From Aradus depressus (taxonomy: Eukaryota; Arthropoda; Insecta; Hemiptera; Aradidae): a DNA stretch of 64,000 bases. The position numbers were made by a program, and so were the translations under genes. The notes beneath the pieces are model-generated. The model did not search any database. It worked only from the letters and a program-made list of their open reading frames with translations, and was not told the DNA's origin. Shown here piece after piece: positions 1-64,000 of the stretch. The stretch's first letter is position 1; each line of letters begins with the position of its first letter. The stretch lies in assembly GCA_963662175.1 (NCBI GenBank), contig OY759224.1, positions 25,305,489 to 25,369,488 of the forward strand, read 5' to 3'.

Positions 1-345
1 GAGAGACTATGCAGTAGACTGTTCTGTGAAGAACTTTTTCTTTCAACATCTAAGAAAGGAGAGCATTAAGGATCACATAGTGTCTCTCAAATGCAGTTGA
101 ATAAAAATCGACACAACGCAACATTTTCGGAGAATAGCCCTCTGCAAAATGCATCAGAAGTTTGAACACCATCAAAATGTAAATTTGGTCATTATCAAAA
201 ATTAATTTACTAGATGTGAAAACGGCTGATTTAATCAGAAGTGATTATTTCACAGGATGCAAAATAAAAATATAGTCACAGAATTATTATTTTACGCTAG
301 CCGGCTTTCGAGTTGCCCTCTCAACAAGAGTCTGGTAAAACAATT

Positions 346-624
346 TTAAAAAACATAATTAAAATGTTTTTCAAGTGGATAAATCAGATAAAATTCTACA
401 ATAAAAAATATATAAAACATTAAGGCGTAGTCAAGGTCCACGCCGTAGATTTTCCGGGAAAACGACGGGATAAAATAATTTTTCATTTTCTTTTCGATGC
501 TGCCGTAGCTCTTGCATTTGCTCGGCACTAGACTTTTAGGTTTTTTAAATTCCTTTTGAGGTGAGCTTTCCTCTGATTTGAGTTTTCTATAATTCCACGC
601 ATATTTACGATTCATATGAGACAT
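346..624 (-). CDS. Possible small single-pass membrane protein, unrecognised
   Basis: This is an uninterrupted 92-codon frame beginning with ATG at 624. The N-terminal 55 residues are rich in Lys, Ser and Pro. Around residues 65-80 there is one hydrophobic, aromatic-rich stretch (residues such as YALMFYIFFIVEFYLIY) that would serve as a single membrane helix, with a short tail after it. I do not recognise the family. The base composition is less repetitive than the surroundings and no transposon match was seen. The sequence just before the ATG ends in AG after an AT-rich tract, so the frame could also be a last exon with its acceptor at the ATG. It may equally be a chance frame in AT-rich DNA. 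Confidence 0.33.
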   Translation of the reverse strand: MSHMNRKYAWNYRKLKSEESSPQKEFKKPKSLVPSKCKSYGSIEKKMKNYFIPSFSRKIYGVDLDYALMFYIFFIVEFYLIYPLEKHFNYVF

Positions 625-1311
625 CTTTAATTATTTTGCAATTTTCAATTTAATACCGATTTATACATATAATTCGGTGAATATTTTTATTGTTTCACTT
701 TGAGTCCTAGTAGTGCTCCTCAAGCTCTTTACAATGACAACCGGAATCAATGTCCTATCTAAACGCGTTATCATGCTACACTAATTTCTAATTTTACACA
801 ACGCTAATGCGCAACAATCATCCACCGGCGCCCATACTAGCCCGATAACGTCACAGACAAAACAAACACTGCACAACAAACAAGTACAAACATGCTCTAT
901 CCATTGTGACCTCAACCGTTGTTATCGCATTATTAGTCTCGTAGTTATTATCGATTGACTTAACGAGCGAATAGACGTTTTCACTTCAAAAAACTATTCA
1001 AATTTAAATTGTCACAACATAGATGGGGAACAGGAATAACACATCTGTCCCCATCCATGAAATTTTAAATTGTTAATTGTTTTAAAATAGTTTTATATAT
1101 TTTTTATTATATAGTTTATCTGATCAATCCACCTTAAAGAAAAAATAATAATAATAATTATTATATTTTATAAATTATCTTACTGGACTTGCCAGTACCT
1201 GATGAGGAAAACCACGGAAGCCATGGTAACATAAAATAATAAAAATTGTGATAAGGTCACGACTATATTTTTCAACCATTGAATTAATTTACTATCATTG
1301 AGGACCAACAA

Positions 1312-1465
1312 AACCTGTCCTATTGGTGTTAGTGCTGTCTCAACACAAGCAGAGACAACATGCAACCAATATATTCACTGTAAGTCCATAACGGCACTCA
1401 ATGCAGTACTTGAATTTCAACTGAAATGAGTAATTTGAAGGACTAAAATATCATTCTCTCCATAA
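1312..1465. repeat. Dispersed duplication, copy 1
   Basis: A block of about 150 bp here is repeated almost base for base at about 2580-2741 in the same orientation. It includes the shared words CAACACAAGC and CAATATATTCACTG. A 61-codon minus-strand frame (1365-1180, TTG start, two hydrophobic stretches) overlaps the block but is not conserved in the second copy. I regard that frame as incidental. Confidence 0.6.
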
Positions 1466-2127
1466 GAGCCACTGCCAACAATAAGAAACTATCCTTGCGG
1501 AAAATACACATTCATCTTTATGTAATAATAACAATAATGAAACAGTTGTCAGTGAATCACCGCCTTTGTACTTCCCCAGAAAGTAATAATTATGTTTTCG
1601 CTTTCTCTCCAAAGCCAATCGACCTTTTAGACTAAATACAGACGCAATAACAACAATTTATAGACAGAACAGCTGGTAAAGTAAACAATTAAAAATACTA
1701 CTGGACTACTTTCTGATTGGCAGAATTGCCAAAATCTGATTTGGGTAGACAAACTCACATCATCTGTATGTTTAATTTATTTGCTTAGTTTTATTATAAT
1801 TAATGCTTCCTTTATATAGTTCATATCCTTCTATGTTGAGTATATTGTACGAGTCTATCTCTGTGTTAACTAGATCAACAGCTATATATAACACGTAGAC
1901 TCGTATAAATATGCTTTGTATAAAATAATATGAACAATATAAAGATAAAATTGATCACAATAAAAATCAGCAAATAAATTAAAGATACCTATGATGGGAG
2001 GTTTCCCCGAAACGTCTATTTGCAGGGTTGTAAAGACCAAAAATAAATAAGATGTGTAAAATATATTATTTTATAAATTCAGAATCTTACACAACACAAA
2101 TGTGAAATAATAATAACTGTACTCTAA

Positions 2128-2238
2128 GGCCCGACTCAAAAACAGTGATTAGAGATATCCGCGGCCAAGAGAAACAGTTACTATTCGCACCGTCTGACGC
2201 TAAACAAGTATAAATAAAACTAGTTTAGTAACACAAGT
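2128..2238. repeat. Short dispersed repeat (CCCGACTC family), copy 1
   Basis: The unit begins GCCCGACTCAAAAACAGTG and ends ACACAAGTGCGGTT. It recurs at 2377-2450 (diverged, truncated) and 3016-3135 (nearly complete) in the same orientation. It has no ORF and no clear terminal inverted repeat. The class is unknown. Confidence 0.6.
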
Positions 2239-2376
2239 GCGGTTCTAGGTCTAAGAAATAGGGCATTGAGAATGATCAAAGAGTCCATCAGAAAAAGATA
2301 TTTTTTATTATTAACCATTTCGTAAATACATTTTCTGAATAAAACTTATTAATATCAAATAAAGATTGTAAACGCA

Positions 2377-2450
2377 GGCCCGACTCAAAAACAGTGATTA
2401 GATATCTTGTGAAGTTGATGATCAGTTACAACTCGAACCGCCTGACACTA
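2377..2450. repeat. Short dispersed repeat (CCCGACTC family), copy 2
   Basis: This is a diverged partial copy of the unit described at 2128-2238. It is followed by a copy of the 1312-1465 duplication at about 2580. Confidence 0.5.
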
Positions 2451-2579
2451 CTCAAAACTGGTCTACCCCAGAAGGCTGGACATCATCCCAAATATACATT
2501 TTGATGATGTCCCGGTTCCTCACGTCAACAAGTTTTATTAAATTTTGTCATAATTTTTACTGCATTCAGACGAACAGAC

Positions 2580-2741
2580 AAAACCTGTTCTATTGGTGTT
2601 AGTGCTGTCTCAACACAAGCCGAGACAACATGCAACCAATATATTCACTGTAAGTCCATAACGGCACTCAATGCAGTATTTGAATTTCAACTGAAATGAG
2701 CAATTTGAAGGACTAAATATCATTCTCTCCATAAGATCTAA
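2580..2741. repeat. Dispersed duplication, copy 2
   Basis: This is the second copy of the block at 1312-1465, with scattered substitutions and a few short indels. Confidence 0.6.
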
Positions 2742-2837
2742 AAAAATCCTTCTATATCGCAGTCACATATTTGACGTACGGTGGCATCAATAACGTACAT
2801 ACATTTTCTGAATACAAACTTATTAACAAGAGTCTCG

Positions 2838-2885
2838 GAGCGTGCGGGCTAGAGCGTAGGGCTTTGGTCGCAGGGTCTGTAATTA
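2838..2885 (+). repeat. Fragment of tRNA-like SINE, family B
   Basis: The segment containing GCGTGCGGGCTAGAGCG and GGGCTTTGGTCGCA matches the tRNA-like head of the fuller SINE copy at 51457-51668, in the opposite orientation. Only the box A region and following bases remain. Confidence 0.55.
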
Positions 2886-3015
2886 GTAATTTGGAGGACC
2901 AAAAATTCATTCTTTCAATAAATGAAAGAAACCTGTTGATCTTCTATACTTAACAGCAAACTTCAACAGATAATTGGTGTATTGTTGCATTAACACATAA
3001 CAATTGTACTCGAGT

Positions 3016-3135
3016 GCCCGACTGAAAAATACAGTGATTAGAGATATCTGCGGCTAGGAGTAACAGTTACTATTAGCACCGTCTGACGCTAAACAAATAT
3101 AAATAAAACTTGTTTAGTAACACAAGTGCGGTTTA
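3016..3135. repeat. Short dispersed repeat (CCCGACTC family), copy 3
   Basis: This is the best match to copy 1 at 2128-2238. The three copies within 1 kb suggest local duplication or repeated insertion. Confidence 0.55.
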
Positions 3136-3189
3136 CAGTATACTTCAAGTATTAGTGGTATGTACTGCAAAAACTATAGCGCGTCAACT

Positions 3190-3645
3190 TCCAAATTTTT
3201 AGTTGGTAGGAATCACTCATCAGCGGTAGTGAGGCTCTCGCCTACACCCCGCTGAGGGATAGAATACAACCTTCTAAAAATGGTGAGGATACACCCTGGT
3301 GAAAATTGGTCTAGGGTGGAATTAGTTTCTTGGAATAAGGGAGGGCATCTGAATCTGCCTGGCTTTCGGTGCTGGTGCCAGTAACCACAACCACTACGAA
3401 TGCGACCTCAGTTGGTGGTGCCGCTTGGAAGGAACCACCCCCATAGCACCACTTTAGCTAAGGCTGCGAGAACCGCCCGCTTCAAGGTCCAGAATGGTGA
3501 CTGACCGTAAAGGTCTTCCAGTTTTTCACCTACAGGATTAGCCGCTTAACATGTAGGGAGAGGTGCTCGTACAATAATGTTGTCCGTACTGCTATGCCAG
3601 TTTTCGGATACGATATATCTATCATCTGTTAAGTTTTAACAAGAC
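3190..3645. other. Unexplained GC-richer block
   Basis: About 450 bp here is clearly richer in G and C than the surrounding DNA. It carries runs such as GAGGATACACCCTGG and AACCGCCCGCTTCAAGG. No open frame on either strand is convincing and no other copy occurs in the window. It could be the untranslated part of a retrotransposon or an old coding fragment. Confidence 0.4.
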
Positions 3646-4566
3646 CTAACCACCACTACCCAAATTTTACAGAAGCAAAAATTGATTTTATCTATCCATT
3701 GCATGGGCAATTATCAAAAGTTGAATCTGGGAATCAAATTGAAGCAACGAACTAGGAAGACCAATTGAGGCTGACGGACCGATGTCTCAAGTGATCACGT
3801 CTGACGTCACTCGGGAGTCGCGATTGGGTAGGAACAGTGTTGCCAGACGTACGAACATTTGAAGTAAAAACGAACGACGAACATAGACCATGTTCGTAAT
3901 ATACAAACATTTCCATGTGCTTACCATATTTTTTATAATTTTAATATTAACAAAAACCCAAATTTAACGCAGTGATATATACATACACATAAAACAACAA
4001 AATAAAGGGATTTTTTGATGAAAATCATCAATTTGCAAAAAATGGGAAAAACAGTGAAAAATCTCACTGATCTTGAGAGGGAAAACGAGGAAAATTTTGT
4101 TCACAGTGGAAGGAAAACTAAAAAATCTATGAGTAAGCTCAAGTGCAGATCTATGTTTAATTAGCCGTTTTTGTATTAAATTTCACAGTATTTCCAACAA
4201 TTTCTGTATACCATAAAGCAACTGGTCCTGTTAGTTTTAAATAATAAAAATACCATAGTGATTGTTTCTTATGCACATTTATAAACAAATTGTATAGACA
4301 AAATATCAAAAAGCCTGCATAAGATTTGATGTAGTCCCATTTTGACAACACTTAACTGTATCAATATAACAACAGAGAGTGTGGAAGGTGGGACAACTTA
4401 AAAAGTGTTGTACAATCAATGAACGCAGCCTGCAAGAGGTCCCCCTCCTGTATCTGTATTACACATTTCAGTGATTACACCAGTATATTATAGGGTTTCG
4501 TAGAACAATAATGAATAACGTAGAAGGAAATCGAAGTTCTATCGTGTAAAAGAAAATTCAAAATTT

Positions 4567-4607
4567 GGCCAACGTTTCGAAAACTATTTATTTTCTTCTT
4601 CAGGGCC
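4567..4607 (-). ncRNA. Hammerhead-like ribozyme motif (PLE type)
   Basis: Read on the minus strand: stem I GGCC, core CUGAAGA, one extra A, a hairpin of GAAAA against UUUUC, GAAA running into self-complementary ACGU, H17 = U, then GGCC closing stem I (4 of 4 pairs). The same module in nearly the same sequence is at 33552-33592 on the plus strand. The base inserted after A9 departs from the canonical hammerhead core, so activity is not assured. Confidence 0.55.
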
Positions 4608-5529
4608 TTATAATGACTTGAGTGGATGTGCGTTGTGAAGGTGTTGTGAGTTTGTGTGACTTGTGAAGACGATTCGCTGAATAATATGTAGGAAACTGAT
4701 GTATCTGATTAAATATTCTGAATTACACTAATATATATTTATGAAGTATAAAGTATATTTAGGAAGTTATGTAATCAGTCAAAGTAAGAAAGTCCTATTA
4801 TGTTTACTAATTCTTCCTCTTATTTTCTCAAACCATTTCTCCCTGTCTTATTACTTTCCAAATATGTCTAATTCTTTTTTTTTGTTTTGTTTTAATGAAG
4901 GAGGCAGTGGCTGAATCTAGTATCACCCGATTAATAGACGAAGAAATGAAATAACAGTAAATTTTAAATTATTATTGTTAAGGAGACGGGATTAAAGTCG
5001 GATAGTAATATATTTTTATAAATGAAATGAAGATATATGATATATTATCCAAAACGTTCCTATTATAAAAAAAATTGATGATATACGTTAATTACGAGTG
5101 AATACTCTTGAACCTTTTTTGAGCAATATGTAACTTGACACACATTATTCTATGCATTAAGACTAGAAACTCTGGTGCATCAAGTGCATTTGATATTGTC
5201 CACTTTCATAATCACAAGCTAGAAATAAGCTTGCAACCTTCTTAGAAGGACATTAAGTATAAAAGTTTATAATAACTTTGTCATTACTTCGCCAATAATG
5301 TTAAAAACATTCATTCTGCTTATATTATAGGTCTAATTGAGAGCTGGGGTTCTCCAAGCATCAACCTCTAAGGGAACTCTTTAGAAACTCGAGCATTCAT
5401 TTCACCCTTCGGTCGAACATTCCAAACAGATATTATAAAGAATTTGGCAATGTAAATTAAAATCGGATAAGAGGGTGAGGAAAAAAAAAATAGAAACCGA
5501 CTCTGAGGAAGAGAGAAAAAAAAACTCAC

Positions 5530-8500
5530 CTTGGCTCCACCCTTGCCGATGACACAGCCGGCAAGACTCTGATGTACCAATAGACGTACATCGACCTCTC
5601 CTTTCGTCGATGTGAAGAACTCTTCAAGGCAGGGAACTATTTCTCCTGGAAAATAGAAGAAAAATTAGGTTAATGAGGAAAAGAAATTTCAGCTAAATGG
5701 GGGAGTGGATCATTTCAACTCTGCTACTTTAGTGTTGTATTTCAATGCATCTCATTCCAAACTCTTTTCCTAAAAATTACTAGGAAAATAAATAGTTATA
5801 AAAAGTATATTGTTCTATTTAAAAAGATCACGTTAAGCGATTGTCCCGAGCCTGTGCGGTGTCACTTACTCGTTAATGACCATCACCCTAGATGAACAAA
5901 CCTAGATAGACAATATTTAGGACTCCAACAGTAGAATGGGACTATGAGTCACAATAACTATATTATTCATATCCGCATATGCGCCGATTCCCCCCCCCCC
6001 CCCCCCCCCCACACATACTATTCATTTTCTAGCATATCCAGAAACTATTGAGAATTGTTCGGAGAATGAAGAATTGGGCTGTAGCACAAAGTGTATTCCA
6101 AGCGAATAACTCGAGTGTTAAAAAGGGGTATATAAAAGTAAAAACATTAAAAGTGTGATCATAAAAACAAATCTGACCATACAATATCAATAATGGTAGC
6201 AGAAAACTAAAGTGAAACAATAAGTTTACCTAGAATCTTGATTGAGGTATCTTGATCAGCTGTGACAGATACAACTCTTTCTGGGCCTGAACAATCAGGA
6301 ACCTTCAAAATAAATAAACAAGAAATAGGCATTATCTCTGGAACAGTTGAATCATTTATCAAATAAAATGAAAAATAATCTTTATTCTGGGACCTTCGTC
6401 CTCTGACAATAACAACATAAGAAATAAACAAAAGAATACAAGAATCAACCATTGAGACAGAATAAAGAATTGAGGTCTCTATGAATAAATATTATATGTT
6501 AATGACAGGGCAATGATTAAAACAAAAAAATAAACAAGTGAAAAAGAAACGAAAAAATAATAATATTGTAAAAAATAATAACAATTATAAAACCCCTCTT
6601 TACGGACAACTCTCCTTAAGGACAATTACGTAAATGAAGACAAATTCACACTCTTTAATTTATAGCAAATTTTGAAAAACCTATATAAGAAAAAATATCT
6701 ACTACAAAACATAATTAATAAAAAAAAAAAAATTATTTAGCGTTAGTGAAAGCTTTTGGAACATATTGTATATAATCCCATAAATCATTTGTCACATTAA
6801 CGTCTTTTTCAAGAAAATGGCTCATATGTAAGTACACTCTCCTTCATGAGTTAACAGTATGTCAAAATGGGGCCCCAGCACTCAAACTCTATCAAATAAA
6901 AATTGATAAAACATTGTAAGATTTGACGTCAAGAAACATACAAAAAACAGAGACTAGCTGCAACTGTAAGCTAACTGAAGGATAGAGAAAGGTGCCACTT
7001 ACTTGTACGATAGCATTGAAGTCAGACCGAAGCCTGGATATATTTTTGCCTCCTTTGCCGATGATGCTCCCCGCCACTTTAGAAGGAATCAGGAGTCTCA
7101 GTGAGGGCTCCTCCGAGGGCCGACTTCGCTTCAGACCACCTCGTTGAGTTGAATTCATATCTGAATTACGTTTCATTACGAGTCCTATAAACAATTAATC
7201 ATCATTATTCAGAAAAGCTAAAATTAAGACTATACCGAAAAAAATTTCAATTTCTGCCAATTAAATTTTTTGTTTTACACTGTAAAAAACCGGATAATCC
7301 GCTCAAAGCATAATTCTGTATAAAATAAAACAATATTTCTGGATTGGGTTCTAATATCACCTTTCCAGCAATACAAGTATCGTAAAGCGAAGCAAAAGTT
7401 GTGTAATCGATCAGAAATTCGAAAGATGAAGAAAAAGTTTTCTCTTTCTATGTGATGTAAACACGACAACTCCTGATAGCATGAATTTATCGACACTATA
7501 TTTAATATGTGTGTCCAGAACTCTGATAACACCTATTGATTCTCAACCAAATGGCCCAAAAGAAAGGGGCGGATTAGAGACGACGCTTAACACAAAAACT
7601 CTAATAATAATGTACTGACAAGAACGTTCATATGTATATTCAAAACCTTCTAAGGACACCTATTTATTTTCCGAGAAATCGGTCGATGGGAAGGGACCGG
7701 AGAGATGTAATGAATGCATCGACACAAAATTTGATATGAGGATTCAGAAGTCACTAAGTTAAATATTGAGTTTTAGACCAAAAGGTCGATTGGCACAAAT
7801 TCGTGCTGGGGAAGCACATATCTGGTGATTCCCCGTTGTTTTCCCCCTAAAGATACTAAACGTACTCACTGAGCCCGCAACCATAAATACCGACTTTAAA
7901 TACCACGCTACTTCTGACAAAACATAAGATATGTTTTCGATCAATTATAAGCAATGAAAATTTGAACGGTCAATTTGAATCCTTCCTTGTCTTTCTAAAA
8001 ATTCAGAAAGTAAAGCCATTAAAAAAAATAATACTACAAATATGTTGAAGGAAATATAACAATAAGCCTAAAAGAATGAAACACTAGCATCGTACATTTT
8101 TAGTATTTCTTTTCAAGTTATTAAGAATCCCAGCCTCATATGTAATAATATACATCTATAATTTCCCATTTCCAAGAAATTTTACAGAATAATTACTTAC
8201 TTTTCTTATTTCATACAAAAATAAAATTAAAAAACACAGAACTTGAAAACAAAAAGTATCATAACTCAAGCAATAACAGTCAAAGAATTATAGGTCAGGA
8301 AAATAATAACATATGTAAAATATTACTTACGAAATAAAAATACAGCTTTCTTATTGTCAAAGAAAAATAAATATATTACTTAAAAGCTTTAAAAAGTTCA
8401 TTTAAAAGGAATTATAACACGAAAAAAACACTAATGGCGCCGGTAACCACGAGTGACACAGTAGCCTCAATTTACGAACATTGAAGATGAGTAAAATCTA

Positions 8501-9775
8501 TAAGATCTGGGAAATGAATTATAAATAACCAAAAATGGAAAATGCAACACTGAGAAAACTAATAAATATTAAAACAAGTTAAGAGTCTATTGACTGAACT
8601 TCAATGTAAGCACAGTAAAGGGTGGCTATCACTTGCCAAGAGCAACTGTATCAACATAGTCTAAACTTGCCAGCTTAATAATTACGAGCTTCCGAAAGTT
8701 TGTGAACTGTCCTTCATAAATTTTAATATTATAATTTGTCTAACAAAAAATGTAATATTCATAATTCACAATAACATTTGATGTAAAAAAAAAATAATAA
8801 AAATAATGCAACATCGACATATACGTTAGAGGAAGTTCCAGTATTAACTTACAATGTAACCGGTTGAATCTGAACTTGTTTGATAACCTCCTTGTTTTTG
8901 CAAAATATCACAATTTACTAGTACTAATTTCTCAATTTGACCAGAATTATAAGGTTTACTGCCGAATAGTGAAAATGTCAAAAGTCATAGTTCAAATTTC
9001 TCGCTCCTATCGTACAACCAGTGAGCTTAACTGTGAAATCTGGAACATTCCATATAGGCCTCCGTCACATCAGGCTACTGGTTTCCACGTCATAGCATCT
9101 AACAATAAGGCCTACTCAATTACTATATAAATATTTTAACCCCATTATTAATAATAATTATAGAGGAAGGCACTATGTTTGATTTGTGAATTTCAAATTG
9201 TCTTCTCATAGGATAAAAATATAACTACCATTAAAGAAATAATGTAAGAAGTTAATTGTGTGGGGTTTCAGTAATAAATTACTAGCTAAATTGGCCAAAC
9301 GGAATGAGGGGAGAGGTTATGGGGACGACCAACACAAAAACTCTAATAACTGCCAGAAGACAGGACATCACCAATTAATTTTCCACGAAATAGGTCGTAG
9401 GGAAGGGGTAGATCGGTGAGGTTGCTTGATTCAAAAAAACTGCCAACATAGTAGCCACATAAAATGTATGAGAATGAAGAATGTGCTATGTAAGTCAACT
9501 ATAGATTTTTGATCCAAGTGGCCGGTTGGAGGGAGAGCGAAAACTGAATTGATTAATTTTTGAAGGAGAAATATGTTAGAAGTGACTCACCAACAACTTT
9601 TTTCTTTACTTTTGAATATCAGGGGGGTCTGAAAACGGAATAAAAGAGGACTTAGGGATGGTATGCCCGGATTAAGTATAGTTTACCTACCTCCGGAATT
9701 ATTACCCTCATCATTGTTGTCATCGAGCTCATCTTGAGTGGGCTCCTGCTCATCAATGTCTGTAGCATTCATCAT
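5530..9775 (-). CDS. HNRNPK: hnRNP K / bancal homologue, KH-domain RNA-binding protein (3' end not found)
   Basis: This gene encodes a nuclear and cytoplasmic poly(C)-binding RNA regulator. Coding exons on the minus strand are 9775-9691, 7184-7003, 6302-6230 and 5645-5530. Phases join as 1, 0 and 1, and all have AG acceptors and GT donors. The first exon gives an acidic N-terminus starting MMNATDIDEQEP; its acceptor just upstream (9781-9782) implies a non-coding first exon. KH1 carries the GxxG loop in SIIGKGGKNI, followed by VPDCSGPERVVSV across the exon 3/4 join, a signature of the hnRNP K family. KH2 begins RLLVHQSLAGCVIGKGGAK and stops at the donor at 5529. The rest of KH2, the linker and KH3 were not found between 1 and 5529, so they are either very diverged here or lie outside the window. 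The introns carry SINE and other repeat copies. Family assignment is secure. Confidence 0.88.
5836..5951 (+). repeat. SINE family A, internal fragment
   Basis: GTCCCGAGCCTGT, TACTCGTTAATGACC and ATTTAGGACTCC match the body of the SINE described at 51042-51387. Both ends are missing. It sits in the intron just upstream of the KH2 exon of the hnRNP K gene. Confidence 0.6.
7559..7900. repeat. Dispersed repeat, family G (intron of hnRNP K gene)
   Basis: Characteristic words are AATGAATGCATCGACAC, ATTTTCCGAGAAATCGG and GGAAGGG, then CACAAATTCGTGCTGGGGAAG. The same string of words recurs at about 9295-9575, 22070-22520, 27285-27500, 32760-33250, 42785-42900, 43425-43560, 45970-46130, 50380-50470 and 51775-51960. 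It has no ORF and no recognised ends; the class is unknown. Confidence 0.55.
9295..9575. repeat. Dispersed repeat, family G
   Basis: This copy of the repeat at 7559-7900 keeps the CACAAAAACTCTAATAACTGCC and GGTCGTAGGGAAGGGG words. It lies just downstream of the first coding exon of the hnRNP K gene, in its intron. Confidence 0.5.
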
Positions 9776-10383
9776 CCTACCTGAAATTATATTAATATAT
9801 TATAAAACTGTATTGGAAACTTTGGAAAAATACACAGTAAAAACAATAAACAAAAAGGCAAAACTTTTCGACAAAACAAAAAAAAAAATTGACTACACTG
9901 AGTCGCTTTCATTTTGTAATTAAATCAGAAAATGAAAGGAGTAGAAAGATGGCAACCCTGTGTGAACCCTGTTTCGATTACAAAACTATATTTTTCTGAA
10001 GGCGTCAGTAGCTTAATGCTATCCTGTTGAAGAGAGCTTCACAAGTTGTAATATTTTTTTAAGAACGTAGACATTACTTTATTATTCTCTAAAAAATAAT
10101 GTCCATTCAAGAAGTCTATGTAACCAAGGACGACATAATAATTTATTACAGGTAAAGAATGAATAAATGACTGTATAAATAGCATTTTTTTTATACTTTC
10201 ACAATGTTGTATGCATATTATATTCTTTGATCCCCAAATATAATTTTATTAGAAGAATATAATTTCTTTGTATTTCATTTTTTTATACTTCCCTTCTTTT
10301 TAATGTTCAGTAATATACATTTGGCCGAACACCATGCCTAAAGGATGTATTTTCTAACGGCTAATAAAGAAATTTAGCTAGTT

Positions 10384-10670
10384 ATGACTCATGCTCGGGC
10401 TTTAACTAAAAGGTCATATCGCCTACCAGAGCGCTCTTTCATCACTGATGGACATGAGCCCGATATGGGTTTCTTTGCCTAATCAAAAATGTTTATTCAC
10501 CCAGGGAACGAATACCTAACATCGTACAGGCTCGGGGCCATCGCTAAACATCCCATCCGAACAACGTTGTGCTTAAGTTTATTTTATCTCTCAGATAGGG
10601 TCTCGGCCGGGTTTTGAACCAACGATCTTGAGCTCATTAAGCATGCATACCACTGAGCTACCGGCGCCTT
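10384..10670 (-). repeat. SINE family A, diverged copy
   Basis: The minus-strand copy runs from GGCGCCGGTAGCTCAGTGGT at 10670 down to CATGAGTCATAAC. The box A region is intact and box B reads GGTTCAAAACCC. It has internal deletions relative to the 51042-51387 copy and no clear flanking duplication. Confidence 0.75.
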
Positions 10671-10699
10671 CTAATAGACGCTGGCCGCCATATTATATT

Positions 10700-12960
10700 A
10701 ACATTAAAAATGCAAAATGAACAAAATATATAGTGGTGTTCAATTAGTTGAAGATAAAACATAATCTTCAGGAGTACTGTTGTAACTAAATTGACAGATG
10801 GATGTTATTCATACGGATACATGTTTTATTTTTTTCCTTATCACGTATCCAAAAGAATACAATTTTGACCCTCCCGGTGGTCCTGTTAGGGAAGCAATAC
10901 TGAATTAGCTATTGTCTGGCACTTGTCCTCAATTTAATAGTAACAATACATTTTGACCACCGCATCGGCCTTTATAATGAAGCAGTACAGTTTCTCCTCA
11001 GAAATAAATAAAAAATTACCCAAATCGTTCCGATTTTAGCCATATTTTGTTGTTTATTCGGATTAAGTACGATGCTATGTAAAAATTCCCTTATATGCCC
11101 ACTTTTAAACTAATAACAATTATTTTCAATCTAATCGATTGAATGAACATAAATATCAAACTATCCAGTACAAATTGGTATAATTGTTGCTTTTAAACAT
11201 TGAAATGAGTTTCTGAAATTGCTATCTTATATGAAAGTACACTCGAAAAGAGGATAAGAATAGCTGTAACAAGAAATGGAATTTTATTGAAAATAAAATA
11301 ATTTATGTATTAAAACGAAACGGAGTAGTTAGTATTTATTTTAAAATAATAATAATAATAATGAACTCATGAACATACTGTTTTAATTAAAAAGTTTCCT
11401 TCAGATAACTACGAAATTAACTTCAATGCATTAATGATAGGTAAAGAGTGGGCATCTGCAAACTAATGTTGAAAACAAGATGGCGTCATGATTCCACATT
11501 ACAAGTTTTGTCTACAAGCGGTTTTCGAGATATCTTCATATTCACGATTCAAAACTGCTAAAACTGTAATTGAGTAAATACTTGAAGGGCAAAACTAACT
11601 TTTATTCACTCATACGAAAATTACCTACTAAAACGTTAGCAATTAATTTATTACTATTACCCAATAAAAAGTAAAATACATGAACAAAAATAAAGGAACG
11701 TATTCCCAACACTGTATACTTATGTAGAAAAATAACTGAATATTTTTATACTGCCCAACAAATTAATTACATACAAAACAAGCTCAATAAAATTTCGTAT
11801 CGTGCTGAAATCACATGACGCCCAACGCTCTCAGGAATAACAAAATCAATCCAATCTACAGAATAAGGTTACCTCAACAAGTATGTGCACTGCTGAAAAT
11901 TAACTTTAACATGAAAGAATAAATACCTTTGACCTGTTAATTCCTCCAAAATGCTTTTCAAGATGCTACTTAGCGAGGGCGTTCGCCAGTAAAACACGTT
12001 TGGTTAATTGCTAGAATCGATTACAACAAAATACTTCATATCAACATAGTCGATTCTACTTAATGTAAATAATGGAATTTTACATATAAATTCGAAAGAT
12101 TATTTGCGTGATTAAGGGAAGAAAACCATGCATCAATCCCTTTTTTTTTGTTTACATTAAACACTCTAAAATGCATTTCAAAAAACTACTTTGTACGTGT
12201 TTCGGCTGGTTAGGATGCTTCAGAAAAATGACTAAAATCGATTTAACAAAAGTTATTTTACCTAAAATCGAGTTTAGCCTAGGTAAATATCGAACATTTT
12301 GTCCAAAGAAACGAAAAAGATACGTGGCTAGTTGAAGAAAAATAAATAAAATAAGAACATTTTCAACAGTATTGACAATCATCTCTTAGTTTATTTTGAA
12401 AAAACTTGGTATTTAAGGGGAAAAAATCCATTTACTCAACTAGGCAGAAGTATACGAGGGAGTTGTATTGCCGGCGGATAAATTAACTTTCCAAACATTT
12501 ATGAATAATTTTTTTTTTTATAACAATTTAAAACAGTAATATTGTTTAAATTAAAATGAGTAACATTTAATTATACTTCATGTAATATATAGTTCTAATG
12601 AATATTTGTTGGTATTAGATGGTGGCGTCACCACGTAGTCCATACAAGAAGCGGTAATAACTGCGACTGGAATTAAATCGTTCTTTTCGCATTAACTGTG
12701 ATGGATCCATGTGATAGTCAATAGAATTGTGTATTTGTTAGTCAGTATTTATTTATTTTAAATTATGCCCTTACATTATTCTTAAACCTATTCATCAATT
12801 CGAATCTGCTATTAAAAAAATTAATAAATAAAAATTTAAAAAATGATATATATATATATGGTTTATCATAGAGCGAATTTAAAAGCAATGTGAAAAAACT
12901 TTTATAAGAGAAGAGAGAAAAGAGTAAGAGAGCAGAGATAATAGTTTGACCCTTAATACA
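10700..12960. other. Intergenic stretch with no recognisable gene
   Basis: This is very AT-rich DNA. The two overlapping opposite-strand frames of about 75 codons at 12108-12382 are mirror images with no recognisable domain. I see no RNA gene, array or element ends here. Confidence 0.5.
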
Positions 12961-13562
12961 TGGGCAAAGCTAAGAAGCCCTTGCGCCCCATCTTAAATTT
13001 TTAGGAAAGAAAAAAAAAATCATAAAGTATAATTTTATACCTATAATATTGCTGCCAATCAGCGAGATATCAGAGTTTAGCGAATGTATCGTCATGCGTG
13101 TTACAACTAAACGCGCAGCACACTTACACGGACGCCATAATCCCAAATGACTCTTACGCCCCGGAATCTCATAAATATGCATACTTCAAGTCTTACGCCC
13201 CGTAATCTCATAAATATGCATACTTCAAGTCCATGATACATAGATGCTTCTCATTGCCTCTAACGAACACAAACAAAAAACAAGAAATAGCCAAATTAAA
13301 GCAAATTGCAGCAGGCAATAACTTTAATACCAGTATAATAGACAAACTAATATCTAGTAAATTATAACAGATAACTTATCATAATATCTACCCTAAAACC
13401 ACAAACAGAAAAATGTAATTATTACTCTATTCCTTACACTGGTACCTATATTATCCCAAATAATAAAAAAGAAATTAAGTAAGGCATAACTTAAATCCAG
13501 CCTTCAAATCCAACCCCAATCTGGTTAGAATATTATTTAATTCAAAAGAAAAAATAGATTTA

Positions 13563-13895
13563 ATGGATAAATGTGGAGTGTATCAATTGGAATGCCCAGA
13601 ATGTAATGCCAAATACGCGGGACAGACAGGGAGATCGTTTAAGATTAGATACAGGGAACACACAAGAAATACAAACTCCAACACTTCCTCATTTCACCAC
13701 CATCTCACAGAAACAGGACATACCATAGACACACAACACAAACCAACTATAATACATATCTGCCAAAAAGGTCCACTTTTGAATTTACTGGAAGCGGTAG
13801 AAATAAATAAACTGAACAAAAATAACGATATTGTAATGCTAAATGAACAAATAGAACTGAACCATTCCCCCCTTCTTAATTTAAATATCAAGTAG
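13563..13895 (+). CDS. GIY-YIG endonuclease domain of a Penelope-like element
   Basis: This 110-codon frame shows the PLE-type GIY-YIG module: GVYQLECPECNAKYAGQTG at residues 5-23, with the two Cys of a CxxC pair, then the RSFKIRYREH helix and HLTETGHTID further on. In PLEs this domain follows the reverse transcriptase and nicks target DNA. The frame is open only within the endonuclease. Upstream coding sequence has stops and frameshifts, so this is a relic, although the domain itself is well preserved. Confidence 0.85.
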   Translation: MDKCGVYQLECPECNAKYAGQTGRSFKIRYREHTRNTNSNTSSFHHHLTETGHTIDTQHKPTIIHICQKGPLLNLLEAVEINKLNKNNDIVMLNEQIELNHSPLLNLNIK

Positions 13896-14277
13896 CTAAG
13901 AGTCTGATGATTGTAGAAATGTTTTGCCAACTGACATTCAGAGAATACTATATTTTTCATTTGATGTTTTAATTTGTCTTCAAATTCTATGTATTTGTTT
14001 TTATTCACTTTAATATTTATTATATTTTACATTTATATAATTCATGAGTCATACCTATATAAATACCAACACTTTTCTGTTAGATTAGCTTTATTAGATT
14101 TTATATATATATATATATTTTCTTTCTTTTTTATTTTATATTTATTATTATCTTGTAAATATCTGTTTATTGGAATGTATAGAGTAACAAAAACAAGGGA
14201 TTCCCCGTCATTAGCTAAAAAACCCCTCCATAACTGTACCTTCTACCCTGTCAACCAATTCTGTCAGTTTGTAAGTG

Positions 14278-14316
14278 ACTCTTGATAATGCCTTAACAAG
14301 GCGAAACTAGTTGAGT
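14278..14316 (+). ncRNA. Hammerhead-like motif in PLE 3' tail
   Basis: Stem I ACUC pairs with GAGU. The core is decayed (UUGAUAA). Stem II is a GCCUU/AAGGC hairpin. GAAA runs into self-complementary ACUAGU, followed by U as the base at the cleavage position. It lies about 380 bp after the GIY-YIG frame, where PLE terminal ribozymes are expected. Confidence 0.5.
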
Positions 14317-15001
14317 ATTTGAGAATATATAGTGAAGTTTGACAAAGAAATTGTGTATTTTAATTATCTATTCCTAAACGCGCAGCAATTTTAAAATCTC
14401 TCCCAAAAACTTCGCACGGCGGTGCAATGTTGTCCTAAAATAAAAATACTATTAAGACTAACTGCATATTTTAGAATGTATTCAATAAAAGCCGTAAAAA
14501 GTGAAAATAATTGTTTTTTTTAGAGTACATTTAGTGCTATCAGCTGAACGAGAATGAAATAGTGATAAATAAATTTCAGCTGAGTGTTGGACCGATTTGT
14601 TGAAAGAAAAGAAAATTAAGGCTTTTTTAATTGAGGATACTTGCTACTACTACTACTTGTTGTATAAGACTCGATGACTAGATTTTAATTTTTGATTATT
14701 GTGTTATAACTAAAGACCGGATTTTTATGCAATTGCATATTTTGTTTACCACCACATACGACCTAGGAGATCAATTATCTTTGCGAACCCTGCATCTAGG
14801 ACACCATAGACTAAATTTTATACTGCATATTTTAAGAATATTCCATAAAATTGCATATTTAAACGATTTTTGCATATTTCGCAAACTTTCAATATTATAA
14901 AAGTCTATTTTTGGAGGTAGAATGAAAAAAAAAAAAAAAAAAACAAGGATGAAAACTCGATAATTCAAATTCGAAAACTTAAATAGGTCCAACGGCAGGA
15001 A

Positions 15002-15343
15002 GTGATTCTAGGAATCAAAGAAAAGGACGTAAACATAACTACAACCCCTGCCCAAATTTATATCAATTCAGTTGTCGTTTCAGGGCTCTACACGAAGCTC
15101 GAGGATTTCAATAAAAATACCAAAAAGATCTTTCCTTTTGACGGCCAGATCGTATATTGCCAATCTTGTGGCAAAACGATAACGTGTGAGAAGAAATCTC
15201 AACTTGATCAACATGCTAAAACTGATAAGTTTTTTCTTTTCCTTGTCTTTCTAGAAGTAAACACTTACTTAAATATGTACATACAGGTTCATACTTCTGA
15301 AACTTACACACCAATTTTGGGCGTAATTACGTTCGTGCATTGA
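15002..15343 (+). pseudogene. BED/CGGBP1-like zinc-finger protein of hAT element, N-terminal part
   Basis: The translated stretch FDGQIVYCQSCGKTIT with a downstream HAK region has the CxxC...H arrangement and the EKKSQLDQH motif of CGGBP1-like, hAT-derived DNA-binding proteins. The frame then runs into non-conserved sequence. The next part of the protein lies in a separate frame at 15407-15667, so the gene is interrupted by a frameshift or an intron of about 100-150 bp. Confidence 0.6.
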
Positions 15344-15406
15344 TTAAAATTTTTCTTCATAAGAACACATTCTTACGCCGAACAAACATTTTTCAAGCGT
15401 CAAGTT

Positions 15407-15667
15407 TTGCTGACTCAATCAACTTCTAAACAGGATAATTTTTCTGAAGACTTATGCCTGGGATTAGTTTCGGCCAATATTCCCTTCTTTAAACTGAAGA
15501 ATTCCGTCCTCAACGCATTTCTTTCGAAGTACACGAACCGAAATATCTCAGATGAGAGCACGCTCCATAAGAATTACCTAGATCTTTGTTATCAAAAAAT
15601 ATTACAAATACTTGAGGAACACAACAAGACTTGTTTATATACATCTACGACCAAGTATACATACTAA
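15407..15667 (+). pseudogene. hAT-derived protein, C-terminal part
   Basis: The frame contains DLCLGLVSANIPFFKLKN followed by FLSKYTNRNISDESTLHKNY. This is the pattern of the region after the BED finger in CGGBP1-like/hAT proteins (an 'NIPxxKL' helix then 'IPDESTLRKNY'). A second, broken copy is split between 17870-17950 and 18804-18950 by the foldback insertion. Confidence 0.65.
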
Positions 15668-16049
15668 GTAGATGTATCTTAAGTAAAATGTTATTATAAA
15701 AAAAAAAGTCTAGTAAACATACCGTTTTCTTTTCTTTTTTTTTCAGTCGTCTTTCCAGAGTAAGTCCCAAATATCTTACGGTGTTAGTCTGAGGGAGGGA
15801 CTTGTAGATAATAGAGTAAATATGATTTGTCCTTGAGTTTAATTTTCAAAAAGTTACACAAGTTATTCGAGTGAGATGGTGTTATAATGTGAATGAGGCG
15901 ATGTGAAATTTAGCAGCAGCTAAGATGACAATATCATCGGCATGTGTTGTGATGTGGCTCTGAAATATAGGCCACAGATTCAGGTCTCTAGGTCCTTGAT
16001 ATGTACGCAAAAGCGATAATCGATTGAATAGCCGCACACATTCTTAATA

Positions 16050-16400
16050 GGTTAGGTTAGGTTAGGTTTTATGACTCATGCCCAGGCTTTAACTACGAGG
16101 TCATATCGCCTACTACCAGAGCGCTCTTTCGTCACTCTGGTGGACATGAGCCCGACTCTACTGTGGGAGTCCTAAATTTTGCCTACCCTAAATTTTTATT
16201 CATCTAGGGTAGGGGTCTTTAACGAGTACCTGACATCGTACAGGCTCGGGACCATCGCTTAACGTCCCATCCGAAGGACGGCGTGCTTAAGTTTATTTTA
16301 CCTCCCAGATAAAATAAACTAAGGGCCTCGGTCGGGCTACGAACCCACGACCTTGAGCTCAGAAGTCAAGCACGCATACCACTGAGCTACCGGCGCCCTC
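16050..16400 (-). repeat. SINE family A, full-length copy with TSD
   Basis: This is a complete minus-strand copy from GGGCGCCGGTAGCTCAGTGG at about 16399 to a tail of AACCT units at 16050. The flanking duplication CACATTCTTAATA occurs at 16037-16049 and 16401-16413 (13 bp). The tail holds three to four AACCT units. The copy is nested inside the hAT element. Confidence 0.92.
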
Positions 16401-17188
16401 CACATTCTTAATATATATATATATATTTTTTCTTTTTTAATTTAATTTAATTTTCAGTAGATGGTGGATCAGTTAATAGAAGATACGGCGATTTGATCAA
16501 TTTGACTGAAAAAGCTGTCAATTCCACCGGTAAGAATTTTTTATTATTTAATTTTACTTCTAATACAACAATCTAGTTAGAGAATTAATTGTTATGAAAT
16601 TCTTCAGTGAGAAAAAAAGTCGGTGAATCATCGGGAATGTTCTTCTCCAGTACGAATCAATCAATCATTGTTTTTGCTCTCCCGCTGATTGTTTAAGCTA
16701 AAAATAATGAATCTTCATAGTAAATATTGTGTCGATGTCTTCATTACATCGGCAATTATTATGGTTTTTGAGTCGAGCCCCTCTTCTGCGGAAAATTAAT
16801 AGGTTTTGTTCTTATAGGGTTCTGAATGCATTTATATAATTTCGTCTCAGTACATTCATTCTATCGGGAGTTGAAGGGTCCATAGACACACAGACAGATA
16901 TTTTTTTTGAAGGGCGACTAAAAATTTAAATTTCAATACCTACGAGCATCATGTGTCATCTCAATTTGTCAAGCTTTATATGCATTCGTTGTTTATATGT
17001 TCACTTACAACAGCCACCCGAACAGGCGTAATGTTGTATCGTGATGTTCTAGTGTAACTTTGATTATTAATCTGCGATACTTTTAGTCTTATGTTCTATT
17101 CAGTCTTTCCAACATTCTAAGTGTGTGAAAGTGTTAATATTATTTAAGATAATTTTTTTTAATATTGAAACGAATATATTAAATCGCG

Positions 17189-17436
17189 GGTGTTTGGGCA
17201 AAAGGGCTTAAGTCAGCAAATCCGAATTTTATGAGGGGGATTTCTGAAGGTTTGAAACAATCCTGCAAATCAGGTAAAGCACATTTATGTTACTTGAAAT
17301 ATTATTTCTATAAAGTATTAAATATAAAAAAAGTAAAATATTCCAACAATCAGTTACATTTGGTAAAAATATTTAAATGCACTTGTCCTTTGGATCGCAA
17401 GACTTATTCTGACTTAAGCCCTTTTCCCCAAACACC
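17189..17436. mobile_element. MITE with 28-bp terminal inverted repeats
   Basis: The left end GGTGTTTGGGCAAAAGGGC and the inverted right end (CCAAACACC at 17436) match over 28 bp with one mismatch, about 190 bp apart. The interior has no coding capacity. No convincing target duplication was seen, so the superfamily is open. Confidence 0.7.
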
Positions 17437-18060
17437 AGAGAAATGTAAACTGTTTTTTTTTTTATAAGTAATCGATAATATTTCTATTTTATTTAAATTA
17501 AACATGAGTTCTTGCCGGAATAAACTATTATTTAATCTAAAATTGAAAATAAAAATTCTCAGTTTCTTCGTAGTATTTTTAAAATAATATAATAACGATA
17601 TTGATAAATATAATTAACTATATAACACAATTTTTCTTTAGAAGGGACTTGTGGGGGGCGCCAAATCGTAATGGGCCTATGGCGCAATCTAACTTTATTC
17701 CGCCTCTGAGAATACGGGATCAATGGAAGTTCCATATGACGATTTGACCCCTTACCCCATTTTCGGATAGTTTCAATCCTTAAAGCCGCAGTTAACGTGT
17801 TAATATTTAGAATAGTTTCATTTGCATTGATTAAACTTGTTCTTAATAGCAACACATTCTTACGCCGAACAATCAACCTCTAAGCAGGATAATTTTTCTG
17901 AAGACTTATGCCTGGCATAAGTTTCGGCCGACATTCCCTTCTTTAAACTGGGAAAACTGACATTATTGCAGAGATATTGTGAAATAATTCAAATGGACTT
18001 GAAAAATAAAATAAAACTTGTTTATTTAATATATTGTCTAATTTCACTAACTATATATAC

Positions 18061-18098
18061 ATGGGAGTACTTTCGGTATTTCTACCATCCTCAGCCAA
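18061..18098 (-). ncRNA. Hammerhead-like motif, left arm of foldback
   Basis: Minus strand: UUGG, core CUGAGGA, extra U, GGUA-GAAA-UACC hairpin, GAAA leading into self-complementary AGUACU, C, then CCAU (three of four stem I pairs). Confidence 0.55.
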
Positions 18099-18696
18099 AA
18101 GCATAAGAGATAAGACTAAGTTAATTTTCAGAATGTCAGCCTCTTGAGGAACCCATTACCCTCCCTACTGGTGTTCCCCATGACGTCAGACATTCCTAAC
18201 TAAGCTAAATTGTCAAGCTGTGAGATATTTTATGACAAGGCGGTCCCCATATTTCAAATGTGTGACCCCTTCTAAGATCTAGGTATAAAGCATTAACAAT
18301 GAACAGGCGAATAATATAACATTAACAAATCAAAAATAATTGGTTCCAGTTACAACTTAATTAAAATTATTATACTGTAAATTATATAAATATATCTATT
18401 GGCAAGATTCAGATAAATCATATATATATATATATATTGGTAAATTCTATGTATATTATTTTTGATTTGTTAATGTTATATTATTCGCCTGTTCATTGTT
18501 AATGCTTTATACCCAGATCTTAGAAGGGGTCACACATTTGAAATATGGGGACCGCCTTGTCATAAAATATCTCACAGCTTGACAATTTAGCTTAGTTAGG
18601 AATGTCTGACGTCATGGGGAACACCAGTAGGGAGGGTAATGGGTTCCTCGAGAGGCTGACATTCTGAAAATTAACTTAGTCTTATCTCTTATGCTT

Positions 18697-18734
18697 TTGG
18701 CTGAGGATGGTAGAAATACCGAAAGTACTCCCAT
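18697..18734 (+). ncRNA. Hammerhead-like motif, right arm of foldback
   Basis: This is the mirror copy of the motif at 18061-18098, with the same core CUGAGGA and the same stem II and stem III. Confidence 0.55.
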
Positions 18735-19944
18735 GTATATATAGATAGTGAAATTAGACAATATATTAAATAAACAAGTTTTATTTTATTTTTCAAGTCC
18801 ACGTCTTTAAACTGAAGAATTCCATCCTCAACGCATTACTTTCGGAATACACGAACCAAAATATCCCAGATGAGAGCACGCTCCATAGGAATTACCTAGG
18901 ATCTTTGTTATCAAAAAACATTACAAATACTTAAGGAACACAACTATGTATACCTGGTCGTAGTTGTATAATAATTTAAAATGTTAATATATATTAAAAA
19001 AAAATGTCTAGTAAACATACCGTTTTCTTTTTTCAATATATTATACTGCATATTACTAGCATATTTTGGCCGTTTTTAATGCTTAAAAATCCGGTCTCTA
19101 GTTATAACATACTAATATTTTGTGTCTGGTACCTGATTGTTAATTATTAAGTTCAAAATTAAACTTAAACTAAAAATATGATTGTGAAATGTAAACTATT
19201 ACATTTTTTTATTATCGGTCGTGTTGACTGGCTGCCCCCATGCCAATGCCCTCAATTCTTGAAATTCAGTATGGGTAATTCGATATCATTAGAATCTCAG
19301 TGCAAACTTTGTACATGAAAAACAAGGAACAGAACGAAAACATAACAAAACATTCAATTTTTTAAATAGAAATATGAATATTATATTTTATTGTTATAAT
19401 TAAATAATAATACGACATGTACAAATCAAAAGAAAAATCAATATAATAATAACTTTACAATCAATCACATTAAAAAAAGGGGAGGAGGGGAAATTATAAA
19501 TAAAATTTACCTAATACAAATACAACAGAAGCTTCTTCGAAAATTATAATAATTTTGAAAACAAAATATTTACGATTTATTTTTCCATGTAATTTTAAGA
19601 AAATTGAGCACTACTAAATTACTAAAAATAGATTATTATTATATTATGCACTTTTTCAGATATTAATAAAGAAATTTTAATAGTTAATAGTTATCGATTT
19701 CTCAATATAGTTAATCCTCAGAATACCATACATTCTCATATGTATATATTCTGATAAATGATAAAAGCATATATATATATATATATATATTTTAAATTTA
19801 TTTTTGAGTTAAATTATATATATATATACATATTAGATATAAAGAATTGCTTCAAGGCATCTCTGTAGTTTTTCTTCTTTTCCTCTTCCTAGTTTTCTTA
19901 TTTATAAGTAATTTCATTTTCTTATTAGCGAAAGTTTTTCAGAA

Positions 19945-22959
<3,015 letters not shown>

Positions 22960-23158
22960 CTATAAACAAAAACAATATAATATAAACATATATATAACGA
23001 AAAAGAATAAGTATAATAACGTAGGAAGTGCATAGAAAGAATTAACGAAGAACCTAACTAACCTCCAAAATTTTGAAACCAGAGTTTTTGAAGTTAAACT
23101 TCTATGGTATAGTAATGCAATTTGCTCGCGGTTTCGTCTCAATTATAGAAGATCTCAA

Positions 23159-23470
23159 GAGGGCGTCGGTATCTCAGTGGTACTTGTCTTCTGAGCTCAA
23201 GAACGTGACCCTTAGTTTATTTTATCTGGGAGGTAAAATAAACTTAAGCACGCCGTCCTTCCGATGGGACGTTTATCGATGGTCCCGAGCCTGTACAATG
23301 GCAGGTACTCGTTAAAGACCCCCTGCCGTAGGTGAATAAAAATGTAGGACTCCCACAGTAGAGTTGGGCTCATGTCCACCAGAGTGACGAAAGAGCGCTC
23401 TGGTAGTAGGCGATATGACCTCGTAGTTAAAGCCCGGGCATGAGTAGAACATAGAACCTAACCTAACCTT
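23159..23470 (+). repeat. SINE family A copy with TSD
   Basis: This is a plus-strand copy from GAGGGCGTCGGTATCTCAGTGG to a tail CTAACCTAACCTT. It is flanked by GAAGATCTCAA at 23148-23158 and 23471-23481. The tRNA-like head has lost part of box B (deletion after GAACGTGACC). Confidence 0.88.
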
Positions 23471-23814
23471 GAAGATCTCAATTAGGGAAGGTAACCAATG
23501 ATTTAACAACAAGGAGGAGAGATGAGGTTTGTGGTCGATAAAAACAAACTTGTAGAATTTCTGCCAACCTTTCTGTACTGAGTGAACCTTCTTCAGGGCC
23601 TGTATTGACATATATACATTATCAATAAGGTTATATAACCTACAATTACGTAAAGATATAACAATAAAACTAAATGTGTTTAAATAACAACCTACATTAT
23701 GAGCGAATATAACTTAAAATTATTTACACTACAACGAAATAAACACAAACAATTATAATTAATGTCCGAATACATTTTTTGCGTTCTGTGTTGATATAGT
23801 GGAAATACTAGTAT

Positions 23815-24165
23815 TTATTAGTTAATAAATAAAATAATAGATAGAACACTTTTTTTGAACACTTATATTGTCTAATTCCTCAAACATGGTCTACCTTTTT
23901 CACATAAGTGGAGGTATTTTATGCCGGTGGTTTCATTGAATGAGTGACCCATATCATTGATATTAAGAAAAGAATTAATGGGTTCTAATTTTGTTAAAAT
24001 TATTTCGTCTGATTTTTTGGAAGACTTTCTTTTTTGGGGGAATCCATTGTCGGTACATATCTTTTTTATTATTTCGATCTCTTTACGCCTATCTTCTGTA
24101 TCCATATTAAATTAGACAATATAAGTGTTCACAAAAAGTGTTTTATCTATTATTTTAATTATAAC
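23815..24165 (-). mobile_element. Deleted PLE inside inverted terminal repeats
   Basis: Inverted arms of about 60 bp (23815-23880 and 24105-24165, sharing GAACACTT and TTAGACAATATAAGTGTTC) enclose a 77-codon frame. The frame reads MDTEDRRKEIEIIKKICTDN and later GHSFNETTGIKYLHLCEKG. The first part resembles the end of PLE reverse transcriptase and the second resembles the end of the GIY-YIG domain, so the middle has been deleted. The arms match the PLE terminal sequence at 36995-37090 and 39860-39960. Confidence 0.65.
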
Positions 24166-24187
24166 TAAATCTATATTTTGTTTTATT

Positions 24188-26882
24188 TAGTACTAGCAGT
24201 AATACTCGGCGTTGCCCGGGGAACTTTGACTTTTCTCCCAATATCTCCTATAAGGCTATTCAGTTCCTCGACAGTACATTCATGATGTTATAGTTTTCAA
24301 TTATTCATACGGAATAAGGCTTATAGTCTTTCAACTGTAGTAACGCTAGTAAGTTTTTAGGACCCCTGGCCACCACAGCTAGTATGCGCCTTTCAACGGC
24401 GGACCCCACAGCTAGTACGTAGTTAGGAACGCTGGTCACCACAGCTAGTATGTGCCTCGCAACAGCGGACCCCACAGCTAGTACGGAGTTAGGAACGCTG
24501 GGCATCACAGCTAGTATGTGCCTTGCGACGGCGGACACCACAGCAAGTACGTAGTTAGGAACGCTGGTCACCACAGCTAGTATGTGCCACGCAACAGCTG
24601 ACCCCACAGCTAGTACGTAGTTAGAACCACTGGGCATCACAGCTAGTATGTGTTTTCCAACGGCGGACCCCACAGCTACTACGTAGTTAGAAACGCTGAG
24701 CATCACAGCTAGTATGTGTTCTGCTACGGCGGACCCCACCGCTAGTACCTAGTTAGAAACGCTGGGCATCACAGCTAGTATATTTTTGCAACGGCGGACT
24801 CCACAGCTAGTACGTTTTTAGGAACGCTGGTCACCACAGCTAGTAGGTGCCTTGCAACTGCGGACCCCACAGATAGTATATAGTTAGAACCACAGGGCAT
24901 CACAGCTAGTATGAGTTTTGCAACGGCGGACCCCACAGCAAGTACGTTATTACGAACGCTGGGCATCACAGCTAGTAAATATTTTGTAGGTGCCTTGCAA
25001 CAGCGAACCCCACAGCTAGTACATAGTTAGGAACGCTGGGGCTGAGCACAACAGCTAGTAAGTGCCTTGCAACAGCGGACCCCACAGCTAGTACGTAGTT
25101 AAATACGCTGGGCCACACTGCTAGCGCCTTGCAACAGCGGACCCCACAGCTAGTACGTAATTAGGAACGCTGGGCATCACAGCTAGTAAATGTCTTGTAG
25201 GTGCCTTGCAACAGCGAACCCCACAGCTAGTACATAGTTAGGAACGCTGGGGAAGAGCACTACAGCTAATAAGTGCCTTGCAACAGCGGACCCCACAGCT
25301 AGTACGATATTAGGAACGCTGGGCATCACAGTGAACCCCACAGCGAATACATAGTTACTACTACTACAAGTGAAATTCATGACAATCCGATTACCCTTTA
25401 ATCATTCAGGATTATTTTTATGCTTAGCCACCCCCCCCCCCCCCCCCCCCCCCTTCCCAAATTGTTAAGATGTAACATAGTGTATTTTTCTATTTGGCCA
25501 TCAAGAATACTACATGTGAAATTCCATGACAATCCGATCATCCGTTAATGACCTATCACTATCTTCAAATTTTGGCCTACCCCCATAACCCCTCTACCGT
25601 TCACATTTTTTTGACGTCACACACCCTATTTTTCTATTTGGCCTTTATGAATACTACATGTGAAATTTTGTGACAATCCGATCATCCGTTAATAACTTAT
25701 CACTATACTTATACTTAGGCCCCATCAACCCACCCTCCCGTTCAAAATTTTGTGCCATATACACCCTATATTTCTATTTGGCTTTTAAGAATACTACATG
25801 TGAAATTCCATGACAATACGACCAACCGTTAATGAGCTAGCACTATATTTATACTTAGGCCACCCCACAACCCCCCCTCCCGTACTAAATTTTGAGTCGT
25901 CACACACCCTATTTTTCTATTTGGCCGTCAGGAATACTACATGCGAAATTTCGTGACAATACGACCAACCGTTAATGAGCTAGCACTATATTTATACTTA
26001 GGCCTACCCCCACAACCCCCCCTCCTGTTCAAATTTTTAGGACGCCACACACCTTATTTTTCTATTTGGCCTTCAAGAATACTACATGCGAAATTTCATT
26101 ACAATCCGACCAACCATTAATAAGCTAGCTCTATATTTATACGTAGGCCCCCCACAACCCCTCCTCCCGTTCAAAACTTTGGGACGCCACACCTTATTTT
26201 TCTATTTGGCCTTCAGGAATACTACATGCGAAATTTCGTGACAATACGACCAACCGTTAATGAGCTAGCTCTATATTTATACTTAGGCCCCCCCACAACC
26301 CCCCCCCCCCCCTCCTGTTCAAAACATTGGAACGCCACACACCTTATTTTTTTATTTGGCCTTCAGGAATACTACATCCGAAATTTCATGATAATCCGAC
26401 CAACCGTTAAAGAGTTAGCACTATATTTATATTAAGGCAAATTTTGAGCCGTCACCCACCCTATTTTTCTATTTGGCCTTTAAAAATACTACAAGTGAAA
26501 TTCCATGACAATCTGATCATCCGTTAATGACCTATCACTATCTTTATATTTATGCTTCCCCCCACAACCCCCCCTCCCTTTAAACATTTTGGAACGCCAC
26601 ACACAATATTTTTCAATTTGGCCTTTAAGAATACTACATGTGAAATTTCGTGACAATCCGACCAACCGTTAATGAGCTAGGACTATATTTATACTTAGGC
26701 CCCCCCCACAACCCCCCCTCCCGTTCAAAATTTTGGGACGCCACATAGCCTATTATTCAATCGGGCTCAAAAGGATGCTACATGGGAAGTTTCATAAAAA
26801 TCCGTCCAGCCGTTTCGGCGTGATGCTGGAACAAACATACAAACAAACACACAGACCTCGTTTCAGCTTTATTAATATAGAT
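24188..26882 (+). mobile_element. Non-autonomous element with two internal tandem arrays
   Basis: The element starts near ACTAGCAGTAATACTCGGCG and ends near TTTCAGCTTTATTAATATAG. It has three parts: a 150-bp unique head; an array (24350-25370) of roughly 60-bp units built on CCCACAGCTAGTACGTAGTT; and an array (25480-26720) of nine units of about 143 bp built on TTTTTCTATTTGGCCTTTAA and ending in C-rich stretches. The unique tail contains ATCCGTCCAGCCGTTTCGG. Partial relatives lie at 31986-32753, 49108-49270 and, inverted, 58845-59865. Long frames on the minus strand (for example 24739-24305) are read-through of the 60-bp units and are not genes. I cannot place it in a superfamily. Confidence 0.65.
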
Positions 26883-26986
26883 AATGTTAAAGTTATATTC
26901 GCTCATGATGTACATAGGTATGTTATTTAGTCACATTTAGTTTTATTGTTATATCTTTACGTCATTGCAGCTTATATAACGATACA

Positions 26987-27024
26987 GACCCTGAAGAAGG
27001 CACACTAAGTGCCAAAAGCTAGGC
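26987..27024 (+). ncRNA. Hammerhead-like motif, decayed
   Basis: GACC, core CUGAAGA, extra A, GGCAC-loop-GUGCC hairpin, AAAA in place of GAAA, self-complementary AGCU, A, then GGCA. The changed G12 would be expected to abolish activity. Confidence 0.4.
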
Positions 27025-27543
27025 AGAAATTTTAAAAGTTTGTTTTTATCGACCCCAAGTCTGATCTCTCCTTCTTCCTTAATTATTGAAGAAACCATTT
27101 TCTGAAAAATATTGCATTTGTTTTTCGAATACTGAGTAAAATATGAACTAATGTAGGTGAAATTGAGAGATAATATTGACATGATATATCGTTAGCAAGC
27201 TAAGGAATTCAAAAAGAGAATAATTTAAGGCTCATAATGTTATATAAAAATCCAAAACCCCAGGTTGATGGATATCAATTAAGTATGACAATCTGTTGTA
27301 ACTCGTGTTGATTTTCAGAGAAATCAGTAGAAAAAAAGAGGATCAGAAAAGGGAGGCCATAATCATAAACATGTTATTAAAACTGCCTATGTAATGAATA
27401 TATCGAAATGAATCGGTCAATTGAGTCCAGAGGGAGAGCGGAACTTTTGTGAATTCGCGCTGGGGAAGTACTTTCGATATTAAGACATGAAAGTATTGCT
27501 ATATTATAATAATTACTTGAAAACATTATTCCAGTGATGTTAA

Positions 27544-27615
27544 TTCTTGTAACTCATGCCATAGGGCTATGAGGTCATATCGCCTACTAAAAGAGCGCTC
27601 TTTTGTCATCCTGGT
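27544..27615 (-). repeat. SINE family A, 3' fragment
   Basis: GAGGTCATATCGCCTACTA and AGAGCGCTCTTTTGTCA match the SINE tail region. The rest is absent. Confidence 0.55.
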
Positions 27616-27619
27616 TTTG

Positions 27620-30430
27620 AGTTATGGCAACAACTCAAAGCAAAAAAATGTTGCTTTAATGGTAATATCGTGATAACTCAAAGAAATTATTTTTGAATTT
27701 GTATTTTTGTCTAGCCATCTTACTACAATAGCGACGTGGCGCTTTCATGTAGATACTAATTTTATGCCTCCCCCAAAAGAAATGATCATATTTTTGAGAT
27801 GTGGCACAATCTGGTGAAATGAGTTCAAAACTGCTACATAATGAAGTCTGGCAATATTGACAAAACCAAAAAACAGTCGTGGCACATCACAGAAAAAACA
27901 TTTTTTTTTCTAAAAATTATAAATTTTATGCGAAATAATATAAAATTATAATGAAAATATAATTTATCTCATGTTTTAACCTATATGCAATAGTGAACAA
28001 CAAATTCAAAACTTCGATTGAGGTTTTCCCGAAAAGGAGTATTTTGAGTTGTACACAGTATTGTATTAGATGTGAGTTATGGAGGTTGAAAAATGTATCA
28101 ATTGTTCAAGGGTTCACAATTGTCGAGCTAAATAAATTTCGCATCAACACCAGAAACTTCGAGGCAACATGGCTGCGTAAGCATCTTTCATATATAATTA
28201 TTGGGTATTATCTAACCATTTCGTACAATGTATCAATTAAATCGCAAAACTTCGATTAACGATTATAGCACTTAATACATCCATGCGAAATGCCTCCAAC
28301 ATATGAATTTTTCAAATCATTGGAATACTTTCCTTTCATTAACTTCGTCGTATGTATAGGTAAAGTAGGAAATAAATGTAGCACTCAAACGCACAAAACT
28401 AATTAGCTATTATAGAACAGAAACATACAATGACCAGTTTTGAGTTGATCAGAATAGCGATTGCTGATTCAGAATTTAATGAAAATATGCCGACTATCAT
28501 AATTAAAACGATTACATCATCTATAATCTATATACTTTTATCTCAACTAAATTTAAACTTTGTTTATTATATTGAAAATCTATGTTGTAAATTCTAAATG
28601 AGTATAAGACAAATTTAAGCTTAATCGTAAGCGTATCACCAATAAAAAAATGTATAATAAAGAAACAAAGACAAATTCAAAACAAACCATACGTCGAGGA
28701 GTCATCTTAATATTATGTTGGAAAAATTTTAAACTTCAAGGAAACAATAATTACAAAAAGTAATCAATTGCACAAAATTTAAATAGATTGAAGCAGAGTG
28801 GGGGGTAACAAGTGTGATGGCAGACAACAGCTGACTTGAAACAACAATGCAAACCTGAAGGTTATATTACCAATTTAAAATGTTAGATATTAAAAATAAG
28901 AGGAATATCTGTTTGTAATGAGTCGCATATTAACGAAAAAAATTAATCAATTTCGTCTGAGGAAATTATTCGATAAGAAACCCTTCTATCACAACAAACT
29001 GACAAACATAGGCTATAAAACACAAAAATAACAATAAGCTATTCTTTTCACACTAAAACAATTAATGTTCTAATACAATTAAACAGATTCATTTAAGATG
29101 TGAAGGTGTTACGTAAGTATGTCGAACAATGTCATTATTTACTGCATAGTTAATATGAACGAAAGCGAGTCGCGATGGCGTCAAATCTTTCATCTTGGAT
29201 ATAGAAGCAGAAATAAAACGACTTTTTTTTTTTTTTGGCAAAAAGAACCGTAATACAAATTAAAAAGAAGCACTGAAATTAAGCAAATGTTTATTAAATT
29301 AAGAGCAAAAATAAAACATAGTCAACAAGTATGCAATGTATGTTGATAATTGTTTACATGAATTTTAATCTACTGTAAATGACACTCGAATCAGGGATAA
29401 TTTTTTTGAAACTTTTAATTATTGGTCAATCAAAATTTCGTAAAATCAATATCACTAATCTGATAACCATATTCCTAAAACAACTAATGTTTTATCAGTA
29501 CACGAAAAAAAAAAATTTAACTGTTTCTAATGAAATAGTAATTGCTTTAAAAAACATCGTAATGGATGGGAAAATATTACAGACTCAAATAAGTCAATGC
29601 ATTAACCAGTCAATGTCCATGAAAAATGCTACCTTGCCAACGAAATCTACTTGCAAATTGAATGGAGGAAATATAATTGTAAAATACCTTCTTGTCTTCC
29701 AGAGATTCAGACATCTTTAAATGTACAATTTTAAATGGTAAGACTAAAACACCAAATAACAGAGAAACGTAAAAACTTATTTATAGTTACACTAAAGGTT
29801 TATCGATGGCTCGAGCCAAGGCCTTCAGTAAGGTACGTTTTAGCTTAAAATTGCAGATCATGGCAACTTACCAAGGATAAGAAAAAAAAAAAATTTAACA
29901 CGGAACATTAATAATAAAATGAAATACTTTCTTCAAACATTATTAATTTCGAATATGATACAACTTTTATTAACGAATAAATATGTTTTGTTATTATTGA
30001 TATACAACTCTGATAGTTTTTAAAAGTAAATGTGTAAAATGCCAAATTTTTCTACGCCTAATGGTCGTAAACATTTGATTAAATTTCTTATTTTATTTTC
30101 TTCCATTTTGTTTATTGTTTAAAGGCAGGCGTGTTTGCGTCACAGATTCATTCGGTCCGAACTGAATTCATTGTGGTTATACCATGACCAAACTTTCAAC
30201 CAAAGTGATGAAATGTATTTTTTTAAATTTCTATTAAGATCTCGATTATTCTATTTTGGGATAATTGAATGAAATGATGGGATATAATAAATATATTTTA
30301 TGGCTTAAGAGTTTTTTTCTCTTTCCGTGTCGAGTAAGATGACCTTGCCATTCGCTCGAGGGATGATTATATCCAAGGTTATTATAATAGTAACTATTAT
30401 ACTTCGTATAGCTGAAGAAATAAAATAATT
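27620..30430. other. Intergenic stretch with no recognisable gene
   Basis: This is AT-rich DNA with short frames only. The 113-codon frame at 29379-29720 has no domain I recognise and its composition matches random AT-rich sequence. Nothing else is supported here. Confidence 0.45.
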
Positions 30431-30439
30431 TTATTAATT

Positions 30440-30805
30440 ACAATATTAATTATAATAATCCCCTCCCCATAATCACTAACCCGCGATTACTATACCCTCC
30501 AAGGTTTCATAGCCCACCCAGTATCTCTCTCAGGTTGATCCCGATCCGCCTGTTTTTCTAAACAAAACTTATGATTTCCAGTTTTTTTAAAACCTAATTC
30601 CCTTAACTAACAATCCAGGAAGTAATATAAAGTAGCGATAATTTTGGATATCTACAATGCATTGAACTGGTTGGTCCTGTTTTCTTTAACTTTTGTTAAT
30701 TAATCTATAAGCCTATTTCTGAAACGTGTTCTTTTACCCTATTTTTAAATTGTCTCCCACATTGACTTACATAAACAAAATTACAAGAACAACATTTAGT
30801 AAACC
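30440..30805 (-). pseudogene. Decayed PLE GIY-YIG relic
   Basis: Read on the minus strand from 30794, one frame gives CCSCNFVYVSQCGRQFKNRV followed by KEH. This is the second half of a PLE GIY-YIG domain: Cys-rich loop, YVSQCGRQ turn, then the KNRVKEH helix. Stops and frameshifts flank it on both sides. It is a different PLE lineage from the 13563 copy. Confidence 0.65.
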
Positions 30806-31368
30806 CCACTTTTTTCTTCTGTTTTTCTTTTTTCTTTAGTGCTGTTGAGATGTTTGTATAATGTATTATTTGTTCTGGAACCTACCCAACAGTCCTCTTT
30901 TTTAAGTACATCGCCTCTGAAGATGGTAGCAATACCGAAAGTTGGGTTTTGGAGGGAGGTGGGCGATAAGTTAATTGATTAATTCGTCTGGGTGATTTAC
31001 CAACTTTTTTTTTTAATTTATATTTTCTCTTTTAAATTTTTGTTTCTTTCTTACCTTTAATTTGAAACTAATGTGGTAAAAACATTCTGGATTTAATCAA
31101 ACGATAGAACCCAGAATTATTTAGCAACCTTTCAATATAACAGACATGTCAGTTCCTCAGACCACAGCGCTTGACAAGCGCCGCTTGTCACCTATGCGGA
31201 CGACTAGCATTACTGCGACATTCACATCGCCAAACACACTCTTCAATCAGCTGTTTCCATCATCGCAACTTGGTTTTATAATTGGAAGTTAAAACTAAAT
31301 CCCACATGAATTCATCCCCTAAAAAGTCATCAGCTATTCACCGGCAGTACACTTTTTTTAGGTACATG

Positions 31369-31405
31369 GCCTCTGAAGATGGTAGCAATACCGAAAGTAC
31401 TCCCA
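31369..31405 (+). ncRNA. Hammerhead-like motif
   Basis: Core CUGAAGA, extra U, GGUA-GCAA-UACC hairpin, GAAA into AGUACU, C, CCAU. The 5' stem I strand has changed, so only the 3' side fits. A further relic with a broken stem III is at about 30912-30944. Confidence 0.42.
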
Positions 31406-31562
31406 TATTATATATATATTTTGTGAAATTGACAATATTAAACAAAAAACAAGTTTTTCTTTATTTTCTATCAAGTGTTTCAAAATATCTCGGCTAAAAA
31501 AGTTAAGTTCCCTTAGAAAGTTAAAGTATTGAGTATAACTGGGGAAGTATAAAAGTACGTAA

Positions 31563-31823
31563 TTGGTTCAATATGAAAAGGGACGCCAGGACGAATCACA
31601 ATGCAGTGATGACGAGGAGGAGTCCATCAATAATGAATCACAAACTGTCGACGTACCTATCAGTTCATCAGATGCTCTGCACTACGCGAACTTAATCAAG
31701 CGTTATTGCCTCCAAGCAAACGATGCTTCGTCATTAATTTTAATTTCTCAGGTAGAGGACAATATTAAAAACTCGATTGGGAAAAAAAAAATTGAAACAA
31801 AAGAAAATGTCCGATTTTTTTAG
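31563..31823 (+). pseudogene. Tigger/CENP-B-type transposase C-terminal remnant
   Basis: This 86-codon frame contains an acidic tract (SDDEEESINNE) and SDALHYANLIKRYCLQ. The pattern resembles the C-terminal helix of Tigger/jerky-type transposases ('AL..l..Y...n'). No DDE catalytic core is present nearby, so this is a tail fragment. It fits with the Tigger-like element at 50846-52542. Confidence 0.5.
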
Positions 31824-31985
31824 AACTTAGACGTTGTACCATTGTTTAGGTTCGGATTCTAGTACAAATTTCTGATTTTATTACAAATTTCCTATTTTTT
31901 AAAACTGTATTCAGTTGTTCAATAAACAATATTTTTTACATACGATACACGTGTTTAGACCTTTCATCCTTATCAAATTGCCTTC

Positions 31986-32753
31986 TAGTACATAGTTAGG
32001 AACGCTGGGCATCACAGCTAGTAAGTGCCTTGCAACAGCGGACCCCACAGCGAATACATAGTTACTACTACTAAATGTGAAATTCAGGACAATCCGATTA
32101 CCCTTTTATCAGTCAGCATTATTTTTATGTTTAGCCCCCCCCCCCCCCCCCCCCCCGTTCAAATTTTTGAGATGTCACATAGTGTATTTTCCTATTTGGC
32201 CTTCAAGAATACTACATGAGAAATTCCATGACAATCCGAACATCCTTTAATGATCTATCACTATCTTCATATTTAGGCCTATCCCCACAATCCCCCCTCC
32301 CGTTAACAATTTTGTGACGTCACACACCCTATTTTTCTATTTGGCCTTTAAGAATACTACATGTGAAATTTCGTGACAATCCGATCATCCGTTAATGACA
32401 TCATTATATTTATACTTAGGCCCCCATCAACCCCCCCCCTCCCTTCAAAATTTTGTGACGTATACACCCTTTTTTTCTATTTGGCCTTTAAGAATACTAC
32501 ATATGAAATTTCATGACAATCCGACCATTAGTTAATGAGTTAGCACTATTTTTATGCTTAGCCCCCCATTTACAACCCCCCTCCCGTTCGAAATTTTGGG
32601 ACGCCACATAGCCTATTATTCAATCGGGCTCAAAAGGATGCTAGATGTGAAGTTTCATGAAAATCTGTCCAGCCGTTTGGGCGTGATGCTGGAACAAACC
32701 CACAAACACCTAAACACACTAACACCGTTTCAGCTTCACTAATATAGATTTAT
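31986..32753 (+). repeat. Partial copy of the 24188-26882 element
   Basis: It begins within the 60-bp unit array, has four to five units of the second array (including a pure C run at about 32136-32156) and ends with the unique tail CAGCTTCACTAATATAG. Confidence 0.7.
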
Positions 32754-32759
32754 GCACGT

Positions 32760-33250
32760 CGATCGAAGAGAACGGGTAAATAAGAGCCCCCCAATTCAAA
32801 AATCCAAATAACTGCCGATGTAATGAATGTGTCAACATCAAATTTCGTATTTTAAATTAACATCTACTGAGGACATAACCAGTCAAATTTCAGCGATATC
32901 GGCTGAGGGGAGGAGGGACTTCCGGGGTGGGGGCTCAATTAAAAAATCCAAATAACTGCCGATGTAATGAATGTATCAACATCAAATTTCGTATTTTAAA
33001 TTAATATCCACTGAGGACATAACCAGTCAAATTTCAGCGATATCGGCTGAGGGGAGGGGGGAGTTCCGGGGTGGGGGCTCAATTCAAAAATCCCAATAAC
33101 TGCCGATGTTATAAATTCATCGATACAAAATTTAGTATGAGGGTTAAGGAGCCCCTATGTAAGTGAACTATTGAATATCAGCACAAACGGTGGACTGATT
33201 TTGGAAGGGAAATGAAAAGTTAATTGATTAATTCGTTGTGGGGAAGTACA
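32760..33250. repeat. Dispersed repeat, family G, with tandem duplication
   Basis: Two adjacent units of about 150 bp share AATAACTGCCGATGTAATGA, ACATAACCAGTCAAATTTCA and GGGGTGGGGGCTCAATT. A third partial unit leads into GGGGAAGTACATTGCCGGAG. Confidence 0.6.
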
Positions 33251-33551
33251 TTGCCGGAGATTCATCGTCGTCTTTTTTAACGTAATATTGGAATAGAAGA
33301 TAAAAACTTAATAAGAAAATAGGAAGAAAGGTTGGAATATATTTTTGGGGATTATCCATGGAATATGGTTGCCAGGGACAACTTCCTGAGGTTGTATTCA
33401 GAGTCAGGAAGTGTGCCAGCCAATGGTCCTGATAACCGATCCTGTAACGTCTTGTAATGAATGACGTTGATGGTGTACAACATGGGTCCTCTTCCACCAG
33501 AACTAAACAACAAAACAAAAAAAGTCGCCGCGGAATCGTTTGTATTCTGTA

Positions 33552-33592
33552 GGCCCTGAAGAAGGAAATAAATAGTTTTCGAAACGTTGGAC
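33552..33592 (+). ncRNA. Hammerhead-like motif
   Basis: GGCC, core CUGAAGA, extra A, GGAAA/UUUUC hairpin, GAAA with self-complementary ACGU, U, then GGAC (stem I shortened to two pairs; the sister copy at 4567-4607 has all four). Confidence 0.5.
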
Positions 33593-33656
33593 AAAAATTT
33601 GAATTTTTCATTTATACGACAGAACCTGGAATTCCTTCTACATATATGACCTTGTA

Positions 33657-33692
33657 GTAGACGTTTCTGGAAGTACTCCCTTCATCAGTAGC
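33657..33692 (-). ncRNA. Hammerhead-like motif, second PLE family
   Basis: Minus strand: core CUGAUGA (canonical), extra A, GGGAG-UA-CUUCC hairpin, one extra A, GAAA with ACGU, C. Stem I is only two pairs. A sister copy with the same 140-bp downstream sequence is at 41356-41395. Confidence 0.5.
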
Positions 33693-33838
33693 TGTAACCA
33701 CCATTATAATATTCGCCATTACTCTAATATAAAAATAACATTTCGGATATTTTAAAATTTCTTTTACATAGTTGGTACATAATTTTATTTGCGGAAGACT
33801 GTGAAGATTTATATTTATATTAAAAAACTTTGGGAAAG

Positions 33839-33930
33839 TAGAATCGGACTCATGTCCACAGAGTGACGGAAGAGTGCTCCGGTAGTAGGCGATATGACCT
33901 CTTAGTTAAAGCCCGGGCATGAGTCATAAT
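33839..33930 (+). repeat. SINE family A, 3' fragment
   Basis: GACTCATGTCCAC, GCGATATGACCT and GCCCGGGCATGAGTCATAA match the last 90 bp of the SINE. Confidence 0.7.
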
Positions 33931-34198
33931 AACTAACTCTATTTTATCAAACGATTGATAAATAATTTAGAGGGACAAAGAGCTGATTTAACATTTAGAA
34001 CGAAAGTGACCAAATATAACTATAGTTTGACCAAAACCTACCCAGGTTGGTCGCATAAATGGAGAGTAGATACAATCGATTTTGTTATCCAGTAGGTTTT
34101 ATAATGCAGGTTATCAATAAACAAATTTGTTGCTAGGATGTATGTTCAGTTATTCATTGGGATCAATTTATGGAATAAAGCTTAGGTGTTGAACATAA

Positions 34199-37100
34199 AT
34201 GGGATCTGAAGGTCTGCCCGTTGTTCTAGTTCATACTCCACCGGACGAAAAATTTGACGGAATTAGTAACAAAAGAGACAGAAGAAAAGTAGGAAAACAT
34301 GTTGGTTTCAATGATCCAAGTTTTTAACCTCGTTATATTTAATATTTCGTTATCTTAATGTATATATACTTTTTTTTTTTGTCAGTCTCTACCAAAGGCT
34401 CAAACATTGCCTGAGGAGAAAAGTCAGGAACAGGTTGATATTAAATTTAAGAAAAACGGAAAGCCAAGTAGGAGATGGTTAGCTTCAGAAGTGGAGAAAG
34501 TTTTTGAGAAAAACGCAGATTTAACTAAACAGCTTGATCTAAGAAGAGGTAATACTTGTTTTTAAACATTAAAAAATAATTTTTTCACTTAAGATGTGTA
34601 AAATCAGCGACATTTTTTTTCAAATCTTGGATGTTTACGTTATGAACTTCATAACGTTCACCATGTAATGACAAGTTCGTAAAAGTACTACGTACACCTT
34701 AATATGCCACTTACTTTTATTAATTTTTTATTTTATTTTTCATGAATTTTATGTAAAAGTCTCAAGTCAAAAGAAGGATATGGTGATTTGTTAATTTATT
34801 TTTTCCAGAAATTGAAAGAAGTCTTCTTGAAACAAAAATGAAATTAGAAAGGGAATTAGCATCTCTTAAATCTCGTAGAGTAACTGGGGCAACTGAAAAC
34901 CAAGCAATAAGGGAAAGGAATAAACAATTATCTCAGGATGTCTACCTTATGAAAAATATATTAGTCAAGTAGGTATATTTATGTTAAAAACATATTTACT
35001 TTCTTATACATATAGTATATAAGGAAGTACTGTAATCGTGCGAAAATCCGAGTTCGAGGTTTGTTTGTTCAACGGATGTTCACGTTTCAAGGTCTTGTTT
35101 TCACCAATTTCGTGTCACATGATGACTGTGTATGTGATTGGAAATTTGTGATCTGTCTATAAAACTTGGAATGAAGCTCTCGGAATTTGGAATGAAGAGG
35201 TTACATGTGCAAACTTAGATCTTATTAGATTCTGGCTGAAATCGGAAGGAAATTGGAACGACTTTACTCCGAGGCCTAAGTACAATTTACAAGATACTGC
35301 TTATGTTTATGACCTAATCAAAATCTTTTGAGGTAATAGTTGTTGAGAAAACTGATATACATATTTTGTACGAATTATAATTCTTCCCAGGTAGTCAGGT
35401 TTTTGAGGTATGTGTCGACGATTCCTTGATTTACCTGAAAACTTTGTCCTATCGAAAAAATTGTTCTCACCGAAAATGTTCTATATTAAATTTCAAATCG
35501 CTAAAAGATTTGAGATAAGATCAAGATAACAAAAGGAAAAAAAAAAAAAAAAAAAATCCGTAGGAATAGTTTAAAGTAATGATTAAGTTGTGTCGGGTTG
35601 CAACGAATTAATATAACTATGTATATGTGACCAAACAAAAAACAACAACACTGTAATAAAATAAACACAAACAATTACAACTAAATAAAAGGTATATGAG
35701 GTGAACAATAAATTTTAAAATATTTGAACAACAAAAATAAAATATACTATGATATCTAAACAAGAACTAAAATAATATATTTTTATATTCTATACTATTT
35801 TATTTTTGTTTTTAGTCTAAATATTTTTAAAGTTGTTTAGTTATATTTAGTTTTCGTGTTTTGAATTTAAATATAAATTTTCATGTCGATACATTCTGTG
35901 ATAATTAATAAATGATGTTAAATAAAATAATAATTCAAATAAATAAAATACATTTTTTTTTATTATTTGTGGTTTTTATTCTATGAAAAATTATAAAAAA
36001 CAAGAAGAAAAAAATATGTGATCTACCCAATTATAGGATTTTGTTATACCATCCTTACTACATATTATGTTCATATATCATATATCCGGTAACGCCAATA
36101 TGAAATGGTTTTCAGAAGGGGAAGTTGGAGAGAGAGTGCTCCGTAGTCGTGGTTGGTATAAGAACGTCTTCTAATGGCCATCACACATATTTTTTTACTA
36201 ATCAAAGAAATATTTATTTACAGTTGTCCTTTTATTTATTTTTCTTGACAGATTAAATTTAGAATTGGAAAGATATCAAGACAAAGTCAGAAAATATGAA
36301 CGTGAATTCACAATAGCAGATAAGCTTGAAGATGGAGCTGAAACGAAGTACCAGGAGCGAGGTGTGGGGAACAACTCATTTAAAGGGGGGTTTATAGTGT
36401 AGAAATATCATAATCTTCATTAAATGTATTTTTATTTGTGATCATCACTCATATTTAATTTGATTATATCTCTTTTAGGAATCAAAACAGTTGGGTGGGT
36501 TAATGGTGAAGTGACGATTTTTGCACCATTACTGTTGTCCTATGAAGAATCTTTGAGCGAAAAAAATGATCTTATTAAAGAGTTTCGTTATGAAATTGAG
36601 AAAATATCGGGTAAAATGAAAGAACTCGTCAAAGAAAATGAAGAATTACGTCAGAAAATTGCTGATTCTGAAAAGCAGGTTATTATCTTTGAAATTTCCG
36701 TGACATTCACTACTACTTTCTATATTTCCCATACATTTTTATAATTTTTTTTTTCTAAATTTTTGAAAGTAACAATTTTACTCAATTTATTTATTGTACA
36801 CTTGCAAAGAAAGTTTCCATAATACACAGTGGCGCAACTATAGGACCACTGCGTTTTCTCTGAAATTATGCGAGCTCTGAAAATATTTGTAATGCATCCA
36901 TCTCTCTAATTTTTGCCGAGGAATCTTTAATTTACCAACTAATGTGTTTTTCAATTGTCAGTATGATATCTCGAACTCAACTTTCTTATTTCGTTTTCCG
37001 AATACATTTTTTGCGTTTTGTGTCGATACAGTGGAAATACTAATATATAAAATTAAAAAGATGATAAATAAAGCACTTTTGAACACTTTTGTATTATGTT

Positions 37101-40100
37101 ATTTTTTTACTATACATTCTGATTCAGAAATCGAATATATCCGCGAATTACCAACGAATTAGTTTAATTAACGTAAATGTTAGTTTGTTACTGAAAATAT
37201 TTACCATATTTTGCTTAAAAATGTTTTCTTTTTCATTTAACATCTTGTCAAACTTCGTTCTGAAAAAATACCTCTTTTTCTAGAGTTTTTGAGTATCTCT
37301 ACCGATTTTAGTTCAATCAAAAAAAGGGTTTAAGTTCCCTAGTTCGGGACATCCTGCCGATAAAAATTAGTTTCCTAAGCATTGTTTTCGTTGATATATC
37401 ATTTTTAATTTATAAAGATCTAGTTTATGTAATCCTATTTGTGATTGAATATTCAGTTTGATATTCCATATTTACATTATTTGATTAAAATTAAGAATGA
37501 CAACCATTTCAAATATTTTTAGAGAAAATCTGTTGATTCTATATTATTTGCGACACCTTATATAAATATTACGTTGAATATTTTAAAACCTAATGTTTTT
37601 GTGTAGCTTGTTTGTTGATCCTACTTTTTTTTTTTTTGTTTAAGGGCGAAATTACCTATTCGGATTGGATATCCCTTCAGAAGGATTTGGCCGTCACAGT
37701 GGAACAGAATCAGTTACTCACTCGACAAGTGAAGTTACAGCACACTAAAATATCTGAACTGAAATCAGTATTTCAATCAAAACGTAAGTTAAAATTATCT
37801 TTGTTTATACTGAGCCAGAACTGGGCCCGGTCCTGCATTGGGCGGTACTTTCCTTATCGTCAACGTATACTATAGGTAGGCTGTGAGACAATACGCGACT
37901 GCGACTTATCAAATGGTCTGTAGTTTCCTGTTAACTCACGTTATGTACTATAACAGGGATGGCCAACCCAAATGATCTTGCGGGTACTTTGGAAATGCAT
38001 TATAATCCCGCGGGCCGCATATAAAATTATATATCCCCATATTAGATTTGGACCCACTACAAACGTTTTTTGGAGTGAAAATTTAAAATAGAATGAATTA
38101 TTATTATTCATACATATAAACATAGATAAGGTTAGGTTTTATGACTCATGCCCGGGCTTTAACTACGAGGTCATATCGCCTACTACCAGAGCGCTCTTTG
38201 GTCACTCTGGTGGACATGAGCCCGACTCTACTGTGGGAGTCCTAAATTTTGCCTACCCTAAATTTTTGTTCATCTAAGGTCTTTAACGAGTACCTGACAT
38301 CGTGCAGGCTCGGGACCATCGCTTAACGTCCCATCCGAAGGACGGCGTGCTTAAGTTTATTTTACCTCTCAGATAAAATAAACTAAGGGCCTCGGTCGGG
38401 TTACGAACCCACGTTCTTGAGCTCAGAAGTCAAGCACGCATACCACTGAGCTACCGGCTCCCTCTAAACATAGATAATATAATAATGAATTGATAATAAT
38501 ATTTAATTTATTTAATTAATGAGCTATTTGTTTCTCAACTCTTTCACTTAGCTTTTGCAAGTCAATCTCAATCCGTGTATTTGCACATGTTTTGTGCAAA
38601 AACATATTTTGTAAAATTGTGATGAATCTCGCGGACCGTAAAATTATTCAAGGCCGTGGGTTGACCACTCGTGTACTATAAGTTCCTCAATCTTTGTAAC
38701 TCTGCTAAGGCTGATATCTGATGGGGACAATTTGTTCCTTTTTAATGATTTATTTTTGTGTCGGTTTTTTTATTTTATTTTAAATTAAATATTTTTTGGT
38801 TCTTTGTATAATAAATACGGATTTGTATATGTTATAGTGAACGAAGTTAGTATTGAGCGTGACGATGCTCTGGACAGAGTGAACCATCTGAAGACTGATA
38901 CCTCTGTACTGAAGGGACGTTTGACCTCTCTCCAGGAAGAGTTCTCCAGAACCAAAGAAGAGGCCAACTCCAGGATACCACAAAGTGTTCATACTGCCTA
39001 CCTTGCCGAGTGTAAACGGTAAGAGCACACTTCTTCATAGTCCATTAAAACTTAATTTGTTAATTGTGAATTATTACTTCAATTGCAATGAAAACAAAAG
39101 TAATTGTATTCTGGGAAAGAAGAATAAATTCATGAAAAGTCAATAAGAAAAGGAACAGTAAAATAAGGATATACCCCACAAAGTAAGAACAAAACATATA
39201 TAAACGTTAAACAAGTTCTTTGCTTTTGTTCGAATACATTATTTGCGTTTTATGTATATATATATGTGGTGGGCTGGTGTTTTACACCTAGGGACCTAAG
39301 CATCCAGTGCTCTTATCCCTTCCCTGGAAGCGCTGGGCTTCCCCCTTATTTGATTACCTGTACATTCATACTATCTAAACCAAGTCCTTCATGAAGTGCT
39401 CAGTCTCCCAGTTTCCTTAATGAACCTGAGAATGCTCTCATAGTCCAATCTTTTGAAGTCCTCCTCTGTGATTACATCTCCACCAAAGATGCGGAGTCTC
39501 CATATCCCGAGCAGATGCCCAGTCGTCTTCCTCCCCACATCTATCGCAGGTAGGACTGTCCTTGACTCCTACAGTGTGTAGGTGTCTATTGAACGGACCA
39601 TGTCCTGTGAAAACTCCAGTCAGTTGCCTAAGCTCGTTCCTTTTGAGGTTCAAGATCCCATCCTTCGAAACCTTGGACTCCCCTCCCAGGAACATCTTCG
39701 ACTGCCTGCTCGTGGTCATTTCTCTCCATGTACGCTCCAAAAGATCCTTTAATCCTGGTTCGGTATGCCTCCCGAGATATTCCTAGTACTGGCTCTGGCC
39801 CCATAAAGGGCTTACTTGAACCTTCTTTGGCTAGTCGATGTGCTTCTTCGTTTTTCTGTCGATATAGTGGAAATACTAATAAATAAAATTAAAAAGATGA
39901 TATATAGCACATTTTTATTGAACACTTATATTGTCTAATTCCACAAACATATACATAAATGTGTACCGGTTTCGGCGTACGCCATCGTTAGCACAAGGTT
40001 CAACAATAATGGAGGTATGAGCTAGGCACACATATTTATATTAACTTAGTACCTGGGGTAGGAGGGATCCTCCTTCCTAGGGGGTGGAAATTCCTATTCT

Positions 40101-43100
40101 AACGGTATTGACCAACTCTGTGATATTTGAAAACGAGACAATAACAAGAAACCAACATATTATAAAGTATGAAATTATACAAAGTTCTATGAAATCAATA
40201 TAACATAACATGAATGTGCAGTATATAGTTACTCATGTCTGCGTAGAAGTTAGTTAAAAACATTGTTGTCAATATTAACATAGATCAAATATTCTTCTAC
40301 TCAGACATATAGTAACTATATGAAAACTGACATTATTGCAGAGATATTGTGAAATAATTCAAATGAACTTGAAAGAAATAAAACTTGTTTATTTATGATA
40401 TTGTCTAATTTCACTAACTATATATACATGGGAGTACTTTCGGTATTTCTACCATCCTCAGTCAAAAGCATAAGAGATAAGACTTATAAGAGATAGGTCT
40501 TATCTCTTATGCTTTTGGCTGAGGATGGTAGAAATACCGAAAGTACTCCCATGTAAATATAGTTTGTGAAATTAGACAATATCATAAATAAACAAGTTTT
40601 ATTTCTTTCAAGTTCATAGTAACTATATACTGCACATTCATGTTATGTCATATTGATTTCATAGAACTTTTTATAATTTTATATTTTATAATATTTTGGT
40701 TTCTTGTTATTTTCTGGCACACAGTTGGTCAATACCGTTAGAATAGGGATTTCCAACACCTAGGGAATCTTAAGCTAATATAAATTTGCCTGCCTAGTTC
40801 ATATTTTCATTTCTGTTGAACATTGTGTTGACGAAGTCGTAAGCCGAAACCTGTACACATTTATGTATATGTTTGCGGAATTAGACAATATGTGTTCAAT
40901 AAAAAAGTGCTTTATCATCTTTTTAATTTTATTTCTTTGCTTTTGTTAGTTTTTTTTTTCGCAAGAATTATTCAGACTTCCCCACATTATTGTATCGCAT
41001 AATATAAAAAATGTTTTAGACTTTTGGATGAGCTTAAAGCCCGACACACAGAAGAAAAAGACATGTTGATCCGACGGTTAGAGCTGGCCGAAATGAACAG
41101 ACCTAACTTGGAAAGGGATTTAGCCTCTGTACTTAGCGAAAAAGATGTTTTGGCGAACAAAGTTGCTGCACTTTCCCGAGAACTTAGGTATTACTTAACT
41201 ATTTTTAGATATGTACGTATAATATAAAAACATATTACATATTGTACATTGACTATAATAATTATAATATACAATTTATTCAATTGTTGTAAGGAGATTT
41301 TGAATTCACAATAATATTATTCTTTAATTTATTATTTTGGTTTCTCAACATACAACAGACGTTTCTGGAAGTACGTACTCCCTTCATCAGTAGCTGTAAC
41401 CACCATTATAATATTCGCCATTACTCTAATATAAAAATAACATTTCGGATATTTTAAAATTTCTTTTACATTGTTGGTTCATAATTTTATTAGCCCAGAC
41501 TGTGAAGATTTATATTTATATAAAAAAAATATATAAATGTTCATAGGTTAGTTAGTTATTATGACATGCCCGGGCTTTAACCACGAGGTTATATCGCCTT
41601 CTACCAGAGTGCTCTTTCGTCACTGTGGTGGACATGAGACTATTATGAGAGTCCTAAATTTTGCCTACTCTAAATTTTCATTTGCCTAGGGTAGGGGTCT
41701 TTAACGAGTACTTGACATATCGCAGGCTCAGGACCACCACTTAACGGAACGGCGTGCTCAATTTTTACGCTACTTCAGAGCGACCTGCAGTTAGCAATTT
41801 TGTAATTAAATTTTAAAAGTATTTGTAATGTTATTTTTTATATTAATGATGAACATTATAATGATGGTTACTGATTGATTGTGAAAACATTTTTAAATAT
41901 TGATAATGAGAGAGATGCCCGAAACGTCTATGATCTAAAATCTTGTGAAACCAAACAAATAAACGGGCGAAAAAGCTACCAAAAATGTATTATAATTTTT
42001 TTTTTTTTTGTAGATTTTTTCTTGTTTGTTTCAACAATTTTATTTACTATCTGTACAATATATTAGGCACAATAGGCAACGTTTATGATTATAAGAACAA
42101 ATAAGTCAGCCAGAGCTGACACTCCCTAGATAGTTTTATTGTCACATCACTGAAGGAGATCCCGAGGTCACCTTCTCTTTAGACGACGACGAGGGTTATT
42201 TGGATGTGCATGGGAGGGTAGGACTTGTGCAGAGGGGTTGGGATGGGTTGAAAGTTTATCATGAAAAGTTGAAAATCGGGATTGGATTAGTTCTTGGACA
42301 GTGAATATATTGAGATCAGTGTGGTTAGTGATATAGAAAGGAGCGTTAATAATTCCACGGAGGACTTTGGATTGGAATGTTTGGATGAGTTTTTTGGATT
42401 TTTTGCTGTAATGTAATGTATGTATAATTTTGTAAATTATTAGTTTGTTGTTAGTGGAAAGTTTAGACTTTGGTCCAATTAGTCTGTAAAGTCGATTTAG
42501 ATTTAACATGGATTTTATAATTTATTTAGAACTTCAGAAGCCAAATTGAGTGAGTCGGAGGAAAAGCGTCACAAAATGGACAAACTGAAGGAGAGTTTGA
42601 AGGATCGAGTTGGGGCCCTCTCTGTATTTTCCAAAGATCTGATGAAGGAACACGAACTGACGATCCGACAACTGTCTGGAGGAGCTCGACTGAGTCTGGA
42701 TCTCGGCGCCAGACTGGAGGAAATCAAACATCAAGTCAAGGTAGATCTTGGGTAGTAAAGGAGAAGTTATATAATGTGTGTGTCTGTGAACATGATAACT
42801 CCAGATAGAATGAATGTATCGACAGAACGTTTTATATAAGTATCCAGAACCCGCAACAACATCTACTGATATTCAGCCAAACCGGTCGAAGGGAGGAGAA
42901 AATATAATGAAAAAATAATGTTTTTTAAAAATATTGTCGTATTTCACAAAATATATATAATATGGGAGTACTTTCGGTATTGCTACCATCATCAGCCACG
43001 ACTTAACAAATACTAAATGGAAGTTCAACCAGTTTACAATCCAAACTGTACCCTTTCTTCAGCCCCACGGGGTTTTTCCTGCTGATTAAAATACAAATAT

Positions 43101-44936
43101 ATATGCATATATGAAATAAATTGATCAGATTTGGATTGTAAACTGGTTGAACTTCCATTTAGTGTTTGTTAAGCCGTGGCTGAAGATGGTAGCAATACCG
43201 AAAGTACTCATATACATTTCATATATCTTGTGTAATAGAAAATATTTTTAAAAAACATTGGTTTTTTAAAATATTTTTAAATAGACAAATCGGTAGAATT
43301 CCTTCTGACTTCTGGCGTTGTGGGAGAGTTTTTTTCATGAGTTTGATCACTTCAGTTATTTTTTACTTTTATTTTATTTTTTAGTTATTCATGTATTAAT
43401 TATTATTATTTATGGGAAACAAAAACTCTAATAACTACCGATATAATGAATGTATCGGCACGAAATTTCATATTTTAATACTCCAATAAGGGCGACACTA
43501 TTAGTTTTTCTTGAAATTGGCCGAAGGGTGGGGGGGAGGGCTAGAATCGAACTGAATTACGATATCATATAAATTTCTCTTTAAAAATGTAACACAGTAA
43601 GTAGTTATTGTGACTCTTTCGTCATTTTGCTCACGCAGGTTTATTCACCTAGGTTAGGGGTCTTTAACGAGTACCTGACGTCGCACAGGCTCGGGACCAT
43701 CGCTTTTACGTCCCATCAGAATTTTTATCCCCTGATAAGAAACCTAAGGGTCTTCAGTTTTGAACCCGCGATCTTGAGCTCAGAATTTATTATGGTTTTT
43801 CATAGTTACCTCTAAAATGTAATATGGTAATCTCCAAAGAGAAAATTATCATTTTCCTTAGCGATATTCTGTGTTAAGTAGTATAACAATCATCTAAATA
43901 ATATTCATTAATCTTGCCAATAATTGCTTTTTTTTTAGAAAGTAGAAATGGACACTTTAGAGCAAATAAATTTACTCGATGAAAATATCACAAGTCAAGC
44001 AGCTCGAGTGGACCGTTTAAAAAGCTCACATAGTCTCGAAGTACTAAAGTTGCAAGAAGCTTTGCAAGTCAAGGAACAAGAACTGATGGAACTTCGCAAC
44101 GAAGTCAAGTAAGTTGTCTTTTTTATTATTCCGAGGTTTCCTAAGAATAAATAAAACAACTAGAGTAAAGAACAGGAAACAATGAAATATAGTATCAGTA
44201 CAAAGAAGTAAATAGATAGATAAATAAAATTATTGCTATATTGGAGAAAAACTGTACAATTAAAAATATAGGTAAACCAAAGAAAAAACATAAAATTAAC
44301 AGCTTCATTATGATAAAAAAAAATAAAATAAAAGTATCTATATAAATAAAAGAGAATAAGTAAAAAATAAAATCTATATAACTAAGAAAAAAGTAAAATT
44401 GATAAATAATATAAATCGACCGAGCATATAATACTATGATGGTTGATTATAAAAGAGAAGGAAGGATGCCCAGACAAGGTTTGAAATAAAATTAATTTTA
44501 GACAGTAGGGAATAAAAAGTGGAGAAAGAAGAAAAATAAAAATAGTCAAAATAAAATAAGATAAGAAATAAATAAATGCATGATAAAAATATATAAATGT
44601 GTAAAATTAACAAAAAATGAATAATATTGATTATGATCGAATATTTTACGAAATATATTAAAAGAAATATAATAAAAATAGAGAATAACAAAAAGAAAAA
44701 AGAGAGAAAAGTTGGATAACAAAAAATTCCGTTGAAGTTTATTTTACATCCCTGTTAAAATAAACTAAGGTCCTTGACCGGGTTTCGAACCCGCTATATT
44801 GAGCTCAGTAAGTAAGCACGCATACCACTGAGCTACCGGCGCCCATGCATGAGTTGTTAATATTGTAAGCAAAAAGAACTTGACACATATCTAAATGTTA
44901 TTTATTTTTGTTTCCAGACAGAAGAACAAAAATTAA
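34199..44936 (+). CDS. CEP89: CEP89 (CCDC123) centrosomal coiled-coil protein homologue
   Basis: CEP89 is a centriolar distal-appendage coiled-coil protein with roles in ciliogenesis and, in flies, mitochondrial function. Exons are 34199-34288, 34386-34548, 34809-34968, 36252-36361, 36479-36678, 37645-37783, 38838-39018, 41020-41187, 42530-42740, 43939-44108 and 44918-44936. Every join keeps phase, giving 536 codons and a TAA at 44934-44936. Family hallmarks in order are RLELERYQ-like KLNLELERYQDKV, TIFAPLLLSYEESLSEKNDL, KELVKENEELRQKI, ITYSDWISLQKDLAVTVEQN, VHTAYLAECKRLLDELK and RDLASVLSEKDVL. These match the CEP89 middle and C-terminal coiled coils. The first exon is the least certain: reading through its 97-bp intron meets a stop, and the AAA|GTAGGA donor restores phase. 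The protein is shorter than vertebrate CEP89 (about 780 residues). Several introns hold nested transposons. Confidence 0.88.
37954..38673. mobile_element. hAT-type MITE in CEP89 intron, carrying a SINE
   Basis: The left end CAGGGATGGCCAACCC and the right end GGGTTGACCACTCGTG are imperfect inverted repeats. They are flanked by the 8-bp duplication TACTATAA (37946-37953, 38674-38681). Removing the SINE at 38130-38464 leaves a non-coding element of about 370 bp. Confidence 0.82.
38130..38464 (-). repeat. SINE family A, full copy with TSD
   Basis: This complete minus-strand copy with an AACCT-type tail is flanked by TAAACATAGATAA (38117-38129, 38465-38477). It sits within the hAT MITE, so it is younger than it. 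Confidence 0.93.
39270..39856 (-). pseudogene. RNase H-type LINE tail inserted in a PLE terminal repeat
   Basis: The minus-strand frame 39740-39438 contains RNELRQLTGVFTGHGPFNRH and TVGVKDSPTCDRCGEEDD, the typical region after RNase H in non-LTR retrotransposons. A second frame upstream reads AHRLAKEG and SREAYRTRIK, the RNase H end, joined by a frameshift near 39730. The 3' part GGTGTAAAACACC also occurs at about 47110-47165. The fragment splits PLE terminal sequence (CGAATACATT... before, GTCGATATAGTGG after). Confidence 0.7.
39960..39995 (-). ncRNA. Hammerhead-like motif, outer foldback left arm
   Basis: UGUG, core CUAACGA (G5 changed), extra U, GGC-GUAC-GCC hairpin, GAAA into self-complementary ACCGGU, A, then CACA (stem I four of four). 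Confidence 0.5.
40428..40465 (-). ncRNA. Hammerhead-like motif, inner foldback left arm
   Basis: Core CUGAGGA, extra U, GGUA-GAAA-UACC, GAAA into AGUACU, C, CCAU. The 5' stem I strand reads UUGA, so pairing is weakened. Confidence 0.5.
40515..40552 (+). ncRNA. Hammerhead-like motif, inner foldback right arm
   Basis: This is the same motif as at 18697-18734, with UUGG facing CCAU for stem I. Confidence 0.55.
40824..40859 (+). ncRNA. Hammerhead-like motif, outer foldback right arm
   Basis: UGUG, core UUGACGA, extra A, GUC-GUAA-GCC imperfect hairpin, GAAA, ACCUGU (one change from palindromic ACCGGU), A, CACA. Stem I is again four of four pairs. Confidence 0.5.
41356..41395 (-). ncRNA. Hammerhead-like motif, second PLE family, copy 2
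   Basis: Core CUGAUGA, extra A, extended hairpin GGGAGUACGUACUUCC, GAAA with ACGU, C. The downstream 140 bp matches that after 33692. Confidence 0.48.
41546..41765 (-). repeat. SINE family A, 5'-truncated copy
   Basis: It contains GCCCGGGCTTTAACCACGAGG through GGAACGGCGTGCTCAA. The tRNA-like head is missing. It lies in a CEP89 intron. Confidence 0.72.
42116..42509 (-). pseudogene. Jockey-type LINE reverse transcriptase C-terminus
   Basis: The frame 42509-42168 reads NRLYRLIGPKSKLSTNNKL, then LIQTFQSKVLRGIINAPFYI and NHTDLNIFTVQELI. This matches the end of Jockey-clade ORF2. It is 5'-truncated, lies antisense within the CEP89 intron and ends just before exon 42530. Confidence 0.8.
42962..42999 (-). 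ncRNA. Hammerhead-like motif with canonical CUGAUGA
   Basis: GUGG, core CUGAUGA, extra U, GGUA-GCAA-UACC hairpin, GAAA into AGUACU, C, CCAU (four stem I pairs, one G-U). This is the best preserved copy of this family in the window. Confidence 0.62.
43176..43213 (+). ncRNA. Hammerhead-like motif, right arm
   Basis: GUGG, core CUGAAGA, extra U, same stem II, GAAA, AGUACU. The 3' stem I strand is damaged (CC lost). Confidence 0.45.
43592..43786 (-). repeat. SINE family A, diverged copy
   Basis: TACCTGACGTCGCACAGGC, GGACCATCGC and GAACCCGCGATCTTGAGCTC match the SINE body and box B region. There are internal deletions. Confidence 0.65.
44737..44844 (-). repeat. SINE family A, tRNA-like head only
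   Basis: GGCGCCGGTAGCTCAGTGGT (from 44844) and GGGTTTCGAACCCGGTC are intact. The rest of the body is missing. It lies in the last CEP89 intron, 73 bp before the terminal exon. Confidence 0.75.
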
Positions 44937-45553
44937 AATGACTACTGATGGAAAATTGTCACAAAGAGAAGAGATTGCACTTGAAAAAGAACCATACAAT
45001 CAAAACAAAATTGTTATTAATTTTTTGTTATTGTTTTTCATTTTTTATAGACTATTCAATTTATTTAAGTAGAGTTTATTTAATATAGTTGATTTTTAGT
45101 TGAAGCGTTGTTGATCCCTTCCTCTTTATTATATGAGCCGGTGAGGATGAGAGTGGTGTAAGTCAAAAAATTTCGAAATTGGGTTTATACACAATTTTTG
45201 CTCTTTTATCACTACTCTAATAATTAACATTGTGAATTCAGTTAAAAGTTTTACCTATCGCCAGCAAAAACACAATATCATTATCAATTTTAACAAAACC
45301 AGATTCCTGTTGAGAATGAAAGTGGTGTAAGTCAATAGGTATTAAAAATAAATGTTTCTTTACATTATTGGTATTATACTCTTATCTATTTATTGCAGGT
45401 AAATACATTCATTTCTGATTCAGTTATAATCTTCCTCTAATAAAGTCAAGACGTTGATTAAGAAACATTAAATTACAATTTTTATAAATGATAAACAAAA
45501 AAGGTTTGCGATAATCAAAATAACACTTTTGCTGTTACCAGTGGTATAGCATT

Positions 45554-45960
45554 ATGGAATCAGCTAGGCGACAGAAGAAGTTCACTGAACGTGAAATGAA
45601 TTGCGATGAGTTTTCTTCTACTGCTTCATTGGAAAAAAAATTTACCAGAAGGAAATATGACCAAGAAAATTGTAAAGTAAACTGGTTGAAAATGCAGTGG
45701 ATACGTTATGAAAAAATGCCGACCATATCAAATTCTTTACAAAGAATCATTAGACGAATCTGCGAATTTTCAGATTTTAAATTTGAAACCGGCGAAAGTG
45801 GGCGAGCCACGCAATTACATAAAATACAAAGAGTGTTATATACTTAAGAATGTAAGATTGGTTGGAGATTTAAAAAAAGGGATATGATTGATCTGCTTCT
45901 ATATATTCCACCAATATACCATAGTTTTTTCCAAAACCTTGTCACGACTACTAATGTAGC
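45554..45960 (+). pseudogene. Decayed ORF, probably transposon-borne
   Basis: A 97-codon frame begins MESARRQKKFTE and contains VNWLKMQWIRYEKMP. The frame then stops, but the reading continues with one shift as KKRDMIDLLLYIPPIYHSFF. The composition and codon pattern look coding rather than random. I think the family is an uncharacterised transposon-associated protein but cannot name it. Short repeats with GAGTGGTGTAAGTCAA precede it at about 45150 and 45320. Confidence 0.4.
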
Positions 45961-46379
45961 TGGAGAGGATATTGGACCCTTAATCTATTACGAAGAACAA
46001 AAAGACTCAAACACAAAATTTTTTATGAGGATTTAGAAGCCCCTATTTAAGTCAACTATTTATTATAAGGTGGAGCGAAAATTCAATAGATTAATTATTT
46101 CTGGAAAAGTACATTGCCGGAGATTTACTGACTTTTTTTTTATCTGCTAACAGTTGAGATGAAGTATGTATGTGTGGGGGTGGGCGAGGGTTAATACCAT
46201 TTGTTTGGAGATGGAGTTTATGTCGATATATATGGGTTTCTCCCCAGAACGTCTATGGATTCATTCTTATAACAAGATATGCGGTTCAATATTTCGAAGC
46301 AGGCGCACCCCCTGTCTTATCCCGTCATTCAAACTTCCCTTCTCTATGAAAATTGATCTCCATTAACTTTATTATTAAT

Positions 46380-47100
46380 GGACTTTCTTTGATAATGATA
46401 TTTAATTGCTTCTAAGTTGAGAAACGCGGACATATTGTGGATATTTAATTGTACAATTAGTGTTTTGACAGAGCAAAAAGAAAGGAAGGGATGTATTTCG
46501 TTTAATTAAGACATCTCAATAATAAATCTATGGTCACAGGGAATAAGTTGTTAAGTCTTAAAATGGTCAAAATGAGTTAAGTGCACTGTTCTGATCTCCC
46601 AAGCCATATGCGCACTGTGAAAAAGTTGGGAGCTCAGGACTCTAATACTTTCGGAATTATAAAGATGTGGGTTTCTTGGTGTCTCGTAAAATTGTGTATG
46701 TTCTCGGTTAAATCAACTTAATCTACATCTTTGAGGAATCATTTACGAGATAACTGCATTTAACCATTTATTCATTTCGGCAGACTATTCAAGTGAAGAG
46801 GGTGTTTTCGGTTAAATCAACTTTAGAGAGGCATCATTCATGAGTATTTCAAAAAGTATGGTCAATAATTAGGTAAGTGTTGGGGAATGATTAGGTAACT
46901 AAGGGAAAATCCAAGAAAGGATTGAAAATATTCATTTTCATTTACTCCTATAGATTTAGGAGGTATATGATTAATAAAGATGCAAACATAATTTATCTAT
47001 TCCAAAAACTGGATTTACACGATTAATGCGAAAGTAAAAAAATGCCCTGAAAAGTTACAAATTTAGACTTACCAATTTATTCCCTGTGACCACAGATATA
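46380..47100. other. Unannotated stretch
   Basis: No gene or repeat ends were recognised. Two approximate copies of GGTTAAATCAACTT are present (46705 and 46810). Confidence 0.4.
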
Positions 47101-47165
47101 TATTTTTGGTAGGTGTACACCTAGGGACCTAAGCATCTAATGCTCTTATACCTTTCCTGTTAGCT

Positions 47166-47416
47166 CAACTGTGGGGGTCCTAAATTTTGCCAACTCAGGT
47201 TTAGTTACGTATGGTATATTAAGGTATGTGCATAAGGTACTTATAACGAGTACATGACATCGAACAGGCTCGTGACAGGATAGCTTAACGTCCCATCCGA
47301 AAAGAAAGGCGTATTCAATTTTTTTTAGATAAAATAAACTAAAGGCCCCAAACGGGTTTCGAACCCGCGATCTTGAGCTCAATAGCAAGTACGCATACCA
47401 CTGAGTTACCGGCGAC
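47166..47416 (-). repeat. SINE family A copy
   Basis: It has GGTCGCCGGTAACTCAGTGGT at the head (47418 downward) and a good box B GGGTTCGAAACCC. The tail side abuts a fragment of the LINE end also seen at 39270. A 149-codon frame through it (47595-47146) is not a gene. Confidence 0.8.
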
Positions 47417-47616
47417 CTCTCGGACAATAATACTGTTATGATGTTTGCGTTTCGATCTCGACGCTTAAACGAGAAAAAAACCCTCCCATTATTGACTAAG
47501 AGATGAAGTAAAATGGGTAATTTTGCAATATTTACCGTTTCAAGGGCTTCCAATTTTTTTTTTTGGTGTGTTAAATACCTAAACACATGCTTCAAATATG
47601 ATTTATATTCAATTGA

Positions 47617-47653
<37 letters not shown>

Positions 47654-47828
47654 AAACCTAATGGGGAGGGTTAGAACTCTCTTGTCATTGGCACAAACCG
47701 AGTTTTCTAAATGAGAAAAACACTAATAATGATATATTTTCCTAGAAATTTGAGGTCTGCAGACAACGAAAAGTTAATGGTGAACAAGCTGCCGCCAAAA
47801 AATAAAGAAGTAATTTTATAGTATTTAA

Positions 47829-48505
47829 TAGGGATGGGCGATAGTCGATAGTTTGCAACTCGATAATTCAGTAAGTTGCCGCTTTTCATGCAAAATACTT
47901 TCCAATTCCAATATTATAATATGATTATTTTATATTTATTTTTCATCTACCTAATTTAAATTATTCTATGTTATGGAGGATGAAAGGGGAATACAAATAT
48001 CAATCGAATAAGTAATTTTTCTTTTAAATCGAACTTTTATTTTATGGAAATAACATTTTATGTAGAAAATAATCAAAGCTTTGCACAAAGTACATTTAGC
48101 ATTTTTCCCAGCATCCTGTTTGACAAAAGAACTAACACACGTCTGATTTTGGCGGCGTACTGAAATAAACACGCTATGCTTCACATTTCCAAGTTGTGTG
48201 TCCAACACACTAACTCGAACTCGAACACTAGAATAGAAAGTTAAATAGAAAAGAAATTGTAAAGAAGAAAAATAATAAGGGGAAAGAGTTTCTTGGAAGA
48301 AGGTCCGAGATAAAATCATAATAGAGGTATCTTTCTGGTTTAGTCCTCTATACTAGGAATTGGATTGGTTTCGTGTTCACAAGTGGCGAGCGTTCATTCA
48401 AAATATTCAAATGTTTCCAGGAAAACAATCTGTTTCCAATCAAAGTTGATTAACTTGAGTTGAAAAGTTACGCAACTTTTTTAAAACGACTATCGCCCAT
48501 GCCTA
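47829..48505. mobile_element. Non-autonomous hAT element with TSD
   Basis: The left end TAGGGATGGGCGATAGTCG and the inverted right end CGACTATCGCCCATGCCTA differ at one position over the outer 19 bp. They are flanked by GTATTTAA at 47821-47828 and 48506-48513. The 117-codon minus frame inside (48319-47966) shows no domain. Confidence 0.85.
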
Positions 48506-48642
48506 GTATTTAAGAAGCACACTTTTTATTGCAATAAAAAATATTACAGAGGCTACCTTACACGGTCAATATTATTGAAGCAATATTATTGACGCAATAT
48601 ATGTTAAAAAAACAGTAGCCCTCATACGACTCAATAATATTG

Positions 48643-48930
48643 AGGTTTAGGTTTTATGACTCATGCCCGGGCTTTAACAACGAGGTCATATCGCCTACTA
48701 CCAGAGCGCTCTTTCGTCACTCTGGTGGACATGAGCCCGACTGTACTGTGGGAGTCCTAAATTTTGCCTACCCTAAATTTTTATTAATCTAGGGTAGGGG
48801 TCTTTAACGAGTACCTGATATCGTACAGGCTCGGGATCATCGCTTAACGTCCCATCCGAAGCATGGATGCTCAAGGTTTTTTCATCCCCTAGATAATAAT
48901 GGGCCTCAGCCAGGTTTCGAATCTGTGATT
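48643..48930 (-). repeat. SINE family A, 5'-truncated
   Basis: It runs from the AACCT-like tail through the body to the box B region (GTTTCGAATCTGTG) and lacks box A. Confidence 0.8.
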
Positions 48931-49107
48931 ATTTTTCATCAGTTTAACTGGTTAAGTTTACAATATAATTTTTTTCCCCATAAAAAACATCAGTCACAAC
49001 AATTTCTGCTATGCGGAGTATAGGAGAAATTATGTAATCTGTCAGAAATTCGATGCTTAATTTTAATCCTTAATTGCCTTCTGATTCCAAAATTAAATCA
49101 ATTGATT

Positions 49108-49270
49108 TTTAAAAATACTACATGTGAAATTTCATGACAATCCGACCACCTGTTAATGAGCTAGAAAAAATTTTATGCCTAGCCCCTCTCATAACCCCCC
49201 CTCCTGTTCAAAATTTTCTGACGCCATATAGCCTATTTTTCAATCGAGCTCAAAAGGATGCTACATGTGT
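49108..49270 (+). repeat. Fragment of the 24188-26882 element
   Basis: It consists of one array unit and part of the tail (CAATCGAGCTCAAAAGGATGC). Confidence 0.65.
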
Positions 49271-50487
49271 ATCGATTGATCGGATAAATCTTTTTCAAGA
49301 ATTCCTAAAATCCGCTTTTTTTTGGCAGTCTTTTTGTTTAAACAAAAAAAACGGGAGCAAATTTGATAACATTTCTTTCAGATCATATCTGCGTTGATAC
49401 GCTTCGATTGGCACCAAAGCGGAGTCAATATCATTTTTTATTCCCGAGATATCGTGCAGTCTGAAATTGACCATACACGTATGTGTACTTATTTTCAAAA
49501 ATAGTGTACAAATACTGTAGTGACCTTGAAACATAAAAATATGATGAAAATTTTGATATCGATTTTCGGATGGACTCGTGGACTTGAGCCGACAGGTTGG
49601 ATATTTAGCACTCCAAATATTCATGACGCCGAGCCATGGCGTCATGAATTGGCCTGTCTGTGTGTGGCAAGTCTAGAGCCAAATGGACTTTGACGAGCCA
49701 TTGGACCGATCGTGTGTGTGACTGCTCAATCCAAAACTTTGGATTAGTATTGGAAACGCATCAGCCGTGGCAACATCTATCTCTTTCTTTCTACGAAACC
49801 GTCTCGATAAATTATAAAATTAGTGTGAATACCTACTATAAAAATAATTAATATAATCAGATAATTTTATTTATTATTAATAATAATTAATAAAATGGCT
49901 AGTGGTAGAGATTTTGTGTTAGAAGTAATTAGAGAAATATAAAGAACACGAATGTCTATGGAAAATAAAACATGAAGACTGTCACAACAAAATAAAAAGA
50001 AACGTAACTATTTGAAGCAAATTATTGTACGTCGTCTCATCCATTCGAAGATAGTTACGCCAATCAGACGGTTCAAGCGAAAGTTGCTGAACCAAATTTA
50101 CATAACTTAATTCTCTTCTATTAGCAAGCCATTTTTTTTTTGTTTTCTTTTTTTAATGAAAATACAAGCAGTTATAGCATATAATATTTCTAATTCGTCC
50201 ATAATAATTTAATTGGTTTCGTATAAAGACGACTAAACTCACTTAACAAACAGTTCTATGACAGACTGGGGAGCCAGGCACTCTGGCTCTATGGATCGGT
50301 CGTGAGTGAGTCCTTTTTTTTGACTCGGGCCAAACGGACTGGGGCCGTTTGTCCCGCTCGTGTATGGGGGGCTTAATAAAGCCGGTGTTATGAATGCATC
50401 GTCACAAACTTTAGTATGTAAGTCAACTATAGATTTTTAGCTCAAACGGATTATTGGTTGAGAGGAAGAGCCTCAGCTTACCTATAT

Positions 50488-50838
50488 ATGGTTAGGTTAG
50501 GTTTTACGACTCATGCCCGGGCTTTAACTACGAGGTCATATCGCCTACTACCAGAGCTCTCTTTCGTCACTCTGGTGGACATAAGCCCGACTCTACTGTG
50601 GGAGTCCTAAATTTTGCCTACCCTAAATTTTTATTCACCTAGGGCAGGGGTCTTTAACGAGTACCTGACATCATACAGGGTCGGGACCATCGCTTAACGT
50701 CCCATCCGAAGGACGGCGTGCTTAAGTTTATTTTACCTCTCAGATAAAAATAAACTAAGGGCCTCGGTCGGGCTACGAACCCACGACCTTGAGCTCAGAA
50801 GTCAAGCACGCATATCACTGAGCTACCGGCGCCCTCGA
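50488..50838 (-). repeat. SINE family A, full-length copy
   Basis: The head GGGCGCCGGTAGCTCAGTG is at about 50837 and the AACCTAACC tail at 50490. It faces an inverted copy at 51042-51387, separated by about 200 bp. Confidence 0.92.
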
Positions 50839-51041
50839 ACCTATACAGTAGAATCCCGATAATTCGTATGGTCAAGGGACTGACGGTTTGGTACAAATTA
50901 TCGGGAGTACAAAATAAAAAAAATTAAAAAAATTAAAAACGTATTAATGCAAATATGTATGTATTAAGAAGTCTGTACAATGTGGTAAGAATAAAAACTA
51001 TGCAATAAACACTGTTTTATACTAAACTATACAATAAACAA

Positions 51042-51387
51042 GAGGGCGCCGGTAGCTCAGTGGTAAGCGTGCTTGACTTCTGAGCTCAAGATCGTGGGTT
51101 CGTAACCCGACCGAGGCCCTTAGTTTATTTTATCTGGGAGGTAAAATAAACTTAAGCACGCCGTCCTTCGGATGGGACGTTAAGCGATGGTCCCGAGCCT
51201 GTACGATGTCAGGTACTCGTTAAAGACCCCTACCCTAGATGAATAAAAATTTAGGGTAGGCAAAATTTAGGACTCCCACAGTAGAGTCGGGCTCATGTCC
51301 ACCAGAGTGACGAAAGAGCGCTCTGGTAGTAGGCGATATGACCTCGTAGTTAAAGCCCGGGCATGAGTTATAAAACCTAACCTAACC
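51042..51387 (+). repeat. SINE family A, reference full-length copy
   Basis: The tRNA-derived head carries box A (TAGCTCAGTGGTAAGCG) and box B (GGGTTCGTAACCC). A 270-bp body follows, ending GCCCGGGCATGAG and a tail of AACCT units. The duplication TACAATAAACAA flanks it (51030-51041, 51388-51399). The head gives an internal RNA polymerase III promoter. The body has a small inverted repeat, TTTATTTTATCTGGGAGG/TAAAATAAA. About fifteen copies of this family are in the window. Confidence 0.95.
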
Positions 51388-51456
51388 TACAATAAACAAT
51401 ACATGCAATAAATATGTAGGTACATATGTTCTAGATTAAATAAACACCAATCAAAC

Positions 51457-51668
51457 ATTTTTTTTTTTTTTTTTTTTTTGGCTTTATGTACGGTGCATAT
51501 TAGCCATGTCAATGTGTTATATATAATTATTTAAGACATCCATGGCCCCGGGAGGGAGTTCTATCTACGAAATAAAACTCACTCCCGGACGGGATTCGAA
51601 CCCGCAAACCATAGTGAGACCATGCGACCAAAGCCCTACGCTCTAGCCCGCACGGCCACCATGGCCCC
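51457..51668 (-). repeat. SINE family B (tRNA-like, poly-A tail)
   Basis: On the minus strand it starts GGGGCCATGGTGGCCGTGCG. Box A region GGCTAGAGCG and box B GGGTTCGAATCCC follow, as do a stem CCCGGGGCCATGG and a body ending in GGCTTTATG. It ends in a run of about 23 A (T run at 51458-51480). The head with a long variable arm resembles a class II tRNA. Short flanking AACATT words may be the target duplication. Confidence 0.82.
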
Positions 51669-52556
51669 CTGAACATTATTACAATTTATTAAGTGTTTCA
51701 TAATCTCTCTGCAAAAATGTTAAATATAACTATTAGCTCATCATATGAAAACTATCTATTTGGTTGAAAATTAATAGATGTCTTATCCATAAACTTCTGA
51801 ATCCTAATATAAAATTTCGTGTCAATACATTCATTACGTCGGCGGTAATTTGGCGTTTTTGAGTGGAGCCCCCCTTCCCTATGAAAATTGTTAGGTGTCG
51901 ACCTTATAAGGTTTTGTATTTACATATGTAATTTCGATACATTCATAATGAGTGCGCAACATTCGTGATTACTGTCTTGCGCTTCTGTTCCTGTATAATA
52001 ATAGTCATAAACAAACTGACGAAACTATCTCTCATGTAATACGAGTACATAACATTTGTTAGAAAAGATGTTTTTTTTTGTTTTTTTTTACCTCTTGGCC
52101 TGACTCGAAAAAATGTTAGAAAAGATCAATAAAATTCCTAAAACTTTCCCCCTCTCCTCTCCTCTCCTCATTTCCTTTCAGTGAAAAGAGTACGAATTAA
52201 ATGAGATTTCATAGAAAACGTCTCTCTCACTCGCTCTCCCCTTTGGTTCTGTAGGAATCACGTGATTTCCTAGAAAACATTTATCTCGCACTCATTCTGC
52301 TCTCTCGTCTCTCACTGTCCTCTCTCCCCCTCTTGAAAACAGTCAAATTAACGAGGTTTTTAAGCTGGAAATACGAATTATAAGACGTTTTAAGTGACCT
52401 CGAGCATAAAAATAATACGAATTACCGAGGGGTCCGAAATGCATTGTTTTTTTAACACTTCGGGATTTTCTCTGGGGACCGGCTTTGTACGAATTAGCCG
52501 GAAATACGAATAATCGGGATACGAAATATCGGGATTCCACTGTATATGATTGAGTA

Positions 52557-54373
52557 CACTGTTGGGCATTATTGAATAAGTTTTTATTCAATAATTTTTT
52601 TAGTGATTAGTATTTTATTCATATAGCAAGTTACGGTTTTATTCTATGAATTATTCGTTATTCTTTAACCGTTATCGTTATTTTAGGTAATTTATGACTG
52701 ATGATTATTTTTTAATGTGTTGTATTTTTTAAGGTCGAAATAACTAATAGCTTTATTGGATTAGAATTTAAGAATTCCTGCCCTCCCCTGCTCACAGGTT
52801 TATTGACAACTGTTTGTTTATAATGAGAAATATGTTATGTTTACAAAATTAAATGGATAAAATGAAGTGTAAACAATGGATTACCTCGATAAACAAAGGT
52901 ATCTAGCACTGATGTAAGTTGAGTGTTATTTCCTGCCGTTACAACGAAAGTAAATTAAATATCTCTACTTTTTTCTGGTGTTCAATTTTTTTATTTCTAT
53001 TATGAATGAAAATTAACACCCCCAGGGGAGCATGGGTTTGTCAACATTGCCAGTTAATTGATCTAGAACATATATGGGCAACAACGGGCCCGCGAGACAT
53101 TTTGAAAACCCAATTAAAAAAAAAAAATAATATTACACTACTTACTCACATTCACTTCAAATTATTGGAGCGATTTCTACAAAAAATACCTCGAAGAGGA
53201 CCATTTTCCGCAGCTTAGAAAATTCGCAAGAAGATTGATTTGTGCGTTTGGCAGTACTTATAAATGATGAAAGTTAATAAATCAAAACATCGTACAAGGC
53301 TCACTGAAGATAATTTGGAAAATTCTTTACGTCTTTGTATCAGTGGAATTAATCCAAACATCAATGGATTAGTTTCCCAAATTCAAGCTCAAGTGTCTCA
53401 TTGATTTCGGTGTCGCTACTTAACTTTCGTAGTTTGTAATAATTCCAAATTTCACGATTTAATTATAATATTGTACCTATTTTTTTTCATTTCATTTTGT
53501 TATTTTAATAAATTGTATTATAATAACATTGTCTTATTATTTCATGTCTGATATCTATCGCTAAAAATTATGAACACTACTTTAAAGTCGGACGTTATTT
53601 TATTTTGAACCATCTACGTGGCCCGCGAACGTATTTGCACACTAGAGTTTGGCCCGCAATATGTCAAAGGTTGCCCATACATGATCTAGAACAAAATGAC
53701 TCAAATCAACCAACAAGTGTCAAGTGCCAACCTAATGAGGTTAAAATTAAAGGTAGTAGGTTGTCATCTTCAAATGTTATTTCTCATTTAAAACAGCGCC
53801 ATGGAAAAAGTGCATTTGAAGAGTATGAAAAGTACATAGAAGAAAAAAAAAAAAAAAAAAACTTAAGAGAAATTCAAACAAAAGCTTAAAAAATCACACA
53901 AGCCGATTTTGACCGTAATATTGTTAAGTTCTTAATACACTCTATGTGCCATTCAGATATTGAAAAGACCAACACTTCATTAAATGTATTTAGTATTTAA
54001 ATGTTTCCTTCAATGTATTGAGCCGAGGAAATAATAATAATACTATATTTTTTTTAATAATATATATTTTCTAAAGAATAAAGGTTTAGTTGGTTTTGAA
54101 CACTGTTTTCATTTATTTAACCAAATTCAAAATTATGCAAACGAAAATCCAGTTAAACATTTTTCAAAACCTAAATATGGTATAATGGAATGACTACTAA
54201 GTAAAAATAGAAGGAATTGAATAATTTATTTTTATTCAATAATTTATTTTTTATTCAAATAATGAATAAAACAAAATTAATTTTATGAATAACTGAATAA
54301 TGAATAATTATTATTCAAAAGCTTTGAATGAAAATACATTTTTATTCATTATTTTAAATGAATTTTGCCCAAC
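52557..54373 (+). mobile_element. hAT element with transposase remnants
   Basis: The ends carry CACTGTTGGGCA on the left and TGCCCAAC on the right, between ATTGAGTA words at 52549-52556 and 54374-54381. The right end seems to have lost four bases. Inside, 53268-53405 gives SKHRTRLTEDNLENSLRLCI, the C-terminal hAT dimerisation region of GTF2IRD2/ZBED5-like transposases. The frame at 53605-53889 contains SRLSSSNVISHLKQRHGKSA, the second half of a BED zinc finger. Their order is inverted relative to a normal transposase, so two fragments have been juxtaposed. Confidence 0.65.
53605..53889 (+). pseudogene. BED zinc-finger remnant of hAT transposase
   Basis: VKCQPNEVKIKGSRLSSSNV and HLKQRHGKSAFEEYEKY show the end of a BED finger with its HxxxxxH-type histidines. 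A frameshift follows, then ITQADFDRNIVKFLIHSM at about 53892-53945 continues the usual hAT pattern. The first Cys pair is not clear. Confidence 0.6.
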
Positions 54374-54659
54374 ATTGAGTATATCCTCGCTTAATGAGGT
54401 GCGGTAGCTGTCTTGTGAGCGAGTGTTGAAGTTTGTGTTCCATGCTTACCTCAAGTGTGCCGGCAGTCGATATCAACTCATCGATAATGTCTATCACTTG
54501 TCTCGTGTCCCTGTTAACCCCCGCAAATTCTGGCTGTGAAATAGTCAACTATCTACCAAAATATTTCAACTCTGTTTTCCTATTGCTTACCTCTATAATT
54601 CTTCAATGTGTCATCACATTATCATTTCTAAAACAATTTATCTAACAATAAGTAAGAAT

Positions 54660-55040
54660 AACATAAGACATTGCAGTTGAGTACTTGAGAAACCAGGCGG
54701 ACATGGAAGCGTTAGTAGGACAAAGAGTTATCGGAGAAAGAAGTGGACCAGACGACCTGTTTGTAGAGGAAGGCAAACAGAGGGCCTGTAGACTTTAGAC
54801 AAAAATAGAATCAGTTGACGGTATCGATCTGAGGCTGAGGAAGAGATGGGGGAGGAACGACGCAGACTTGGTGGAGTCACACTTCTAGGACTACGAAACA
54901 GAGAGTACATCTATAGAAGAAATGATCCAGTCTTATTGCGCAAGTTGGAGATAGTGGTAGGCCGGTAGAGTCAGGTCCAAAATAAGACATAGCTGCCACA
55001 TGCAGAATTGAGGTGGGGAGCATGCATGGAGGATGGCTGT
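54660..55040 (+). other. Unexplained GC-richer, coding-like segment
   Basis: This lies just before the R1-like insertion and is the DNA that element inserted into. Two plus-strand frames look weakly coding (for example LGGVTLLGLRNREYIYRRND) but are broken. It may be an older retroelement. Its continuation past 56771 also looks non-genic. Confidence 0.3.
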
Positions 55041-55055
55041 GACACAGAAGGCACT

Positions 55056-56756
55056 TTTTTTTTTTTTTTTTTTTTTTTACGAGTGTACCGGCCCCTGAAG
55101 GAGGCTCAACGACACACGTCCGCCGCGAAGGGGGGAATAAGGGCACTTATTTAAGATTTTTTTGCTGTTATGGCCGGTTGTAGGACCCCGCCAATCACCG
55201 GAGTGATCGGTTGGGTCCTCCAACCTACCTTTGCGGCGTTTCCCGAGAAAACTCGGGATCAGGCACCTACGCTCTTGGCTGCGTTGCGCCGAGGATGTCG
55301 CAGGTGGGCCGTTACCAGCACCCAACGGTCATCCCCGGAACCACGTTAGACTGCCTTCTTTACCTTCCGCCAGGAGGCGACGAATCTTCCGAACTCCGGG
55401 TAGTCAGCCTCAGTCATCAGCTTCCTTGGGTTTAGTCCCAGGTACGATCCTGTCCGGCGTATCAACTCCACCCTAGGCCCGTCGCACAGCGGGCATTCGA
55501 GAACTACATGTTCTGCTGTCTCGACGCCGCCACACGAGCAGTTCGGGCTGTCCTTCTTCTTGAAAAAGAAGAGCTTGGAGTTGAAATCCCCATGACCCGA
55601 TAGTATCTGGGACGTCCAGTGGTCCGGCTTTACCCAAACCGACTCAAGTCTTGCCCGGACGTTTGGGAAGTAAGCCCAGGTCGTTCGGCCGTCTGATGAT
55701 TGTGACCATCGCTGCTGCCATTTATCTACTATCCACTCTTGGGCTATGTCCTTACAACGCTCCGGTCTGGACTGTCCGTGTAGTTCCTCCTCCAGGGCTA
55801 GTAGCAAAGGCTCGTCGGTGTCTACTCTAAGGGGCAGATTGCGTCTGCAGTGATACGAGGCGACGGCCCCGTCCAAGACTAAGTCAATGGGTGGGGCTCC
55901 CGCCAGTACCTGCAGCGCTGCCGTAGAGACAGTCTGGTAGGCCTTCGTGACCCTTAACAGGGCTGTTCTCTGTGCCTGAACGAGGATAACTCGCTGCCGT
56001 TTCGTGGGGTGATGCCACCATCCTGCGGCCGCGTATCTCGCAACAGCCTCGAACACCCCGGTATAGCTCTACACGGGGAGTAGCCGAGGCCCCATGTTGC
56101 TCGGGCTAGGCAGCTCAAAGCGTTGAAAATGGCTATAGTCCTTTCTTTAATGGCAACAGCGTGGGGTGTCACGTTCAGACCCGGCCCGATCCGCACTCCT
56201 AGGTACGTAACCGTTGCCGGGCACTCAACGCGCAGCCCATGGTATCTTATGACCAGAGGATGCCGGGCGTCAGTCCTCCCTCTCGCTAGCAAGGCCAACG
56301 TCTTGCCGGGCGAGAGGGCGAATTTGTTGGCGGAGCACCAGCTGTCAATATGCCCAATGGCGGTCTCTGCGCGTTGGGTCAGAGCAGCGCGACTATCTGC
56401 GTGCACCGTGACCACGAGATCATCGACGTAGGCTATTGCCTTGAATCCTCGATTCTCTAGGTCACGGAGCAGCTCGTCAAAGAGTATGCCCCACAGAGTA
56501 GGTCCGAGGACCGAGCCCTGGGGACAGCCTCTGGTGACCTCCGCAGTAGTGCTGGCATAGCGCTGGCTCATGGTTGCAGAGCGCTCGCGAAGGAAGCCGG
56601 AAATCAGCCCAAATAGATTCCTAGGTGGTCCCATCATCCGCAGTCGCGTGAGGACCGCAGGCCACCAGGCGCTGTCGAAGGCTGCTGCAATGTCGAAGAA
56701 GACACAGAGTGCATATTTGCCCCCGTCTTCCTCCACATCCGCCCTTAGCCTCCACA
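55056..56756 (-). mobile_element. 5'-truncated R1-like non-LTR retrotransposon with TSD
   Basis: It is flanked by the 15-bp duplication GACACAGAAGGCACT (55041-55055, 56757-56771) and ends in a poly-A tail (T run 55056-55078). It is strongly GC-rich compared with the rest of the window, so it is probably a recent arrival that has not yet drifted in composition. It holds the reverse transcriptase from motif A onward, the C-terminal region and a 3' UTR of about 270 bp. Confidence 0.88.
55346..56756 (-). pseudogene. R1-clade reverse transcriptase (ORF2) fragment, one frameshift
   Basis: Two overlapping frames (56814-55954, then 56056-55346) form one protein broken by a frameshift near 56060. The first has motif A VFFDIAAAFDSAWW, motif B RGCPQGSVLGPTLW, motif C AYVDDLVV and motif D SPGKTLALL. 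The second continues with ALLRVTKAYQTVSTAALQVL and ends with a Cys/His knuckle (CSCGGVETAEHVVLECPLC). The order and the TKAYRT-like stretch fit the R1 clade. Residues before about LRADVEE belong to flanking DNA. No insertion into 28S rDNA is seen. Confidence 0.85.
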
Positions 56757-57021
56757 GACACAGAAGGCACTGTCCAATCCGATCTGATCGGGAATTTTCA
56801 CGCTGTAAGACCAAACAACCGATACTTCTGGCATACTTGATACTGTAGCTCTATCCAAGTATCGATACCGAGCAGGGGCTAAGAGGGTGGGGGGTATAGA
56901 CTCCCGGGGGCACAGCCCGCAGTTTCCGTGGTTAGCGTTGCAGAATTGTTATTAATTTGGGAGACTCGGACCTCTAGAAACTCCCCCTGAGGTAACCACT
57001 GACTGTAATACTTAAGTTGAC

Positions 57022-57160
57022 TTTACATGAGCAGCAAAAATGCAAAGCGCAGCAGCAGCAAATGCACGGTGTGGTTTCTATGCTTTTAGAATCAAATGAC
57101 TCACATCCGATAGCGTACATTTCCTGCTGCTGCCCTTTGCATTTTTACTGCGCATGTAAA
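57022..57160. mobile_element. Short MITE with inverted ends
   Basis: Ends of about 40 bp are inverted copies: TTTACATGAGCAGCAAAAAT against the inverted TTTACATGCGCAGTAAAAAT, both followed by GCAAAG and CAGCAGCAG. The centre is about 55 bp. Target duplication is unclear. Confidence 0.65.
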
Positions 57161-57410
57161 ATTAGCTTCAAGAGTATAAAGTATAACATAAATGATGATT
57201 TTGAGCGAGGAAATGAAATGATCTAATTCATATATATTTAAATAAATGTAATATGACTTGTTTTGTACATGTACATTTATGTAACAGCTGATTGCTGATT
57301 TAGGAATCAGTCGCACGGGAAATTTGAAGATCCTATTGGTAACTTGCAAGCAATCCATTTTTAATAAAAACAATTTTTTTAAGTTTAATTTAATTTTTAT
57401 CTTGGTTTTT

Positions 57411-57452
57411 TGCTCTGGCCAGGGGGGGGGACGCCCCCCCTGGCTACGCTCC
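57411..57452. repeat. G/C-run hairpin, probable transposon terminus
   Basis: CCAGGGGGGGGGACG is followed by CCCCCCCTGGCTACGCTCCTG. Together they form a strong hairpin of the kind found at the ends of some cut-and-paste elements. The partner end was not found. Confidence 0.35.
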
Positions 57453-57917
57453 TGATACCGAGGAAGTATCGGATTGATAGAATCATTATTTTGACGTAGA
57501 ACTACGTCTTTCCCGGCGGTATGGGTTAAAGTGCGTAACGAAAATGTTTCACACTTTGAGAGCTTATAACTTCTAAAATAATAATTGTAGAATAATGAAC
57601 CAAATGGCGATAGAAAGCTTGTGTAGTACCATTTATTATAAAATAAGTTTCAACCCTTCAGCTTTCATCCCTTAAATACGGCAGCATAAAAACAAAAAAA
57701 TTAGACGAAATTCCGAATGATTGTGTTTCAAAGTTAATAGAAGAATGGCGATCCGCCATCTATCCGTAATATATCAAATCTTTCTTCTCTTTCAAGAGTT
57801 ATGTATTTATTTTATTAAATTAAATTATTTTTGATTTTTCTAACCCTAGCTAAAGTTAGTTAGAAAGTAGGATATAACGGAGCTTAGAATAGAAGTAAGT
57901 TTGACATGGCTGCTCAC

Positions 57918-58028
57918 CACAATGAGATCAAAGTTGAACCCCGCATCAGATTTGTCTTCGGATCCACTGCTGCTTCCTTCTTTCGTCTCCGCCGCCTCAT
58001 AATAATAGTCTTCCCAGCCTAAATCCAT
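57918..58028 (-). CDS. Possible first coding exon of an unidentified gene
   Basis: From ATG at 58028, 37 codons read MDLGWEDYYYEAAETKEGSS and on to GFNFDLIV. An ATTGTG|GTGAGC donor follows at 57917 in phase 0. The peptide is acidic and Ser-rich with low similarity to repeats. No downstream exon was recognised between 45 and 57 kb on this strand. A join to the Elongin-C exon is phase-compatible but would need a 35-kb intron spanning CEP89, which I consider unlikely. Confidence 0.35.
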
Positions 58029-58252
58029 CTCCAAGCTTATCCTTTTCACACTAATTGCTATTGTTGAATAATTAATATATAATAATTATGATGAAAACAA
58101 AATATTAAATAATGATTAAGCCATTATTGCGAAAAAAGAAAATTAAAATACGATTTGTTTAAACTAAACTAAATAAAAATTGTCAGGTGCTTTTTTATAT
58201 TTTATAAGGTTTCTAAGAAACAGAATTTTTTTAAATAAATTATTATAATAAT

Positions 58253-58489
58253 GTGTTATTGTTCCAAAACAAAATCCTAAGAATGGCTGAGAACTCTCCG
58301 TGGTTTGTTAGAAACTCTCAGCTTCACCACGACCTGGACCTCCCTTCTGTAGATGAGTTCATCCACTCCAAATTCCGCAGATACTACGACAGGCTGATCA
58401 ATGTTCCAGGTGCCACTACGAACAACATTGGACAACCCACCACTACCAGACGCCTCAAACCCAGACTCCTCCAAGACATATTACTCTAA
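58253..58489 (+). pseudogene. Jockey-type LINE ORF2 C-terminus
   Basis: FQNKILRMAENSPWFVRNSQ and DLDLPSVDEFIHSKFRRYYD match the last 80 residues of Jockey-clade reverse transcriptase proteins. It is a 3'-end fragment followed by an AATAAAG-containing tail near 58637. Confidence 0.8.
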
Positions 58490-58689
58490 TAACTTTTCTC
58501 GTTATTCTTCAAATCCCATGTTAATTATTTCATATTATTAGTTAAGGGTAACTCAGTTCAGTGAAGATCCCTAATCATGTGTATATATTATGTTATTCGC
58601 ACCAGGTATAACATATTTCTTGTTGATCTGGTGAAATAAAGAATAAAGTAAGTATTATTATAATGTAGGTTTTTTATCTGAGAAGCAAA

Positions 58690-58833
58690 AACAACTTTTA
58701 GTATGCCGTTCTTCGACGTTAAGCGATGGTCCCGAGCCTGTACGATGTCAGATACTTTTTAAAGACCCCTACCCTAGGTGAATAAACCTTGGCAACATTT
58801 AGGACTCCCAGAGTAGAGTCGGAGTTTATATGT
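58690..58833 (+). repeat. SINE family A, internal fragment
   Basis: TAAGCGATGGTCCCGAGCC and AAAGACCCCTACCCTAGGTG match the SINE body. Both ends are missing. Confidence 0.75.
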
Positions 58834-58844
58834 AGTTTTCTTAA

Positions 58845-59865
58845 AGGCAAATTGAAAAATACGCTAAGTGACATTTCAAAATTTTGAACGGGAGGGGGGG
58901 GTTGTGGGGGTAGACCTAAATATAAAGATAGTGCTAAGTCTTTAACGGATGGACGGATAATCATGAAATTTCACATGTAGTATTCTTAAAATCCAAGTTA
59001 AAAAATAGGCTATGTGGCGTCCATAAATTTTGAACGGTAGGGAGGGGGTTGTGGGGGAAAGGCCTAAATATAAAAATAGTGCTAAGTCATTAACGGATGA
59101 TTGGATTGTCATGGAATTTCATATGTAGTATTCCTAGAGGGCAAATAAAAAAATAGGGTGTGTGACGTCACAAAATCGTGAACGTGAGGGGAGTTGTGGG
59201 GGTAGGCCTAAATATAAAGATAGTGATCGGTCATTAACAGATGATCAAATTGTCATGGAATTTCACATTTAGTATTTTTAAAGGCGAAATAGAAAAATAC
59301 ACTATGTGACATCTCAAAAATATGAACGGGAGAGGGGAGGGGGGGGGGGGGGCGCTAAGCATAAAAATAATACTGACTCATTAAAGGTAATCGGATTCTC
59401 ATGAAATTTCACAAGTAGTGTAGTTACGTACTAGCTGTGGTGTCCAGCGTTCCTAACTACATACTAGCTGCGGGGCCCGCCGTTGCAAGGTACATACTAG
59501 CTGTGATGCCCAGCCTTTCTAACTACGTACTAGCTGTGGGGTCCGCACAGCGGCTGTGGGGTCCGCACATTTGTGGTAAGTGTCTTAAGTACGCACTGGC
59601 TAGAACGTCCAGTGACTCTAAGTATTCACTAGCTGCGGTTTCCGCCGTTGAATGGCGCGTACTAGCTATGGTGCCCAGGGGTCCTTAAAAAGTTACTAGC
59701 TGGGATGTCTGCCGTTGAAGGACTATAAGCCTTATTCCGTATGAATAATTGAAAATTATAACATCATGAATTTACTGTTGAAAAATTGAATAGGATTCGA
59801 ACGAGAGATATTAGGAGAAAATTCAAAGTTCCCCGGGCAACGCCGGGTATTACTGCTATTATAAG
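58845..59865 (-). repeat. Inverted partial copy of the 24188-26882 element
   Basis: On the minus strand it begins GCAGTAATACCCGGCGTTGC near 59860. It has a head nearly identical to 24200-24340, a reduced 60-bp unit array (59420-59700) and four units of the second array, and lacks the tail. It interrupts the Jockey ORF1 at its right edge. Confidence 0.72.
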
Positions 59866-59867
59866 TA

Positions 59868-60175
59868 TTTTCTAATAAAGATAAAAAGTTTTTATAACTA
59901 CTAATGTTTTCTTTGATGAAAATGGGAGGTGGTTTTTCATTTACTATTTGTTGACTATTTGATGATGACTCCATTGCTTCATCTTGCGACAATGGTGTAT
60001 AGTGGTTATTAAGGGGTACCTGCTGAATGTTGCTGTTCAGCCGCGCAGCCTTTCTGGGGTCTCTGTTGTCTGCAGCTGGTCTCTTCCGGTCCCTGACAAA
60101 CACTTCCTGCCATACAGAAGTGGAGGGAGTAGCCTCAGGAGTCGTGGTTTCTGCTTTTTTACCTTCGTCGCCCAT
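59868..60175 (-). pseudogene. Jockey-type LINE ORF1 N-terminus
   Basis: From ATG at 60175 the frame reads MGDEGKKAETTTPEATPSTS, a basic stretch RDRKRPAADNRDPRKAARLN, and then KPPPIFIKENISSYKNFLSL. PPPIFI followed by a short helix is the start of the gag-like domain of Jockey ORF1. The reading is cut by the repeat element at about 59867. Confidence 0.6.
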
Positions 60176-60555
60176 GACTGATTGTAAGTTAAAACTTACT
60201 CATCAGGAAAGTAAAAAAGAAAAAAAGGAAAACACACACACGAAACAATAACATCAAATTAAAACATAAAACGAACAAAAGAAAGTAAAGATGAAATAAA
60301 GTAAAAGGAATAAACTGAATTAAATTGAAATATTTTAAGTAAAGTTATTTTTTCAAGCTTCTAATGAACACATAAAGTTTCAAGTTTCGAATGAACACAT
60401 AACATAAAATTCAAACAGAAATTCACCACAGTTCTCTTTAAAAAAAAAAAGAATCGAAAATATTTTAAACAATAAGTTTAAATAGCCTTCAAAGAAAACG
60501 AATATTGAGGAGCACAAAAACGTGTTGTTCACCATACGGTAGTTGGCCACGTCAT

Positions 60556-63500
60556 CTAACAAATATTAAAACTAGAAACCGTTTAAAAGCGAGAAATTTG
60601 AAGATAGGAGTTTACCGAGCTCAGGATCGCCATTTCGAAATCTAGCCAAGTCACTTAGGTCAGATGTTTTAATCGGGAAGATCAAAAATAAATTTGAGCA
60701 CGTCGTCCTTCGGATTGGACTTCAAGCTGTGATCGAGGGCCTTTTTGTATGTCAGGTACTGGATAATGAGTCGTATGTTATGTATCTAAACCTGGGTAGC
60801 TGAAATTTCACTTAGGTTAAAAAAACCTTGAGCACGTCGTCCTTCGGATGGGACTTTCCCGATATATCTGAATCTGTCGATCAGTTTCAACAAATATTAA
60901 ATCTATAAACCGTTAAAAAGCAGGAAATTTGAAGAATGGTATTTAGCCCTAATTTTTTCGAAAAACATTTTTATTTCGATTCTTGTGTAGGATTCAGATA
61001 TCACGGTTGTTCATCAGTTTTAACAAATATTAAATCTAGAAACAGTTTAAAAGCAAGAAATTTGAAAAATGGAGTTTACCGAGCTCAGGATCGCCATTTA
61101 GAAATCTAGCCAAGTCACTTAGCTCAGATGTTTTAATCGGGAAGATAAAAAATAAATTTGAGCACGTCGTCCTTCGGATTGGACTTTAAGCTATGATCGA
61201 GGGCCTTTTCGGATGTCAGGTGCTCGATAATGAGTCGTATGTTATGTAACTAAACCTGGGTAGCTGAAATTTCACTTAGGTTAAAAAAACCTTGAGCACG
61301 TCGTCCTTCGGATGGGACTTTCCCGATATATCTGAATCTGTCGATCAGTTTCAACAAATATTAAATCTATGAACCGTTAAAAAGCAGGAAATTTGAAGAA
61401 TGGTATTTAGCCTTACTTTTTTCGAAAAACATTTTTATTTCGATTCTTGTGTAGGATTCAGATATCCCGGTTGTTCATCAGTTTTAACAAATATTAAATC
61501 TAGAAACCGTTTAAAAGCAAGAAATTTGAAAAATGGAGTTTACCGAGCTCAGGATCGCCATTTAGAAATCTAGCCAAGTCACTTAGCTCAGATGTTTTAA
61601 TCGGGAAGATAAAAAATAAATTTGAGCACGTCGTCCTTCGGATTGGACTTTAAGCTATGATCGAGGGCCTTTTTGTATGTCAGGTACTGGATAATGAGTC
61701 GTATGTTATGTATGTAAACCTGGGTAGCTGAAATTTCACTAGGTTAAAAATAACCTTGAGCACGTCGTCCTTCGGATGGGACATTCCCGATATATCTGAA
61801 TCTATCTATCTGTTTTAACAAATATTAAATCTATAAACCGTTAAAAAGCAGGAAATTTGAAGAATGGTATTTAGCCCTAATTTTTTCGAAAAACATTTTT
61901 ATTTCGATTCTTGTGTAGGATTCAGATATCACGGTTGTTCATCAGTTTTAACAATTATTAAATCTAAAAACCGTTTAAAAGCAAGAAATTTGAAAAATGG
62001 AGTTTACCGAGCTCAGGATCGCCATTTAGAAATCTAGCCAAGTCACAGCTCAGATGTTTTAATCGGGAAGATAAAAAATAAATTTGAGCACGTCGTCCTT
62101 CGGATTGGACTTTAAGCTATGATCGAGGGCCTTTTCGCATGTCAGGTGCTCGATAATGAGTCGTATGTTTAACTAAACCTGGGTAGCTGAAATTTCACTT
62201 AGGTTAAAAAAACCTTGAGCACGTCGTCCGTCGGATGGGACTTTCCCGATATATCTGATTCTGTCGATCAGTTTCAACAAATATTAAATCTATAAACCGT
62301 TAAAAAGCAGGAAATTTGAAGAATGGTATTTAGCCCAAATTTTTTCGAAAAACATTTTTATTTCGATTCTTGTGTAGGATTCAGATATCACGGTTGTTCA
62401 TCAGTTTTAACAAATATTAAATCTAAAAACCGTTTAAAAGCAAGAAATTTGAAAAATGGAGTTTACCGAGCTCAGGATCGCCATTTAGAAATCTAGCCAA
62501 GTCACTTAGCTCAGATGTTTTAATCGGGAAGATAAAAAATAAATTTGAGCACGTCGTCCTTCGGATTGGACTTTAAGCTATGATCGAGGGCCTTTTCGCA
62601 TGTCAGGTGCTCGATAATGAGTCGTATGTTTAACTAAACCTGGGTAGCTGAAATTTCACTTAGGTTAAAAAAACCTTGAGCACGTCGTCCTTCGGATGGG
62701 ACTTTCCCGATATATCTGAATCTGTCGATCAGTTTCAACAAATATTAAATCTATGAACCGTTAAAAAGCAGGAAATTTGAAGAATGGTATTTAGCCTTAC
62801 TTTTTTCGAAAAACATTTTTATTTCGATTCTTGTGTAGGATTCAGATATCCCGGTTGTTCATCAGTTTTAACAATTATTAAATCTAAAAACCGTTTAAAA
62901 GCAAGAAATTTGAAAAATGGAGTTTACCGAGCTCAGGATCGCCATTTAGAAATCTAGCCAAGTCACAGCTCAGATGTTTTAATCGGGAAGATAAAAAATA
63001 AATTTGAGCACGTCGTCCTTCGGATTGGACTTTAAGCTATGATCGAGGGCCTTTTCGCATGTCAGGTGCTCGATAATGAGTCGTATGTTTAACTAAACCT
63101 GGGTAGCTGAAATTTCACTTAGGTTAAAAAAACCTTGAGCACGTCGTCCGTCGGATGGGACTTTCCCGATATATCTGATTCTGTCGATCAGTTTCAACAA
63201 ATATTAAATCTATAAACCGTTAAAAAGCAGGAAATTTGAAGAATGGTATTTAGCCCAAATTTTTTCGAAAAACATTTTTATTTCGATTCTTGTGTAGGAT
63301 TCAGATATCACGGTTGTTCATCAGTTTTAACAAATATTAAATCTAAAAACCGTTTAAAAGCAAGAAATTTGAAAAATGGAGTTTACCGAGCTCAGGATCG
63401 CCATTTAGAAATCTAGCCAAGTCACTTAGCTCAGATGTTTTAATCGGGAAGATAAAAAATAAATTTGAGCACGTCGTCCTTCGGATTGGACTTTAAGCTA

Positions 63501-64000
63501 TGATCGAGGGCCTTTTTGTATGTCAGGTACTGGATAATGAGTCGTATGTTATGTATGTAAACCTGGGTAGCTGAAATTTCACTAGGTTAAAAATAACCTT
63601 GAGCACGTCGTCCTTCGGATGGGACATTCCCGATATATCTGAATCTATCTATCTGTTTTAACAAATATTAAATCTATAAACCGTTAAAAAGCAGGAAATT
63701 TGAAGAATGGTATTTAGCCCTAATTTTTTCGAAAAACATTTTTATTTCGATTCTTGTGTAGGATTCAGATATCACGGTTGTTCATCAGTTTTAACAATTA
63801 TTAAATCTAAAAACCGTTTAAAAGCAAGAAATTTGAAAAATGGAGTTTACCGAGCTCAGGATCGCCATTTAGAAATCTAGCCAAGTCACAGCTCAGATGT
63901 TTTAATCGGGAAGATAAAAAATAAATTTGAGCACGTCGTCCTTCGGATTGGACTTTAAGCTATGATCGAGGGCCTTTTTGTATGTCAGGTACTGGATAAT
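60556..64000. repeat. SINE-derived satellite, 459-464 bp monomer, continues past window end
   Basis: The landmark GAGCTCAGGATCGCCATTT occurs at 60617, 61081, 61545, 62009, 62468, 62929, 63388 and 63852 (spacings 464, 464, 464, 459, 461, 459, 464). Each monomer has two related halves, each starting near ACAAATATTAAATCTA and each containing GAGCACGTCGTCCTTCGGAT. Variant sites (TTAG deletion, GTCCGTCGG, ATTCCCGATATA) recur at offsets of about 920 and 1843 bp, showing a higher-order repeat. Parts of the unit match the dispersed SINE family A body. Confidence 0.95.

Follow-up and report, generated by a model that had tools for sequence, protein, structure and literature searches.

Probable minimal type I hammerheads with a loopless palindromic stem III, associated with Penelope-like elements of Aradus depressus

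Minimal type I hammerheads of Penelope-like elements (PLEs) were reportedly described by Cervera and de la Pena in 2014 and by Lunse, Weinberg and Breaker in 2017. In passages of two papers, the known minimal PLE hammerheads lie in pseudo-LTRs (pLTRs), have a missing or tiny stem III, act as dimers and reach thousands of copies per genome (PMC7761336, PMC6155905), and a passage of the first terms the role of hammerheads in PLEs a mystery (PMC7761336). The hammerhead of the Anolis Poseidon PLE, PAc, lies near the border of the pLTR and the ORF, in tandem units with a GIY-YIG ORF (PMC11167929).

The motifs analysed here, found in a 64,000-nucleotide stretch of the A. depressus genome (the window) and elsewhere in that genome, resemble the Anolis hammerhead in these features, and the minimal PLE hammerheads, as described in those passages, in location, stem III, proposed dimer action and copy number. 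Minimal dimeric PLE hammerheads are therefore already published as a kind; what is notable here is how many copies there are, a one-base bulge that is fixed, and the exchange of a base pair in the core. We conclude that the motifs are very probably minimal type I PLE hammerheads with a loopless palindromic stem III, which would require a dimer for cleavage.

Motif copies in the window and the genome

To recognise copies, we used a strict descriptor comprising a stem I of 3 bp or more, the core YUGANGA, at most one extra base, stem II, GAA, a stem III of the form A...U and a following non-G base. This descriptor matched seven places in the window, as compared to a mean of 0.05 in 60 dinucleotide shuffles. 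Six of the seven are copies, and the match at -19721, without the extra base, is probably fortuitous. A looser rule, which required the core, a stem II with three or more pairs and GAAA, was applied to 264 kb, made up of the window plus 20 randomly placed pieces of 10 kb, and gave 23 matches versus 5 summed over seven permuted-core controls (0-2 each). Twelve of the 23 lie in the window, and 11 were left after dropping -5627, which also lacks the extra base and was taken as chance. With a further nine decayed or variant copies, found partly through covariance model R1 (see below), about 20 copies are recognisable in the window (Table 1), far above the level in shuffles and permuted cores and in line with the at least fourteen claimed in a sequence-only reading of this DNA. 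Nine of them belong to the GGUA family and are not independent.

Table 1. Hammerhead motif copies and inverted pairs in the window
Feature	Position	Strand	Detected by
GGUA-family hammerhead motif, full layout	18697..18734	+	strict descriptor, looser rule
GGUA-family hammerhead motif, full layout, stem I GUGG/CCAU	20358..20395	+	strict descriptor, looser rule
GGUA-family motif, stem III broken (match +30917)	30913..30950	+	looser rule
GGUA-family motif, stem I non-adjacent	31369..31406	+	looser rule
GGUA-family hammerhead motif, full layout	40515..40552	+	strict descriptor, looser rule
GGUA-family motif, 3' side of stem I altered	43176..43213	+	looser rule
GGUA-family hammerhead motif, full layout	42962..42999	-	strict descriptor, looser rule
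GGUA-family motif, first pair of stem I broken	40428..40465	-	looser rule
GGUA-family hammerhead motif, full layout	18061..18098	-	strict descriptor, looser rule
Family B hammerhead motif, GGCC/GGCC, extra A, ACGU	4567..4607	-	strict descriptor, looser rule, model R1
Family B motif	33552..33592	+	looser rule, model R1
Family C motif (UGUG/CACA), U3-G8 core, single stem II mismatch	40824..40859	+	model R1
Family C motif, altered core CUAACGA, head-to-head partner of 40824-40859	39960..39995	-	model R1
ACGU-class motif, extra A on each side of stem II	33656..33692	-	model R1
ACGU-class motif, family as 33656-33692	41354..41394	-	model R1
ACGU-class motif, U3-A8 core (UUGAUAA), weak	41896..41932	+	model R1, E 0.56
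ACUAGU-class motif, U3-A8 core pair (UUGAUAA), stem I ACUC/GAGU	14278..14316	+	model R1
Variant motif, UUGAUGA core + AACCGGUU, stem I poorly paired	22580..22621	-	
Decayed motif, stems II and III broken (match -23596)	23562..23600	-	model R1
Decayed ACGU-class motif, altered core	1984..2020	+	model R1
Inverted pair, GGUA-family copies, 347-nt arms, 99% complementary	17994..18801		
Inverted GGUA-family pair, nested within family C inverted pair (arms 39878-40233, 40618-40937)	40354..40626		
Inverted pair, GGUA-family copies	42961..43214		

The layout proposed in that reading agrees with most of what we observed. All four bases occur at position 7 in the 264 kb, the strands of stem II vary yet pair, the stem I variants GUGG/CCAU, GGCC/GGCC, UGUG/CACA and ACUC/GAGU are all present, and the base after stem III is non-G in well-kept copies. 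Four of the proposed stem III palindromes (AGUACU, ACGU, ACCGGU and ACUAGU) were recovered, but no copy was found with AGCU. The core YUGANGA is common to most copies, but not to 14278-14316 and 41896-41932, which read UUGAUAA with a U3-A8 pair. The layout is not well kept at 30917 (stem III), 23596 (stems II and III), 1984 and 39960 (cores) and 40824 (core and a stem II mismatch). The conserved core CUGANGA...GAAA, together with the A15.1-U16.1 pair and H17, was recovered by the descriptor, in comparison with shuffles and permuted cores, and by the genome-wide counts, in comparison with their controls.

With Rfam models, neither the window nor any of five other loci had a hammerhead match at E up to 10; such a match is not essential for membership of hammerhead type I. 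We also used R1, which was built from other families in the genome with the GGUA family left out of training. It recovered seven of the nine GGUA window copies, although weakly (13.6-21.4 bits, E 0.004-0.42), and at E up to 1 the GAGG-family loci were absent from its list. Covariance-model hits, on which the sequence-only reading had let its case partly depend, were accordingly absent with the Rfam models and present with the genome-built one. Since the tested copies are missed by present Rfam models, annotation with Rfam would undercount them. Among Rfam matches to miRNA families, four of the best five in the window sit on inverted copies, and we read these as hairpins of inverted copies instead of miRNAs.

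Genome-wide, seven core/palindrome patterns gave 36,798 matches versus 729 for reversed-pattern controls, numbers that count copies, not independent events. By pattern, matches and controls were 8457 and 0 for AGTACT/GGTA, 7651 and 167 for ACGT (C3-G8), 8910 and 12 for ACCGGT, 4434 and 3 for AGCCGGCT, 1916 and 17 for ACTAGT with C3-G8, 3041 and 59 for the ACTAGT class with a U3-A8 core, and 2389 and 471 for the ACGT class with a U3-A8 core. For the classes after ACCGGT in this list, match length alone is readable, and the genome-wide stem II and extra-base readings come from the earlier classes; in the ACTAGT U3-A8 class the length is 30 nt in 95 of the first 100 matches listed, the same as that of the window U3-A8 copy.

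Covariation of the stems and core pair, and the extra base

In nine family representatives, all of which were confirmed to occur in the sequence data, 27 of 27 stem II pairs and 26 of 27 stem I pairs were formed, as compared to shuffled means of 20.1 and 12.9, in a permutation test whose families were selected partly through pairing. An aligned subset of seven of the nine families had 88.1% of cells paired versus 68.4% after shuffling, and none of 500 shuffles equalled it; families A and H were left out because GAAA was out of register in the MAFFT alignment of the nine representatives. The permutation tests show that stems I and II covary, a property that the sequence-only reading proposed to test statistically.

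The pair C3-G8/U3-A8 of the catalytic core also covaries. Observed minus control counts for C3-G8, U3-A8, U3-G8 and C3-A8 were 1899, 2982, 76 and 19 in the ACTAGT class and 7484, 1918, 807 and 476 in the ACGT class. The corresponding 2x2 tables have odds ratios of 3922 and 37, again based on copies that are not independent events. Covariation in both stems and in this core pair supports the hammerhead identity first suggested from the layout. Natural U3-A8 hammerheads, of which a passage of PMC3088659 mentions 'several' examples, share the swap from C3-G8 to U3-A8; several are described there, whereas thousands of matches were found here.

All 21 CUGANGA matches in the 264 kb, 12 of which belong to one family, have one extra base separating A9 from stem II; it was U in 18, A in 2 and C in 1. 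As previously remarked, this is unusual against the textbook core, in which stem II directly follows A9. In the ACGT class, pairing was best with one extra base in 19, with none in 3 and with neither in 22 of 44 distinct strings among 100 of the 7651 places, those listed. A precedent exists in the CChMVd plus-strand hammerhead, a viroid ribozyme in contrast to the PLE motifs here, which likewise has a single unpaired base between A9 and stem II; according to passages of PMC3705267, an A-to-U change of that base made trans-cleavage 3-4-fold faster, and C or G was harmful.

It might be supposed that the extra base instead belongs to a start codon, as its U (CUGANG-AUG-G...), and that the motif is kept for translation start and not as a ribozyme. 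The letters at the extra base do spell AUG in the GGUA family, and in the Anolis PLE, stem II of the hammerhead is where the ORF begins (PMC11167929). However, the frame opened by the AUG at the extra base is closed by a stop after 9 codons in locus L051 (GAGG family) and after 2 codons in locus L061, and eight GGUA window copies have frames of just 12-38 codons from AUG. We reject a start codon as a general rule, because the base is A in family B and C in one other family and the likely ORF of L051 and L061 starts 118 nt after H17. We consider a translational role very improbable.

Penelope-like element context

Of 150 scored matches to the GIY-YIG domain (PF01541), the domain searched for, ten had their 3' flanks retrieved, and nine of these flanks carry the motif. 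This linkage was seen for the GAGG and GGU families, and two of the linked motifs are at junctions of 2819-bp tandem units. At readable unit junctions the motif lies in the pLTR, between the GIY-YIG end of one unit and the point where the ORF of the following unit probably starts. Tandem motif arrays of seven units at 3123-3132 bp and of five units at 2912-2927 bp were also found; tandem arrays occupy C1:10.704-10.723 Mb and C1:23.061-23.073 Mb. Two different unit types share a distance of 118 nt from H17 to the likely start of the ORF, whereas the Anolis Poseidon ORF overlaps the hammerhead; the optional Poseidon tail of 30-40 bp has a counterpart here in an optional tail of 39 nt in one family, present in L055 and L057 and absent in L053 and L054 (PMC11167929). 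No GGUA-family copy was found attached to a PLE ORF, but its 3' tail resembles that of one GIY-YIG-linked family. The family of the seven-unit array was not found attached to a GIY-YIG domain, and a Pfam search with the first 145 aa of the L061 ORF yielded only a weak Hobbit match under the cut-off, which says nothing about PLE identity.

Neighbouring copies are mostly head-to-head with their 3' ends outward. Among the matches listed (the first 100 places for each of six patterns with 1916-8910 places each, all on contig C1), 126 of 132 neighbours within 1 kb were (-,+), 5 were (+,+) and 1 was (+,-). This matches the published PLE arrangement, described in a passage of PMC3846280 for rotifer Penelope.

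Several window copies are held in near-perfect inverted repeats (the three inverted pairs in Table 1), as would be the case if they were terminal inverted repeats of MITEs with a chance likeness to hammerheads. We reject a MITE origin, and consider it hardly credible, because the motifs occur in a PLE setting and their neighbours are oriented almost uniformly: the layout, with other stems, recurs on the 3' side of GIY-YIG domains and where tandem units join, the GGUA tail is similar to a GIY-YIG-linked one, and permuted cores yield almost no matches. The PLE origin put forward in the sequence-only reading is supported by the motifs 3' of GIY-YIG domains, the tandem junctions (two families), the GGUA tail likeness, the head-to-head pairs and the optional tail.

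Dimer model and possible role

Stem III is a loopless palindrome in all nine family representatives. Because this palindrome is 4-8 nt long and has no loop, a single motif cannot close stem III. When two GGUA motifs were co-folded, the prediction was a double hammerhead with stems I, II and a 6-bp stem III, but the family B co-fold gave a different predicted dimer, in which stem II pairs between strands. Of the two co-folds, then, one supports the proposed action as a dimer, as does the anatomy. In our model, two motifs, carried either by separate transcripts or by tandem units within a single one, would pair via the palindrome and form a double hammerhead, and each hammerhead would then cut after H17, converting multimeric PLE transcripts into unit-length pieces.

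Each head-to-head motif in the window is opposite its own reverse complement, and a long hairpin is predicted (-195.7 kcal/mol for 40354-40626 and -148.6 kcal/mol for 42961-43214). Being locked in such hairpins by prediction, these copies are probably inactive remnants. Short remnants of this kind are numerous among the window copies, and the motifs may be fossils, former hammerheads copied along with the pLTR by PLE reverse transcription, for which cleavage is irrelevant here today. The Anolis PLE hammerhead, which cuts only with protein present, is dispensable for insertion: hammerhead-dead mutants showed unaffected insertion in vitro, and no RNA-seq ends were seen at the cut site (PMC11167929). 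However, families differing in stems and loops retain the core, and C3-G8 has been swapped as a pair for U3-A8 in thousands of copies, which is hard to explain unless the fold was under selection in the source lineages. We consider the fossil explanation unlikely, and favor hammerheads that would cleave as dimers.

A tentative reading, less likely than not, is that the extra base and the loopless palindrome are linked features that define a distinct obligate-dimer subclass, in which the base compensates for missing contacts, the palindrome senses RNAs with two pLTRs, and C3-G8 and U3-A8 are two stable solutions. If this is true, the missing stem III and loop contacts would be offset by the extra base, and only tandem or paired transcripts would be processed. 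The genome, whose several motif families add up to tens of thousands of copies, some of them in clean tandem arrays, offers natural variants at many positions, which make the questions of the dimer, the extra base and the core pair testable.

Hammerhead-like motifs and their extra base

Dispersed hammerhead-like motifs with covarying stems had been claimed by the sequence-only reading, and our pattern list and the flanking sequences showed motifs at the positions it gave. By our own count, about 20 copies are recognisable in the window, several of them decayed; one of these (14278-14316), which that reading had placed under the core YUGANGA, is actually the window's copy with a U3-A8 core pair. 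A strict descriptor gave 7 matches in the window, whereas 60 shuffled versions averaged 0.05. When 20 randomly chosen 10-kb pieces of this genome were added to the window (264 kb in total), a strict rule gave 12 matches versus none in seven permuted-core controls, and a looser rule gave 23 versus 5 summed over the seven controls.

Features of the window
Feature	Position	Detail
GGUA family (main family)		nine copies
Family B (stem I GGCC/GGCC)		two copies
Family C (stem I UGUG/CACA)		two copies
ACGU class (stem III)	33656, 41354, 41896, 1984	four copies
Single copies	22580, 23562, 14278
GGUA pair	40354-40626	nested within family C pair
Family C pair	39878-40233, 40618-40937	arms
Tandem array	60557-64000	464-bp unit, 7.5 copies, 96% matches, extends to window end
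Two adjoining tandem repeats	24345-26814, 31985-32677, 58830-59546	units about 66 bp or 33 bp, and about 145 bp
Dispersed ~350-bp repeat	16053-16452, 38123-38517, 48635-48921, 50490-50839, 51039-51389, others	many copies, both strands, up to 98.6% alike
Two overlapping open frames	55346-56850 (-)	240 and 298 aa; by eye, presumably resembling non-LTR reverse transcriptase parts

Where the core was CUGANGA, exactly one base separated A9 from stem II in all 21 matches in the 264 kb (U in 18, A in 2, C in 1); the GGUA family accounts for 12 of the 21, and eight stem II types support the point. The 44 distinct strings among the ACGT-class matches listed (100 of 7651) paired best with one extra base in 19 cases and with none in 3, the remaining 22 being without a run of three pairs under a strict pairing rule. 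This insertion is shared with the CChMVd hammerhead, in which, according to the accessible part of PMC3705267, U is faster than A while C and G are harmful. In the accessible literature we met no description of a constant extra base across several Penelope-like element (PLE) families, or of U3-A8 families with thousands of copies; we do not claim its absence elsewhere.

Covariation and covariance models

The check for covariation upheld the earlier claim: stems I and II pair above shuffles across families. The core pair 3-8 also covaries, in two palindrome classes. Among nine family representatives, 27 of 27 stem II cells were paired (mean 20.1 after shuffling, with 5 of 100,000 shuffles reaching the observed value) and 26 of 27 stem I cells (mean 12.9; 6 of 100,000), in a test biased towards pairing because pairing had partly been used in finding the families. 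For seven of the nine, 88.1% of cells were paired versus 68.4% after shuffling, and pairing dropped to 9.5-52.8% in slid structures; for two of the five measures, 55 and 56 of the 500 shuffles did as well. A cleaner test is provided by the core pair, since 3-8 pairing was not used in choosing each class's four patterns. Observed minus control counts for C3-G8, U3-A8, U3-G8 and C3-A8 were 1899, 2982, 76 and 19 in the ACTAGT class, and 7484, 1918, 807 and 476 in the ACGT class; independent decay of C3-G8 would yield about 0.8 and 51 U3-A8 copies, respectively. Natural U3-A8 hammerheads are already described in the accessible part of PMC3088659. Five C3-A8 matches spaced exactly 254 bp apart (G000:C1:33087627-33088664, on one contig of the assembly) probably represent a satellite that adds background to the ACGT-class C3-A8 count.

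The covariance-model check proposed earlier failed with the Rfam hammerhead models, which gave no match in the window, whether at the curated cut-off or with E relaxed to 10, nor in five further loci, including the PLE-type unit junctions L051 and L061. It succeeded with a model trained on seven representatives of this genome's families, leaving out the GGUA and GAGG families: 17 window places were listed at E up to 1, among them 7 of the 9 untrained GGUA copies, scored weakly (13.6-21.4 bits, E 0.004-0.42), and two were missed. In 31 other loci this model listed 23 places, training copies among them, and no GAGG-family locus.

Copy number and orientation

We counted motifs on both strands of the 698-Mb assembly (74 contigs), with the reversed pattern as control. 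Only the core and palindrome were demanded, except in the AGTACT search, which also needed the GGTA stem. The seven patterns summed to 36,798 matches versus 729 in controls, these being copies and not independent events.

Genome-wide matches, and motif pairs within 1 kb among the first 100 places listed per search
Pattern	Observed	Control	Neighbours
AGTACT with GGTA stem (GGUA)	8457	0	28 (-,+), 1 (+,+)
ACGT	7651	167	16 (-,+), 2 (+,+)
ACCGGT	8910	12	25 (-,+)
AGCCGGCT	4434	3	20 (-,+), 1 (+,-)
ACTAGT (C3-G8)	1916	17	16 (-,+), 2 (+,+)
ACTAGT with U3-A8	3041	59	21 (-,+)
ACGT with U3-A8	2389	471

Over six patterns, the first 100 places listed for each gave 126 (-,+), 5 (+,+) and 1 (+,-) neighbours. 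Similarly, matches to the PLE endonuclease domain GIY-YIG had 13 (-,+), 4 (-,-), 1 (+,+) and 0 (+,-) neighbours within 6 kb. Thus, close copies lie nearly always head-to-head, with 3' ends outward. The accessible part of PMC3846280 already describes head-to-head pseudo-LTRs with a tail, reports head-to-head as the commonest arrangement observed, and suggests self-priming. In PMC11167929, both target strands are cut and extended by the PLE protein of Anolis, which could be an alternative source of such pairs. Head-to-head copies are probably silent, as the motif is predicted to pair with its own reverse complement (-195.7 and -148.6 kcal/mol).

Outside the window, at ~85,000-705,000 of G000:C1, 8 GGUA pairs and about 9 U3-A8/ACTAGT pairs follow one another at 64.8-77.3 kb intervals, except for a single double gap of 134.8 kb. 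Such spacing is suggestive of a large segmental repeat in tandem close to the contig start.

Element context and proposed role

A PF01541 (GIY-YIG) search gave 150 scored matches among 1852 candidates, with open frames of up to 859 aa and four same-strand spacings of 2819 bp. The 3' side was fetched for ten of the 150, and nine carried a motif, which belonged to the GAGG family in six cases and to the GGU family in three. No motif was present in the fetched 3' stretch of L058, adjoining the best match, which may be a host gene. At the tandem junctions L051 and L060, a new ORF (MATKEKIQ...) follows the predicted cut-site base H17 after 118 nt, and the likely ORF start in L061, a locus from a 7-unit array, is likewise 118 nt 3' of H17. 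Inserts L053 and L054 end 57-58 nt past H17; L055 and L057 have a further 39-nt tail before the 3' end, in agreement with the PLE tails of PMC11167929 and of the accessible part of PMC3846280. Tandem motif arrays came from the ACGT search (the 7 units of the L061 array, at 3123-3132 bp) and the ACTAGT with U3-A8 search (5 units, 2912-2927 bp). No GGUA copy was seen joined to an ORF among the copies and loci examined; the GGUA tail aligned with the GGU-family tail of locus L052 at a local score of 54 (2000 shuffles: mean 20.7, maximum 37).

Two co-folded GGUA motifs were predicted to form a double hammerhead whose stem III spans 6 bp, whereas the predicted fold of a lone motif was without stem III; a family B pair was predicted to adopt a different arrangement. 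Minimal type I hammerheads of PLEs and their dimer action are already published, as the accessible parts of PMC7761336, PMC6155905 and PMC7229834 indicate. For the Anolis element, in vitro cutting required protein and insertion was independent of cutting (PMC11167929). The most likely role of the motif would be to cut tandem PLE transcripts into unit lengths.
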